The notes under the pieces were generated by a model. The model was not told the DNA's origin and searched no databases. It saw only the letters and a list, made by a program, of their open reading frames with translations. A program made the translations under genes and the position numbers. Shown here in pieces: positions 1 through 64,000 of a DNA stretch of 64,000 bases. Positions within the stretch are counted from its first letter, which is position 1, and every line of letters starts with the position of its first letter. The stretch comes from Fragum whitleyi (Eukaryota; Mollusca; Bivalvia; Cardiida; Cardiidae): assembly GCA_948146395.1 (NCBI GenBank), contig OX411547.1, positions 28,643,114 to 28,707,113 of the forward strand. The letters run 5' to 3'.

Positions 1-155
1 GAAATTTTGGACAAGATAGATGTATTTTTGAAAGAGCTTGTTGTTACCTACCATAAATTGAGACAATTTCCTGCAGTTATAGATGTCTTGATAAACACTC
101 TGAAAAGTTGCAAAGGATTGGACAAGATAGAGTTACCGCCAAAATTTATTCAAGG
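1..155 (+). CDS. URB2: URB2 exon A (5' end cut by window)
   Basis: Frame 1 is open from the first base, giving codons 1-51 plus two bases. It contains VTYHKLRQFPAVIDVLINTL and ends at PPKFIQ. The donor is GTTTGT at 156. The leftover GG joins the first A of exon B to make Gly, which fixes this donor over the nearby GT at 160. A frameshifted copy of the second half lies at 16827-16919. Confidence 0.75.
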
Positions 156-304
156 GTTTGTATTTATAGGCGTTACTAAGATTTTGAAATTTATACAAAC
201 TCATAAGGCAATCAACGTAAAATACATAGAATAAAGGCGATATGTGGACTGTGACAAAACATGAATATCCTCTGTCTGCTCCACTTTTCTATGATTTGAA
301 CATT

Positions 305-372
305 GGTGAATGATCAAAACACTGCAACTACAGCTTGAATAAGCTGTAGTTTCAATGTTGTGATCATTCATC
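305..372. repeat. Long palindrome near the left edge
   Basis: Arms of about 30 bp (GTGAATGATCAAAACACTG and its imperfect complement ending GTGATCATTCAT) around a 4-nt loop. It looks like a small foldback element in intron 1. 373-487 shows nothing else. Confidence 0.7.
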
Positions 373-1723
373 AACGACTTTTTTCTAAAGAGGATTAATT
401 TCTATTGAGCACTTGCGTAATGTGCATAATGGTAGTTATGCTCATATTATTTACGATGCGACCTCTTCATTCATGTGAAATATATAGTTTTTAGCTCCAC
501 TGGCTGAAGGGATGGCAGAGAGTTAGTGCGTACATTTGTAAACTTTTCTTTAAACATCTTCTCCTAAACTAATAGGTGGATCTTGATGAAACTTTGCCAC
601 AATCTTCCTTGGTTAGCCCTCTTCTAAAGTTAATCAAGAAATTTGGATTGACCTCCAATTATGGACATGGCAGTGAGGGGCTTATTTTTTTAGCCTGTAT
701 ATTTGAACAACATCTCCTGAACCATTGGGCCAATTTCAATGAAACTTTACCAAAATGTTCCTGGGTAGACCCTCTTCTACAGCCCCATGCCAAAAGTGAG
801 TCAAGTTTTATAATGGCGGCGCATAGTTGAAAAAATTTAAACAAACTTTAACAAAGGAACTTACCCTCTGATGATTTGGAATTGACTTTTAAAATGTTGT
901 TGCTCATTAGTTTTAAGCATCTACTAGCAAACAATGGTGAGGTTATCTGTGTTGGAGCTCTGATTAAACAATAATGAGACATCAGTCAAGGCATGGTGGA
1001 ATTTGTCTTTGATGTCTTTGACACCATGTATCAGGTAAAATATAATTATCACGGACTACTCCCAACAATTTCAACGAATTTCATTTTCAGATAAATCAGG
1101 GTCCTTTGCTGTTCAGCTGAGTCGAATTTTAAATCCCCATGATTCCATTCCTCTTAGATCTTGGGTGATAAAAATGGGCATAATCCTATTTGAAGAGTCT
1201 GAGATTGATTTCATTATTCTAAGCCCCTCGATGACAAATCTGTTCATCTTCTGTTTTAATTTACACTTTGAGAATATGTTTTCCCCCCTAAACAATCCAA
1301 TTTTTTAATTCTTTGTCATGCGGTGTATTCCAACACAATATTTCAAAACACATCAAGCAAAAACATTCACTTTTGTTGCTCTAAAAATCAGCTTCCAAGC
1401 TAAAAATATTTCTTCAATTGTATCTCTATTCCCTTTTAATTTTGAATTACACAAAACCAAACACTCAAGTTTATCTATAGATTTGGATACTTCCCTGGCT
1501 TATTATCCACTCACCAACATTTAAAAATATCCCATTTTATCAAGCTAGGTCAGTCCTTTTTTGAGAGTAAATAAAACTCACATATGTAAAACTTAAAGCG
1601 CTGAAAAACTTCAATACACAATAAATATTACAAGAAATAGTACACACCAATCTGAAAATAGACCAAACATACTTATTTTATCATGTAAACTTTGCATTGA
1701 GTGGTTTAACCCAGATAACATTC

Positions 1724-4170
1724 TTTTTAGCTCACCTGAGCAAAACGTGCTCAAGTGAGCTATTGTGATCACCTTTTGTCCGTCGTCCGTCCTCGAGTCA
1801 TCCGTCAACAATTTCTTTAAACAACATCTCCTCCTAAACTACTCGGCCAATTTTAACCAAACTTGGCAGAAATGTTCCTTAGGTGGTCCCCTTTAAGAAT
1901 TGCTAAAAGAATTGAAATCGGTGAAAAACTCTGGTTGCTATGGCAACCAAAGTTAAAAATTTAAGAAAATCTTCAGCCTTGAAATTTGGCATGGATGATC
2001 AGCTTATAGACCTTAATAAAAATAGCTAAAATCTTATCTGTAGGGCCACTAGGTGCGGAGCACCAGGGGGAGGGGGTAGTACTTTGATGAAAATTTTGTA
2101 ATCTTTAACCTTTTTCTTCTTCTGAACCAGGAGTCCTACAGATTTGAATATTGGCATTGATGATCAGCGTATGGACCGTTATAAAAATAGCTATAAATGG
2201 AGGATCAGCTCATAGACCTTAATAAAAATAGCTAAAATCATGACTGTAATGCCACCAGGTGCGGAGCACCAGGGGGGGGGGGGGTAGTACTTTTGTGAAA
2301 ATTTTGTAACTTTAATCTTCATCTTCTAATGAACCAGGAGCCCTACAGACTTCAATATTGGCATGGATGATAAGCATATGGATCTAAAATAAAATAGCTA
2401 AAATCATGAATGTAGGGCCACCAGATGCGGAGCATTAAGGGGAAGGGGGTAGTACTTTGGATCAATTTTGAAATCTTTAACCTTATTCTTCTCCTGGATC
2501 AGGAACCCTACAGACTTGAAAATTGTCATGGGTGATCAATATATTGACATTAATAAAAATAGCTAAAATCATCACTGTAGGGTCACCAGGTGCTGAGTGT
2601 CTTGGGGAGGGGGTAGTACTTTGGATAATTTTTGCTCGGCTGTTTTCGGAGAAAACCTGAGGTATTGCTATAGCCTTGGTGTCGTCGTCGTTCTCGTCGT
2701 TGTTGTCGTCGTCGTGCGAAAACTTTGACATTTTGTAATAACTTTTGAATGATTTGTGATAGGGTTTTCATATTCCACATGATGATTGCCTGGGACAAGG
2801 CCTTTCTGTTGGTACCAAGTTCAAGGTCATCAGTCAAGGTCAAGGTCATACATCAAGGTCAAACTTGTGAAAAAAATGCAAAAAGTTTGACAAATTGCCA
2901 TTACTTTTGAATGGTTAGTGATAGGGCCTTCATATTTCACATGATGATTGCCTTGGACAAGGCCTTTCTGTTTGTAACAAGTTCAAGGTCATCAGTCAAT
3001 GTCAAGGTCATTTTTCAAGGTCAAACTTGTGAAAAAATGCAAAAACTTTGACATATTGCAATAACTTTTGAAAGGTAAGTGATAGGGTCTTCATATTTCT
3101 TATGATGATTACCTTGGACAAGCATTTTCTGTTGGTACTAAGTTCAAGGTTATCAGTCAAGGTCATTTTCCAAGGTCAAACTTGTGAAAAAAATGCAAAA
3201 AACTTTGACAAATTGCCATAACTTTTGAATGGTTTGTTATAGGGCCTTCATATTTCACATGATGATTGCCTTGGACAAGGCCTTTCAGTTGGTACCTAGT
3301 TCAAGGTCATCAGTCAAGGTCAAGGTCATTTTTCAAGGTCAAACTTGTGAACAAAACTGCAAAAACTTTGACATATTGCAATTACTTCTGAATGGTAGGT
3401 GATAGGGTCTTCATATTTCACATGATGATTGCCTGGGACAAGCTCTTTCTGTTAGTACTAAGTTCAAGGTCATCAGTCAAGGTCAAGGTCATTTTCCTAA
3501 GTCAAACTTGTGAAAAAACTGCAAAAACTTTGACATTTTTGTAATATCTCTGGTTCTACTGAAGACATTCACATGAAACTTGACACACTTATTCAGCATC
3601 CAAAGGGCAACCTTTTCTTTCAAGGGGATAACTTTTGAAACATTTTCTGCAAATTGTGTCCCTTTTTCTACTTAGTTTTTTTCACCATCCATTAGTTATT
3701 TTACCATCCAGCACTTACAGCCGAGTGTAGGCACCCGTAGGCGGTGCTCTTGTTGAAATCTTTAAACTTCTTCTAATGAACCAGGAGTCCTACAGACTAG
3801 AAAATTGTTATGGATGATCAGCATATGGACATTAAATGAATTAGCTAAAATCATGACTGTAGATTCACCAGGTGCAGAGCATCTTGGGGGAGTGCTTTGT
3901 TGAGAAGTTTGAATCCCTACAGCCTTTATATTTGAAATGGATTGATCAACTCAGTCTGTATATCTGGCATAGATTAGCTGAGCACAGACCTTTTATGAAA
4001 AAAGCTTAGATAAATAATGACCAGGGGAGGAGCAGAGGGGGGGGGAGGATTATTTCAAATGTTATCTGATTGATTAAGTGAAAATCTCTTTTTCTGTGGT
4101 TGCATGGACATACCAAGGTAATGAAGCTTTTTTCTCAGGTGAGCGACCCTGGGCCAACGGCCCTCTTGTT
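1724..4170 (+). mobile_element. Helentron-like element, array unit 1
   Basis: 5' end TTTTTAGCTCACCTGAGC with stem AGCTCAC/GTGAGCT and inner stem GAGCA/TGCTC. A GTCCGTCGTCCGTCC stretch follows at 1778. Near the 3' end CAGGTGAGC (4136) is the inverted match of the 5' end, then hairpin GGGCC-AAC-GGCCC (4151-4163) and TCTTGTT (4164-4170). Modules carry the phrase CACCAGGTGCGGAGCACCAGG. Confidence 0.65.
2630..3754 (+). mobile_element. Nested Helentron-like element (TTTTCGGAGAAAACC family), unit 1
   Basis: 5' hairpin TTTTCGGAGAAAA, then a GTCGTCGTC/GTTGTTGTC tract, five modules of about 157-163 bp rich in TCAAGGTCA, then GCCGAG, hairpin GGCACC ... GGTGC and TCTTGTT. It lies inside the larger element of the same unit. 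Confidence 0.65.
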
Positions 4171-5116
4171 AATTTTACCCTTGAGGTATACTAATATAAT
4201 ATTTATAGCACCACCATTAAAAAACTTGACTCACTTATGGCATGGTGCTGTAAAGTTGTTCAAGAAATTTGGATTGACCTCCATACATAGGTGTGGCAAG
4301 GCAGCTTAACCATTGTGCAAATTTCAATGAAACTTTACCAGAATGTTCTTTAGGAGACCCTCTTCTAATGTTCTTCAGGAAATTTGGATTGACTCGGAAA
4401 TATGGGCGTGGCAGGATGGGCTTATTTTGAGCCCAAATCTTTGAACATCATCTTAACCATTGGGCCGATTTCAATGAACCTTTACCAGAATGTTCCTTGG
4501 GTGACCCTCTTCTAAAGTTGTACAAGGAATTTGGACTGACCCCAAAATAAGGGCATGGCAGAGCGGGTTTAATTTTTAAGCCCAAAATCTTTGCAAGACA
4601 TCTCCTCCAGAACCCTTTTGCTGATTTCAATGAAACTTTATAAGAATGTTCTTCGAGTGACCCTCTTCCAAAGTTGTTCAAGAAATTTGAATTGATCCCA
4701 AAATACAGGCGTGGAATGGCAGTGCTTATTTTGAGCCCGAAATCTTTGAATGACATCTCCTCCTGAACCATTAGGCCGATTTCAATGAAACTTTACCATT
4801 ATATACATTGAGTGACCCTCTTTTAAAGTTGCTCAAGAAATTTGGATTGACGGCAAAATATAGGCGTGACAGGGCAGACTTATTTTGAGCCCAAAATCTT
4901 TGAACAACTTCTCCTCCTGAAGTCCCATTTTATCAAGCTAGGTCAGTCCTTTTTTGAGAGTAAATAAAACTCACATATGTAAAACTTAAAGCGCTGAAAA
5001 ACTTCAATACACAATAAATATTACAAGAAATAGTACACACCAATCTGAAAATAGACCAAACATACTTATTTTATCATGTAAACTTTGCATTGAGTGGTTT
5101 AACCCAGATAACATTC

Positions 5117-7579
5117 TTTTTAGCTCACCTGAGCAAAACGTGCTCAAGTGAGCTATTGTGATCACCTTTTGTCCGTCGTCCGTCCTCGAGTCATCCGTCA
5201 ACAATTTCTTTAAACAACATCTCCTCCTAAACTACTCGGCCAATTTTAACCAAACTTGGCAGAAATGTTCCTTAGGTGGTCCCCTTTAAGAATTGCTAAA
5301 AGAATTGAAATCGGTGAAAAACTCTGGTTGCTATAGCAACCAAAGTTAAAAATTTAAGAAAATCTTCAGCCTTGAAATTTGGTATGGATGATCAGCTTAT
5401 AGACCTTAATAAAAATAGCTAAAATCTTATCTGTAGGGCCACTAGGTGCGGAGCACCAGGGGGAGGGGGTAGTACTTTGATGAAAATTTTGTAATCTTTA
5501 ACCTTTTTCTTCTTCTGAACCAGGAGTCCTACAGATTTGAATATTGGCATTGATGATCAGCATATGGACCGTTATAAAAATAGCTATAAATGGAGGATCA
5601 GCTCATAGACCTTAATAAAAATAGCTAAAATCATGACTGTAATGCCACCAGGTGCGGAGCACCAGGGGGGGGGGGTAGTACTTTTGTGAAAATTTTGTAA
5701 CTTTAATCTTCATCTTCTAATGAACCAGGAGCCCTACAGACTTCAATATTGGCATGGATGATAAGCATATGGATCTAAAATAAAATAGCTAAAATCATGA
5801 ATGTAGGGCCACCAGATGCGGAGCATTAAGGGGAAGGGGGTAGTACTTTGGATCAATTTTGAAATCTTTAACCTTATTCTTCTCCTGGATCAGGAACCCT
5901 ACAGACTTGAAAATTGTCATGGGTGATCAATATATTGACATTAATAAAAATAGCTAAAATCATCACTGTAGGGTCACCAGGTGCTGAGTGTCTTGGGGAG
6001 GGGGTAGTACTTTGGATAATTTTTGCTCGGCTGTTTTCGGAGAAAACCCGAGGTATTGCTATAGCCTTGGTGTCCTCGTAGTTCTCGTTGTTGTTGTCGT
6101 CGTCGTGCGAAAACTTTGACATTTTGTAATAACTTTTGAATGGTTTGTGATAGGGCTTTCATATTCCACATGATGATTGCCTGGGACAAGGCCTTTCTGT
6201 TGGTACCAAGTTCAAGGTCATCAGTCAAGGTAAAGGTCATACATCAAGGTCAAACTTGTGAAAAAAATGCAAAAAGTTTGACAAATTGCCATTACTTTTG
6301 AATGGTTAGTGATAGGGCCTTCATATTTCACATGATGATTGCCTTGGACTAGGCCTTTCTGTTTGTAACAAGTTCAAGGTCATCAGTCAATGTCAAGGTC
6401 ATTTTTCAAGGTCAAACTTGTGAAAAAATGCAAAAACTTTGACATATTGCAATAACTTTTGAAAGGTAAGTGATAGGGTCTTCATATTTCTTATGATGAT
6501 TACCTTGGACAAGCATTTTCTGTTGGTACTAAGTTCAAGGTTATCAGTCAAGGTCATTTTCCAAGGTCAAACTTGTGAAAAAAATGCAAAAAACTTTGAC
6601 AAATTGCCATAACTTTTGAATGGTTTGTTATAGGGCCTTCATATTTCACATGATGATTGCCTTGGACAAGGCCTTTCAGTTGGTACCTAGTTCAAGGTCA
6701 TCAGTCAAGGTCAAGGTCAAACTTGTGAACAAAACTGCAAAAACTTTGACATATTGCAATTACTTCTGAATGGTAGGTGATAGGGTCTTCATATTTCACA
6801 TGATGATTGCCTGGGACAAGCTCTTTCTGTTAGTACTAAGTTCAAGGTCATCAGTCAAGGTCAAGGTCATTTTCCAAAGTCAAACTTGTGAAAAAACTGC
6901 AAAAACTTTGACATTTTTGTAATATCTCTGGTTCTACTGAAGACATTCACATGAAACTTGACACACTTATTCAGCATCCAAAGGGCAACCTTTTCTTTCA
7001 AGGGGATAACTTTTGAAACATTTTCTGCAAATTGTGTCCCTTTTTCTACTTAGTTTTTTTTCACCATCCATTAGTTATTTTACCATCCAGCACTTACAGC
7101 CGAGTGTAGGCACCCGTAGGCGGTGCTCTTGTTGAAATCTTTAAACTTCTTCTAATGAACCAGGAGTCCTACAGACTAGAAAATTGTTATGGATGATCAG
7201 CATATGGACATTAAATGAATTAGCTAAAATCATGACTGTAGATTCACCAGGTGCAGAGCATCTTGGGGGAGTGCTTTGTTGAGAAGTTTGAATCCCTACA
7301 GCCTTTATATTTGAAATGGATTGATCAACTCATTAAAGAAAACTTTAAAAGTTTCAGACTCAGCCTGTATATCTGGCATAGATTAGCTGAGCACAGACCT
7401 TTTATGAAAAAAGCTTAAATAAATAATGACCAGGGGAGGAGCAGAGGGGGGGGGAGGATTTTTTCAAATGTTATCTGATTGAATAAGTGAAAATCTCTTT
7501 TTCTGTGGTTGCATGGACATACCTAGGTAATGAAGCTTTTTTCTCCGGTGAGCGACCCTGGGCCAACGGCCCTCATGTT
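5117..7579 (+). mobile_element. Helentron-like element, array unit 2
   Basis: Same build as in unit 1. The 3' hairpin GGGCC-AAC-GGCCC is intact, but the terminal motif reads TCATGTT instead of TCTTGTT (7573-7579). Confidence 0.62.
6020..7133 (+). mobile_element. Nested TTTTCGGAGAAAACC element, unit 2
   Basis: Same ends as in unit 1, finishing GGTGCTCTTGTT. One module lacks the short stretch between two TCAAGGTCA sites near 6716, a 12-16 bp internal deletion shared with unit 3. Confidence 0.62.
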
Positions 7580-8525
7580 AATTTTACCCTTGAGGTGTAC
7601 TAATATAATATTTATAGCGCCACCATTAAAAAACTTGACTCACTTATGGCATGGTGCTGTAAAGTTGTTCAAGAAATTTGGATTGACCTCCATACATAGG
7701 TGTGGCAGGGCAGCTTAACCATTGTGCAAATTTCAATGAAACTTTACCAGAATGTTCTTTAGGAGACCCTCTTCTAATGTTCTTCAGGAAATTTGGATTG
7801 ACTCGGAAATATGGGCGTGGCAGGGTGGGCTTATTTTGAGCCCAAATCTTTGAACAACATCTTAACCATTGGGCCGATTTCAATGAACCTTTACCAGAAT
7901 GTTCCTTGGGTGACCCTCTTCTAAAGTTGTACAAGGAATTTGGACTGACCCCAAAATAAGGGCATGGCAGAGCGGGTTTAATTTTTAAGCCCAAAATCTT
8001 TGCAAGACATCTCCTCCAGAACCTTTTTGCTGATTTCAATGAAACTTTATAAGAATGTTCTTCGAGTGACCCTCTTCCAAAGTTGTTCAAGAAATTTGAA
8101 TTGATCCCAAAATACGGGCGTGGAATGGCAGTGCTTATTTTGAGCCCGAAATCTTTGAATGACATCTCCTCCTGAACCATTAGGCCGATTTCAATGAAAC
8201 TTTACCATTATATACATTGAGTGACCCTCTTTTAAAGTTGCTCAAGAAATTTGGATTGACGGCAAAATATAGGCGTGACAGGGCAGACTTATTTTGAGCC
8301 CAAGATCTTAGAACAACTTCTCCTCCTGAAGTCCCATTTTATCAAGCTAGGTCAGTCCTTTTTTGAGAGTAAATAAAACTCACATATGTAAAACTTAAAG
8401 CGCTGAAAAACTTCAATACACAATAAATATTACAAGAAATAGTACACACCAATCTGAAAATAGACCAAACATACTTATTTTATCATGTAAACTTTGCATT
8501 GAGTGGTTTAACCCAGATAACATTC

Positions 8526-10994
8526 TTTTTAGCTCACCTGAGCAAAACGTGCTCAAGTGAGCTATTGTGATCACCTTTTGTCCGTCGTCCATCCTCGAGT
8601 CGTCCGTCGTCCGTCAACAATTTCTTTAAACAACATCTCCTCCTAAACTACTCGGCCAATTTTAACCAAACTTGGCAGAAATGTTCCTTAGGTGGTCCCC
8701 TTTAAGAATTGCTAAAAGAATTGAAATCGGTGAAAACTCTGGTTGCTATGGCAACCAAAGTTAAAAACTTAAGAAAATCTTCAGCCTTGAAATTTGGCAT
8801 GGATGATCAGCTTATAGACCTTAATAAAAATAGCTAAAATCTTATCTGTAGGGCCACTAGGTGCGGAGCACCAGGGGGAGGGGGTAGTACTTTGATGAAA
8901 ATTTTGTAATCTTTAACCTTTTTCTTCTTCTGAACCAGGAGTCCTACAGATTTGAATATTGGCATTGATGATCAGCGTATGGACCTTTATAAAAATAGCT
9001 ATAAATGGAGGATCAGCTCATAGACCTTAATAAAAATAGCTAAAATCATGACTGTAATGCCACCAGGTGCGGAGCACCAGGGGGGGGGGGGTAGTACTTT
9101 TGTGAAAATTTTGTAACTTTAATCTTCATCTTCTAATGAACCAGGAGCCCTACAGACTTCAATATTGGCATGGATGATAAGCATATGGATCTAAAATAAA
9201 ATAGCTAAAATCATGAATGTAGGGCCACCAGATGCGGAGCATTAAGGGGAAGGGGGTAGTACTTTGGATCAATTTTGAAATCTTTAACCTTATTCTTCTC
9301 CTGGATCAGGAACCCTACAGACTTGAAAATTGTCATGGGTGATCAATATATTGACATTAATAAAAATAGCTAAAATCATCACTGTAGGGTCACCAGGTGC
9401 TGAGTGTCTTGGGGAGGGGGTAGTACTTTGGATAATTTTTGCTCGGCTGTTTTCGGAGAAAACCCGAGGTATTGCTATAGCCTTGGTGTCCTCGTCGTTC
9501 TCGTTGTTGTTGTCGTCGTCGTGCGAAAACTTTGACATTTTGTTATAACTTTTGAATGGTTTGTGATAGGGCTTTCATATTCCACATGATGATTGCCTGG
9601 GACAAGGCCTTTCTGTTGGTACCAAGTTCAAGGTCATCAGTCAAGGTAAAGGTCATACATCAAGGTCAAACTTGTGAAAAAAATGCAAAAAGTTTGACAA
9701 ATTGCCATTACTTTTGAATGGTTAGTGATAGGGCCTTCATATTTCACATGGTGATTGCCTTGGACAAGGCCTTTCTGTTTGTAACAAGTTCAAGGTCATC
9801 AGTCAATGTCAAGGTCATTTTTCAAGGTCAAACTTGTGAAAAAATGCAAAAACTTTGACATATTGCAATAACTTTTGAAAGGTAAGTGATAGGGTCTTCA
9901 TATTTCTTATGATGATTACCTTGGACAAGCATTTTCTGTTGGTACTAAGTTCAAGGTTATCAGTCAAGGTCATTTTCCAAGGTCAAACTTGTGAAAAAAA
10001 TGCAAAAAACTTTGACAAATTGCCATAACTTTTGAATGGTTTATTATAGGGCCTTCATATTTCACATGATGATTGCCTTAGACAAGGCCTTTCAGTTGGT
10101 ACCTAGTTCAAGGTCATCAGTCAAGGTCAAGGTCAAACTTGTGAACAAAACTGCAAAAACTTTGACATATTGCAATTACTTCTGAATGGTAGGTGATAGG
10201 GTCTTCATATTTCACATGATGATTGCCTGGGACAAGCTCTTTCTGTTAGTACTAAGTTCAAGGTCATCAGTCAAGGTCAAGGTCATTTTCCAAAGTCAAA
10301 CTTGTGAAAAAACTGCAAAAACTTTGACATTTTTGTAATATCTCTGGTTCTACTGAAGACATTCACATGAAACTTGACACACTTATTCAGCATCCAAAGG
10401 GCAACCTTTTCTTTCAAGGGGATAACTTTTGAAACATTTTCTGCCAATTGTGTCCCTTTTTCTACTTAGTTTTTTTCACCATCCATTAGTTATTTTACCA
10501 TCCAGCACTTACAGCCGAGTGTAGGCACCCGTAGGCGGTGCTCTTGTTGAAATCTTTAAACTTCTTCTAATGAACCAGGAGTCCTACAGACTAGAAAATT
10601 GTTATGGATGATCAGCATATGGACATTAAATGAATTAGCTAAAATCATGACTGTAGATTCACCAGGTGCAGAGCATCTTGGGGGAGTGCTTTGTTGAGAA
10701 GTTTGAATCCCTACAGCCTTTATATTTGAAATGGATTGATCAACTCATTAAAGAAAACTTTAAAAGTCTCAGACTCAGCCTGTATATCTGGCATAGATTA
10801 GCTGATCACAGACCTTTTATGAAAAAAGCTTAAATAAATAATGACCAGGGGAGGAGCAGAGGGGGGGGGAGGATTATTTCAAATGTTATCTGATTGAATA
10901 AGTGAAAATCTCTTTTTCTGTGGTTGCATGGACATACCTAGGTAATGAAGCTTTTTTCTCAGATGAGCGACCCTGGGCCAACGGCCCTCTTGTT
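8526..10994 (+). mobile_element. Helentron-like element, array unit 3
   Basis: Ends as in unit 1, with TCTTGTT at 10988-10994. The GTCC tract is longer (CGAGTCGTCCGTCGTCCGTC), showing slippage in that stretch between units. Confidence 0.62.
9436..10548 (+). mobile_element. Nested TTTTCGGAGAAAACC element, unit 3
   Basis: Same hairpins and five TCAAGGTCA modules as its counterparts, ending GGTGCTCTTGTT at 10548. Confidence 0.62.
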
Positions 10995-11939
10995 AATTTT
11001 ACCCTTGAGGTGTACTAATATAATATTTATAGCGCCACCATTAAAAAACTTGACTCAGTTATGGCATGGTGCTGTAAAGTTGTTCAAGAAATTTGGATTG
11101 ACCTCCATACATAGGTGTGGCAGGGCAGCTTAACCATTGTGCAAATTTCAATGAAACTTTACCAGAATGTTCTTTAGGAGACCCTCTTCTAATGTTCTTC
11201 AGGAAATTTGGATTGACTCGGAAATATGGGCGTGGCAGGGTGGGCTTATTTTGAGCCCAAATCTTTGAACAACATCTTAACCATTGGGCCGATTTCAATG
11301 AACCTTTACCAGAATGTTCCTTGGGTGACCCTCTTCTAAAGTTGTACAAGGAATTTGGACTGACCCCAAAATAAGGGCATGGCAGAGCGGGTTTAATTTT
11401 TAAGCCCAAAATCTTTGCAAGACATCTCCTCCAGAACCTTTTTGCTGATTTCAATGAAACTTTATAAGAATGTTCTTCGAGTGACCCTCTTCCAAAGTTG
11501 TTCAAGAAATTTGAATTGATCCCAAAATACAGGCGTGGAATGGCAGTGCTTATTTTGAGCCCGAAATCTTTGAATGACATCTCCTCCTGAACCATTAGGC
11601 CGATTTCAATGAAACTTTACCATTATATACATTGAGTGACCCTCTTTTAAAGTTGCTCAAGAAATTTGGATTGACAGCAAAATATAGGCGTGACAGGGCA
11701 GACTTATTTTGAGCCAAAAATCTTTGAACAACTTCTCCTCCTGAAGTCCCATTTTATCAAGCTAGGTCAGTCCTTTTTTGAGAGTAAATAAAACTTACAT
11801 ATGTAAAACTTAAAGCGCTGAAAAACTTCAATACACAATAAATATTACAAGAAATAGTACACACCAATCTGAAAATAGACCAAACATACTTATTTTATCA
11901 TGTAACTTTGCATTGAGTGGTTTAACCCAGATAACATTC

Positions 11940-13874
11940 TTTTTAGCTCACCTGAGCTAAACGTGCTCAAGTGAGCTATTGTGATCACCTTTTGTCCGTC
12001 GTCCGTCCTCGAGTCGTCCGTCAACAATTTCTTTAAACAACATCTCCTCCTAAACTACTCGGCCAATTTTAACCAAACTTGGCAGAAATGTTCCTTAGGT
12101 GGTCCCCTTTAAGAATTGCTAAAAGAATTGAAATCGGTGAAAAACTCTGGTTGCTATGGCAACCAAAGTTAAAAAAAAATAGCTAAACTCTTATCTGTAG
12201 GGCCACTAGGTGCGGAGCACCAGGGGGAGGGGGTAGTACTTTGATGAAAATTTTGTAATCTTTAACCTTTTTCTTCTTCTGAACCAGGAGTCCTACAGAT
12301 TTGAATATTGGCATTGATGATCAGCGTATGGACCTTTATAAAAATAGCTATAAATGGAGGATCAGCTCATAGACCTTAATAAAAATAGCTAAGATCATGA
12401 CTGTAATGCCACCAGGTGCGGAGCACCAGGGGGGGGTAGTACTTTTGTGAAAATTTTGTAACTTTAATCTTCATCTTCTTATGAACCAGGAGCCCTACAG
12501 ACTTCAATATTGGCATGGATGATAAGCATATGGATCTAAAATAAAATAGCTAAAATCATGAATGTAGGGCCACCAGATGCGGAGCATTAAGGGGAAGGGG
12601 GTAGTACTTTGGATCAATTTTGAAATCTTTAACCTTATTCTTCTCCTGGATCAGGAACCCTACAGACTTGAAAATTGTCATGGGTGATCAATATATTGAC
12701 ATTAATAAAAATAGCTAAAATCATCACTGTAGGGTCACCAGGTGCTGAGTGTCTTGGGGAGGGGGTAGTACTTTGGATAATTTTTGCTCGGCTGTTTTCG
12801 GAGAAAACCCGAGGTATTGCTATAGCCTTGGTGTCGTCGTCGTTCTCGTCGTTGTTGTCGTCGTCTTGCGAAAACTTTGACATTTTGTAATAACTTTTGA
12901 ATGGTTTGTGATAGGGCTTTCATATTCCACATGATGATTGCCTGGGACAAGGCCTTTCTGTTGGTACCAAGTTCTAGGTCATCAGTCAAGGTAAAGGTCA
13001 TTCATCAAGGTCAAACTTGTGAAAAAAATGCAAAAAGTTTGACAAATTGCCATTACTTTTGAATGGTTAGTGATAGGGCCTTCATATTTCACATGGTGAT
13101 TGCCTTGGACAAGGCCTTTCTGTTTGTAACAAGTTCAAGGTCATCAGTCAATGTCAAGGTCATTTTCCAAAGTCTAACTTGTGAAAAAACTGCAAAAACT
13201 TTGACATTTTTGTAATATCTCTGGTTCTACTGAAGACATTCACATGAAACTTGACACACTTATTCAGCATCCAAAGGGCAACCTTTTCTTTCAAGGGGAT
13301 AACTTTTGAAACATTTTCTGCAAATTGTGTCCCTTTTTCTACTTAGTTTTTTTCACCATCCATTAGTTATTTTACCATCCAGCACTTACAGCCGAGTGTA
13401 GGCACCCGTAGGCGGTGCTCTTGTTGAAATCTTTAAACTTCTTCTAATGAACCAGGAGTCCTACAGACTAGAAAATTGTTATGGATGATCAGCATATGGA
13501 CATTAAATGAATTAGCTAAAATCATGACTGTAGATTCACCAGGTGCAGAGCATCTTGGGGGAGTGCTTTGTTGAGAAGTTTGAATCCCTACAGCCTTTAT
13601 ATTTGAAATGGATTGATCAACTCATTAAAGAAAACTTTAAAAGTCTCAGACTCAGCCTGTATATCTGGCATAGATTAGCTGATCACAGACCTTTTATGAA
13701 AAAAGCTTAAATAAATAATGACCAGGGGAGGAGCAGAGGGGGGGGGGGGAGGATTATTTCAAATGTTATCTGATTGAATAAGTAAAAATCTCTTTTTCTG
13801 TGGTTGCATGGACATACCTAGGTAATGAAGCTTTTTTCTCCGGTGAGCGACCCTGGGCCAACGGCCCTCTTGTT
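11940..13874 (+). mobile_element. Helentron-like element, array unit 4 (shortened)
   Basis: Both termini are present, but about 60 bp are missing near 12173 where AAAGTTAAAAAAAAATAGC replaces a module part. The nested element inside has also lost modules. Together these explain why this unit is about 530 bp shorter. Confidence 0.62.
12781..13425 (+). mobile_element. Nested TTTTCGGAGAAAACC element, unit 4 (module loss)
   Basis: Only two of the five modules remain: the sequence jumps at about 13160 from module 2 into the last TCAAACTTGTG stretch, a loss of about 470 bp, close to three modules. The ends are unchanged. Confidence 0.65.
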
Positions 13875-14625
13875 AATTTTACCCTTGAGGTGTACTAATA
13901 TAATATTTATAGCGCCACCATTAAAAAACTTGACTCAGTTATGGCATGGTGCTGTAAAGTTGTTCAAGAAATTTGGATTGACCTCCATACATAGGTGTGG
14001 CAGGGCAGCTTAACCATTGTGCAAATTTCAATGAAACTTTACCAGAATGTTCTTTAGGAGACCCTCTTCTAATGTTCTTCAGGAAATTTGGATTGACTCG
14101 GAAATATGGGCGTGGCAGGGTGGGCTTATTTTGAGCCCAAATCTTTGAACAACATCTTAACCATTGGGCCGATTTCAATGAACCTTTACCAGAATGTTCC
14201 TTGGGTGACCCTCTTCTAAAGTTGTACAAGGAATTTGGACTGACCCCAAAATAAGGGCATGGCAGAGCGGGTTTAATTTTTAAGCCCAAAATCTTTGCAA
14301 GACATCTCCTCCAGAACCTTTTTGCTGATTTCAATGAAACTTTATAAGAATGTTCTTCGAGTGACCCTCTTCCAAAGTTGTTCAAGAAATTTGAATTGAT
14401 CCCAAAATACGAGCGTGGAATGGCAGTGCTTATTTTGAGCCCGAAATCTTTGAATGACATCTCCTCCTGAACCATTAGACCGATTTCAATGAAACTTTAC
14501 CATTATATACATTGAGTGACCCTCTTTTAAAGTTGCTCAAGAAATTTGGATTGACGGCAAAATATAGGCGTGACAGGGCAGACTTATTTTGAGCCCAAAA
14601 TCTTTGAACAACTTCTCCTCCTGAA

Positions 14626-15468
14626 CCATAGGGCTGATTTCAATGAAACTTTACCAGAATGTTCCTTTGGTGATCCTTTTTGAAAGTTGTTGAATAAATT
14701 TGGATTGACCCCCAAATATGGGCGTAGCAGGCAGGGGCTTATTTAGAGCCCAAAATCTTTGAACGAATTATTCCCGAAATTTTTATTGGCCCATAAATAT
14801 GGGTTTGGTAGTGCGTGGCTGATATGAGCCCAAAATCTGTGAACGACATCTCCTAAATCACCGGGCTGGTTTTGATGAAACTTTACCAGAAGGTAACCCT
14901 TTTTAAAAAATTGTTTTCAAAATTTTGATTAGCCCATAAATGTGGGCGTGGTAGAGCAGTGCTTATTTTAAACCCAGAATCTTTGATCGACATCTCTTGA
15001 ACCACTGGCCTGATTGCAATGAAACTTTACCAGAATGTTCCTTTCATGACCCTTTTGAAAATTGTCTGCAAAATTTTGATTAGCAGATAAATATTGCCCC
15101 AGTAGGGCAGGGCTTATTTTGAATCTCCTCAGTAATGAAGTGGTGGGCAGGGTCTATTAGCAATTTAAGTTCTTGGCATAACATCTTCTCATCAACAATT
15201 AGGCAAATGTGAATGAAACATTGCCAGAAAGTTTCTTGGAAGAGATCCACTGGACCAATAGAATGCAGGTGAGCAATTTAGGGCCATCCTGGCCCTCTTG
15301 TTTAAAAGTGATATCTAAATAGGTTTCTTCCATGTAATTTTTCAAATTAGTTACATGAGTTTACTTCTGATAGCTTTGTATCAATTTTGATAAAGTCAGA
15401 ATTCATTCTGAATGCTGGTGACTTTCATTACCTTCTATTTTCAATATCTCTTTCAAATCTTGAAATAT
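14626..15468 (+). repeat. Diverged modules right of the array
   Basis: Four or five degenerate copies of the GAACCA...GGGC...GATTTCAATGAAACTTTACCAGAATGTTCC module, with GGGCGTGG(T/C)AG spacers. At 15266-15301 is a 3' terminus: CAGGTGAGC, hairpin GGGCCATCCTGGCCC and TCTTGTT. 15302-15468 shows nothing recognisable. Confidence 0.6.
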
Positions 15469-16166
15469 TTAACTCTTTCGGCGCCATAGGCGACTAACGT
15501 CGACAGTCTGGTTTACCGCCGCAGGTCGATTTCTGTCGACAATTAATAGTGGGGGTATTTATGTAATGATTTCAAACATCTAAATCACACAGGTATCACC
15601 GTTTCCGCTTTCAGAATGAAAACAAGGCTGTCAATTTAGTTTTTGTAATTTTCTGCAGAAAATCGGCATTTTTTTTATATTTTAAAGCTTTCTAAACAAT
15701 TCAACAAATCTGAAATCTTTAGCTTGATCCAAAATGGCGACGCACCCGCTATACTACCCAGGCAGAAATTGTTGTAAATGATAGCGAAAGTGACATGCCA
15801 GCTGGTGAATTTGATTAAGAAAGTTCTTCTGATGGAAGTTTGAGATCGGAATCAGAAATAAGCGATCAGTCAGGTGTGTAGTATGTTGCTTTTTCAACCC
15901 GAGTCTGAGTGATATTGCTATTTGCAAAATCTGAAAAAAATATTTTAACCATATTTGGAAATAACAAATTGTATTAGAATGTTTAAATGCTTTCAATGTT
16001 AAGTTATGTAATATCAAGCTGTGTTGAAAATTTGAACAAGATATCTAAAAAAATAAAAAAGTTATGCCCATTTTAGACACACATGGGAGTAATCCTTGCA
16101 GATTTTCTGAATAAATTTGGCACTGAAGGCTTTGTTTCGCTATAAAATTGGAGCCGAAAGGGTTAA
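15469..16166 (+). mobile_element. piggyBac-like non-autonomous element with transposase remnant
   Basis: Bounded by TTAA. The ends are TTAACTCTTTCGGCGCC and GGAGCCGAAAGGGTTAA, an inverted pair starting CYCTTTCGGC. TTAA targets are the piggyBac hallmark. Near 15775-15880 one frame reads ESDMPAGEFD, a stop, then ESSSDGSLRSESEISD, an acidic stretch like piggyBac transposase N-termini, followed by a possible donor GTGTGT. It is clearly non-functional. Confidence 0.6.
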
Positions 16167-16826
16167 GCCGGTGGAGCAATACAGGCCCTCTTGGGCCTCT
16201 TGTTGCCACTTGCCCCTGGACAAGTAAAAGACACTTTTCTACTTGTTCAGGATCAATATGAACCTATAGCCTGGTTAATTTGACCCGACTTTGACCTCTG
16301 TGGAAAAAATGCTTAAATAACAATTACCGACATTTTCATCAATTAAAAAAATGTATAATACATTCAATATCGTTTGTTATTCATTCCTATGAAAGCACGT
16401 GCAAAGCCGAGTAGGAATATTCAGATTTTTATTCATCTAAATAGCAGGGGTCAGATTCAAGTCAATAAAACCGCACTATACCTGCAAAAAAGTGAGATAA
16501 ATATTGAGAAAACATTGTAACCCAGCATTTTCTTCATTTAAAGAATGTTTTCTACCCTTTGCTAGATCTGTTAAGTACCTTTTCAAGATTTGCCCTAGTA
16601 TTTACTTATCTAATGTCAAGTGGCCTTCTCTAGAATAATTTAATTATCTGCAACTAGAATATTCCTTATTTGGAAAAGTTTGGCATGTGAATTCCACACC
16701 CTGGCATGATGTAAAAACCTCTGCAAACATTTAGAAACAACCTCTCTTTGCATGTGAGCTTCGCAAACACCTGAACCCTGATTGAAGGGCTGGGAATTTA
16801 TCTTTACCAATTAGTTTGCTAACTAA

Positions 16827-16919
16827 TCTTCTGCCGTTATAAATATCTTGATAAACCCACTAAAATGGTTCAGACCTTATAGAATTACCACCAACGTTTA
16901 TTCAAGGGTTTGTATTTAT
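16827..16919 (+). pseudogene. Decayed duplicate of URB2 exon A inside intron 1
   Basis: About 93 bp match positions 70-167 at roughly 80% by eye, including the donor context TTCAAGGGTTTGTATTTAT. A net 8-nt deletion shifts the frame, so it cannot replace exon A. The matched stretch crosses the donor site, so genomic DNA was copied rather than spliced RNA. Confidence 0.75.
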
Positions 16920-17931
16920 GAAGTATCAAAGGCGTGTCTTAACTACAATTAACATTGTGAAATAGACAAGTTGAATGATTTTGGAAAGAAATAGAATGTT
17001 TGAGATTAGTGAGTTTTGAGTGAAATTATCTGGTATCGCTAATTTTGTTCAGGATTTATTACCTCCCTTTAATAAAATATGCATAGACGTTCTATAAATA
17101 GCTTTATATTTCTTCAAGAACCAATCAGATGCTCATAATTTCAATTCTTTTAGGTGAATTGCTATTTTTTCATATATATATTTATTTTGAATGAAGTTGT
17201 TGATCTTATCTTTTTAGTGATTTTGGAATGTTTTTGATTGGTTTGAGGAGTTTTTTAACAGAATGAATGGAGCGCTGAGTGAGCAATTTAAAATGGTTTT
17301 GTCCCAAGTTAAAGTCAATTTTATGATGTAACTAACTAACTAGATTACCTTATCTCAAATGCTTCCCAACATGTTATAACCCTTGTCATGCTAAATCTGG
17401 ATTTTTCCTGCCTTGGTAGGACGTAAAGACAAACATCAGTCTGCACATACCTACAATCTGATCTTGGTATATACCTCCAAAATCAAAGAATATGGAGACA
17501 AAATTTTTCAGTATTTAAATTTCAAATGTTAAAATTGCGAAAAGAAAACATAGTTGAAAATTAATGAAATTGCTTGTTACAATCTAACATGTCTTGTGCT
17601 ATAAAAAAATCATGTCCTTGTTTCAAGTTAAGGTTGTAGATTATCAAGTCTAATATAATAATTTTTTGTCTTTTTACATTTAAAGATAGAATAATTATTT
17701 ATTTTTCCTGTAAGATTCATAAATCTTCATTTTTTGAACAAGAGAAGCTACATTTATTATCACATTAAAAAGTTTTGTTGTTTACTTGTGATGGGCAGAT
17801 TTATCGATAATAATTGATAATCAGTTGGTTTTGTCTTCTGATTGTGATAATTGACTAAGAAATTTCATAATCGATTTAACAGTTCCTACACATAAAAGAA
17901 AGCTATTATATATTGTTTTGACATCAGTTTG

Positions 17932-18003
17932 ATGGTTCAGTGTGAAACAGATGTAACTGCATATATGTTTATAGGCAGTTACAACTGTTTGACGCTGAGC
18001 CAT
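17932..18003. repeat. Foldback hairpin (GTAACTGC family)
   Basis: Arms TGGTTCAGTGTGAAACAG... and ...CTGTTTGACGCTGAGCCA around CATATATGTTTATAG. Related shorter hairpins lie near 42131-42200 and 59775-59890. Confidence 0.6.
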
Positions 18004-18176
18004 GGGGTTGGTAGAAAAATCTGCAGAATGAGTCTTTAAATCATTTAACTTTCAATTTCTATTCTTCAAAGGATGATACTGGGTGTGCTGTATTAATTTC
18101 TAAGAAAACCATTGCACACTCAATCATTAGTTGATTTTTTCTTTCGACTAAAAGCCTATTTTATATTCTATTCCAG

Positions 18177-18286
18177 ATATGGAGAATGCATCCAGTCATT
18201 ACCTCAAGGCACAGTGTTAACAATTTGGAAAAAATATATAGATTGTATGGTGCAAGATTTTGTGACAAACAATGATTCAGAACAGG
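18177..18286 (+). CDS. URB2: URB2 exon B
   Basis: The acceptor follows a good pyrimidine tract (TATTCTATTCCAG) and the donor is a perfect GTAAGT. The exon enters with one base to complete the split Gly codon, reads YGECIQSLPQGTVLTIW, and leaves with one base. It lies after the 18-kb repeat-filled intron. Confidence 0.85.
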
Positions 18287-18475
18287 GTAAGTTACCGTAT
18301 TTCTACTAATAAAAACATGCAGGAGCTACACAAAACATGGACAGGGGGCTCTAACATATTACCCATTTTCTGAAGTAAAGTACTTGTACATTTAAAATTT
18401 TTAACCCTTGTCATGCTGAACCCTGATTATTCCTGTTTTGACAGTAGGTAAAGACAAAGATCAGTCTGGACCTAT

Positions 18476-18690
18476 GTGAAGAAGAATATTGGTTTTACCC
18501 AGTCTGTCTGTCTGTCCATCCATCTGTCCATAGGCCTTTTTTGTTTCCAGACTCTTATTCCCTAAGAAATGACTTAGAATCATGAATTCTTGCATAATTG
18601 TTGCCCATGACCAAAAGGTGTCCCCTTTTGTCTTGGGGTCAAGGAGGTTAAAGGTCAAGGTCATTTGAACTTTGAAAAACGGCTTACGGG
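18476..18690 (+). repeat. GTCTGTCTGTCC repeat with one module
   Basis: A GTCTGTCTGTCTGTCC tract, TTTGTTTCCAGACTC, then a module ending GGTCAAGGTCATTTG. A second copy lies at 44975-45190. Both resemble the inside of the hairpin-ended elements, but neither shows a clear end. Confidence 0.5.
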
Positions 18691-19082
18691 ACTGGGACGA
18701 AGCAGCAGTGGGGGATATTTGTTAGCTTGGTGATAGATCTAGTTTTGATTGTATTGTGTGGTTTTGGGCTGTTACGTGTTTGTGCCTCTCACAATTGAAA
18801 TTGTTGGGTATGTCACATGAAGGCTTAAATGATTCCAGTTAACCAATTCTCACAGAAGTCTTTGACACCTCTCAATAAACCAGTGGTTGAAAAACAATGT
18901 GGAAAATGAAGAAATTGCTTGTAACAAGCAAATTCTTTATTTCCTACAATGTTTTCTACACCAAAGGACAATAAAAATAAGATATCATCAACTTTAAATT
19001 GTTGTTTGCGACTTAATTTAAAATCTTGTCATCCAGTAATGGGTTCAAATTAATCTTGTTATTTCTTCATTTATAATTTCAG

Positions 19083-19249
19083 GTTATTTTCAAGGTCTCT
19101 GCTGTTTGCTGTACCATTTCATTGCCAATGTCAAGGTCATTGACTATTCTATCACAGAAATGACCTTGAACTCTGTCAAGGCTAACCTTGACCGTATGTC
19201 AACAGAACTGTTTGTTCCCCTATTGCAGAAGCAAGTTGAAAGTGACAAG
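19083..19249 (+). CDS. URB2: URB2 exon C
   Basis: The acceptor is TTTCAG and the donor is GTAAAT. Two bases complete a Gly codon, followed by 55 codons that include CLLYHFIANVKVIDYSIT. The exon ends in phase 0 after VESDK. A tRNA-derived SINE starts about 100 bp downstream. Confidence 0.87.
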
Positions 19250-19352
19250 GTAAATTCACTATGCATATTTACAAAGTTTTATGTTAACATACTGACTCCC
19301 ATGGCCTGTTGGTGGCTTTGCTTTTTACTGGTCTGTCTCTGTCACACTTGAA

Positions 19353-19624
19353 GCCGTCCTAATAGCGCAGTTGGTAGTGTGTAAGATTGTCAATCTAGAG
19401 GTCCCGGCTTTGTTACCCGATGCTGGCAAATATTCTTTCTGACTATTTCTCTTTCACCAAAGGGTTGATAATCATAGACCTATGTGAGATAGAAGCTGGA
19501 GGCTAGGAAAGAATGTGATGGTTGTACTGGTGAGAGAAATACCAGGAATCCATTGTTAGGTGCTCCAGCCCCCGCGGTGTAAATGAAATCGTCGAAAGCG
19601 GCGTTAAACTCAATTCAATCAATC
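19353..19624 (+). mobile_element. tRNA-derived SINE
   Basis: tRNA-like head GCCGTCCTAATAGCGCAGTTGG with A-box, then a conserved body (GGAGGCTAGGAAAG, ATACCAGGAATCCATTGTTA, GGTGCTCCAGCC, AAGCGGCGTTAAA) and an AATCAATCAATC tail. The body recurs in about ten copies here. Superfamily (V-SINE, Meta-SINE or other) cannot be settled by eye. Confidence 0.85.
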
Positions 19625-19636
19625 TCTGTCAGTCTT

Positions 19637-20178
19637 GTTTTTTAGCTCCACTGGCCAAAGGCCAGCAAGCTTTTGTCATGATTGAGTGTCCATTACCAGA
19701 ATGTTTCTTGCAAGACTCTTTTAAAAAATTGTTTGCAAAAGTTTGATTGGCCTATAAAAATGGGCATGGCAGGGTGGAGCTTTTTTTGAGCCCAAAATGT
19801 TTAAATGACATCTTTTTCTGAATCACTGGGCCAGCTTCAATGAAACTTCACCAGAATGTTCCTTGAGTGACTCTTCACTTCAATTGTTCAAGGAATTTTG
19901 ATTGGCCTGTGGCAGGGTGGGGCCTATTTCGAGCCTTAAATCTTCAAATGACATCTCCTTCTGAACCTTATGTTTTCATAAGATGGGTAAAGGGATGCAG
20001 TTTCATTGTGATTGAGTATTTTGGTGCAATGTGGACCAGAACCAGTTAATCATTATCAAAATAGGTCTTAAGAGATTTCGGAGTCTTAATATATTCATTT
20101 AAAGTAAGCTTTATTTGATGAAAGTCTTAAAGATGTTAAAGCCAGTGGAGCAATACAGGCCCTCTTGGGCCTCTTGTT
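19637..20178 (+). mobile_element. Helentron-like element (GCTCCACTGGC family)
   Basis: 5' TTTTTTAGCTCCACTGGCC with stem GGCC/GGCC. Two to three modules (TGAACC, ATGAAACTT) follow. The 3' end is GCCAGTGGAGC, the inverted match of the 5' end, then hairpin GGCCC-TCTT-GGGCC and TCTTGTT (20172-20178). It lacks the GTCC tract, so it is probably internally deleted. Confidence 0.68.
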
Positions 20179-20210
20179 AGCTCGACTTTTTTCTGAGAGA
20201 ACAAATGGTA

Positions 20211-20424
20211 CTGGTTGGAGACCAATTCTTGCCAAGAACCAGTTCTCGCCAACAGCCCAGGTTCACGTAAAAAACAGAAATGAAACTCTTCTAAATTACA
20301 AGTTATGTTAACAACAACTTCTTCTATCCAGAAAATAAATTGTTGTAAATGAGTATTGCGTTTTTACTATGAAAATGGTCAGTTGGCAAGAACTGGTACT
20401 TTGCGAGAATTTGTCTCCAACCAG
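20211..20424. mobile_element. MITE with TA target duplication
   Basis: Terminal inverted repeats CTGGTTGGAGACCAATTCT and AGAATTTGTCTCCAACCAG, flanked by TA on both sides, as in Tc1/mariner-type MITEs. It contains a second inner inverted pair (GCCAAGAACCAGTTCT / AGTTGGCAAGAACTGG). Confidence 0.72.
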
Positions 20425-20441
20425 TATAGACTCGCAATTTA

Positions 20442-20510
20442 GAGTGAGTGATCACAGGTCAATTTTGTCTATCCAGGTATAGACAAAATTGACCTTTGAT
20501 TACTCACTTA
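20442..20510. repeat. 30-bp-arm palindrome
   Basis: Arms containing GGTCAATTTTGTCTAT and ATAGACAAAATTGACC around a 5-nt spacer. It lies directly right of the TA-flanked MITE. Confidence 0.7.
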
Positions 20511-20516
20511 AACTTG

Positions 20517-20766
20517 TGGATCTATATTGTTTTAGCCTTTGTCTTTACTGTGATATGTATTGATACCTCTGGTTTGACTTGAGGCCTTCACTTGAAACCT
20601 GACACACATGTTCATTATCAAAAGAGCAGCCTATACTATCAAGGGGGATAAATAGATGCATTTTGTGCAAATAAATGCACTTTTTGATTAAGATTTTTTT
20701 TATTCACTTAAGACACTCTCCAGCAGCCAACTGCCAAGCAAAGGCAAATGTAGGTGATGCTCTTAT
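20517..20766 (+). mobile_element. Degenerate hairpin-ended element, 3' part
   Basis: A module (GATACCTCTGGTTTGACTTG ... TGAAACCTGACACACATG, TATCAAGGGGGATA) and a worn 3' end, GGTGATGCTCTTATT. It belongs with the TTTTCGGAGAAAACC family. Confidence 0.45.
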
Positions 20767-21457
20767 TTAAAACTATATAAATTCATGTTTATCTTCAATA
20801 AGAGAATTTAGTTCAAAAAAGTTTTTTGTTAAAAACATTAAGGACTGGGAATAAGAAGTAAATTTGTTCTATTCCGAAAATGTTTTACATGTTAGATTTC
20901 TTTATGTATTTTAAACCTGTGATTGTATGGGACATATTCATTGCACAGATGAAATAAGTATTTTATCTTATAACTATACAGATATCCCTATGATAACATC
21001 CCACCTGGTATTTTTTATGATATCACATGGATATTTTTAGAACAATGACTTAATATGGTTAGGTTTTGAAACTTGCATTTTTGTTAGAAACATTGACGAA
21101 AACAAGGCAAATAGAGCCTCAACAATTATCAACTGAAATCATTCAACTGGAAAATTGTAGACTTAAAGTATCTGTTCCTGGTACTGCTAGCCCTTCTTAA
21201 AAATCAATTAAATATTTTCTTTCAAGCAAATTGCTTATTTAATCGACATTTCAATTAGATAAAGTAGTGGACCCTTTAAGAGATCCTCAACATGTTGGAA
21301 TTATTGATTTTTACAATGTTGACCAAGGTTTCCTACATCATCAGGAAACCTCGGTTAACACTGTTAAAGTCAATTACTTCAGAAATGTTGCTGAACTATT
21401 TATTACCACTTCCTTAAGTTCAAGGTTTTCCTCAATGATTAAGTAGGAAATAGGCAG

Positions 21458-21492
21458 GTAGACTAAGATCAGCCTGATCTTAGTCTATTATG
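21458..21492. repeat. GACTAAGATCAG palindrome
   Basis: A perfect palindrome GACTAAGATCAG/CTGATCTTAGTC. Relatives with a longer loop are at about 40570-40680 and 53090-53190, each followed by TGCCAAAG...GGAATAT, so this is a small MITE family. Confidence 0.55.
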
Positions 21493-21641
21493 TCTGCCAA
21501 AGAATTGTGAACAGCATGAATATGGGGTGAATGGCATGGGATGGGATAAATTTTACTATCATTTTTATGCAATATTGGTCAAAGTCAAGACAAATTCAAC
21601 TCATAAAAAATGTATGCCTGTAATGTCAAAATCTCTACCAG

Positions 21642-21872
21642 GTTGATGTTACCTACCTCCGATGCCTGTTGGATCTGTGTCACGGTTGGGGAGAAATGGT
21701 TGCCATGGTAACTATGTATTGTGGATTCAAGATGGAGGATCTGCAGACAAAGCCTGTCGACCCGGAGGCCCACAGTGTGTCATTGTTACACACGTATTTG
21801 AGAAAGAAGCACTGGAAACTGTTGTGCAAGAAAATACAAACCTCGGAAAATATTTGTCTTCAATATTACTGG
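21642..21872 (+). CDS. URB2: URB2 exon D
   Basis: 77 codons in phase 0/0, starting VDVTYLRCLLDLCHGW and ending LQYYW. The donor is GTATGT. The acceptor (CTCTACCAG) has a short pyrimidine tract, but the reading frame is clean and hydrophobic-helical. Two overlapping 96-97-residue frames across the same DNA are not real genes. Confidence 0.85.
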
Positions 21873-22365
21873 GTATGTACTGTCATACAGATTTTTGTTC
21901 AGGATCAAAAAAATGTTTGCAAACATTTAGAAATTGTACTCCGCTTTGTACATGAGTAAATGTGCAAAGTGGGGTACCATTTCTAAAATTTGTAGCAAAA
22001 GTTTTCGTCCTGAATTTAGTTAAACTTCTGAATGAATAAGGGCATCAGTGTTTCACAAACCATCTAGGTTCTACTGTTTTTATGCAATATCGCAGTTTAG
22101 TATGAAATTAAATGATTAAAATCTTTAGCTGCAATTACACAAATAGTTTTATGACCATGAAAATTGGATCATCTTATCAAATGATTGTTCTCGAAGAAAT
22201 CTCTGAGTAGAGAGTAATACACAGTGTAATGCAGAAGTGAATTGTATGTGATTGCCATGCAAGTGATGAAAACAAAGCCACTGCCATAAATTTAAATTGT
22301 TTCTAATCTGACTTGCCAGATATCAAAGATAGAAGTTTGAATGTAATTAACATGACTTTGTGAAA

Positions 22366-22700
22366 TGAGCCTGTATGTGACATTTCGATCTATTTGAGAT
22401 GTGCACAATGTACTAACATTAAACTGCTGAGACAGTCTTATATTGAGGGTTCAGTGCAAGACTGTACTAAGTGTATATAGGGTGTATATACACTTGGTAC
22501 AGTCTTGCCCTGAACCATCAATATTTAGTGCAATTAGAAGATTACCTTTCTGTCTCAAGATTTTCAAAGATTTTCAAATACATTATCTATCTATAATGCA
22601 CAAAGTAAAGACTCTGGTCAGACTGTGCGGATGCACAGGCTGGCCAGAGTCTTTGCTTGGTGATCATTTTAAATTGCTGGAAATTGTAGCACACAGTTTC
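22366..22700. mobile_element. MITE (GAGCCTGTG family) split by a palindrome
   Basis: Left end GAGCCTGTATGTGACATTTC, inner GACTCTGGTCAGACTGTGC/GGCCAGAGTC hairpin. A 40-bp-arm palindrome (22439-22526; AAGACTGTAC and GTACAGTCTT arms) interrupts it. Complete relatives are at 41595-41840 and 56186-56431. The right end is uncertain. Confidence 0.55.
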
Positions 22701-22845
22701 AAATATAAAAGTACTTTAATTTAGTTACCTTAGTGTTTACATAAATATTGAAAAAGGCAAGTTGAAGCAAACTGATGAGTTCAAATTAGATCTTGGTTTG
22801 AGGGTGTGGTTGCTTTTGTGATTCACTCTCTTAAATTGAATGTTA

Positions 22846-23120
22846 TTATGCCCCCCATTGAATAAGAGGGGGTATATTGCTTCACACTTCTCGGTTGGTC
22901 GGTCAGTTGGTAGGTAGGTCGGTTGGTCCGTCAGTAGACCGAATTTTGTCCAGAGCATATCTCATAAAGTATGCAAGCTAGAATCAAGAAACTTCACAGG
23001 TAGATAGAGGAATTTTGCAGTGCACAAGAACCATAACTCTACTCATCATATTTTGTGAGTTATTGCCCTTTGATGATTGAAAAAGAATAGGCTACTGACC
23101 TGCTCTTATGGGGGACATAA
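22846..23120 (+). mobile_element. Helentron-like element (TATGCCCCCC family)
   Basis: 5' TATGCCCCCCATTGAATAAG with stem to GAGGGGG, then a GGTCGGTC/GTAGGTC tract and one module (ATCTCATAAAGTATGCAAGC, AGAAACTTCACAGG, GCAGTGCACAAGAACCATAA). The 3' inverted match is GGGGGACATA. The terminal hairpin is missing, so the copy is 3' truncated. Confidence 0.6.
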
Positions 23121-23137
23121 ATCGAGTGGTTAGTGCA

Positions 23138-23183
23138 ACACTATTGTAAGTGCCTATAAATATATAGGCACTTACAATAGTGT
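23138..23183. repeat. Perfect 21-bp hairpin
   Basis: Left arm 23138-23158 and right arm 23163-23183 pair perfectly (core ATTGTAAGTGCC) around a 4-nt AATA loop, 60 bp before exon E. Close relatives: 26054-26100 and 52624-52687. Confidence 0.75.
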
Positions 23184-23245
23184 ATCACTGACCCCTCGAA
23201 ATGATTTACGAACATCATTTGTTAACTATAATTCCTCTATTGTAG

Positions 23246-23392
23246 GAGCTATTATTGGTACAAAAGATACGAACTATACTGTTGTGTAGGGATGTTTCTG
23301 AATGGTCGACGGTTCATGAATCTATGGAATCACTGATCAAGTTTCCGGAAGTCTTGACCGCGACTGATCTGTCAGCTACTTGGAGTGGGTTG
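23246..23392 (+). CDS. URB2: URB2 exon E
   Basis: 49 codons in phase 0/0, beginning ELLLVQKIRTILLCRD and ending SATWSGL. The acceptor is CTCTATTGTAG and the donor a perfect GTAAGT. The exon has no internal start codon early on, so simple ORF scanning would miss it. A 21-bp perfect hairpin lies about 60 bp upstream. Confidence 0.85.
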
Positions 23393-23782
23393 GTAAGTAT
23401 TAGTTTCACTTGTTGAAGCAAAAGAGCAGAGAATATTGATAAATATATTATTAATAAAAAAAAAAAACCTAAATTTTTAGTGGGTCACCTATAAAAAAGG
23501 TTTGCTTGAGATTTTGTGTAGTAGAAGTTATTGTATAATTCAGTATTCTATGACAACAGACTTTGTATCAAATCCATAACATAATCTTATAATTTGTTGT
23601 ATAAATGAAATTATTATAACTTTATCAAATAATGATAAAATGGTGAAAATGTTTGTGATTGCGTTGCTTTGCATTCTACTGAAATTTTTATTTCCTGACA
23701 TCCATGAACTGACAATCGGAGCGCATGTATAAAATGAATTAGCTCAACTTTGCAAAACCGGGGATCATAATGTCGTTACTAT

Positions 23783-25246
23783 TATTATCCCCCGCCGTTT
23801 TCAGCGAGGGGATATAGTAATGCTCTCCGTCCGTCATTCCGTCCTTCCGTCACTAAACTTGTCCGGTGCATATCTCCTAGAGTATAATAGCTATCAACTT
23901 GAAACTTTATGGGTGGATAGATCTTATGGAGGAGAAGTGCAGTGCACAAGAACTACAACTCTTGCTTGCATAATTTTGGAGTTATTGCCCTTTGTTATTT
24001 TTAAGACTTAGATTTTGTCCGGAGCATATCTCCTAAAGTATAATAGCTATCAACTTGAAACTTTATGGGTGGATAGATCTCATGGAAGAGCAGTGCAGTG
24101 CACAAGAACTATAACTCTGGCTTGCATAATTTTGGAGTTATTGCCCTTTGTTAGTCCCCTACCGGTGTTCACACCGGAGGGGACTATAGGTTTGCCCTCC
24201 GTCTGTCCGTCCGTCTGTCCGTCCGTCTGTCCGTCCGTCTGTCCGTCTGTCCGCTCAAATCTTGATCCCGCGATAACTTAAAAACTAAGCAAGAGTTTTT
24301 GATGAAAGTAGGTATATGACTAGATGGCAATGTGTAGATTATGCACATCATTTTATTTTTGTTTTTCGACTTAAGTTGAGGTTGCTATGGTTACAGAAAT
24401 AGTGAAAATATGGCCAAAAATGGGATCCTGCGATAAGATAATAACTAAGCAAGCTAGTTTGATGAGACTTGGTATATGACTATATGGCAATGTGTAGATT
24501 ATGCACATCATTTTATTTTTGTTTTTAGACTAAAATTGTTGTTGCTATGGTTATGGAAATAGTGAAAATATGGCAAAAAATATTGGATCCTGCGATAAGT
24601 TAATAAGTAAGCAAGCTAATTTGATGAGACTTGGTATATGACTAGATGGCAATGTGTAGATTATGCACATCATTTTATCTTTGTTCTTTGACAAAAAGTG
24701 CGGTTGCTATGGTAACGGAAATAGTGAAAATATGGCAAAAAATGGATCCTGCAATAACTTAATAACTAAGCAAGCTAACTTGATGAAACCTGTTTTAAAA
24801 TGTAAAAAAATTTATAAGCCATGTTAGTCAGGGTGGTGATGCAGCAGTATTAATCACCTCCAGTGAAAGTTCTCATTTCTTACCAACAAGACTGAAGAAA
24901 AACATCTTGGATCAGACAAGGTAACTGTTATTGATACTATTTCTTGCATCTGTCTATTGCTTGCATGAATTGTATAGTGGGCACAGCAGAGACAACAACT
25001 CATGTAAGTCTTGTTTAACCCTTTCCAAAACAAGACCTGGTTTTGACGTCCCTGATAGAATTGGTGTGGGAAAACATTGAGACAAACAAAGCCGGTAGGG
25101 GACTTATGCCCATGTCCAACATGGCTCTTGTTATTTTAAAGACTTAGATTTTGTAGGAGCTTAATTTCTTGAAGTAGAACCCTTAATCTATTAGGCTTCA
25201 GTTTACTCGGCGGGGGATGGCCATGTCCAACATGGCTCTTGTATTT
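23783..25246 (+). mobile_element. Helentron-like element (ATCCCCCGCCG family) hosting a second element
   Basis: 5' hairpin ATCCCCCGCCG-TTTTC-AGCGAGGGGAT, a CTCCGTCCGTCATTCCGTCC tract, two 156-bp modules (ATCTCC at 23872 and 24028), then an inserted element (24155-25134). Its own right side follows: TATTAGGCTTCAGTTTACTC, GGCGGGGGAT, hairpin GCCATGT-CCA-ACATGGC and TCTTGT. Confidence 0.72.
24155..25134 (+). mobile_element. Helentron-like element (GTCCCCTACCGG family), nested
   Basis: 5' GTCCCCTACCGGTGTTCACACCGG, a long GTCCGTCCGTCT tract, four modules of about 160 bp (GCGATAACTTAAAAACTAAG, TATATGACTA, GTGTAGATTATGCACATCA), a non-repetitive part, then GCCGGTAGGGGAC (inverted match of the 5' end), hairpin CATGT-CCA-ACATG and TCTTGTT. 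It sits inside TTTGTT|ATTTTAAAGAC of its host with no visible target duplication beyond the shared GTT. Confidence 0.72.
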
Positions 25247-25485
25247 ATGGCTTTTCACTAGCTCATTGAAGAACTCAGGGTAATGCGGTCCTGCACTCTG
25301 ATTAGTTTGATGACTTTGGTTTAGTTTTGATTTTATATATTGTTCATTTTGATGGGAAGATAATATTTATTCCTATTTTCCAAAAGACAATATTTAGAAT
25401 TCAAAATTTGTTTTTCCAATAAAACTGTGTGCATTTTACTGTACTTTTTTGAGACCTTTATCCGTATTTCTCAGGTGCAGGACGG
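25247..25485 (+). repeat. 240-bp repeat, copy 1
   Basis: TTTATGGCTTTTCACTAGCTC ... CCAAAAGACAATATTTAGAAT ... TTTCTCAGGTG. A second copy at 43397-43636 matches at about 75-80%. Both start exactly after the 3' terminus of a hairpin-ended element. Confidence 0.65.
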
Positions 25486-25807
25486 ACAGGGGAGGGTGTG
25501 TGGGCAACAGGGTATAACAGCATTATAGAGAAAATCTTCTTCTTCCCCTGTTTCATTTACTCGACCCCACCCACAGAGTTGGATTTGCAGTGTATTATGA
25601 TCACCTTGGCGCCATTCATGTTGGTGTTAGCATTGATGTTGGCATGACAAACTGCAACCTAGGTCATATCTCTATTTCTTATTGAAGATGTCTTTATGAA
25701 ACTTTGCATGTGTGTTTACCATCCAGGAGCTACCCAGACTAACAAGGGGGATAACTCTGAAAATGTTTTTTGTAAAGAGTCATTTTTTATCAGTCAAGAA
25801 AAAAATT

Positions 25808-26335
25808 ACTGTAAACGGCTTTATATTGGCGGTGATTACATTTGGCGGTTTTCCGATTACGAAAACAACTTAAGTAAAAGAAAGGCAATTTCTAGAGTAA
25901 TGTCAACTTTCTACACACTTGACAATAGTTTGTTTGCACACCTTTTGTTATAGTTAAAACGCGTGAATAAGTTGTTAACACTTTTTCGATGTGATTTCAT
26001 TACAATGTATCAACCAACTTGGATCTGGAATCTTGAAATTGAGGGATCAGTGCAATACTATTGTAAGTGCCTATTGTTTATAGACGCTTACAATAGTATT
26101 GCGCTGACCCGTCGAAATGTCAATGTTGTCAGCATAAAAATAAGTATGGTCTGCATATCTTTGATATTAATTTGATTAACATTGACTAAAAATGTATAGA
26201 TTTCATACCATAATAAAGAAATTTCTTATTTGATAATGACAAATATTGGCGGTGGATTAATTTTGGCGCATTTTAGCGTCACCGCAAATATAGCCAAAAT
26301 AAAACCACTGCCAAAATTACCTCGTTTACAGTATT
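25808..26335. mobile_element. MITE (TACTGTAAACG ends)
   Basis: Ends TACTGTAAACGGCTTTATAT and ACCTCGTTTACAGTA, with inner inverted copies of ATTGGCGGTGATTA. It contains a 21-bp-arm hairpin (26054-26100; two mismatches to the 23138 hairpin) inside GATCAGTGCAATAC/GTATTGCGCTGACC arms. Confidence 0.6.
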
Positions 26336-26384
26336 GTGATTGGATGAAAATATATCATTTATGGGCATGGGTCATTTCTGTATA

Positions 26385-26575
26385 TGTTATATAGTGGAAA
26401 CTTTGAAAATCATTTTCCCAGAATCATACTGATGGATACCAACCAAATTTCACTTGAATGTTCCTTTGGTGACCCATTATCAGGCTGTACAACATTACTG
26501 TGATTTGATTGAAAAGATGTAGTTAATAGGCGGAGGTCAATTTGTTATAGGTTGTTCATCTTGAATTTTTGTTTG
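26385..26575 (+). repeat. Solo module of the TCTAGTT-ended family
   Basis: TTATATAGTGGAAACTTTGAAAATCATTTTC, then GATGGATACCAACCAAATTTC and GGCGGAGGTCAATTTG, as in the modules at 34260-34600 and 49200-49860. No ends are visible. Confidence 0.5.
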
Positions 26576-26941
26576 CAGAAATGTTTCAGCATGTCACACT
26601 TAAAAACACTTGTTTACTTGAAATAAAAATCAATTAATTTATTCATTCATTCTTTGAAATTCTCATCATATTAGTAGATTTACGCCTGTTGAGCAATTCA
26701 GCTAAGCATTAAACAAGCAGCATTAGTTTGTAAGAGTTATGCCCCTGTTTTGACTTATAAGTTTTGCATTATCCAGGTCCTGCAGTTGAGTGTTGCACCC
26801 TTAGGCAGTGCTCTTGTTTGAAACCTGTGGCATTAGTGAATGCATTCCTCTGAAATTTGGAAACTATGTTTATTATCACGAGTCTGTGATTCTGTACAAC
26901 CATGATAGAACTTCATTTGAATTTCATTGCCATTATTTCAG

Positions 26942-27096
26942 AGTGATGATGTCACCAATGACAACATACTGGTTGCTAGGTGGAGTCTGATAGTTAGCAA
27001 CATGCCGATATTGTATTCAAATCTATCCCAAGAACATATGGAGAATTTAGCTGCATTTGTTGTGAACACTTTTCCGCAACTTGATAAAGAGAACAG
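26942..27096 (+). CDS. URB2: URB2 exon F
   Basis: Acceptor TATTTCAG, donor GTATGG. It starts in phase 0 with SDDVTNDNILVARWSLIV, includes LAAFVVNTFPQLDKEN, and leaves with two bases (AG) that form Arg with the next exon. The predicted protein here is helical, as expected for the middle of URB2. Confidence 0.86.
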
Positions 27097-27502
27097 GTAT
27101 GGTTTATTTAATGAATGTTAATTTATGATAACATTTCTCTAACTAGTTGTTCTTACATTGATACTTAGAACAATTAGCTCTACTGAAGGCTATCAAGTGT
27201 GGCCATTATTTCTTAAGTACACAAAACTTAATCGTTAAAGGTCATCTCCTGAGAAGCAACCGGGCTTAAGTCTACCACATTTAAGAGAAATGATCTATTG
27301 GACATATTCTTTCGAATTCCTTCAAGAAATTATTAATCCAGAAGCTTGGTGATATGGGCTGCAAAGTCATCAAAAAAATGGTTCATATAGTGAAATATCA
27401 AAAACAATTTTCCTGTAAACTGTTGAACAGAATTCCACCAAATTCCAAAGTTATGATCCTTGAGGCATCCTGTGACAGATTCCTTTCAGCAATTGTGACA
27501 AT
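27097..27502. other. Intron stretch without recognised features
   Basis: Intron after exon F. AT-rich with no repeat seen elsewhere in the window and no coding signal. Confidence 0.4.
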
Positions 27503-29367
27503 GATGAAGTCTTACTTCATCTGTTGCAATAGATTCAAAATGAGTAGCTTGTCTAGATCAATATATGCCTGATCAGGCATAAGAAACTTGTCTAGATCAA
27601 TATACGAGGGTTGTCCCAGGAATTCGTGAACTTTTGCGATTATTTTTATATCAAACGTCGGATGAAACTGAACATTACCAGTAATGTGGATTAATCATTT
27701 TCTTTTATTCTGGTGTGACTACAGACGGCTATTTTCAATACTTGCGAAGATATGAATTAAAACGTTACCCTAGTAAATGGGTCAGGGCGCACGCTATTAA
27801 CGCCGTTTAATAATACATGAAACGTCGTTTCAAAACCCAATCACTTCTTATCAAAGTAGCGTTATTACCGGCCCTATATTCTTGTTTCAAAGAAAGAACA
27901 CGTGTAAAACATATCTCTCAAAGCATTGTTGATATACACTTTTGTTATGCATTCAATAAGATATTTGATTTTAAAACGATTTTCTTTGATCTTTTACGTG
28001 GATACACACTATCGTAATTGTTTTAACCAGACAATGGGTGAGTAAAGTAAATGTGTGTATGTTTTTCTTTTTTTTTTTTTTTTTTTTCGTAACAAATCGT
28101 TATATCTTTAGACATTTCAAAATAGGAACTTTTATTGTTGTGTACGCACAGGAAATAAATATTTGGGTTAGTTTTGAATACATTAGTATTACACAACCAC
28201 TACCTTAATTCATCAAAATAGACCCACTAAAGAAATCTGGGATTTCGTGGAAACCACTTAAGAAATCTGGGATTTTGTGGAAACCGCTTCCAAATCTCTT
28301 TTGATGCCGAAAGTGCATGAATATTTCTCTAAAATATAGATACCTGTCGTTTATTGGCATGACTCATGATCAAGTCATATCAAACTATACACTGCTGAGA
28401 TACTTACATGTATTCGCTGTTTCTGTATCCCACTGTTCTGAATGACGTCGCCGAAAACGTCTTTTATTCATTTATCGACGCTTTTCGCAATAGTTCTTCT
28501 TTCTTTTCCCGATATTTTTAAAGTCATTACACTTTTGTACCTCTTTTATCAGTAAAAAAAGGAATGCATCACAAACAGTTACGGTCATTCCTTATTTCCA
28601 TTCTTTTTATTGTCTGTTAAGGATTTATTTCACGATTCAGACCTAATTTTGTGCGCCGAGCGTTCCGTTGACGTCACCCTTTACACGCCGTTTGACTTGT
28701 GCTCGGGGAAAACAAAACCTCATAACTGCGCACTGCGTTATGTCATTTGTATGAAAATACACATACGTGAACTATAGAATTAACTGCTTTCAGCAATGGA
28801 GGTTTTATATCAAACCCATCATGAATATTGAAATAAATGACGTTCAAACATCTACTATATAAGATTCGTAAGTAATGAAATTGACATGCGCCGACCACCC
28901 CTACCGAGCTTGTCTTTTAAAGCTTTAATTCTCAACATGACCATATCAAAATTGTAAAACCTTTATCAATCTGTTGCAAATGAACGTGTGTTGTCAACTT
29001 AAGAGTTTTACTTTGATTGGGCGCTGGATTTTTGAATAATCGAGAAAGTTCACGAATTTCTGGGACAACCGTCGTATGCCTGATCAGGCATGAGTAGCCT
29101 GTCTAGATCAATATATTGCTGATCAGGCATAAGAAGTTTGTCTAGATCAATATATGCCTGATCAGGCATAAAAAGTTTGTTTAGATCAATATATGACAGA
29201 TCAGGCATAAGTAGCTTGTTTAGATCAATATGTGCCAGATCAGGCATAAGTAGCCTGTCTTGATCAATATATGCCTGATCAGGCATAAGTAGCTTGTCTA
29301 GATTTATGTATGCCTGATCAGGCATATATTGATATAGACAAGCTACTCATTTTGCAACAGATGAAGT
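27503..29367. mobile_element. MITE with 39-bp palindromic minisatellite inside
   Basis: Outer inverted ends ACTTCATCTGTTGCAA and TTGCAACAGATGAAGTA. Inside are about nine units of 39 bp, each with TAGCTTGTCTAGATCAATAT and the palindrome TGCCTGATCAGGCA: two units before and seven after a mariner-like insertion. The units are open on the minus strand (13-residue repeats), which follows from a 39-bp period without stops and is not evidence of a gene. Confidence 0.75.
27605..29074. mobile_element. Tc1/mariner-type element inserted in the minisatellite
   Basis: Ends CGAGGGTTGTCCCAGGAATT and AATTTCTGGGACAACCGTCG, flanked by TA. Neighbouring minisatellite units supply the empty site (AATATATGCC), which shows the TA duplication exactly. 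I see no intact transposase in the 1470 bp. It is probably a non-autonomous or badly decayed copy. A poly-T run lies at 28069-28087. Confidence 0.75.
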
Positions 29368-29537
29368 ATGAGTTAATTTTCAAGATAAGGGGAAAACAAT
29401 GTAATGAAATTTCATATATTGTAACTTTTCATTGTTTTTCAGTGGGTATGAAGAAAAAAAAGTGTTCTTTAAGAGAATGAATTGATTTGACAAATATTAA
29501 AAAATTTAGTTGAAAAATATGATTGGAGTAAAGTATT

Positions 29538-29791
29538 TGTGACCCTTCACACAAAAAGTACCATCTGAAACCTCTGTAGAGTAAATACCTGAAAAAGATA
29601 TTGGTTCTAGTGCAGGCTAACTTGAGGTTGCATCTCCAAAATTCATTCATGGGAAGGTAGATTGATCATTCTAGATTCACAAAATTAGCTAACTGAGAAA
29701 GATTTTGAGCCTAGTCAGTCTGCACACTAAGCACAGTCTGACTGGGGTCAATACTTTTCCCACAACCGGATGGTCCCTTTTCACCTGACAC
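29538..29791. mobile_element. MITE (GTGACCC...AAAGGGACCATCT family), copy 1
   Basis: Ends GTGACCCTTCACACAAAAAG and GGTCCCTTTTCACCTGACAC. The inside has AGTCTGCAC...CAGTCTGACT(G/A)GGGTC. It ends 20 bp before exon G. Confidence 0.7.
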
Positions 29792-29811
29792 ATTACATTT
29801 CTATTTTGTAG

Positions 29812-29949
29812 GAATGGAGCAACAGTAGGGAGTATTACACTGGAGTTTGTAAATTCTGTACAATTTAAAGAATATGGTGGACTAATGACGTATATAGTAA
29901 CTGCTGTGTTGAAGTCCTTATCTGACAGTCTAACCGGAACACCACCTAG
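29812..29949 (+). CDS. URB2: URB2 exon G
   Basis: One base completes Arg, then 45 codons (NGATVGSITLEFVNSVQF ... LTGTPP), then two bases. The acceptor is TATTTTGTAG and the donor GTAGTA, a weaker site than its neighbours. A MITE ends only about 20 bp before the exon, so part of the acceptor region abuts transposon DNA. Confidence 0.8.
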
Positions 29950-30066
29950 GTAGTATCCATCAAAAATCACTTTGAATTGGATTAAGAATTCATACAAGGT
30001 TGTGGAAATAGGCATTTTATCCATTTGTCCCTTAACAAGTGAAAGATGATTTTCTTCTTGTCTAGA

Positions 30067-30352
30067 GCCGCCACCATAGCCAGTTGGTTAGGCATAAGAC
30101 TTCCAATCTGGAAGTCGTGGGTTCGATCCCTGGTGGCGGCATATATCCTTTCCAAAGTTTGTCTCTCACCAATGGGTTGATATAATCGTAAACCTATTTG
30201 AGATAGCAGTCGGAGGCTAGGAAAGGGTGTAATGCTAGTACAGGTGAAAGAAATACCAGGAATTGATTGTTAGGTGCTCCAACCGCCGCGATATAACTCG
30301 GAAATTGTTGAAAGCGTCGTTAAAACCCATTCAAACAAACAAATCCTCTTGT
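30067..30352 (+). mobile_element. tRNA-derived SINE with near-complete tRNA head
   Basis: The head 30067-30141 can fold as a tRNA: acceptor GCCGCCA/TGGCGGC pairs over 7 bp, A-box TAGCCAGTTGG, B-box GGTTCGATCCC, and anticodon arm ACTTC/GAAGT with a 7-nt loop lacking U33. The usual body follows (GGAGGCTAGGAAAGG, ATACCAGG, GGTGCTCC) and the tail is CAAACAAACAAA. Confidence 0.85.
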
Positions 30353-30479
30353 CTAGAATGAACTTATCTGCAAAAAAAGAGAAAAGATGAAATTTTTAGA
30401 AAAACATTATTTTTGAAGAAGAAAATCCTGGAAGCTCGCATTTTCTTCAGTGAAAACAATATTTTCTACTTTATGATAC

Positions 30480-30650
30480 AAATATTAGGCCAATTAACCT
30501 CTTCTATGTGGGATTGCAGCTGGAGGCTAGGAAATAATGTAATAGTCCTGGTGAGAAAAACTAGGAAAACATAGTTAGGTGCTTCAGCTTCTGCAATATA
30601 ACTGAAAAAATATTGAAAGCAGCGTAAAATCCCATTCAATCAAACAAACT
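30480..30650 (+). mobile_element. Degenerate SINE body
   Basis: GCTGGAGGCTAGGAAATAATG, TTAGGTGCTTCAGC, TATAACTGAAAAAATATTG, AAAGCAGCGTAAAA and a TTCAATCAAACAAAC tail. The tRNA head is missing. Confidence 0.7.
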
Positions 30651-30874
30651 AATTAACTTCTAAAATTTAGCACCATTCTAAGATTTTCCCTGGTATTTAC
30701 TAGTCTACAGATAAGTGGCCTTGAAAAAATGTACTAGCCCACAGGTAGAAAAGCCAGTCTAGAAGTCTGCAAGTGGGGCCTGGGAATAACACATCACTGT
30801 GACATATTTTGAAATCATCTTTGAAGTTTCAACCTACTAAACAGGGACCTGTTTGATGTGCTGCTACATACTCT

Positions 30875-31112
30875 TTTTATGCCCCCCTTTGAAGAGGAAG
30901 GGTTATATTGCTTTGCACTTGTCGGTTGGTCAGTCTGTCAGTAGACTGTTTTTGGTTTTTTTGTCCGGAGGATATCTCAAAAAGTATGCAAGCTAGAATC
31001 ATGAAACTTCTCAGATGGATAGATATTATTGAGGAGACGTGCAGTGCACAAGAACCATAGCTCTTCTCATTGTATTTTGTCAGTTATTGCCCTTTGTTGG
31101 TTGACTCTTGTT
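30875..31112 (+). mobile_element. Helentron-like element (TATGCCCCCC family)
   Basis: TTTTTATGCCCCCC, a GGTTGGTCAGTCTGTC tract, one module (TATCTCAAAAAGTATGCAAG ... ATGAAACTTC) and a terminal CTCTTGTT. The 3' inverted match and hairpin are deleted, but the last 7 nt remain. Confidence 0.55.
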
Positions 31113-31232
31113 ACTATAGACTTAATATCAAAGTTATATTTGTGATCTAATTCTGTATTTGTTATGATATTGACGTAGATAGTTGAGATTGCTTAAGGAA
31201 ATGTTTTACAGATGATTTTTGTATACAATCAG

Positions 31233-31331
31233 GTCAAAGAAGAGAAAATCAGATGGCAATATTGAAACAGTAGCTAATTTGTTCAAAGGTCTGAGTGATC
31301 CAAATATAGACTGGAAACCCTCTATCAATAG
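31233..31331 (+). CDS. URB2: URB2 exon H
   Basis: A short 99-nt exon in phase 2/2. It begins SKKRKSDGNIETVANLF, a basic patch that could serve in nuclear or nucleolar targeting (inference), and ends DWKPSIN. Acceptor ACAATCAG, donor GTAAGA. A hairpin-ended repeat begins about 20 bp after the donor. Confidence 0.82.
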
Positions 31332-31565
31332 GTAAGAAGTGAATTTGGATTTTAATACGCCTGTCGAAGACTGGACGTATTGTGGGATCATCCGTGGCTT
31401 CCGGGCGTCCGGTGGCGTCCACTTCTTTGTCAGGAGCATAACTCTGTCACTTGAAGTCCAATGGACTTCAAACTTGGCAATTGTATTCTTCTCATCATTG
31501 CCGAGTGCAGTGCACAAGAACCATAACTCTACCTGGCCTATTTTTTGAGTTATTGCCCTTTGTTG

Positions 31566-32222
31566 TTTTTATCCCCCGCTGTTTTCGGCGAGGGGATATA
31601 GTAATGCTCTCCTTCCGTCATTCCGTCCTTCCGTCATTCCGTCACTAAACTTGTCCGGAGCATATCTCCTAAAGTATAATAGCTAACAACTTGAAACTTT
31701 ATGGGTGGATAGATCTCATGGAGGAGAAGTGCAGTGCACAAGAACTACAACTCCTGCTTGCAGAATTTTGGAGTTATTGCCCTTTGTTATTTTTAAGACT
31801 TAGATTTTGTCCGGAGCATATCTCCTAAAGTATAATTGCTATCAACTTGAAACTTTATAGGTGGATAGATCTCATGTAGGAGAAGTGCAGTGCACAAGAA
31901 CTACAACTCCTGCTTGCAGAATTTTGGAGTTATTGCCCTTTGTTAATTTTAAGACTTAGATTTTGTGCGGAGCATATCACCTTAGGTATAATAGCTATCA
32001 ACTTGAAACTTTATGGGTGGATAGATCTCATGGAAGAGGAGTGCAGTGATCAAGAATTATAACTCTGGCTTGCATAATTTTGGAGTTATTGCCCTTTGTT
32101 ATTTTAAAGACTTAGATTTTGTAGGGGCTTAATTCTTAAAGTAGAACCCTTTATCTATTAGGCTTCAGTTTACTCTCAAGCTTTCTCGGCGGGGGATGGC
32201 CATGTCAGACATGGCTCTTGTA
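31566..32222 (+). mobile_element. ATCCCCCGCCG-family element, nested copy 1
   Basis: ATCCCCCGCTGTTTTCGGCGAGGGGAT hairpin (5' stem ATCCCC/GGGGAT), CTTCCGTCATTCCGTCC tract, three 156-bp modules, GGCGGGGGAT, hairpin GCCATGTC-A-GACATGGC and TCTTGTA. Confidence 0.7.
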
Positions 32223-32662
32223 CAGACTTGAATCTTGTCCAAAGTATATCTCTAAAAGTATAATAGCTAGGATCATGAAACTTTATGGGTGTAAAGATCT
32301 CACCAAGGGGGAGTGCAGTGCACAAGAACCAAAACTCTACCTGGCCAATTTTTTGAGTTATTGCCCTTTGTTGTTTTTCAGACTTGAATCTTGTCCGGAG
32401 TATATCTCTAAAAGTATAATAGCTAGGATCATTAAACTTCATGGGTGTATAGATCTCACCAAGGGGGAGTGCAGTGCACAAGAACCATAACTCTTCCTGG
32501 CCTATTTTTTTTTAGTTATTGCCCTTTGTTGTTTTTCAGACTTGAATCTTGTCAGGAGTATATTTCTAAAAGTATAATAGCTAGGATCATGAAACTGCAT
32601 GGGTGTATAGATCTCACCAAGGGGGAATGCAGTGTACAATTACCATAATTCCACCTGACCCT

Positions 32663-33617
32663 TTTTTTATCCCCAGCCGTTTTCGGCAAGGGGATATAGT
32701 TATGCTCTCCGTCCGTCATTCTGTCATTCCGTCCTTCCGTCCTTCCGAGGTTCCGTCACTAAACTTGTCCGGAGCATATCTCCTAAAGTATAATAGCTAT
32801 CAACTTGAAACTTTATGGGTGGATAGATCTCATGGAGGAGAAAGTGCAGTGCACAAGAACTACAACTCTTGCTTGCATAATTTTGGAGTTATTGCCCTTT
32901 GTTATTTTTAAGACTTAGATTTTGTCCGGGGCATATCTCCTAAAGTATAATAGCTATCAACTTGAAACTTTATGGGTGGAAATATATCATGGAGGAGAAG
33001 TGCAGTGCACAATAACTACAACTCTTGCTAGCTTTATTTTGGAGTTATTGCCCTTTGTTATTTTTAAGATTTAGATTTTGTCCGGAGCATATCTCCTAAA
33101 GTATAATTGCTATCAACTTGAAACTTTATAGGTGGATAGATCTCATGTAGGAGAAGTGCAGTGCACAAGAACTACAACTCTTGCTTGTATAATTTTGGAG
33201 TTATTGCCCTTTGTTATTTTTAAGACTTAGATCTTGTCTGGAGCATATCTCTAAGTATAATAGCTATCAACTTGAAAGTTTATGGGTGGATAGATCTCAT
33301 GCAAGAGAAGTGCAGTGCACAAGAACTATAACTCTGGCTTGTATAATTTTGGAGTTATTGCCCTTTGTTATTTTTAAGACTTAGATTTTGTCCGGAGTAT
33401 AACTTTATGGGTGGATAGATCTCATAGAGGAGGAGTGCAGTGCACAAGAAATTTAACTCTGGCTTGCATAATTTTGGAGTGATTGCCTTTTGTTATTTTA
33501 AAGACTTAGATTTTGTAGGGGCTTAATTTCTTAAAGTAGAACCCTTAATCTATTAGGCTTCAGTTTACTATCAAGCTTTTTCGGCGGGGGATGGCCATGT
33601 CCGACATGGCTCTTGTT
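32663..33617 (+). mobile_element. ATCCCCCGCCG-family element, nested copy 2
   Basis: 5' ATCCCCAGCCGTTTTCGGC. Modules start at 32778, 32935, 33091 and 33247 (period 156-157), with a shortened fifth. The 3' side has GGCGGGGGAT, hairpin GCCATGTC-C-GACATGGC and TCTTGTT (33611-33617). Confidence 0.72.
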
Positions 33618-33804
33618 TGAGTTATTTCCCTTTGTTGTTTTTCAGACTTGAATCTTGTCCCGAGTATGTCTGTAAAAGTATAATAGCTAGGATCATGAAA
33701 CTTCATGGGTGCAAAAAATATTCATTCAAAATAACCTCAGGTCTTTTCAAACCCCCAGTTAATACTAAGCAGTGTGACGGGTGTATCTTGTGACAATTTG
33801 GCAC

Positions 33805-33967
33805 CTTGTTTTTAATTAGCTTGGCTGCTTTTGAACAAAACGTCAAGGTATTGTAACTATTTTAGCATTGGTTTTGCATAGGCTTTTGGTTAAGTTTTTC
33901 ATTTTAAATTTTTTCACTATTCAGCACCTACAGCTGAATGTTCGCATTTGTATAGAGTGCTCTTGTT
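33805..33967 (+). mobile_element. Short degenerate hairpin-ended element
   Basis: 5' TTTTTAATTAGCTTGGCTG and 3' CAGCTGAATGTTCGCA ... AGTGCTCTTGTT. Almost nothing lies between; probably an internal deletion of the TTTTCGGAGAAAACC family. Confidence 0.45.
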
Positions 33968-34026
33968 TATACTTTTCTACAGAAAAAATGGGTAAATCTT
34001 ACATCTGTTACTGAGACCTCAGAAAG

Positions 34027-34717
34027 TTTTAGCTCCACTGGCTAGAAGCCACTGGGGCTATTGTTATGGCGTTGTGTCCATGCGTGTGTGTGTCCAGTCG
34101 TAAACTTTTTCTTTAAAACTCTTCTTCTCGGAAACTACTGGATGAATTTCAACCAAACTTCACAGGAATGATCCTTGGGCGACCCTCTTTCAAAGTTGTT
34201 CAAGAAATTTTGATCCACTGAAAAACATGGATTTTATGGGCGTGACTAATTTCCAAGTTTGGTAAAATGTGAGTTTTCTCAGATTCTAATAGATGGATAC
34301 CAATTAAATTTTACATGAATGATCCTTGGGTGACTCTTTATCAGTCTACAACAAATCATTGAGATTGGAGGGAAAATATATATTTTATGGTCGTAGGTCA
34401 TTTCTCTTTATGTTATATAGTGGAAACTATGAAAATCATTTTTTTCAGAATGTAACTAATGGATATCAATCAAACATTTTTGGCATGATCTTTTGGTGAC
34501 CCATTATAATGCAGCCAAAAATTATTTTGATTGGATGAAAAATATGTCTTTTATGAGCGGAGGTCATTTCTCTATCTTTTATATAGTTGAAACTTTGAAA
34601 ACCATTTTCAATTTGAGTAGAACCCCAAATATCTAAAAATCTAGTCAAAACTTTTATTTGCTTTTACAAGAATTTCAAGCCTGTGGAGCGACTCAAGCCA
34701 TTTATGGCTTTCTAGTT
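34027..34717 (+). mobile_element. Helentron-like element ending TCTAGTT
   Basis: 5' TTTTAGCTCCACTGGCTAGAAGCCACTGGGGCT with stem TGGCT/AGCCA, tract GTGTGTGTGTCC, four modules (GATCCTTGGGTGAC, AAATATGTATTTTATGGGC). Then GCCTGTGGAGCGAC, hairpin AAGCCAT-TT-ATGGCTT (34695-34710) and TCTAGTT. CTAG before T is also the classic Helitron 3' end. Confidence 0.7.
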
Positions 34718-34886
34718 TAAGTAATATGTCAAGGGTCATTTGACAAGATTAAACTTAAAAAAATGTGCCAAAAATTGTTTCACAGTCACATCTTGTTGTT
34801 AGTTTTTCTTAGAATCGTAACTTAATCTATAATCTAGATATCATTTTCTGGAACAATGAAACATACAAACAATAATATCATTTCAG

Positions 34887-34998
34887 TGAAATTCTAGACA
34901 AGATCCTTGAGGCCTCGAAATGTCTGACAAGTTTGCTGCAGAACAATGACAAAACCAGTCAAAGATTGTCAGTTACAAAATTCAGCTCTTGTGTACAG
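34887..34998 (+). CDS. URB2: URB2 exon I
   Basis: One base completes Ser, then EILDKILEASKCLTSLLQ and on to SSCVQ, ending in phase 0. The acceptor is TTTCAG and the donor GTGAGC. This exon with both splice sites and intron flanks is duplicated in inverted orientation at 57312-57602, downstream of the gene. Confidence 0.87.
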
Positions 34999-35204
34999 GT
35001 GAGCTTTAAGGATGACAAAACAGTTCAAACAGTTTACAAATTTACCCTGCTTTGCTTGTAAGTGCCTAAGCAAAGCAGGGTATAATTTGCAGTTTGCACT
35101 GTTTTTATCCAGAATTGGAGGCTTTTTTTGTAGTAGTTGAATGTAGAGTGATGATTTTCTGATTGTTTTACATCTGCCTCTACCCAATTCTGTAGATACT
35201 CATT

Positions 35205-35464
35205 TGTGATATGTCATGCAAAAAGGGACCATCTGGGAACTTTGTAAAATAAATACTTGAAAAAGAGTTTTTGTCAAGCATAGGTAAACTAGAGGTTGCA
35301 TTTCAAAAATTCTTTTACAGGAAGGTAGATAAATCATTCTAGATTCAGAAAATGGCAAAGTGCTTAAAGTTTCAACTCTAGTAAGTATGCGCAGGCTGCG
35401 CAGTTTGACTAGGGTCAACACTTTACATACTATCCACATGGTCCCTTTTGGCGTGAAGGGTCCC
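35205..35464. mobile_element. MITE (AAAGGGACCATCT family), copy 2
   Basis: Ends GTGATATGTCATGCAAAAAG and GGTCCCTTTTGGCGTGAAGG. It lies after exon I, next to a GCTTTGCTTGTAAG/CTAAGCAAAGC hairpin at 35040-35085. Confidence 0.65.
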
Positions 35465-35639
35465 ATTTAATTTGCTATGTAAAACAATCCCAATGAGTAC
35501 CCACAAAATGAGATAAGATAAAATGCTAAATATTTCAAATTTGTGATTGCAACTTTTTCTTTTTCTCCAAAAGTACTTATTCTTAATGCAACTATCTGTA
35601 TCAAACTCTAAATTGGCCATAACTTTTAATTGGATTGAG

Positions 35640-35920
35640 AATTAATCTTCACATTTCACACTCGCACATGCATTGCTTGTGATAAGACCTTTTTGTTGGT
35701 ACCAAGTTATGGTCATCAGTCAAGGTCAAGATCTTTTCTCAAGGCCAAATTTGAAAAATCAAAACAATAAAACTTGCCATAATATTGAAATTGTGAGTGG
35801 TTTGACCTTCATATTTCATAAGTTGTGACAAAACCTTTCAGCAGATAAGTCTGACAATGCTCTTTGTCAAGGTCAAATTCAAACCAATAAGTGATTGCAA
35901 TTTGTGTCTTCAAAAAAATG
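35640..35920 (+). repeat. TCAAGGTCA-type modules without ends
   Basis: TGATAAGACCTTTTTGTTGGTACCAAG, GGTCATCAGTCAAGGTCAAG and TTCATATTTCATAAG match the array's nested element at about 70%. No hairpin ends are visible. Confidence 0.5.
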
Positions 35921-35928
35921 TTTGGGCC

Positions 35929-36195
35929 CTGTCATAGCACCTTTGGTAGCGCATCGGACAGTCAATCTAGAGGTCCCGGGTTCAATCTCCAACAGTTGCA
36001 CTCATTCTTTCCGATTATTTGTCTCTCACCAATGGATAGATAATTTTAGACCTATGTGAGAAAGCAGCTGGAGGCTAGGAAAGGATATGATGGTTGTACC
36101 GAATACCAGGAATCCATTGTTAGGTGCTCCATCTGCCGCAATATAACTGAAAAAAATATTGGAAGCAGTGTTAAAATCCATTTAATCAATCAATT
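35929..36195 (+). mobile_element. tRNA-derived SINE
   Basis: Head CTGTCATAGCACCTTTGGTA ... GGTTCAATCTC, the usual body (GGAGGCTAGGAAAGGATATG, GGAATCCATTGTTAGG) and a TTAATCAATCAATTA tail. About 10 nt of the body (GGTGAGAGAA) are missing after TTGTACC. Confidence 0.82.
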
Positions 36196-36583
36196 AAAAT
36201 GAAAAAGATGGCGGCTAGCATGAAAAATACTTCTTTTTTTCTCCACAACCCTGGGAACCTTTCAGCATATGCTATTATAACCTACATACAAAAGATATCA
36301 TTGTAAACAGTTTTAAGTAAATTTTGACTGTTGATTTAAAGCATACTTAATTATCAAGCACTTATTCAAGGAGTATAACCTGTCGGTGACGGCTCTTGAT
36401 TGGTTCAAAAGTCTTTAAGTTGGCCCAGACAAAACCCCCATCAATTTTGTATGTTTCTTCTAAACAATATAATTTGCTTTAAACAGTGATGAAATTTTGG
36501 AGAACCTGGTAATATCACATTTTAAAAGAATTTGGATTTAAACAACTTTAATTTGCCAAATAAATAGTTTATAATTGTTTGTT

Positions 36584-37586
36584 TATAGTCTGTTTAACTT
36601 CTATATGGACCAACCTTTTCATAAATTACAAAAAATTGCGTTTCAATCAATAAAGCATTTTTTGTGGTAAAATCTTAATTTCAGCTGAATACTATTCCAA
36701 AAAATATTTTATTAAAACAAAATGATTTCAAAATAATGATTTTGTCTATCAAGTAATGATAATACTTTTCGCATTTTCCGCTCTTAAACACAAGTGGTGA
36801 TAAAGGCTATTTAGTAGTAAGAAATTGTAAACATATTGTATAAAAAAACATTGTTTTCTATAAAACATTTTCTGCTCTTAAACACGAGTGGTGATAAAGG
36901 CTGTTTAGTAGTAAGAAATTTGAAACATATTGTAAAAAAAAAATTGGTTTTATATAAAACATTTGACAGATGAAATGTCCATTATTCCTTATTCAGACAT
37001 ATTAATTAGCATATCTATGGCCATGTCATTTTAATCATAAATATCATGTGATTTTCACCATTATTACTTGCCCCTCTTATCAAGCTTTCCTCATGAAATT
37101 CCCAACAACTTCGTTAGATAAAGCTTTTTGATTAGTTTTACCATGTGAATATGGGTTCATCTCAGAATAGATAAAAACAATTATCAATTATCTGGTCAAA
37201 CGGTTTCTGAACAAAGAGAGAATATATTCAGGATTGAATCCAAAGGTAGCAAAAATCTTCAAAGGACTCAATTTTATAAAAAATACTCAATTTTATACTT
37301 GAACAACTCCTCAAAATCTTACACTTTTGACTCGACCCCTATGCAAATTAGTACTTTTTATGGTAATACCATTCGCTGTTCCTTTTAATGCAGAAACAAG
37401 AAAGTATGAAAAGCTGAAAGTTAACACATAGACGGATGGACAAAATTGTTATTTTACAATCAAAAATTCTGAAAAACAAGGTATTAGTTGGAAAATAAAA
37501 TATAACAAGAAAAAAATACACTTCATTCATTCATTTCTGAGATTTGCGGCGAAATGTTGGTCCATATAGAAGTCAAACCGACTATA
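36584..37586. mobile_element. 1-kb DNA-transposon-like element with 31-bp inverted ends
   Basis: The ends (TATAGTC-T/G-GTTT..., ...CTTCTATATGGACCAAC) pair over 31 bp with two mismatches. TATA at both edges fits a TA target. No coding remnant is visible. A 94-bp direct duplication (CTCTTAAACAC(A/G)AGTGGTGA) lies at 36772-36965. Confidence 0.7.
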
Positions 37587-37994
37587 CAGTGTAAGATTGA
37601 TAACTCTCTCATTGAGTCAATAACAAAATTCATATTTTCATTAGTGGCAGAGGGACAAGTGGAAATATGGACTCTGTTGTTTAAGAAAGAAAAGATTTAT
37701 CCATCTTGAACTAAAAGCAATCAAATTATTCTAATTTTTTAATGCAAGAATTAGTGTTTCGGACAAATTTCCTGAAATTGTGTCATTGTACATTTCATTT
37801 CTTAGCAACATTATTACACCTTTGGCCCAACTTAGATAACAATGATTGGGGTCAAATTAATGAAAGCGGGGCATAATCTTTTCAGAATTTCACTTTTGTG
37901 GCTTTGAGATACTAAGTACTAATCTACCAATGTTTTTGGATAATTCGCCCAAAAAAAACATTACAGAATTAGATTGTCTACCTTTATTTTTCAG

Positions 37995-38111
37995 ATTATG
38001 AATAGCCTTCCTGTGGAGTATCTATCCTCAAGCAACCAAATCAGGTGCTTGATTGGTTTACTGTCTGTAAACTGTTTGGTTCATGATACAGAAAACCAGT
38101 CTGACCTACAA
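37995..38111 (+). CDS. URB2: URB2 exon J
   Basis: 39 codons in phase 0/0, starting IMNSLPVEYLSSSNQIRC and ending ENQSDLQ. The acceptor follows CTTTATTTTTCAG and the donor is GTAAGT. Both sites are strong. Confidence 0.88.
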
Positions 38112-38228
38112 GTAAGTTTATCAAAAATAGATTCTCTTGATATCTCATTGTTTGTTTAAACAGTGTATCAGAGATAAGCACTTATAATATGGCCTATGTC
38201 ACTGGAGTGGAATAACCCCTTTGAATAT

Positions 38229-39425
38229 TTTTATGCTCCCCAAAGGGAGAGCATATAGCCGCCGCTGCCTCTGTCCGTAATTCCGTCCATCTGTCCCCAG
38301 CCATTTCTCCATAACCCTTGGGCCAAATCAAATGAAACTTACCACATGAACTTCCTATGATATAGTGTTGATGCATCTGTGGCAGTTTTTGGATTTTAGG
38401 CCTCGTCACGGGAATAGGGGACTTAGGGTAAAATACAGTTTTTCTCAAATTCTAGTCTAATGGTCGGAATTTAATGAAATTTCATATTTGAATAGCAAAT
38501 CAGATGCCCTTTACTATAAACAATTTGAAATTTATGTGAAAAAATATATCATGGAAAAGGGGGCTTAATGTTTGTTACCTTTACGTTAGCGTGTAAAATA
38601 CAGTTATTCTTTCATTTCTCCTAGTCTTCTGTTCAGAATTTGATGAAATTTCACACTTGAGTAGCAAATCAGATGCCCTTTACCATAAACTTTTTGAAAT
38701 TTTTGTCTAAATATATGTCATGCAAAAGGGGGTTTAATGTTTGTTACCTTTATGTAAGCTGTATAACATAACACCCTATTTGAATTCTTGCAATCTGACC
38801 ATGGGTTATATCTCCTAAAGTATAATAGCTATCAACTTGAAACTTTATGGATGGATAGATCTTATGAAGGAGAAGTGCAGTGCACAAGAACTACAACTCT
38901 TGCTTGCATAATTTTGGAGTTATTGTCCTCTGTTATTTTTGATACTTAGATTTGGTCTGGAGCATATCTCCTAAAGTAAAATAGCTATCAACTTGAACAT
39001 TTATGGGTGGATAGATCTCATGGAGGAGAAGGGCAGTGCACAAGAAATACAACTCTTGCTTGCATAATTTTGGAGTTATTGCCCTTTGTTATTTTTGATA
39101 CTTGGATTTTATCTGGAGCATATCTCCTAAAGTATAATAGCTATCAGCTTGATACTTTATGGGTGGATAGAGCTCATGGAGGAGAAGTGCAGTGCTTAAG
39201 AACTACATCTCTTGCTTGCATAATTTTGGAGTTATTGCCCTTTGTTATTCTAAATACTTAGATTTTATAGGAGGTAAATCTCTTGCAGTACAAAAGAATC
39301 CGTAATCTATTAGGCTTCAGTTTACTATCAAGCTTTCACGCCGGGGGATGGCCATGTCCAACATGACTCTTGTTTTTGTGACAATGCCTTATTTGGGGAG
39401 CATAATCCGTCTCTGAAGGCTCTTT
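38229..39425 (+). mobile_element. Helentron-like element (TATGCTCCCC family) with nested fragment
   Basis: 5' TATGCTCCCCAAAGGGAGAGCATA hairpin, GTCCGTAATTCCGTCC tract and a module CATTTCTCCATAACCCTTGG ... AATGAAACTTACC. The right end GGGGAGCATAATCCGTC is the inverted match of the 5' end. In between lies a 5'-truncated ATCCCCCGCCG-family element (about 38790-39374) with its own TCTTGTT end. Confidence 0.62.
38790..39374 (+). mobile_element. ATCCCCCGCCG-family element, 5' truncated, nested
   Basis: Three 156-bp modules, TATTAGGCTTCAGTTTACTATC, CCGGGGGAT, hairpin GCCATGT-CCA-ACATGAC and TCTTGTT (39368-39374). The 5' hairpin and GTCC tract are absent. Confidence 0.65.
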
Positions 39426-39737
39426 TTGATATCATACAGGTGTTATTACACTAGTGGGATTACTATGCAAATTAGCTGAGAACGGATATCAATGTTACAT
39501 TTTCATTTTGAAAATGACGTCATAATGGATTTGCTGACATCATTTCACAAAAAGTATTATATGTTGTGCGGATTAACTTGAATCAACATAATCTCCTTGT
39601 TTTTTCACAAAAATTCAGGCCATATCATAAACAGAATATCAAATTTGTGCTCATCTAATACCAAATTTATTAAACTCGTCATCCAAAACAGATAAAAACT
39701 CAGTGCCAACAATAGTTCAAAGAAGATGCAGACAACA

Positions 39738-39973
39738 GGGCCTAAGGTTATAAAACTTGCTCAGGCTCAATTTTCTCAAATTCTTGTATTAAAATAAATG
39801 TATGAAAATAAAAGATAATACTAATAAGTTGTTATTTATATCAACTTATTAATACAATATTTTATGTTAATACATTAAAATGAGTAATAAAATAGCATTA
39901 CAGCTTTAATCTCAAATTGAAATTTGAGAAAATTTTGAATTGAGCCTGAGAAAAGTTTTACAACCTCGGGCCC
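39738..39973. mobile_element. MITE (GGGCC...GGTTATAAAACTT family), copy 1
   Basis: Ends GGGCCTAAGGTTATAAAACTT and AAGTTTTACAACCTCGGGCCC, with inner GCTCAGGCTCAATTTTCTC pairing GAGCCTGAG. 39426-39737 to its left shows nothing recognisable. Confidence 0.7.
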
Positions 39974-40112
39974 AGAACATAAATATAAATTTTGAAAAAG
40001 TTTCACAAACTCTTTTTGTTCTGAATCATTTTCAAGGGATGGTAAAAAGTGGGATTGTGTTGTAATGGTTTCAAGATGATGTCTTGAACTAAGTATGATT
40101 CTATTCATGCAG

Positions 40113-40253
40113 GGCCTTTCAGACATCTCAACCCAATGTACAGAATTGTGCACAGTTATTCTGGAGTCCATTGGTATGTCTCCTGTGTTTCAAGTTTTAG
40201 ATGTTGAAACTTACATGATGTGGCTGACATCTTTATTTGGAAATAAAACAAAG
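40113..40253 (+). CDS. URB2: URB2 exon K
   Basis: 47 codons in phase 0/0, starting GLSDISTQCTELCTVILE, through YMMWLTSLFG, ending NKTK. Acceptor TTCATGCAG, donor GTAAAC. A 3'-truncated MITE follows about 25 bp after the donor. Confidence 0.86.
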
Positions 40254-40277
40254 GTAAACGCTTACAGATTTATACAT

Positions 40278-40500
40278 GTGACCCGTCACGTGAAAAGGGA
40301 CCATCTCGGAACTCCGTAAAATGAAATCATGAAAAAGACTTTTGTTTGAAGAGGTAAACTGGTGACAGCATTTCAAAATTTCTTGTACAGGAATGTAGAC
40401 TGAAAATCAGAAAAAGTCGAAAAAATTTGATCCTAGGCAGTCTGCGCAACCTCCGCAGTCTGACTAGGGTCGACACTTCACATACTACCAAGATGTGACA
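40278..40500. mobile_element. MITE (AAAGGGACCATCT family), copy 3, truncated
   Basis: Left end GTGACCCGTCACGTGAAAAG, 25 bp after exon K. The inside matches relatives, but the right end stops at ACCAAGATG. Confidence 0.65.
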
Positions 40501-40720
40501 AGTTTGCAACCTTCCTTTAGATTTCAACTAATGAGGCTCATATTTTGCCTTTTTTATTTAGTAGAAGAGAGGCAGTGTAGGCTAAGATCAGGCTACATGT
40601 CTATGCAGACTGATCTTAGTCTATACCATCTGCCACAGCTTTGTGTACAACAGGAAAATATCTTGAACAGAATATGTAGAGTTTATAATTAATGTAAATT
40701 CATACATAGAACTAGAAATA

Positions 40721-41567
40721 AACTCTTCAAAAAAGTTCTTTGACACTGATTAAACATACGATTTTTCTGATTTCATTTAAAAACTTTGATAAATTTTGAT
40801 TGATTAGGAATGAAATTAGGATGAAAGAATATCGCATGTAATTGCGACAAATTACTCGACAACGTTTCTCTTTAGAGATGTCAACGTCATATAACGTAAA
40901 ATCTGAATTCTCATTCAGCATGTGCAGTTCCAGATTAACTGAACAGTCTTGATAGCTCTTCATTGTGTTGTGGATGAAATGCCATTGCTTGATTGCTTTT
41001 GAAATTGAACGTCTAGGCTCACACCTGTAATCAAAACATGTCAAGCGAACCGAGGAACAACGTCATAAAGTTTTTGGTCGCCACAAAGCAGGCTCTATAA
41101 GACAACCAATTGCAAATGACTTTGTTGTTTCCGGACAGACTATCTTGAACCTCTGGCACCATTATAACATGCCTCACAGCGTTATGTATAGAGCCAGATC
41201 AGTCTTACGCTGGATGACAACGTTCGTCCAGAACGTCAGATGACGTAATGGTATTTGGGATTTTTCAATCTAACTACTACTTCAACGAATACTCAGATCC
41301 CCAGTCTAAGTAGGAACTCTGGTGAGAAAGTGTGGATCCAGATAAGAGAGGTCAAGTTTGTCACTATAAGACATGTGCGACGTAACGTACTTAATCAAAG
41401 TCTCTGTTATAAATCTTTGATAAAAAAAAAAAATTTTGTTTTAATACAGTGTGAAGATGCATTGACTTCACCTTCATTAATTGACTTTGCTCGTACATAC
41501 AGATATTTATGTCGAAATTAAAATCTGCATATAGATCAAATGTCAAAGAACTTTTTTTGAAGAGTAT
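40721..41567 (+). mobile_element. Tc1-like transposon remnant
   Basis: Inverted ends ACTCTTCAAAAAAGTTCTTT and AAAGAACTTTTTTTGAAGAGT. On the + strand at about 41080-41245 one frame reads GRHKAGSIRQPIAN, SGQTILNLWHHYNMPHSVMY and WMTTFVQNVR before a stop. This is the helix-turn-helix N-terminal part of a Tc1-type transposase (pattern GRHxAGxSxRxIAxxFxVSxxTIxxLWxRY). The catalytic domain is absent. Confidence 0.72.
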
Positions 41568-41594
41568 AGTTGAAAGAAATCTAAAACCCTATTA

Positions 41595-41840
41595 ATTGAG
41601 CCTGTGTGTGACATTTCCAACAATTTCAAATGTGCCCCAAGCAAAGACTCTGGCCAGACTGTGCATCCACACAGTCTGGCCAGGGTCTTCATTTTTCATT
41701 TCTTATATAAATTAGGCCTCAGCTTATCTTTAGGTATTTAAACAATGTTTTAATTACATGATTTTGTCCTCTAGGCAGGTTAATGTTTTACACTTAATGC
41801 TCATGTCAATCTGTTGAAAAAAGTCATTCACAGGCTCAAT
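41595..41840. mobile_element. MITE (ATTGAGCCTGTG family)
   Basis: Ends ATTGAGCCTGTGTGTGACAT and AAGTCATTCACAGGCTCAAT. The inside hairpin GACTCTGGCCAGACTGTG / CACAGTCTGGCCAGGGTC is almost perfect. Confidence 0.75.
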
Positions 41841-41916
41841 TCACATAAAATACATGTGAAAACAGATTGAAATATAAATCAAGATAAGCCTCTCATGTTT
41901 TCATTTTTCTTTTCAG

Positions 41917-42021
41917 GCTGATTCTAACTACCTTAAGCTGATGCTGTTTGTAGAATTCTCCTGCATGGCAATTGTTAAAGATTATAAAGTTCTGGTCAGA
42001 CTACCAGCTTTTGTTAAAAAA
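41917..42021 (+). CDS. URB2: URB2 exon L
   Basis: 35 codons in phase 0/0, starting ADSNYLKLMLFVEFSC and ending LPAFVKK. The acceptor lies after a long pyrimidine tract (TTTTTCTTTTCAG) and the donor is GTAAGT. Confidence 0.87.
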
Positions 42022-42353
42022 GTAAGTTCATTTCTATAAACCACTTCTAAAGTTTGAATTATTTTGTGAAATAAGTGAATTAAGATACTTGTGCATCTGC
42101 ACTTGTAGGTTTTCAGTTTATAATTGCATATCCATGGTTCAGCATTGAACATTTGGAACCGCTTATATGTTTATATGCAGTTACAACCAAAGCTACAGAA
42201 GGGGTATTTTGGATTTCAGAATTAAATTAAATTAACAATAATTCCTCATATCTTATGTTGTAGGTACTCATTGGAATTGTCTCGCCAAGATATATTTTGA
42301 TATATGATAAAGCTTATTACCACTGTTAAGTTGATAGCCTTACAACATATTTA

Positions 42354-42776
42354 GCAGTTGACTATATCTATTTCTTTAATGCTTTTCGGTGATTTATCGA
42401 GAAATAACGGTAGATTATCACTTGATAATCTCACTGCAAAAGCAGTGAAGTTATCAAAATTTTATACCCTGCTTTTGTGCATTTTACCCTATCTGACGTC
42501 ATCTATGCAGGGCGAAATAAGTGACGTCACATTGAACGTTGCATAGCAATCACATGCAAAATGACGAGCTAAACGAAAAAAAATCCTAGAAATTTCACAT
42601 TTTGTCTCATTTTTGCATTAAAGAAATAGAATCATCGTTTGTTTTTGGAGTAAGATTGATTGAGGTTTCATTTCGTGAACAACAAAAGCTATATTTTCAT
42701 TGTGAAAATATAGCTTTTGTTGTTCACTCAATACAATATAAATTGATCTTACACTGAAACAAACGATTATCCTCTA
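42354..42776 (+). repeat. Unknown 400-bp repeat with 25-bp hairpin, copy 1
   Basis: Starts GCTTTTCGGTGATTTATCGAG, AGATTATCACTTGATAA, then TGACGTCA-rich sequence, GCATAGCAATCACATGC and TTTTGTCTCATTTTTGCATTA. It ends with a perfect 25-bp hairpin (42675-42699 with 42703-42727, loop TTG; core AACAACAAAAGCTATATTTT). Other copies are at 53660-54035 and 59953-60358. Family not recognised. Confidence 0.7.
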
Positions 42777-42786
42777 TGTATTGCAG

Positions 42787-42879
42787 GTGGAGAGTTTACT
42801 AGTTAAACAAAGTACAGATACCAGTCAACAAACTGGTCTGCTAGTGCTGGTATTGTACCTGTACCAGGAGACGGGGAAG
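42787..42879 (+). CDS. URB2: URB2 exon M
   Basis: 31 codons in phase 0/0, VESLLVKQST through LLVLVLYLYQETGK. The acceptor is GTATTGCAG and the donor GTGAGT. A repeat with a 25-bp perfect hairpin ends just upstream, and a hairpin-ended element starts about 20 bp downstream. Confidence 0.86.
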
Positions 42880-42901
42880 GTGAGTAACTCAATTATTGAT
42901 G

Positions 42902-43395
42902 GTTTTTATATGCCGCCGAAGGTGGACATATATTGGTATCATATTCTTCACTGTCTGTATGTCTGTCCGTCCCGGTACCAAGTTCAAGGTCATCAGTCAA
43001 GGTCATTTTCAAGGTCAAATGTATGAAAAATTAAAACTCTAATATGGCTAAACTTTTGATATAGTCAGTGGTAGAGCCTTCATATTTCAAATAACAATTT
43101 TAATGATAAATCAAAACCCAAGGTATTATTATCACCTTGGTGTCATTTTGCTTCGGTGTTTGCATTAGTGTTTGCGTAGGCATGACTCACTTTAACTTTG
43201 GTCATATCCCTGTTGTTATTGAAGATATCTTCATGAAACTCGGCATGTGTGTTCATCATCATAAGAGCTATCTAGAATATCAAGGGGTGTAACTGTTGAG
43301 CAATTCTGCAAGAGTTATGCCCCCTTTTTGACTTAGATTTTTGCATTTACCAGCACCTGCAGCCGAGCATTTCATCCTTAGGTGGTGCTCTTGTT
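42902..43395 (+). mobile_element. Helentron-like element (TATGCCGCC family)
   Basis: 5' TATATGCCGCCGAAGGTGGACATA hairpin, GTCTGTATGTCTGTCC tract, a TCAAGGTCA module, then a CACCTTGGTGTCATTTTG module as in the TTTTCGGAGAAAACC family, GCAGCCGAGC, and GGTGGTGCTCTTGTT. It looks like a composite of two families. Confidence 0.6.
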
Positions 43396-43396
43396 A

Positions 43397-43636
43397 TATT
43401 TATGGCATTTCACTTGCTCATTGAAGAACTTGGCTAATGCAGTCCTGTACTCTGAGAGATTTGATTAGTTTGGTTAAGTTTCAATTGTACGTAGGCTATT
43501 ATTGATTTTATTGCATAGATAATTATTTTCGCTTATTTTCCAAAAGACAATATTTAGAATTTGAAATTCATTGATCTAATGAAACTTAATGCATTTCACT
43601 GTACCTCTTTGAGATTGTTATCGGTGTTTCTCAGGT
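43397..43636 (+). repeat. 240-bp repeat, copy 2
   Basis: See 25247-25485. A run of about 22 G follows at 43681-43701 in the same intron. Confidence 0.6.
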
Positions 43637-43842
43637 GACAGGCAGGTAGGTCCTATAATAAATACTAGTTTCTTAGGGGGAGGGGGGGGGGGGGGGGGGG
43701 GTTAGCTCACACTATTTGTGTGAGTACATTTAAATTCTCTAGGAATCAAAATTCAGAGGGATTGATCAAAGTTGAAAGAACTTGTATCCCAACCGATGTA
43801 AAATAAAATGTTTTAATCAATTGTTTATAAATTCTATTTCAG

Positions 43843-44088
43843 CTACTAGGAAGACACCATATGAATGATGATTTAAGAGATTCATGTAGAGATGTACATT
43901 CCTCCCTCTCTAGACAAGTGATTTCACTGTTGTCTGGTCTGAAGGTGCCAAAATTCTCCTTGACAGAAGGAATTATCGTGAATTGTTTCTCAAATATGGT
44001 GCAGTCTTGTTTGAAGGAGGAAAGTTTACAAGGGGATGTGTTGAAGAAGCTACCAGTTGTACTGAAATGGTGTGAATTTTCTTTGAAG
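43843..44088 (+). CDS. URB2: URB2 exon N
   Basis: 82 codons in phase 0/0. It starts LLGRHHMNDDLRDSC, includes FSLTEGIIVNCFSNMV, and ends VLKWCEFSLK. Acceptor TCTATTTCAG, donor GTGAGA. A 20-nt-class poly-G run lies about 140 bp upstream in the intron. Confidence 0.88.
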
Positions 44089-44151
44089 GTGAGAATATAG
44101 ATATGATGCCAACTTCTTACAATCAGTGGTATACATATTTGAATTTTAGTG

Positions 44152-44432
44152 AGACCCGCCATCATAGTGCAGTATGTATCTCGCCCGACTGTCAATCTAG
44201 AGGTCCCTGTTTCGATCTCCGATGGCAGCACTCATTCTTTCCGCCTAATAGTCTGACACCAATGGGTTGATAATCATAGACCTATGTGAGATAGCAGCTG
44301 GAGGCTAGGAAAGAATGTGATGGTTGTTTAGTTGCGAGAAATACCAGTAATCCATTGTTAGGTGCTCCAGCCCCCGTGATATAACTGAAAAAATGTCAAA
44401 AGTGGCATTAAATTCCAATCAATCAATCAATT
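44152..44432 (+). mobile_element. tRNA-derived SINE
   Basis: Head CCGCCATCATAGTGCAGTATG ... GTTTCGATCTCCGATGGC, the usual body (GCTGGAGGCTAGGAAAGAATG, GGTGCTCCAGCCCCCG) and a CCAATCAATCAATCAATTG tail. Confidence 0.82.
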
Positions 44433-44626
44433 GAATTTTAGTGCACAGGAACTAGTATCAGAGGGTTTTTTGTTAAAATTCTATACAGGTCATTTGAGAT
44501 TTTCATGTCAAAAATGTTCAAACTTACAAATGATACTGAGGACAATGTTTATGCTGCTGCCCTAAATGGTAATTAGCTATACCATTTTTTGATAAAAAAT
44601 GAATATTTTGCACAGTAGAATTATAA

Positions 44627-44908
44627 TTATGCTCCCCTTTGAAGAAGAGGTATATTGCTTTGCACTTGTTGGTTTGTCCGTCCGTCTGTAGACCATTTAT
44701 TTTTCAGAGCATATCTCAAAAAGTATGCAAGCTAGAATCATGAAACTTCACAGGTGGATAGACCTCATTGCGGAGAAGCGTAGTGCACAGGAACCATAAC
44801 TCTACTCATCATTTTTTTTTGTGAGTTATTGCCCTTTATTGATAGACAAATAATAGGCTATTGATCTGCTTCTATGGGGGGCATAAACGTTTTACAAACA
44901 TCTCTTGC
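44627..44908 (+). mobile_element. Helentron-like element (TATGCCCCCC family), complete 3' end
   Basis: 5' TTATGCTCCCCTTTGAAGAAG, GGTTTGTCCGTCCGTCTG tract, one module, GGGGGGCATAAAC, hairpin GTTT-TAC-AAAC and ATCTCTTG. Confidence 0.65.
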
Positions 44909-44974
44909 TCTCTATGCTGAATATGGTAAAACAACACAATTTTACTTAGATATAATTAAGTCACCCACCTACAA

Positions 44975-45190
44975 AGTAGAGGGGGGTATAATGGTTTCAT
45001 ATTGTCTGTCTGTCTGTCTATTCGTCTGTCCCCATAAAGACCTATTGAGTTCTTTGTTTCCAGACTCTAACTCGAGTATGTAGTGACCTAGAATTATGTA
45101 ACTTTATACAGTTGTCCATGACACGTTGAAGTGCCTTATTGTTTTGGGGTCACAAAGGTCAAGGTTACAATTATACCTTGTTGGAAAATC
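44975..45190 (+). repeat. GTCTGTCTGTC repeat, copy 2
   Basis: AGAGGGGGGTATAATGG, GTCTGTCTGTCTGTC tract, TTTGTTTCCAGACTCTAACTC, then TTGGGGTCACAAAGGTCAAGG. See 18476-18690. Confidence 0.5.
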
Positions 45191-45247
45191 ATTTTATGAT
45201 TTTATCATTTTATTTTATATTTGTATTCAATATTTGATAGTATATAT

Positions 45248-45482
45248 GTGACCCATCACTCAAAAAGGGACCATCTGGGGATTCTGTAAAATTAATTATT
45301 GAAAAAGAGATTGGGTCCAGCATAGGTTAACCAGAAGTCGCATTTCAAAAATTCTTTCATTTGAAGGTAGATTGTTCACTCTAGATTCAGAAAATTGCAA
45401 ATAGTTTTGACCCTAGTCAGTCTGATTAGGATCGACACTTTACACACTACCAAGATGATCAATTTTTGCGTGATGGGTCACA
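45248..45482. mobile_element. MITE (AAAGGGACCATCT family), copy 4
   Basis: Ends GTGACCCATCACTCAAAAAG and TTTTTGCGTGATGGGTCAC, nearly perfect. It ends 32 bp before exon O. Confidence 0.75.
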
Positions 45483-45514
45483 AAAAGAAAATTCAGGGAT
45501 TTTGTATATTTCAG

Positions 45515-46081
45515 GGAGATGCTGACTTATACCCAAAGATTGCTGCCCTTAATTTCTTACAATCTGTGTCCAGATGTCATCAAGTCTTGGATTCCGTCTT
45601 ATCTGTGGATACAAAACAACAGATATGGAGACAACTTGTTGCACTTTTAAAAGATTTACTTGGAAACAAATCAAGTTCATCAGTTAAGTCACTTGAAGCT
45701 GGGGGTAAATCATTGCAAGGAAATAATGATGCAATGGAAAATGAAGACTTAGAACATGGTGCAATATCAAAACTTCTTTTGGAGGGCTCAGATTCATCAG
45801 ACAAAAAAGTACATCAGATACTTATTGAAAAAGACCAGAAGATTGGTAAATTGAAAACAACTGAAAGTTTTGATAACTTGCACTCAAATTTAGTTGAGAT
45901 TAAAGTGAATAATCCGTCTGCTGTTGGAAGTCTGTACTACTCTTTAGCTTTTGGAGGTAAACTACAGAATCAAAGTACCAGAGTACTGCTGATGGAAGTT
46001 CAATCTGTGATGGCTTCACTTTTGGCATCTTTCGACAAAGAAAATTTTACTACAATTGTGGAGGGGATTGTGAATGATGTG
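45515..46081 (+). CDS. URB2: URB2 exon O (largest exon)
   Basis: 189 codons in phase 0/0. It begins GDADLYPKIAALNFLQS and ends VEGIVNDV at donor GTATGT. The middle, about residues 55-120 of the exon, is a polar Ser/Lys/Glu/Asp-rich stretch (GNKSSSSVKSLEAGGKS and following), probably a disordered linker. The open frame extends on both sides of the exon, but the left extension is MITE sequence and the right one is intron. Confidence 0.9.
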
Positions 46082-46159
46082 GTATGTTCTTATGTTTTAA
46101 ATATAAGATCTGTCATGAGATTTTCTTTAAGACAAGAGGGACAATGGTTCAATTGCCTT

Positions 46160-46340
46160 TCCAACATTTGTCTATCTCCAGTGGATGAATAATAGCAAGC
46201 CTAATTGGCATAGCAACTTGGGGCTAGGAAATGTAATGGTTGTACTGGTGCAGAAAATAATCTATTGTTCTCCAGCAGATACAGTTAAAAAATTGTTTTA
46301 AAACAAAAAGGCATAAAACCCCATTCCAAGAGACAAACTG
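46160..46340 (+). mobile_element. Very degenerate SINE body
   Basis: GGGGCTAGGAAATGTAATGGTTG, TACTGGTGCAGAAA, GGCATAAAACCCCATTCC. The order matches the SINE body at low identity. Confidence 0.45.
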
Positions 46341-46525
46341 TTTTTTGATAAGTGTAGAATAGAAATGTTTATTAGGCCTCGGAAGCTTAATAACTCAACT
46401 CTATTCTTAATGAGGTAAAGATAAGCTTATCTACAATAAAATTTGGAAACAGGTTACTTTTCTTGCATAAACAACAGTTTTGTACTTTTAAACAATTTTT
46501 ATATCACCAAGATTATGGAAATATT

Positions 46526-46766
46526 GGGCCCATTTTACTAAACTTCTTATGAAAAAAAATTATTGCAAGTCAAATCACAAATTGTACCTGTTGTATGTAT
46601 TCATTGTTAGAATCTGTCTTGCAATATCTCATTGGAATGGTCTTTAGAAGACGATTCCAATGAGATGATGCATGGTATAATTCCATATTTAGTTACTATA
46701 CAAGAAGTAAGTTTGACTTTTGACTTGCGCAAAAATGATCGTAAGATGTTTAGTAAAAAGGGTCCA
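46526..46766. mobile_element. MITE (GGCCCATTTTACTAAA ends)
   Basis: Ends GGGCCCATTTTACTAAAC and GTTTAGTAAAAAGGGTCC, with an inner ATCTCATTGGAAT / ATTCCAATGAGAT hairpin. It is related to the insert at 56960-57118. 46767-47094 shows nothing clear. Confidence 0.65.
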
Positions 46767-47094
46767 TGTTGTGTAAGATAGTGTCAGGATAACATTACAA
46801 GGAGAATAATCTAATTCATGTGTAAAGCAAGAATCACAGTCTCTGATGGATTTTGGTTATAAAAGATAATATAAGTTGTATTGAGAAATTATCAGAAGAA
46901 TACAGAAAAATACAGAAGAATCTCCTTAACTGCCAGACCCAGATAATGGCATCTATCTAATGTATTTGTCTTCTTGAGTAATATTTGCAATTTCATAAGC
47001 ATGATATCCAATTTATCTGGTGTTTAAACTAAGGTCAGTCTTCATTCTATCCAAGCCATTTAGTGTGGAGTAGAACACTTAGTGTTTTTATTAT

Positions 47095-47342
47095 GTGACA
47101 CAAAAAGGGACAATCTGGGAACTGTGTGAAATAGACATTGGAAAAGGAGATTAGTTCTAGTAGAGGCCAACCAGAGGTCGCATTTCAAAAATTCTTTCAT
47201 AGGAAGGTAGAATGATTATTCTGGTTTCACAAAATTGGTAAAGTGTGAAAAGTCTTGACCCTAGTCAGACTGCACAGCCTGTGCATTCTTACTTGGGTCA
47301 ACACTTTACGCTCTTCCCAGATGGTCCCTTTTCATGTGACAG
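47095..47342. mobile_element. MITE (AAAGGGACCATCT family), copy 5
   Basis: Ends GTGACACAAAAAGGGACAATC and GATGGTCCCTTTTCATGTGAC. The left end lacks about 10 bp found in relatives. Confidence 0.68.
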
Positions 47343-47483
47343 TTCACTTATAAATTGCCAAGCCCTGCTGGCTCAGCAGTAATGCATTGGGCTCTCAATA
47401 TTTGGGCCCCCAGGTTGGACAACTTTATTTTGACATTTGACAAAAGTCAATGTAACAAGAGTCGTTTGTATCTCACCAATGGG

Positions 47484-47876
47484 CAGGGTTTGACACTAAG
47501 GGGAGTCTGGGAGTCTGAGACTACCTGTTTACCAGTTGGGACTCAGTCTATTTGCAAATAAGGAGTCCGATGGACTCAAGGGTCATATGAGAACATTTTG
47601 AAAAACAAATGCACAGAGCAGTGTCCTTTCTAACACTTGCCAAAACTATAGATCTTTCCACTACAAAAGTTGTTGAAGAAAACATTTTCTTGCATCCTGT
47701 AGTGTTTTGAAACAAAAAGCTTTCTTTGGAAAACCATTGTGGAAAAGAAGAAATTGCTTATAACAAGCAATTTTTTCTTCTACACAATGAAAATTAGAAT
47801 CCTTACTTTAGCTTGGACTCCTTGATTTCCCATGTCAGGGGTCCAATTGACTCCTTAATCTCAGGAGTTAGTGTGG
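47484..47876 (-). mobile_element. MITE (CAGGGTTT(C)GACACT family), copy 1
   Basis: CAGGGTTTGACACTAAGG at the left and CAGGAGTTAGTGTGG at the right. It contains GGAGTC repeats and the hairpin GAAGAAATTGCTTATAACAAG. It is the reverse orientation of 55256-55668. Just left, 47350-47480 holds a possible SINE head remnant. Confidence 0.55.
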
Positions 47877-48135
47877 GTGTATGATAAGAAGTAAGGACTA
47901 AAGACTATAGGTATGTACATGAGCCACTGCTATATAACTGCAATAATGTTGAAAGTGGCATTGAACCCAATTCAACAACAACAAAATTATGAATCTGTTA
48001 CAGCATGTAAGAAATCTTACTACAGACAGACAGACAATACAGTGTTACCTGTTTGTGTGGCAATATTTACTAAAGCTGGAGTTCTCGGATAAACATTCAC
48101 AGATTATACAGTTGGCCGCTGAAAAGGTATAGACC

Positions 48136-50417
48136 TTTTTTAGCTCACCTGAGCACGAAGTGCTCAAGGTGAGCTATTGGGATCGTAGAATGTGCGTCGT
48201 GCGACGTGCGTCGTCCACAATTTCTTTAAACATCTTCTCCTCCTAAACCAGTGGGCCAATCTTGATGAAACTTGGCAGGGATGTTCCTTGGGTCAAGCTC
48301 TACCAAAGTTGTTCAAATGAATGAAATCCACCCTTAACTTTCCCTTTACCCTTAACAAAAAGGGTGAAAATTTGAAAATCTTTCAAAATCTTCTTTTCTG
48401 AAACCAGAAGGCAGACAGCTTTCATATTTGGTATGTAGCATCATCTAGTGGACCTCTACCAAGTTTGTTCATATCAAGACCCTGGGGTCATATTTGGGCT
48501 TTGCCCGGGCCCAACCCTTTTTACATAGAATCAAAGAGCGAAAATCTTTAAAAATCTTCTTCTCTGAAACCAGATGGCAGACAGCTTTCATATTTGGTAT
48601 GTAGCATCACCTAGTGGGCCTCTACCAAGTTTGTTCATATCAAGACCCTTGGGTCATATTTGGGCTTTGCACAGGTGCATCCCTTTGTCTCTTATGAGCA
48701 CGAAGGGTAAAAAAATGAAAATCTTCAAAAATCTTCTTCTATGAAACCAGAAGGCAGACAGCTTTCATAATTGGTATGTAGCATCATCTAGTAGACCTCT
48801 ACCAAGTTTGTTCATATCAAGACCCTAGGATCATATTTGGGCTCCATCCAGGTGCAACCCTTTTTTTTATATAGAATCAAAGAGCGAAAATCTTTTAAAA
48901 TCTTTTTTAATCGAAACCAGAGGGCACACTGCTTTCATTTTTAGCTCCACTGGCTGAAAGCCACTGGGGCTATTGTCATGGCGTTGTGTCCGTCGTGCGT
49001 CCGTCCGTCTGTGCGTCCGTGCATCCGGTCGTAAACTTTTTCTTTAAAAATCTTCTCCTCAGAAACTACTGGATGGATTTCAACCAAACTTCACAGGAAT
49101 GATCCTTGGGTGACCCTCTTTCAAAGTTGTTCAAGAAATTTTGATCCAATGAAAAACATGGATTTAATGGGCGTGGCTAATTTCCAAATATGGTAAAAAG
49201 TGACTTTTCTCAGGGTCTAATTGATGGATACCAATAAAATTTTACATGACTGATCCTTGGGTGACCCTTAATCAGTCTACCAAAAATTATTTTGATCAGA
49301 TGAAAAATATGCATTTTATGGGCAGAGGTCATTTCTCTATATGTTATATAGTGGAAACTTTGAAAATCATTTTCTCTGAAACTAATTGATAGATATCAAC
49401 CAAATTTTACATGATTGATCCTTGGGTGACCCTTTATCAGTCTACCAAAAATTATTGTGATCGAATGAAAAATGTGTATTTTATTGGTGGAGGTCATTTC
49501 TCTATTTGTTATATAGTGGAAACTTTGAAAATCATTTTCTCAGAATGTAAGTGATGGAACTCAACCAAATTTCACAGGAATAATCCTTGAGTGATTCTTT
49601 ATCAGTCTTTTAAAAATTATTGTTAATGGATGAAAAATATGTATTTTATGGGCGGAGGTCATTTCTCTCTATTTTATATAGTGGAAACTTTGAAAATCAT
49701 TTTCTCAGAATGTAATTGATGGATATCAATCAAACTTCATTAGTATGATCCTTGGGTGAACCATTATCATGCAGCCAAAAATTATCGTGATTGGATGAAA
49801 ATTATGTCTTTTATTGGCGGAGGTCATTTCTCTATATGTTATAATAGTGGAAACTTTGAAAATCATTTCAACATAAATAGAACCCAAAATATCTAATAAA
49901 TCTAGTCAAAACTTTGATTACAAGAATTTCAAGCCTGTGGAGCGACTCAAGCCATTCATGGCTTTCTAGTTGGTATGCAGTATCATCTAGTGGGCCCCTA
50001 CCAAGTTTGTTCATATCAAGACCCTTGGGTCATATTTGGGCTCCACCCGGGCGCATCCCTTTCAGCTCATCTGAGCATGAAGGGTGAAAATATGAAACTC
50101 TTTCAAAATCTTCTTTTTTGAAACCAGTAGGCAGACAGCTTTCATATTTAGTATGTAGCATCATCTTATGGACCTTTTCCAAGTTTGTTCATATCAAGAC
50201 CCTGGGTTCACATTTGGGGTCCACCCGGGTGCATCCCTTTTTACATAGAATCAAAGAGCAAAAAGGCATATCTGTCTTGCTCTTTGTTGAAAACGTTCCA
50301 TGGTAGTGATCTTAAGCAATTATCTTCTTTTTGACATCTGCCTATGTAATTAATGTGATGTCCCAGGGGTCAAAGAGACTCAGGTGAGCGATCTAGGACC
50401 ATCTTGGTCCTCTTGTT
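48136..50417 (+). mobile_element. Helentron-like element (AGCTCACCTGAGC family) hosting another
   Basis: 5' TTTTTTAGCTCACCTGAGCACGAAGTGCTCAAGGTGAGCT, a complete nested stem, then GTGCGTCGTGCGACGTGCGTCGTCC and modules (CTTCTTTTCTGAAACCAGAAGGC, GACCCTTGGGTCATATTTGG). The 3' side is CAGGTGAGCGATC, hairpin GGACC-ATCTT-GGTCC (50396-50410) and TCTTGTT. The element 48938-49971 is inserted within one module. Confidence 0.75.
48938..49971 (+). mobile_element. TCTAGTT-ended Helentron-like element, nested
   Basis: 5' TTTTAGCTCCACTGGCTGAAAGCCACTGG, tract GTGCGTCCGTCCGTCTGTGC, six modules of about 160 bp. Then GCCTGTGGAGCGAC, hairpin AAGCCAT-TC-ATGGCTT and TCTAGTT (49965-49971). It interrupts GCTTTCAT / TTGGTATG of its host without a visible target duplication. 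Confidence 0.75.
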
Positions 50418-50442
50418 TTAAATCTAGGGCCTGAGGATTTCA

Positions 50443-50694
50443 GGGCCTGAGGCTATAAAGCTTTTCTCATTCTTGACTGAGAATTTTCTCAAATTTAGAG
50501 TTTAAATAACTGTATGAGCATATAAAAAAATATAAATAAGTTGTTATCAATAACAACTTATGAATATTTTCTTTTATACACATACATCTATAACAGTAAT
50601 ATTACAGAATTACAGCTTTAATCTCCATTTGAAATTAGAGTTAATTCTGATTTGAGAATGAGAAAAGTTTTATAACCTCGAGCCAAGATATTCA
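50443..50694. mobile_element. MITE (GGTTATAAAACTT family), copy 2
   Basis: Ends GGGCCTGAGGCTATAAAGC and AGTTTTATAACCTCGAGCC, with an AAGTTGTTATCAATAACAACTT palindrome in the centre. Confidence 0.68.
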
Positions 50695-50820
50695 ATTTTT
50701 GGATCGATTTTAAAATTTATTAGCACAACAGTTATTGGAGAAACATTTCATATCAACCATCTGATATTTAGGGTCAATGACCTAAGTTATGGTTTCTTGT
50801 TGACTTGATTCAAGTTTTGG

Positions 50821-51080
50821 CAGCTGCCGTCATTGCGCAGTTGGTAGTGCTTCAGACTGTCAATCTAGAGGTCCCGGGCGGCACTCATGCTTTTCGACTA
50901 TCTTTCACCAATAGGTTTATAATCGTAGACCTATGTGAGATAGCAGCTGGAGGCTAGGAAAGGATGTGGTGGTTGTACTGGTGAGAGAAATACCAGGAAA
51001 CCATTGCTAGGTGCTCCAGCCGCCGCTATATAACTGAAATGATGTTGAAAGCGGCGTAAAAATTCATTCAATCAATCAAT
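50821..51080 (+). mobile_element. tRNA-derived SINE with target duplication
   Basis: CAAGTTTTGG flanks both sides (50811-50820 and 51081-51090). The head GCCGTCATTGCGCAGTTGG has lost part of the B-box region. The body is typical and the tail is TTCAATCAATCAAT. Confidence 0.88.
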
Positions 51081-51612
51081 CAAGTTTTGGCTTTACAACC
51101 ATTTTAGTTCAAAGTAAGATAAGATATAATAGGGTATTTAAATTCATTATATGTAGAGAGTGTTATTGTTATGTTAAACCCTTAAATCAGTACTGAGACA
51201 CGATAGTGAAACTCCAAAGATCATTGTGGGAAAGGGAAAAGGCAAACAATCCTCCTTTCCTTACAATCGTTTCTGTTTTTGGTACAACTAATTACTAATG
51301 CTCTTCTTTCCAGCTGTTCAATTCAGACTTTCAAAAATTTTGTCCTGTTAATCGGAAGCTGTTTTGAATAAAACATAAGATTGTATGCAATCCACATTTA
51401 AACAGTTTTCAACTTGAAATGTGCACAAATTTTCTCAACATTAAAATATGAATACATGTTGATGGAAAATAGCTAAATGTAAATTTTGTAAATTTTAGTA
51501 GTTCTTAAGACTTTTATCCATGCAAGTCAAAGGTAAATAAAAAACCTCAATTAATTTCAAATTTGAATTAGCTTCTGTATGACAACTTAGTGTATAGGGA
51601 TGCCATTGATCA

Positions 51613-51779
51613 GGGCCAAAGGTTATAAAACTTTTCTCAGGCTCAGTCTCTATTTTCTCAAATTTTAAATTAGAATAAATGTATGAAAATAAAAGACAAT
51701 ATTAATACGACTTTAATCTCAGATTGAAATTTGAGAAAATTGAGCCTGAGCCTGAGAAAATTTTTATAACCTCAGGCCT
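51613..51779. mobile_element. MITE (GGTTATAAAACTT family), copy 3, short
   Basis: Ends GGGCCAAAGGTTATAAAACTT and ATTTTTATAACCTCAGGCC. The centre is shorter than in the other copies. Confidence 0.68.
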
Positions 51780-51868
51780 AGACTGAGTAGATGTTAATGC
51801 TTATCTGAGTGTAAATTATGCCCATGTGAAATTATCAAAATTGTGAAGCTCTTTTTGTTTCATTTTAG

Positions 51869-51985
51869 ATTGTATTAAATAGTCAAGACATTCTTCTTCA
51901 AGTACAGCATTATACTGAAGACCTGGTGACCATTGAGACTGTGTTACCGATACTTAGATCACAGTGCCAGATGTTGAATATCAGT
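51869..51985 (+). CDS. URB2: URB2 exon P
   Basis: 39 codons in phase 0/0: IVLNSQDILLQVQHYTEDL, then VLPILRSQCQMLNIS. Acceptor TTTCATTTTAG, donor GTAAGT. It follows the longest internal intron after the first (5.8 kb), which is filled by nested hairpin-ended elements. Confidence 0.87.
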
Positions 51986-52300
51986 GTAAGTATTATTTGT
52001 GGTAGATTTGTCTAGTTTGACTTTTACTTTGAATAGTGGATGCAACAAAAGTAGTGTGCAAACCTCTGGTTTATACCCTTGAAGTCATATCTAAAGGACA
52101 AAACTTGAAATCGATAAAACACTAGTGTCTTTTTCTTAAGCCTGACTCGTGAAAATTGGGTTGAAGTGACTAGGCTATTTTGTTTACCAGCATTAGATGT
52201 GTTATTGCAGGAAATACATTGGTTTCTTCAGCTAAATCTATTCAAATAAACTTTTATTTATAAACATCATAAAGATTAGTATTCTCTTGATATCAAGTGT

Positions 52301-52539
52301 CATTCTAGAGCTCCCCGGTATGATCCCTCTAGAGGGCACTCATTCTTTCTGACTATTTATGACTCACCAATTGGTTGATAATCGTAGACCTATGTGAGAA
52401 AGCAGCTGGAGGCTAGGAAAGGATGTGATGGTAGTACTGGTGTGAGAAATACCAGGAATTCCATTGTTAGGTGCTCCAGCCGCCTGATATAACTGAAAAA
52501 AATGTTGAAAGTGGCGTAAAACTCCATTCAATCATTCAA
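52301..52539 (+). mobile_element. SINE, 5' truncated, with 14-bp target duplication
   Basis: TTGATATCAAGTGT occurs at 52287-52300 and 52540-52553. The copy starts inside the tRNA head (CTAGAGCTCCCCGGTATGATCCC), which fits incomplete reverse transcription by a LINE partner. Tail CATTCAATCATTCAA. Confidence 0.9.
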
Positions 52540-52623
52540 TTGATATCAAGTGTGTATCTATTACAAATGTTCTCATTTTTATATTTAAAGCATTTTGGAC
52601 TTCAACAGAGATTCCAAATTATG

Positions 52624-52687
52624 GGGGTTAGCACTAAGCTATCATAAGTGCCTATAGATTTATAGGCACTTAGTTCTGAACTCACCC
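52624..52687. repeat. Hairpin related to 23138-23183
   Basis: GGGGTTAGCACTAAG ... CATAAGTGCCTATA-GATT-TATAGGCACTTAG ... AACTCACCCC. It lies 70 bp before exon Q. Confidence 0.65.
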
Positions 52688-52757
52688 CTTGATTTATTTT
52701 GAAGACAAAAATCAGCTCTTGTTCGAAGGAATTCAATTTCTTGAACTATCATTTCAG

Positions 52758-52935
52758 AGATTCTTATCTGCCAAGTCAGCTTCCATGTGTCTCCAAGGAT
52801 GTTTGAATGTGCCACTAGGGGGAGCCACCTTGTTTTCTGTTTTCCAAGCTTCCTGTGAATTGTTAGATACCCTTCTCATGAAACATACACATGTTGTGAT
52901 GCTACACATACCGGCTTTCATTGGATGTGCCAAAA
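52758..52935 (+). CDS. URB2: URB2 exon Q, ending at a U12-type AT-AC intron
   Basis: Starts RFLSAKSASMCLQGCLN in phase 0, through LFSVFQASCELLDTLL, and ends IPAFIGCAK plus one base. No GT donor fits; the next bases are ATATCCTTT, the consensus 5' site of AT-AC introns. The A left over joins AG of exon R to give Lys and restores the frame. The start is ambiguous: an AG at 52714-52715 would add 14 in-frame codons. The acceptor ATCATTTCAG at 52757 is preferred for its pyrimidines. Confidence 0.82.
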
Positions 52936-54089
52936 ATATCCTTTCTGATACTAAGAAAACATAGTTTGATGTTCACATCCTTGCTCTTCCCTCCTCCCAA
53001 CCCCTCTACTTACATATACAATAAATGATTCTTGATTAGCACTATTAAATTCAAGTTTTTTCCACTATAATTAAATAGAAAGAAGGCGGTTTAATTTAAG
53101 ATTAGACTGCATTTTTGCAGACAGATCTTAGTCTATACTGCCTGCCAAAGCTTGTGTGGAGCAGGAATATGCCATGAACAGGATGAGAAGGGTTCAGATT
53201 TGATTTTATTAAAGAAAAATGAAGTACATATCTCTATTATCAGAAGTACTGTAGCACAATCCCTAATAGTAGTACCCCTACATTTATACTAAGAAACCCC
53301 ACTTCAAATGCCTAAATTTTAGGAGCTTTTCGAGACTTCTCTAAATTTGAGATAAATTTCCTGTAAACAATCATTTATATGATTGTTTAGAGGAAATTCA
53401 CCCCAAATTTAAGGGAAAAGGGCCTATAAGACATCAATTTTAATGTTTGGTTTTTTTTTTTCAATCAGAAAACACATACAAAATAAAAGCTCTCTGACCA
53501 TGTTATGTATAGCTCCAAGGAGTGTTTATTAGGAAAAATATACGGCAAATAGCTCTTAACTCATGCATTTTACTCTCATGCTTAAATTAGTGCCACCACA
53601 AAGACGAGCCATGACATGATCGTTCCAGTATTTTTGATGTCTTGTTGAAATAAATATTCTTCAATGCTTTTCAGTGGATGATAGAGAAATAACAGTAGAT
53701 TATCATTTGATAAACTCATCCCATAACCAATGAAATTATCCAAAACCTCACTTTCTTTCATTTCATCCTATTTCTCGTTACCTAAGCAAGGCTAAAAAAG
53801 GTGATGGCATCATGACCTTTGCATAGCAATCACATGCACAATGTCCTAAAATTTTCACATTTTGTCCCATTTTTGCATTAAAAAAATAGAATAATTGTAA
53901 GTTTTTTGAGTAAGTTTGATTGGTATTTCATTTTGTGAACCAGAAAAAAACAATTTTCCAGTCATGAAAATAGAGCTTTTGCTGTTCACTCAATGAAACA
54001 TAAATCAATCTTAAACTGAAAATAAAGATATTTCTTTATTCATTTGTAAAAAAAATAAAAATGGTTTATATTCTTTAACTGCAACCTAC
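52936..54089 (+). other. URB2: U12-type AT-AC intron of URB2
   Basis: Seen: the 5' end is ATATCCTTTCT. A branch-site-like TTCTTTAAC is at 54071-54079 (one mismatch to TTCCTTAAC). The intron ends CTAC at 54089, 11 nt after the likely branch adenosine at 54078. Known: this combination and spacing define minor-spliceosome AT-AC introns. No GT donor keeps the frame, and the AT-AC junction does. The inside holds one copy of a 400-bp repeat (53660-54035). Confidence 0.85.
53660..54035 (+). repeat. Unknown 400-bp repeat, copy 2 (inside the AT-AC intron)
   Basis: TTCAATGCTTTTCAGTGGATG, AGATTATCATTTGATAAACTC, GCATAGCAATCACATGCACA. The hairpin at the right end (about 53933-53992) is imperfect. See 42354-42776. 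Confidence 0.65.
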
Positions 54090-54189
54090 AGCTATTAGTA
54101 TCTCTAGTAAAACATTCAGACCAGAAACTTGTTGTGGGTAACAGTGCAGCTATATCAAGTCTAACAGGATGTGCTTATCAGCTGGAAAG
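54090..54189 (+). CDS. URB2: URB2 exon R
   Basis: Begins with AG, completing Lys across the AT-AC junction, then LLVSLVKHSDQKLVVGNS through GCAYQLE, leaving two bases. The donor is GTATGT. A 5'-truncated SINE sits only 36 bp after the exon. Confidence 0.86.
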
Positions 54190-54225
54190 GTATGTTTGAA
54201 TGTCTGTCATCATTAGAAATAATAG

Positions 54226-54455
54226 GTCCCGGGTTCGATCCCCGAAGGCCGCACTCATTCTTTCTGACTATTTGTCTCTCACCGATGGGTTGATAATCGT
54301 AGACCTATGTGAGATAGCATCTGGAGGCTAGGAAAGGATGTGATGGTTGTACTGGTAAGAGAAGTACCAGGAATCCATTGCTAGGTGCTCCAGCCGCCGC
54401 AATATAACTGAAATAATGTTGCAAGCCGCGTTTAACTCCAATCAATCAATCAATT
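54226..54455 (+). mobile_element. SINE, 5' truncated, with 14-bp target duplication
   Basis: ATTAGAAATAATAG flanks both sides (54212-54225, 54456-54469). The copy starts at the B-box (GTCCCGGGTTCGATCCCC). It sits 36 bp after the exon R donor. Confidence 0.9.
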
Positions 54456-54874
54456 ATTAGAAATAATAGTTAAAAGTACAGGAAAACATGTGTTAGCCAA
54501 CCACTTACATGACCTCCAAAAAGCTGTTGTTAAAGAAAATGGTCACTGAGTACATGTTTTGTTGAAAATTACAAATATAATTTTGATTGAAAATGTATGT
54601 TATTGCGAAATTTCTTGAAAATCCTTTGTCGTTAAAACTCAATAGAATCGTCTCATTGAGATGATTCTATTGTGTATTAACAAAATAGGATCCATGAACC
54701 TAATCTTTTAGACCAATGATATCTACTTTAAGATATTTTGATTTAATGAGGGGGATTTGAAAACGGTCCCCTATTGGAAATGGTCACTTGATAGACATGG
54801 TGGCTGGATCAAAATTTACTGTATGCATTTTGAAGTAACTGAAGTAGGTGATACTATTATATATCAAGTCTCAA

Positions 54875-55150
54875 GCCGCCACCATGGCCCAGTTGGTTAG
54901 ACATAAGACTTCCAATCTGGAAGTCGTGGGTTTGATCCCTGGTGGCGGCAAATATCCTTTCTGACCTTTGTCTCTCACCAATCGGTAGATAATTGTAACC
55001 CTATGTGAGATAGCAGTCTGAGACTAGGAAAGGGTGTAATGGTAGTACAGGTGGAAGAAATACCAGGAATCCATTTTTAGGTGCTCCGGCCGCCGCGATA
55101 TAACTGCGTGAAATTGTTGAAAGCGGCATAAAACCCAAACAACAAACAAA
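54875..55150 (+). mobile_element. tRNA-derived SINE, full length, with target duplication
   Basis: ATCAAGTCTCAA flanks both sides (54863-54874, 55151-55162). The tRNA-like head 54875-54950 pairs GCCGCCA with TGGCGGC. The same subfamily as 30067-30352, by its GACTTCCAATCTGGAAGTC arm and CAAACAACAAACAAA tail. Confidence 0.92.
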
Positions 55151-55255
55151 ATCAAGTCTCAAATGATATCACTAAAGGGCAACTGAAATCAGTGTGACTG
55201 GAATTAAATTCTCTTGCAATATGTGATTTTGTTGGCAGAATGCAAACAATGTGCT

Positions 55256-55668
55256 CAGGGTTTCGACACTAACTTGTATGAGTAAGGAGTCATTTGGACT
55301 TCAAAGCTACCAAATCAAGGAGTCCAAGCTCAGATTAAGAGTGTGAGTTTCATGATGTGAAGAACTTTGTTGAGAAGAAGAAATTGCTTGTTACAAGCAA
55401 TTTCTTCTTTTCCACAAGTTTCTCCTTCAAAAGAGATGGTTTTCTTTCAGAATACTACTAGTTGCAAGCACTCGTTATCTTCAATAATTTCAATTGTGAA
55501 AATGCTATAAATCTTTCACGAGGATTGAAAAAAAGAAACTGACCTTTGTATTAATCAATTGATTATTATGTTTGTTTAAATATTCTTGTATTAACCAGGG
55601 AGTCCATGGGACTCCTTATTTACAAAATAAAGGAGTCCAAACAGGTAAACAAGGAGTGTCGAACTCTG
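55256..55668 (+). mobile_element. MITE (CAGGGTTTCGACACT ends), copy 2
   Basis: Ends CAGGGTTTCGACACTAAC and GAGTGTCGAACTCTG, flanked by the 5-bp repeat GTGCT. The CAG-type ends resemble hAT elements, though the duplication is short for them. It contains an almost perfect GAAGAAATTGCTTGT/ACAAGCAATTTCTTC hairpin. Confidence 0.68.
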
Positions 55669-55865
55669 GTGCTGAACAGAAAGGGTTGTCTTTTTAACCA
55701 TGAATAGATAACACAATTCTTGACATACCCTGGAAGAAAATACATCTATTAAATTTCCTTGCATTATGCCAATATGCCAATGACAGCCTTTCTCTAACAT
55801 TAAACAACCAGTGAGCAGTTTGAGAAATGTTGAATTTCATCTTGCATTTTCTGTTTTGTTTTCAG

Positions 55866-55977
55866 ATTATTTCTAGAGATGTCCAACCATAAAGTAGATT
55901 TTAACAAGGTAGCTGTATATGTGGTATCTGACTATGTTACTACTGTAGAACATGTGACTTTGCTACCATCTCTTAAG
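55866..55977 (+). CDS. URB2: URB2 exon S (C-terminal domain)
   Basis: One base completes Arg, then LFLEMSNHKVDFNKVAVYVV and SDYVTTVEHVTLLPSLK, ending in phase 0. This segment is among the clearest matches to the conserved Urb2/Npa2 C-terminal domain. Acceptor TTGTTTTCAG, donor GTAATA. Confidence 0.9.
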
Positions 55978-56185
55978 GTAATAAACTTTTTAAAGCTGTC
56001 ACGATTTATGATGCCTAAAGCCTCAAAAAGTTTTTCTTTTGAGAGTGATTGTTGTAAGATAATTCAGATATTTGCACAATTATATATTGTCCTTGGTGTA
56101 CATATATGTTGCAAGAAAACTTAAAATTAAGATATTGTCTTCAAAATGAATAAATGAGCCAAACATACTCTAAAGAGAGATAATT

Positions 56186-56431
56186 ATATGAGCCTGTGCA
56201 TGAGAATTCCAACAATTTCGAATGTGCACAAAGGAAAGGCTCTAACCAGCCTGTGCATCTGCAAAGTCTGTCCAGAGTCTTTTCTATGCGTTTTGTAGAT
56301 AGATAAGGCCTTAATGTATCTGTAAACCATAAGGTAATTCTATACTTAAAGTTTGAGACTGTCTACGCTGCTCGATGTTTGCCCCTCATGCACATTTCAA
56401 ATTTTTAGAAATGTCACGCACAGGCTCATAT
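56186..56431. mobile_element. MITE (GAGCCTGTG family)
   Basis: Ends ATATGAGCCTGTGCATGAG and CACGCACAGGCTCATAT. The inner hairpin is weaker than in 41595-41840. Confidence 0.72.
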
Positions 56432-56674
56432 ATGGATACTTGTAAGAATTGTCCCCAATCAAACTTACTCACTATCTAAGACCTGTATGGCATCTTTTTG
56501 CTTTGTTTGACATTTCCTAAAAATAAAATTTCAAATAAACTCCAAAATTCACAGCACTTTCCTTTCAAAAGTATGTAATTTCAAAAGATTAGAATTGAAA
56601 GATTGTTTAAATGTACTTAATCCCATACATTGAGAAATCATGTTATCCCTTAAGAATATTTTATGTAATTTCAG

Positions 56675-56830
56675 AGAGCCATTCTTCCTGTGGTATACAA
56701 GATATTGGACCTGTGTGATAATTTTGCTGTCTCTCAGTTACACAAGATTCTTAGCTATGGACAAGTTGAAGTGTTTAAAATACTGTACGAGGAATATACC
56801 AAATTTCACAAGTTTTCTGGAAAAGTGTAA
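56675..56830 (+). CDS. URB2: URB2 exon T (terminal coding exon, stop TAA)
   Basis: 51 codons and TAA. It starts RAILPVVYKILDLCDN and ends VFKILYEEYTKFHKFSGKV. This is the strongest family evidence in the window: the vertebrate protein ends with the same LDLC ... VFKxLYxxYxxxHK pattern. Acceptor GTAATTTCAG. Confidence 0.92.
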   Translation, partial: RAILPVVYKILDLCDNFAVSQLHKILSYGQVEVFKILYEEYTKFHKFSGKV

Positions 56831-56855
56831 AATCTGTGTATCATCCTGCCAGTGA

Positions 56856-56861
56856 AATAAA
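56856..56861 (+). promoter_or_regulatory. Poly(A) signal AATAAA of URB2
   Basis: A canonical AATAAA lies 26 nt after the stop codon. Cleavage 10-30 nt further would give a 3' UTR of only about 40-60 nt. A SINE fragment begins around 56912. Confidence 0.65.
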
Positions 56862-56911
56862 ATAGTATGAAAATATGTTACCTTTAGTTTTCCTTATTTC
56901 TAGTAACATGT

Positions 56912-57216
56912 TTGGAGGCTAGGAAAGGATGTAATGGTAGTACTGGTGAGAGAAATACCAGGGCCCCGTTTTACTAATGACCTTACAACCATTTTTTTGG
57001 CTATACAGTGTAACAAGACATCTGATTGCACAGAGAATCAGATTGGGCCAATCAGGTTAGTTGTTTCAAGTATTTACAAAAAAAGTAATTGTACATTCAT
57101 TAGTAAAACAGGGCCCAGGAATCCATTGTTAGGTGCTCAAGCCCCCCCCCCCCCCCCCCCCCATAGCTGAAAGATTGTTGAAAGCGGCGTAAAACCCCAT
57201 TCAAACAAACAAACAA
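56912..57216 (+). mobile_element. SINE body interrupted by a MITE
   Basis: GGAGGCTAGGAAAGGATGTAATGG through ATACCAGG, then a MITE (about 56960-57118), then AGGAATCCATTGTTAGGTGC, a poly-C run (57140-57162), AAGCGGCGTAAAACC and a CAAACAAACAAAC tail. Confidence 0.75.
56960..57118. mobile_element. MITE inserted in the SINE
   Basis: Ends GGGCCCCGTTTTACTAATG and CATTAGTAAAACAGGGCCC, with an inner TCTGATTGCACAGAGAATCAGA hairpin. AGG repeats on both sides suggest a 3-bp target duplication. It is related to 46526-46766. Confidence 0.7.
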
Positions 57217-57311
57217 AGTAAAATGTTTAAATCATCCAAATTATCACAATTCTACAGGTTTTCAACCTGTAATTTTTCAAGGTGGTATTTTAACCCTTGT
57301 CATGCTGAGCC

Positions 57312-57602
57312 AGGTCCAAACTGTAAGCAAATTATACCCTGCTTTGTGTAGGCACTTACGAGCAAAGCAGGATAAAATTTGCAAACAGTTTGAACTGTTT
57401 TGTCATCCTTAAAGCTCACCTGTACACAAGAGCTTAATTTTGTAACTGACAATCTTTGACTGGTTTTGTCATTGTTCTGTAGCAAATTTGTCAGACTTTT
57501 CGAGGCCTCAAGGATCTTCTCTAGAATTTCACTGAAATGATATTATTATTTGCATGTTTCATTGTTCCAGACAATGATATCTAGATTATAGATTAAGTTT
57601 GG
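57312..57602 (-). pseudogene. Inverted duplicate of URB2 exon I with flanks
   Basis: The reverse complement matches about 34811-35100 at roughly 93-95% by eye. It keeps the acceptor TTTCAG, the whole exon, donor GTGAGC and about 90 bp of downstream intron with its hairpin. It lies outside the gene, 480 bp past the stop. Both edges touch copies of the terminus TTAACCCTTGTCATGCTGAG (57294 and 57606). Confidence 0.85.
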
Positions 57603-57605
57603 ATT

Positions 57606-57852
57606 TTAACCCTTGTCATGCTGAGCCAGGAATATTCCTGCTTTTGCAGGAGCTATAGACAAACATCAGCCTGCACATATGTGCACTCTGATGCTATATA
57701 ATACCACCTGTTTATCACTTTCAAACCAGAATTGTCAAAAGATTTAGTTTTTCAAATAAAAGTTTACCTACCGTTGGTACCTTTAGTGCTTTTTGCACTT
57801 TGATTTTAATGAAAATTTGTAGCCAATGTTTATTCAGCATGACAAGGGTTAA
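57606..57852. mobile_element. piggyBac-like MITE (TTAACCCTTGTCATGCTGA ends)
   Basis: TTAACCCTTGTCATGCTGAG at the left and TTCAGCATGACAAGGGTTAA at the right, so TTAA at both edges. The 5' end alone also occurs at 57294, about 17383 and 18402. Confidence 0.75.
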
Positions 57853-58103
57853 TACATCAAAGAATAAAGTACATTACAAATTCCTGAGAGAGGCAAGTTC
57901 TCCTTTTTTTGCCCCCACATCAATAGATCGGGTCAATATCTGTCTGTATGTCTGCAAAACAAAACCTACAAACTTATTACTATTTATCATGCAGTGAAGC
58001 CTGTATTACCCTGATAACACCTGTCTGATAACATAACATGATATCAGTCAGTCTATTTTTAGAAACAATTTGCATATACTTTCACCTTCATTTCTTTGAT
58101 TTT

Positions 58104-58499
58104 TAGCTCATCTGTTTTTTCGAAGAAAACCCGAGATATTATGATCATCTTGGCGTTGTTGTTGATGTTGATGTTGACAAACTTTAACCTTGGTCATAAC
58201 TTTTGAATGGTAAGTCATAGAGCCATCATATTTCACATGACCAATGCTTTGGACAAGACCTTACTGTAGGTACCAAGTTCAAGGTCATCAGTCAAGGTCA
58301 AGGTCATTTTCAAGGTCAAATTTCTTTGAAAAATTTAACCTTGGTCATAACTTTTGAATGGTAAGTCATAGAGCCTTCATATTTCACTTGATCATTGCTT
58401 GGGACAAGACCTTACTGTAGGTACCAAGTTCATATATTTGCATTTGCCTAAGAAATAATAAACAGCTGAGCGTTGGCACCCGCTTGCGGTGCCCTTGTT
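58104..58499 (+). mobile_element. Helentron-like element (TTTTCGGAGAAAACC family)
   Basis: 5' TTTTTAGCTCATCTGTTTTTTCGAAGAAAACC, a GTTGTTGTTGATGTTGATG tract, two TCAAGGTCA modules, then CAGCTGAGC, hairpin GGCACC-CGCTTGC-GGTGCC and CTTGTT. Confidence 0.65.
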
Positions 58500-58689
58500 A
58501 AGAGTTTATTATGATTTTGCGCTGAAAACGATTGCATGATAAATAGAAAAAGCATGCTAGTGTCTTAAAATATCAATGTTATCTGGTCTCGGCTTCGAGA
58601 AATTATCATGACTTGTTAGAGGCTTGTCCCGATAAATTCTCCTTACCTCGACGAGATATATTGATATACTCAGACACTTACATGTTATT

Positions 58690-59200
58690 CTCTATATATG
58701 CCCCTTGAAAGACTGTAGCGAGCGTAGGCACCCGTAGGCTGTGCTCTTGTTTTGGTATGAGTGTTCCAGATATCTTGTTCTGCTTAGACCATCTTAATCA
58801 GCTAGCACACTGGTATCTTGGGATGCTCTTGTTGAAATTTGACCAGTCTGAAATGTTGCCATATGGAAATGGATTTACCATTCATTTTTTATATAATAAC
58901 TATACAAATATCCATGTAATAACATCCCATATGATATTTTTTTGATATCACATGGATACTTATCTGTATAAACTTGCATTTCTGTTAAGAACAATGACAG
59001 AAACAAATCAAATAGAGGCTTTAAGATAGATATAATAATACTAAGCATACTGTATGAAAAAATATCTAACTCGGTTTTGGGAATTAATAATTGTCTGGGC
59101 AGAGCCTTGACAATTATCAATTACCCCAAACATGTTAGATTTTTTTTTCATATAAAACACTAAGTACGTATTATATATATCTTTCTCTTGATATATAACA
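58690..59200. other. Stretch with one repeat end only
   Basis: 58700-58752 carries a 3' terminus (GCGTAGGCACCCGTAGGCTGTGCTCTTGTT) without a matching 5' end. The rest is AT-rich. An inverted pair ATCCATGTAATAACATCCC / GATATCACATGGAT spans 58905-58970, resembling 20985-21040. Confidence 0.4.
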
Positions 59201-59204
59201 TATT

Positions 59205-59445
59205 TAGCTTGCAGTTTTCGGAGAAAACTTATGGTATTGCAATAACTATGGCGTTGTTGTTGTCTTTTTCATGCGAAAACAGACATTTTGTGATATCTCT
59301 AGTTCTACTGCAGGCATTCACTTGAAACTTGGCACACATGTTCACCATTCACAGAACAACCTTTACTATCAAGGGGGATATCTCTAGATACATTTTGTGC
59401 AAATTATGCAGTTTTTCGACTTAGATTTTTATCCACAATCAAGCA
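59205..59445 (+). mobile_element. TTTTCGGAGAAAACC-family element, 3' truncated
   Basis: 5' TTAGCTTGCAGTTTTCGGAGAAAAC, GTTGTTGTTGTC tract and a module (GATATCTCTAGTTCTACTGC ... TTGAAACTTGGCACACATG). It is cut by SINE sequence from about 59450. Confidence 0.55.
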
Positions 59446-59449
59446 CTCA

Positions 59450-59592
59450 ATCCAGGAGGTCCTGGATTTGATCCCCAACGTCGACACTAATTCTTTCCAC
59501 CTATAAATGTCCCACCAATTGGTCAATAATCTTAGACCTATGTGGGATAGTAGCTGAAAGCTAGTAAAGGATGTAATAGTTGTACTAGTGTG
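59450..59592 (+). mobile_element. SINE fragment
   Basis: CCAGGAGGTCCTGGATTTGATCCCC, AGACCTATGTGGGATAG, AAAGGATGTAATAGTTGTAC. It stops where the TTAA-ended MITE begins. Confidence 0.7.
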
Positions 59593-59821
59593 TTAACCCT
59601 TTCTTGTTTTACAAAATTTTAGACCTGTCCAAATTCAAAGGTTTTGCAGACGAAAATTTAAAGTGAATTTATTTTTAAGAATAACCATTCAGTAGGGTAG
59701 AAAATAGTGTGGAAAAAGAAGAAATTGCTCGTCAGAAGCAATTTCTTCTTTTATCACAATGTTTACTCAATAATAAAATCACAGACACATTAAAAGCAGG
59801 GATTAAACAGCAAAGGGTTAA
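59593..59821. mobile_element. piggyBac-like MITE (TTAACCCTTTC ends), copy 1
   Basis: TTAACCCTTTCTTGTTTTAC and GCAAAGGGTTAA, TTAA at both edges, with a central hairpin GAAGAAATTGCTCGTCAGAAG. Confidence 0.72.
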
Positions 59822-59952
59822 ATATCAGGAATCAGTTGTAACAACCCATAAGCATAAAGGCAATTACAACTGTTTCACACGAGTCAACCACCTTTTAACT
59901 TTCATACTCTGACTTGAACTGTCATCTGCCTCTCTTGCAGGTAAAAAAAGTG

Positions 59953-60358
59953 TTTCTTCAATGCTTTTCAGAGGGTTATCGAGAAAATATGGTAGATTAT
60001 CACTTGATAAACTCACCGACTAACCAGTGAAATTATAAAAAAAGACTTTTACCCCGATTTCATTTTACCCTTTCAGATATTATCTAAATAAAGCCCATTA
60101 CGTCATCATGAATGTTACATAGCCTATCACATGCAAAATGATGCGCATAAAGAAAGTTTTAACCAAAGACTTTCTCATTTTGTCTCTTTTTTCATCAAAA
60201 AATATGATGATTGTTTTTCATGTAAGTTCTATTGATATTTCATTTGGTGAACAACAAAAATCTTTATTTTCACAAGTGGCAAAGCCATGAGTGTGAAAAT
60301 TTAGCTTTTGTTGTTCACTAAATGATATATGAATCCATCTTGCATTTAAAAAAAGATA
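59953..60358 (+). repeat. Unknown 400-bp repeat, copy 3
   Basis: TTCAATGCTTTTCAGAGGG, AGATTATCACTTGATAAACTC and a long hairpin with arms GTGAACAACAAAAATCTTT and AGCTTTTGTTGTTCAC (60246-60317). Confidence 0.68.
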
Positions 60359-60367
60359 ATCCTTAAT

Positions 60368-60643
60368 TATTTCCCCCACCTTTGAAGAAGAGGGGGTGTA
60401 TTGATTTGCACTGGTCAGAGGGTTGGTCTGTAGACCGTTTTTTGTCCGGAGCCTTTCTCAAAAAGTATGCAAGCTAGAATGATGAAACTTAAGAGGTGGA
60501 TAGATCTCATTAAGGAGACGTAAAGTGCTTAAGAACCATAACTCTACTCATCATATTTTGTGAGTTATTGCCCTTTGTTGATTGAGAAAGAGTAGGCTAT
60601 TGACCTGCTTTAATTGGGGGCATAACTGTTTTACAAACATCTC
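60368..60643 (+). mobile_element. Helentron-like element (TATGCCCCCC family)
   Basis: 5' TTCCCCCACCTTTGAAGAAGAGGGGG, one module, GGGGGCATAAC, hairpin GTTT-TAC-AAAC and ATCTCTT. The next element starts at once. Confidence 0.62.
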
Positions 60644-61637
60644 TTTTTAAGCCCCACTAGCCGAAGGCCAGCGAGCTATTGTCATGGCGTTATGTCAGTC
60701 CGTCCCTGCAACTGTGCGTAAACTTTTTCTTTAAACATCTTCTCCTCCCAAACAAATGGGCGGATTTTAATGAAACTTTGCATTGATGTTCCTTGGGTGA
60801 CAACCCTTTACTTAAATTGTTAAAAAAAATTGATTGGCCCAAATATGGGTGTGATAGGGCGGGGATTTTTTTCACTATAAAATCTTCAAAAATCTTTTCC
60901 TCCCAAACCATTTGGATGATTTCAATGAAACTTTGCATAGATGTTCCTTGGGTGACCCTTTACTTAAATTGTTAAAAAAAAAATTGATTGGCCCCCCAAA
61001 TATGGACGTGGCAGGGTGGGGCTTTTTTTCACTATGAAATCTTCAAAAAACTTCTCCCAAACCAATGGGCTGATTTTAATAAAACTTGGTAGGAATAATT
61101 TGCATGAATATTCCTTTTGTGACCCTTTACTTTAAGTATTCAAGGAATTGAGATTTGCCAATAAACATGGGGGTGGCAGGGAGGCTTTTTTTGAGCCCGA
61201 AATCTTTGAACGACATCTCCTAAACCACTAGGTCGATTTCAGTGAAATTTTACCAGTGTTCTTTTGGTGACCTTTTTTTAAAATTGTTTGTGAAATTTTT
61301 ATTTGGCCCATAAATATGTGCATGGCAGGGCGGGGCTTATTTCCAGCCCGAAATCTTTGAACAACATCTCCTCCTGAACAACGGGGCCAATTTCAGTGAA
61401 ACTTTTCCAGAATGTTCTTTTGGTGACCCTTTTCAAGATTACTTTTCTTTTGATTGACCCATAAATATGGGTGTGGCAGGGGGGGGATCTCCCCCTGAAC
61501 CTAATGCTTTAATTGGATGGGTAGAGGGATGCAGGTTCAAGGTGATTGAGTATTTTAGTTAAAGTAAGCTTTATTTAATGAAAGTCTAAAGATGTTAAAG
61601 CCAGTGGAGCAATACAGGCCTTCTTGGGCCTCTTTTT
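60644..61637 (+). mobile_element. Helentron-like element (GCTCCACTGGC family)
   Basis: 5' TTTTTAAGCCCCACTAGCCGAAGGCCAGC, CAGTCCGTCCC tract, five or six modules. Then GCCAGTGGAGC, hairpin GGCC-TTCTTG-GGCC and TCTTTTT (worn TCTTGTT). It abuts the 3' end of the preceding element. Confidence 0.65.
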
Positions 61638-61909
61638 CATCTGGTAAGAAATCCTTCCAACAGAAAACGTGTTTTGACTCCCTTGAAAAGGAAAGCTTCA
61701 TTAAAAAATTTGAAAAATGAAGAATTTTCATTGTTCTTTACAATTTCTTCATTTTCTACTAGGTTTTTCTTCCTCAAACAAAAATGGTTTTTAGCACTAG
61801 TCAGAAGGTCAGAAGAGATATAGCAATGACATGGTTCCTGTTTGTCTGTCCGTAAAGAGTTCTTGTAACACGATAAAGTCCGTAAATATTTCAATACGGG
61901 GACAAATTC

Positions 61910-62136
61910 TTAACACTTTCCTGTTTTACAAAATATGGACCTGTCCAAATTCAAAGCTTTTGCAGACGAATATTTAAAGTGGATTTTATTTGAAAAATAA
62001 CCATTCAATAGGGTAGAAAATACAATGTAGTGTGGAATAAGAAGAAATTGCTTGTCAGAAGCAATTTCTTCTTTTTTCACAATGTTTTCTCAATCATAAA
62101 CACATAAATAGCAAGAATTAAACAGCAAAGGGTTAA
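61910..62136. mobile_element. piggyBac-like MITE (TTAACAC/CCTTT ends), copy 2
   Basis: TTAACACTTTCCTGTTTTAC and AGCAAAGGGTTAA, central hairpin GAAGAAATTGCTTGTCAGAAG. About 88% like 59593-59821. 61638-61909 and 62137-62495 hold nothing recognisable beyond an AAGAATTTTCATTG foldback. Confidence 0.7.
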
Positions 62137-62495
62137 ACATTGTTGACACTTTCATTACAAATGCAAACTGTTTTGACATTAGGATCCTTTTCGCGAAACG
62201 GATCACAAAATACTTTAAAATGGATTAGTTTTACTGTAGATTGGTCTATTAAAAGGAATTAAAAATGAATAAATTTCTCACCTGAAATGTCGTTAAAAAG
62301 TCTAAACTTCTAACCATATTGTGTTAATTGCAAATATTTTAAATTTTGTTGAATTTAAATTTAATTGAATGAAAAAAAAGTCTGTAAATAATAACAGATT
62401 TTCTTGAAACATTAACAGAATGAAATTTTTGGGAAAGAGGAAGGTTCCTTACAGAAAAGGATTGATCCATTTGAAAACACAAAGGGGTTTTATGA

Positions 62496-63343
62496 TTTTT
62501 AGCTCCACTGGCTGAAAGCCACTGGGGCTATTGTCATGGCGTTGTGTCTGTCGTCCGTCTGGTCGTAACTTTTCTGTTAAAAACTTCTCCTCAGAAACTA
62601 CTGGATGAATTTCAACCAAACTTCACAGGAATGATCCTTAGATGACCCTCTTTCAAAGCTGTTCAAGAAATTTTGATCCAATGAAAAGCATGGATTTAAT
62701 GGGTTCGGCTAATTTCCAAATATGGTAAAAAGTGAGTTTTCACAGATTCTAATGGATGGATACCAATTAAATTTTACATGAATGATCCTTGGGTGACCTT
62801 TTATCAGTCTACAAAAAATCATTGTGATCGGATGGAAAATATGCATTTTATGGGCAGAGGTCATTTCTCTATTTGTTATATAGTGGAAACTTTGAAAATC
62901 ATTTTCTCAGAATGTAACTGATGGATATCAACCAAATTTCACTGGAATGATCCTTGAGTGACCCTTTATCAGTGTACAAAAAATCATTGTGATCGGATGA
63001 AAAATATGTATTTTATGGGCGGAGGTCATTTCTCAATATGTTAAATAGTGGAAACTATGAAAATCATTTTCTCAGAATGTAATAGATGGATATCAATCAA
63101 ACATTTTTTGTATGATCTTTTGGTGACCCATTATCATGCAGCCAAAAATATTTTGATATGGTGAAAAATATGTCTTTTAAGAGTGGAGGTCATTTCTCTA
63201 TTTGTTATATAGTTGAAACTTATAAAATCATTTTCAACATCAGTAGAACCCCAAATATCTAAAAATCTAGTCAAAACATTTACTTGTTTTTACAAGAATT
63301 TCAAGCCAGTGGAGCGACACAAGCCATTCATGGCTTTCTAGTT
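62496..63343 (+). mobile_element. TCTAGTT-ended Helentron-like element, copy 3
   Basis: 5' TTTTTAGCTCCACTGGCTGAAAGCCACTGG, tract GTCTGTCGTCCGTCTGGTCG, five modules. Then GCCAGTGGAGCGACAC, hairpin AAGCCAT-TC-ATGGCTT and TCTAGTT. Confidence 0.75.
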
Positions 63344-63919
63344 GCTTAGCTATTTTCGGAGAAAACCAGAGGTATTGATGTAGCCTTGGTGTCGTCGTCA
63401 TTTTCATTCAAAACTTTTGACATTTTGTGATTCTCAGGTTCTACTGAAGGCATGTACTTGAAACTTGACATACCTGTTCTCTATCAACCTATACCATCAA
63501 GGGAGATAACTCTATATGTTTCTCTTGCAAATTATTCCCCTTTTTTGACAAAGATTTTTATTCTCCAGGGGCATATTGTTTTTTTGCCTGTCTTTAGGTC
63601 TTAAAAAAACTTTATCATCGACCTTCTTATTTCACATGATAATTGTGTTGGGCAATAACTTTCTGTTGGTACCAAGTACAAGGTCATTAGTCAAAGTCAA
63701 ATTTTTTAGGCTGCACATTGAATAAAGTATTGCGACAGATTACAGAAGTGAATTAAGGTTTGCACATTGAATTAATTATTGCCACAGTCGACAGAATTGA
63801 TTGTATCAAACTCCTGCATGGCCGTGGCTGGGGCATTAGTGTTTCATATACACATCTTGATTATCCACTGTGCAGCAGCAAATAGTCAAGCGTGGGCACC
63901 CATAGGCGGTGCTATTGTT
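63344..63919 (+). mobile_element. Helentron-like element (TTTTCGGAGAAAACC family)
   Basis: GCTTAGCTATTTTCGGAGAAAACC starts directly after the previous element's TCTAGTT. The GTCGTCGTC tract is short. The 3' end has CAAGCGTGGGCACC-CATAGGC-GGTGC and TATTGTT. Confidence 0.65.
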
Positions 63920-64000
63920 TCACTCAAAATATTCAAGGTTTTGAAAGTAAGTACACCAATATCTTCAAATTAGGAAACTTTTACAGGATGATTCTATGGC

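Follow-up and report, generated by a model that had tools for sequence, protein, structure and literature searches.

Carriers of the repeat modules

The window analysed here, a stretch of 64,000 nucleotides of the Fragum whitleyi genome, harbors arrays of short repeat modules, and the carriers of the spaced skeleton found in these modules are HINEs, non-autonomous Helentrons. The following carriers illustrate their anatomy.

2633..3754, + strand: B HINE lying within an array of A modules (in the first of the units of about 3.4 kb)
23787..25242, + strand: D HINE with head ATCCCCCGCC, microsatellite, modules and tail CATGGCTCTTGT
24153..25132, + strand: E HINE, complete from head hairpin through microsatellite and modules to tail, and inserted in a D module; cutting its sequence out restores the empty site
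48142..50416, + strand: A HINE containing BIV160-like modules, with a C2 element nested inside

By eye, the heads of families A to I consist of a 5' subTIR and a complementary IR followed by GTCC/CCGTC-like runs; in J the microsatellite is present and no head was recognised. A 3' hairpin and CTCTTGTT end families A, B, C, D and E, and C2 ends in TCTAGTT (also judged by eye). For F, a clear tail was seen only in L194, a copy elsewhere in the genome, and inspection by eye identified no tails in G, H and I. Four empty sites, reconstructed by joining flanks, align across the joint with 1–6 gap bases in the best rows; the HINEs are inserted in a T-rich/TT target, and target-site duplication is not evident at these four sites.

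Modules were grouped by eye, and in every group the frame was initially placed by eye as well. The skeleton was located in the window at the following places.

708..757, + strand: GCTCCACTGGC (C) module, group 1
1825..1874, + strand: first module of the AGCTCACC (A) element, group 1; left-out profile
2898..2947, + strand: TTTTCGGAG (B) module, group 4; left-out tests
3542..3591, + strand: last module type of the B element (B2), group 5; left-out tests
20561..20610, + strand: skeleton site found by left-out profiles
22955..23004, + strand: TATGCCCCCC (F) module, group 2; left-out tests
23868..23917, + strand: ATCCCC (D) module, group 2; left-out tests
24431..24480, + strand: GTCCCCTACCGG (E) module, group 3; left-out tests
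25665..25714, + strand: B2-like site found by left-out profiles
26411..26460, + strand: C2-like site found by left-out profiles
31436..31485, + strand: orphan module L31, group 2; left-out tests
32244..32293, + strand: D-related (Dp) module, group 2; left-out tests
35617..35666, + strand: B-like site found by left-out profiles
38301..38350, + strand: first module of the TATGCTCCCC (G) element, group 6; left-out tests
38612..38661, + strand: inner G module, group 6; left-out tests
43202..43251, + strand: B2-type module, group 5; left-out tests
44709..44758, + strand: second F module; highest left-out score
45065..45114, + strand: group 7 module of the GTCTGTC family (I); weakly recognised by the two-block test, 0/500 shuffles as good in the 50-column test
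48234..48283, + strand: first module of the second A element (48142–50416), group 1; left-out profile
48390..48439, + strand: skeleton position in the BIV160-like module K177; weak, failed the two-block test, 18/500 shuffles as good in the 50-column test
49368..49417, + strand: inner module of the C2 element (C head, TCTAGTT tail); left-out profile
59291..59340, + strand: site outside the list made by eye, found by left-out profiles

Not all of the families, described earlier as apparently separate, are so: groups 1 and 2 are each a chain of related modules, and the G modules align to the C modules, so that G is not independent of C.

A core shared by seven groups

The modules of seven groups have in common an ungapped, AT-rich alignment of 50–70 bp, in which CATATCTC is followed by TGAAACTT, with AAACTT standing 25 nt after CTC, and which includes further columns, especially an A at -9. 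One gap-free frame is common to 25 modules in the 7 groups. The sequence-only reading had claimed such a frame across families, and it is indeed present at the places where it was seen, above chance. In the main test, each module was scored with an ungapped 50-column left-out profile, built without its own group (groups 1 and 6 being excluded together), and the score was compared with those of 500 dinucleotide shuffles. The predicted recognition across families was obtained: 23 of the 25 modules beat at least 95% of the shuffles, and the best-scoring place was the one chosen by eye in 24/25. Two modules, H42 and J18, failed both this test and the two-block test described next. On the reverse strand, 6/25 modules reached the 95% level, and in C526 the reverse strand outscored the forward one.

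The two-block test, in which the gap was free between 15 and 40, is weaker than the 50-column profile. The gap of 25 was selected in 17/25 modules, versus 3.7% per gap in shuffles, in agreement with the fixed spacing proposed earlier. Seventeen modules scored above 95% of shuffles, two of them (C2 and B2_63) at gaps other than 25, and eight did not; five of the 25 reverse strands also exceeded this level, most strongly that of K177.

When whole groups were shifted at random (2000 shifts), each of the six 10-column blocks that make up -40..+19 exceeded every shift. The neighboring blocks at -50..-41 and +20..+29 were weak (32/2000 and 47/2000 shifts as high), and between-group similarity was absent outside about -50..+29. 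Columns other than the two words of the sequence-only reading are conserved as well (0.482 versus 0.192 ± 0.029 bits; 0/2000 shifts). Pairwise alignment of whole modules (10 TRF consensuses) gave z > 3 in 9/45 same-strand pairs and in 1/45 reverse pairs (E–K177), and 31/45 pairs were below z 2; because gap costs produced long alignments, this method is too blunt for linking most groups. A profile trained on the window itself yielded 120 + and 3 - strand matches there, largely by construction.

Within families the skeleton columns are as variable as the others, with lower variability in one family of ten, whereas between groups the skeleton columns alone persist. Such a core might instead have arisen by convergence, without common descent, if arrays of about 160 bp were constrained in structure, for example by the phasing of nucleosomes, and both the AT-richness of the core and the clustering of monomer sizes near that of the nucleosome (PMC8268682, available text) accord with this. 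However, letters at fixed places (CTC, A at -21, A at -9 and TGAAACTT) would not be expected from phasing, and dinucleotide shuffles fail to reproduce them; we therefore regard convergence as unlikely.

The skeleton in the genome and in control sequences

In the F. whitleyi genome, TATCTC-N10..40-TGAAACTT occurs at 38,219 sites, compared with 843 for the reversed pattern. The spacing was 25 in 91 of the first 100 sites listed, all of which are on C1 and many of which belong to family D. An N31 spacing class is present in another genome family among the matches listed. The A at -9, which lies outside the query, was found in 40 of 41 genome strings, which were picked by eye, as distinct from one another, out of two listings of 100 genome matches each, and in all 10 clusters, five of which are single strings. 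Of the viral control sites at which the two words stand equally far apart, 26/75 have A at -9.

With the correct spacing, 120 viral contigs gave 44 matches at a score of at least 14 and five at a score of at least 18; when the spacing of the words exceeded that of the skeleton by two bases, the viral set gave five matches of at least 14 in 1.05 Mb, which is plain background. The viral contigs showed pattern matches only, and a tandem array was absent from the one contig examined; a D array had no match in phages. An out-of-sample array from a 60-kb genome sample (L164:6418-6707) reached a profile score of 35. It is a 72% relative of the weak group 7, and against a profile blind to group 7 it scored 29.5, 26.5 and 17.8. 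Along the first 3.8 Mb of C1, 27/52 neighboring elements had the same orientation, so that orientation shows no clustering there.

Autonomous elements

A complete autonomous element of 16.7 kb with family C ends was found in the same genome (C12:50668619-50685360). Its frame of 2469 aa contains Helitron_like_N (PF14214), and its head, module and tail are 78–87%, 84–86% and 92–97% identical, respectively, to those of the C elements in the window (best rows). Behind the microsatellite and upstream of the frame lies an array of 7.6 C-type modules of 155 bp, with eight profile matches; against a profile made without group 1, the array scored 13.7–21.7, and the best score on the other strand was 14.4. 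The element carries nested insertions and is the sole autonomous element with skeleton modules among those read. Since family C ends, C-type modules and a long frame occur together in this element, the array in the C lineage lies within the 5' part of an autonomous element.

Another autonomous candidate has family A ends, with an array of another kind; that its head and frame make up one element is supported by no empty site. The skeleton is not significant in its 145-bp array (37/300 shuffles as good). An N31 spacing is visible by eye in this array, which the skeleton statistics do not recognise. A Rep/helicase partner with the same ends, as expected for a HINE, thus exists for family C, and for the ends of family A in the form of this candidate. 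PF14214 was present in all 150 scored among 260 candidate places, with frames of up to 2628 aa, and the N-terminal parts examined contained DUF6570 and a peptidase-like Pfam domain.

Two origins have been considered for HINE tandem repeats, captured satellites and the element's own sequence (PMC7492417). If each HINE family had captured an unrelated satellite monomer, the common skeleton would be a product of chance and AT-rich composition. The available text of PMC7492417 interprets several groups as independent captures, and this view agrees with the dissimilarity of our groups outside about -50..+29 and with the many whole-module pairs below z 2. It is largely contradicted, however, by the cross-validation, that is, the left-one-group-out comparison with dinucleotide shuffles, together with the random-shift test and the fixed spacing genome-wide; A at -9 is far commoner in the genome strings than in the viral control, and the autonomous element carries the same modules. 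Independent capture thus appears decidedly improbable. Because the same repeat type lies upstream of the C12 transposase gene, the repeats seem to have been inherited as part of the transposon and not acquired at random as satellite DNA; the core across families and the array before the autonomous frame both favor the element's own sequence as the origin of the repeats.

Coding, RNA and host functions

It had been suggested that the module was perhaps once coding, with spacings of 25 and 28 differing by exactly one codon. Local frames are alike in some families, the C3 consensus has one frame free of stops, and a codon-phase chi-square per base is significant in 4/10 families (C, D, Gin and C3). 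But the phase signal disappears when columns are taken as units (p 0.14–0.97) and is absent between groups, the predicted excess of 3-nt indels did not appear (63/601 in-family indels have lengths that are multiples of 3), and stops interrupt all three frames in 9/10 consensus modules. The second spacing itself did not survive: moving the anchor within ATCTTCTCCTCCT (a CTCCTC run) turns the N28 and N31 of group 1 into N25, so the classes 28 and 31 were rejected there as codon steps, the difference being an anchor artefact. We accordingly give almost no credence to a decayed coding repeat.

A structured or catalytic RNA repeat likewise found no support: Rfam at gathering thresholds returned one tRNA in the window, and the folding of eight modules was not unusual (z -1.7 to +1.0).

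The host might keep the modules for a function of its own, for example as transcription-factor sites. The B modules abound in TCAAGGTCA, which we take to be a nuclear-receptor-like half-site, and in the window this word occurs 53 times on the + strand and once on the - strand. The half-site lies outside the shared core, however, and the cores of inserted copies are not preserved, which makes host function very unlikely.

Origin of the modules

We consider it probable that the modules are homologous, each a unit of a single ancient tandem array that belonged to the 5' region of Helentrons, that HINEs arose from these by internal deletion, and that the core is a cis-element. The proposal that a single ancient module underlies families which look separate finds support in the cross-group profiles, the random shifts, the genome-wide spacing and the A at -9. 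The ancient array would belong to rolling-circle Helitron-like transposons, the autonomous members of which would consist of a 5' hairpin, a GTCC-like microsatellite, the module array, a transposase gene, a 3' hairpin and CTCTTGTT. Internal deletions may have produced the HINE families, in which head, microsatellite and array were retained and joined to the tail, and these families would later have diverged in nearly everything but the core of 50–70 bp.

Because separate lineages preserve the core while inserted copies do not, it is most likely a cis-acting element without which a lineage would not stay active. It may serve as promoter or enhancer of the transposase, or as a site of replication or transposition, and we infer, from sequence comparison, lineage-level selection on this putative promoter or replication site. 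Recombination that replaced blocks and retained the core could mimic such selection. More tentatively, and with somewhat less than even confidence, the core may be a conserved cis-acting control element of bivalve Helentrons, under selection in active lineages from a time before the families diverged, with much of the bivalve 'satellite library' being debris of 5' regulatory arrays. If so, BIV160-like and other monomers of about 160 bp would be such debris and not captured satellites. The core profile is applicable to any mollusc genome.

Comparison with known systems

The sequence-only reading knew of no description of the module. We found no paper in which a single core unites all of these families or is placed in an autonomous Helentron, and a literature search by sequence string found nothing; the central repeats of HINEs and the two-motif BIV160/Cg170 family, however, are published (PMC5139131, PMC7492417).

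DINE-1/HINE elements and autonomous Helentrons of insects and mites have subTIRs, a 3' stem loop, a T-rich target, a microsatellite, central repeats and a Rep-helicase partner (PMC4067079), and the same features are seen here; a cross-family repeat core or a conserved 5' array of autonomous elements is not described in the available text of that paper. The pearl elements CvA/CvE/CvG, DTC84 and MgE, likened here by description, are likewise modular bivalve elements with short arrays of repeats of about 160 bp (PMC7492417, PMC5139131).

The BIV160/Cg170/HindIII/CvA satellites have monomers of about 160 bp that are divergent except for two conserved motifs (PMC5139131). Our comparison was made through the published BIV160 primers. 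K177 matches the primers at 20/25 bases (0/300 shuffles as good) and at 14/21 (8/300, and equally well when reversed), and C2 matches one primer at 14/21 (0/300), whereas the TRF consensuses A_in, B, C, C3, D, Dp, E and Gin match no better than shuffles.

Another close system is the Cg_HINE of Crassostrea gigas, with a 5' subTIR and IR, a GTCY/GTCC microsatellite, a 3' subTIR and palindrome, central repeats mostly of 140–180 bp in fixed orientation, and TT insertion without duplication (PMC7492417); the F. whitleyi carriers match this anatomy. In the oyster, cluster CL4 has two segments in common with CL1, 2, 10 and 13, most monomer clusters were called unrelated, the repeats of groups 2 and 3 were considered independent acquisitions, and, as far as the available text goes, autonomous Helentrons could not be related to the Cg_HINEs (PMC7492417). 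The C12 element is an autonomous candidate of the kind missing there. In short, the HINE anatomy and the two-motif satellite family are known, and we found no published description of the single core across seven groups or of the array of C modules in an autonomous element with C ends.

A skeleton common to the repeat families

Twenty-five modules, comprising 10 TRF consensuses (periods of ~150-177 bp) and 15 window pieces, mostly first modules behind microsatellite heads, were sorted by eye into seven groups. They share a gap-free frame, roughly CATATCTC ... TGAAACTT, in which AAACTT begins 25 nt after CTC; A occupies column -9 in 25/25 modules, and columns -21 and +9 in most. When an ungapped 50-column profile was built without the tested group (groups 1 and 6 were withheld jointly, given that G modules align to C modules), the best place coincided with the eye-chosen one in 24 of 25 modules, and 23 scored above at least 95% of 500 shuffles, the single modules H42 and J18 failing. 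This bears out the sequence-only reading that apparently separate families share one spaced frame. Six of the 25 reverse strands reached the same level, and module C526 scored better in reverse. With two blocks and the gap free over 15-40 (300 shuffles), a gap of 25 was chosen in 17/25 modules against 3.7% expected; 17/25 beat 95% of the shuffles (in two cases with a different gap), the remaining eight did not, and 5/25 reverse strands did.

In whole-window scans with left-out profiles, the other groups' arrays being masked, each of the seven runs placed the held-out modules within its top dozen. For groups 3 (E) and 7 (I/J), further + strand sites outranked them. The scans gave the following sites.

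59325, + strand, further skeleton site
20595, + strand, further skeleton site
35651, + strand, further skeleton site
25699, + strand, further skeleton site
26445, + strand, further skeleton site
16033, - strand, high-ranking site in several left-out runs

Each 10-column block from -40 to +19 exceeded all 2000 random shifts of whole groups, as did the columns outside the two frame-setting words. In 120 viral contigs (1.08 Mb) that contain the two words spaced as in the skeleton, 44 profile matches scored at least 14 and five at least 18, whereas 121 other viral contigs gave five and one; thus, the two words alone account for scores up to ~18, and not more.

Elements that carry the modules

The window (G000:C5:28643114-28707113; assembly of 1.22 Gb in 38 contigs) is densely packed with short mobile elements. 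A typical element consists of a head hairpin, a GTCC/CCGTC-type microsatellite, tandem modules of ~150-177 bp, and a tail hairpin followed by CTCTTGTT. Excision of E, B and C2 in silico at their predicted ends restored D, A and K177 modules, respectively; the insertion sites are T-rich, and no target duplication was evident on joining the flanks. By the structural features given in the accessible parts of PMC4067079 and PMC7492417, these and like carriers are non-autonomous Helentrons (HINEs). Module K177 and, in part, C2 match published primers of the bivalve satellite BIV160, and the elements resemble those published from oyster and clam, both of which point to a bivalve source.

Every HINE head and every hairpin-CTCTTGTT tail recognised in window 1-64000 lies on the + strand; neighbouring elements in the first 3.8 Mb of contig C1 showed no orientation bias (27/52 alike). 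Judged by eye, the window may be intronic, within a + strand gene; exon-like stretches were seen by eye at 1-171 and 42787-42879, and neither had a Pfam match. Tandem copies of a ~3.4-kb unit, an A element into which a B element is nested, occupy 1530-15123: three are long and ~98% identical, and the fourth is shorter. The same junction between a D module and the nested E (23787-25242) recurs at more than 12 places in the genome, apparently through movement of the nested element as one unit. TCAAGGTCA, a nuclear-receptor-type half-site found at 2700-3540 and in other B arrays, occurs in the whole window 53 times on the + strand and once on the - strand. The tRNA-like sequence at 30070-30138 (Rfam RF00005) is probably a SINE head, and the repeats seen suggest that akin SINE-like copies are present elsewhere in the window.

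Occurrence in the genome

In its own genome, TATCTC-N10..40-TGAAACTT occurs 38,219 times, as opposed to 843 for the reversed pattern, with a spacing of 25 in 91 of the first 100 matches listed. Larger gaps alone gave 3,811 versus 471, and C-like modules containing a CTCCTC run were frequent among the 100 matches listed; ATAACTC-N10..40-TGAAACTT gave 3,059 versus 314, and a second spacing class, 31, was found among the matches listed. In 41 distinct strings, hand-typed from the genome matches listed, A stands at -9 in 40, and in 10/10 clusters, roughly half of the clusters lacking an evident relative in the window; among 75 distinct viral sites that contain this word pair, 26 have A there. Run on six genome stretches of 10 kb each, the full profile gave 10 sites of at least 13, in four stretches (Markov controls: 2, 0, 2, 1 and 0). 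The best was the array L164:6418-6707. This array, related to the I/J modules at 72%, scored 29.5, 26.5 and 17.8 with a profile blind to group 7 (reverse strand, -1.3). At L164:7133-7282, a ~150-bp HINE was recognised by eye, with head hairpin, CCGTC run, truncated module GGCCATAACTTCTAAATC, 3' subTIR, hairpin and CTCTTGTT.

Autonomous Helentron candidates

PF14214 (Helitron_like_N) matched all 150 places scored, of 260 candidates in the genome, with frames of up to 2628 aa.

C12:50668619-50685360 (head start to tail end), autonomous element with family C ends: microsatellite, 7.6 modules of 155 bp, 2469-aa frame
G000:C1:70078807-70094831, second autonomous candidate (family A ends): 11.5 units of 145 bp, followed by a 2508-aa frame

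The C12 element is 78-87% (head), 84-86% (module) and 92-97% (tail) identical to the window C elements in the best rows, and once its flanks are joined, they match an A module at 93-94% in an alignment that spans the joint. A profile blind to group 1 scored its eight modules at 13.7-21.7, the other strand's best being 14.4. It also holds B-type modules and a nested A HINE directly before the frame. The C1 candidate contains a nested F HINE; its 145-bp unit was not recognised as skeleton (37/300 shuffles as good), and its head and frame are putatively parts of one element. Its array is rich in GGTCA-type words, and a second copy on C13 is nearly identical in the parts retrieved. The N-terminal parts of both frames contain DUF6570 and a peptidase-like domain.

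Coding origin and persistence

The same reading had placed spacings 25 and 28 one codon apart and proposed a module perhaps once coding. ATCTTCTCCTCCT contains more than one possible anchor, hence the spacing of 28; in group 1 modules one of these anchors lies at 25, so the codon-sized difference comes down to anchor choice. Only 63 of 601 indels within families are multiples of 3, and 9/10 consensuses have stops in all frames. Per-base tests of codon phase were significant in 4/10 families, and not with columns as units; between-group conservation had no codon phase. A coding origin is therefore unsupported by indels, stops or phase.

Within ten families, the skeleton columns vary at least as much as the remaining columns of the module (less in 1/10), and therefore inserted copies are not preserved. 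Across groups, only the skeleton columns persist, for which selection on active element lineages would be the simplest account. With the core between the 5' end and the transposase gene, a promoter or enhancer would be a natural candidate role; a replication or transposition site would be the alternative.

Comparison with known elements

Neither a core common to all such families nor its place in an autonomous Helentron was found in the literature covered, including the accessible parts of PMC4067079, PMC8268682, PMC7992393 and PMC11136912; most subscription papers and all supplements lay outside this scope, so absence is not proven. The BIV160/Cg170/CvA satellite family has two conserved motifs, according to the part of PMC5139131 consulted. 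In the accessible part of PMC7492417, one group of oyster HINEs has two common segments, the other groups are called unrelated, and no autonomous element is relatable to them; the oyster HINEs described there have the same anatomy as the elements of the window.
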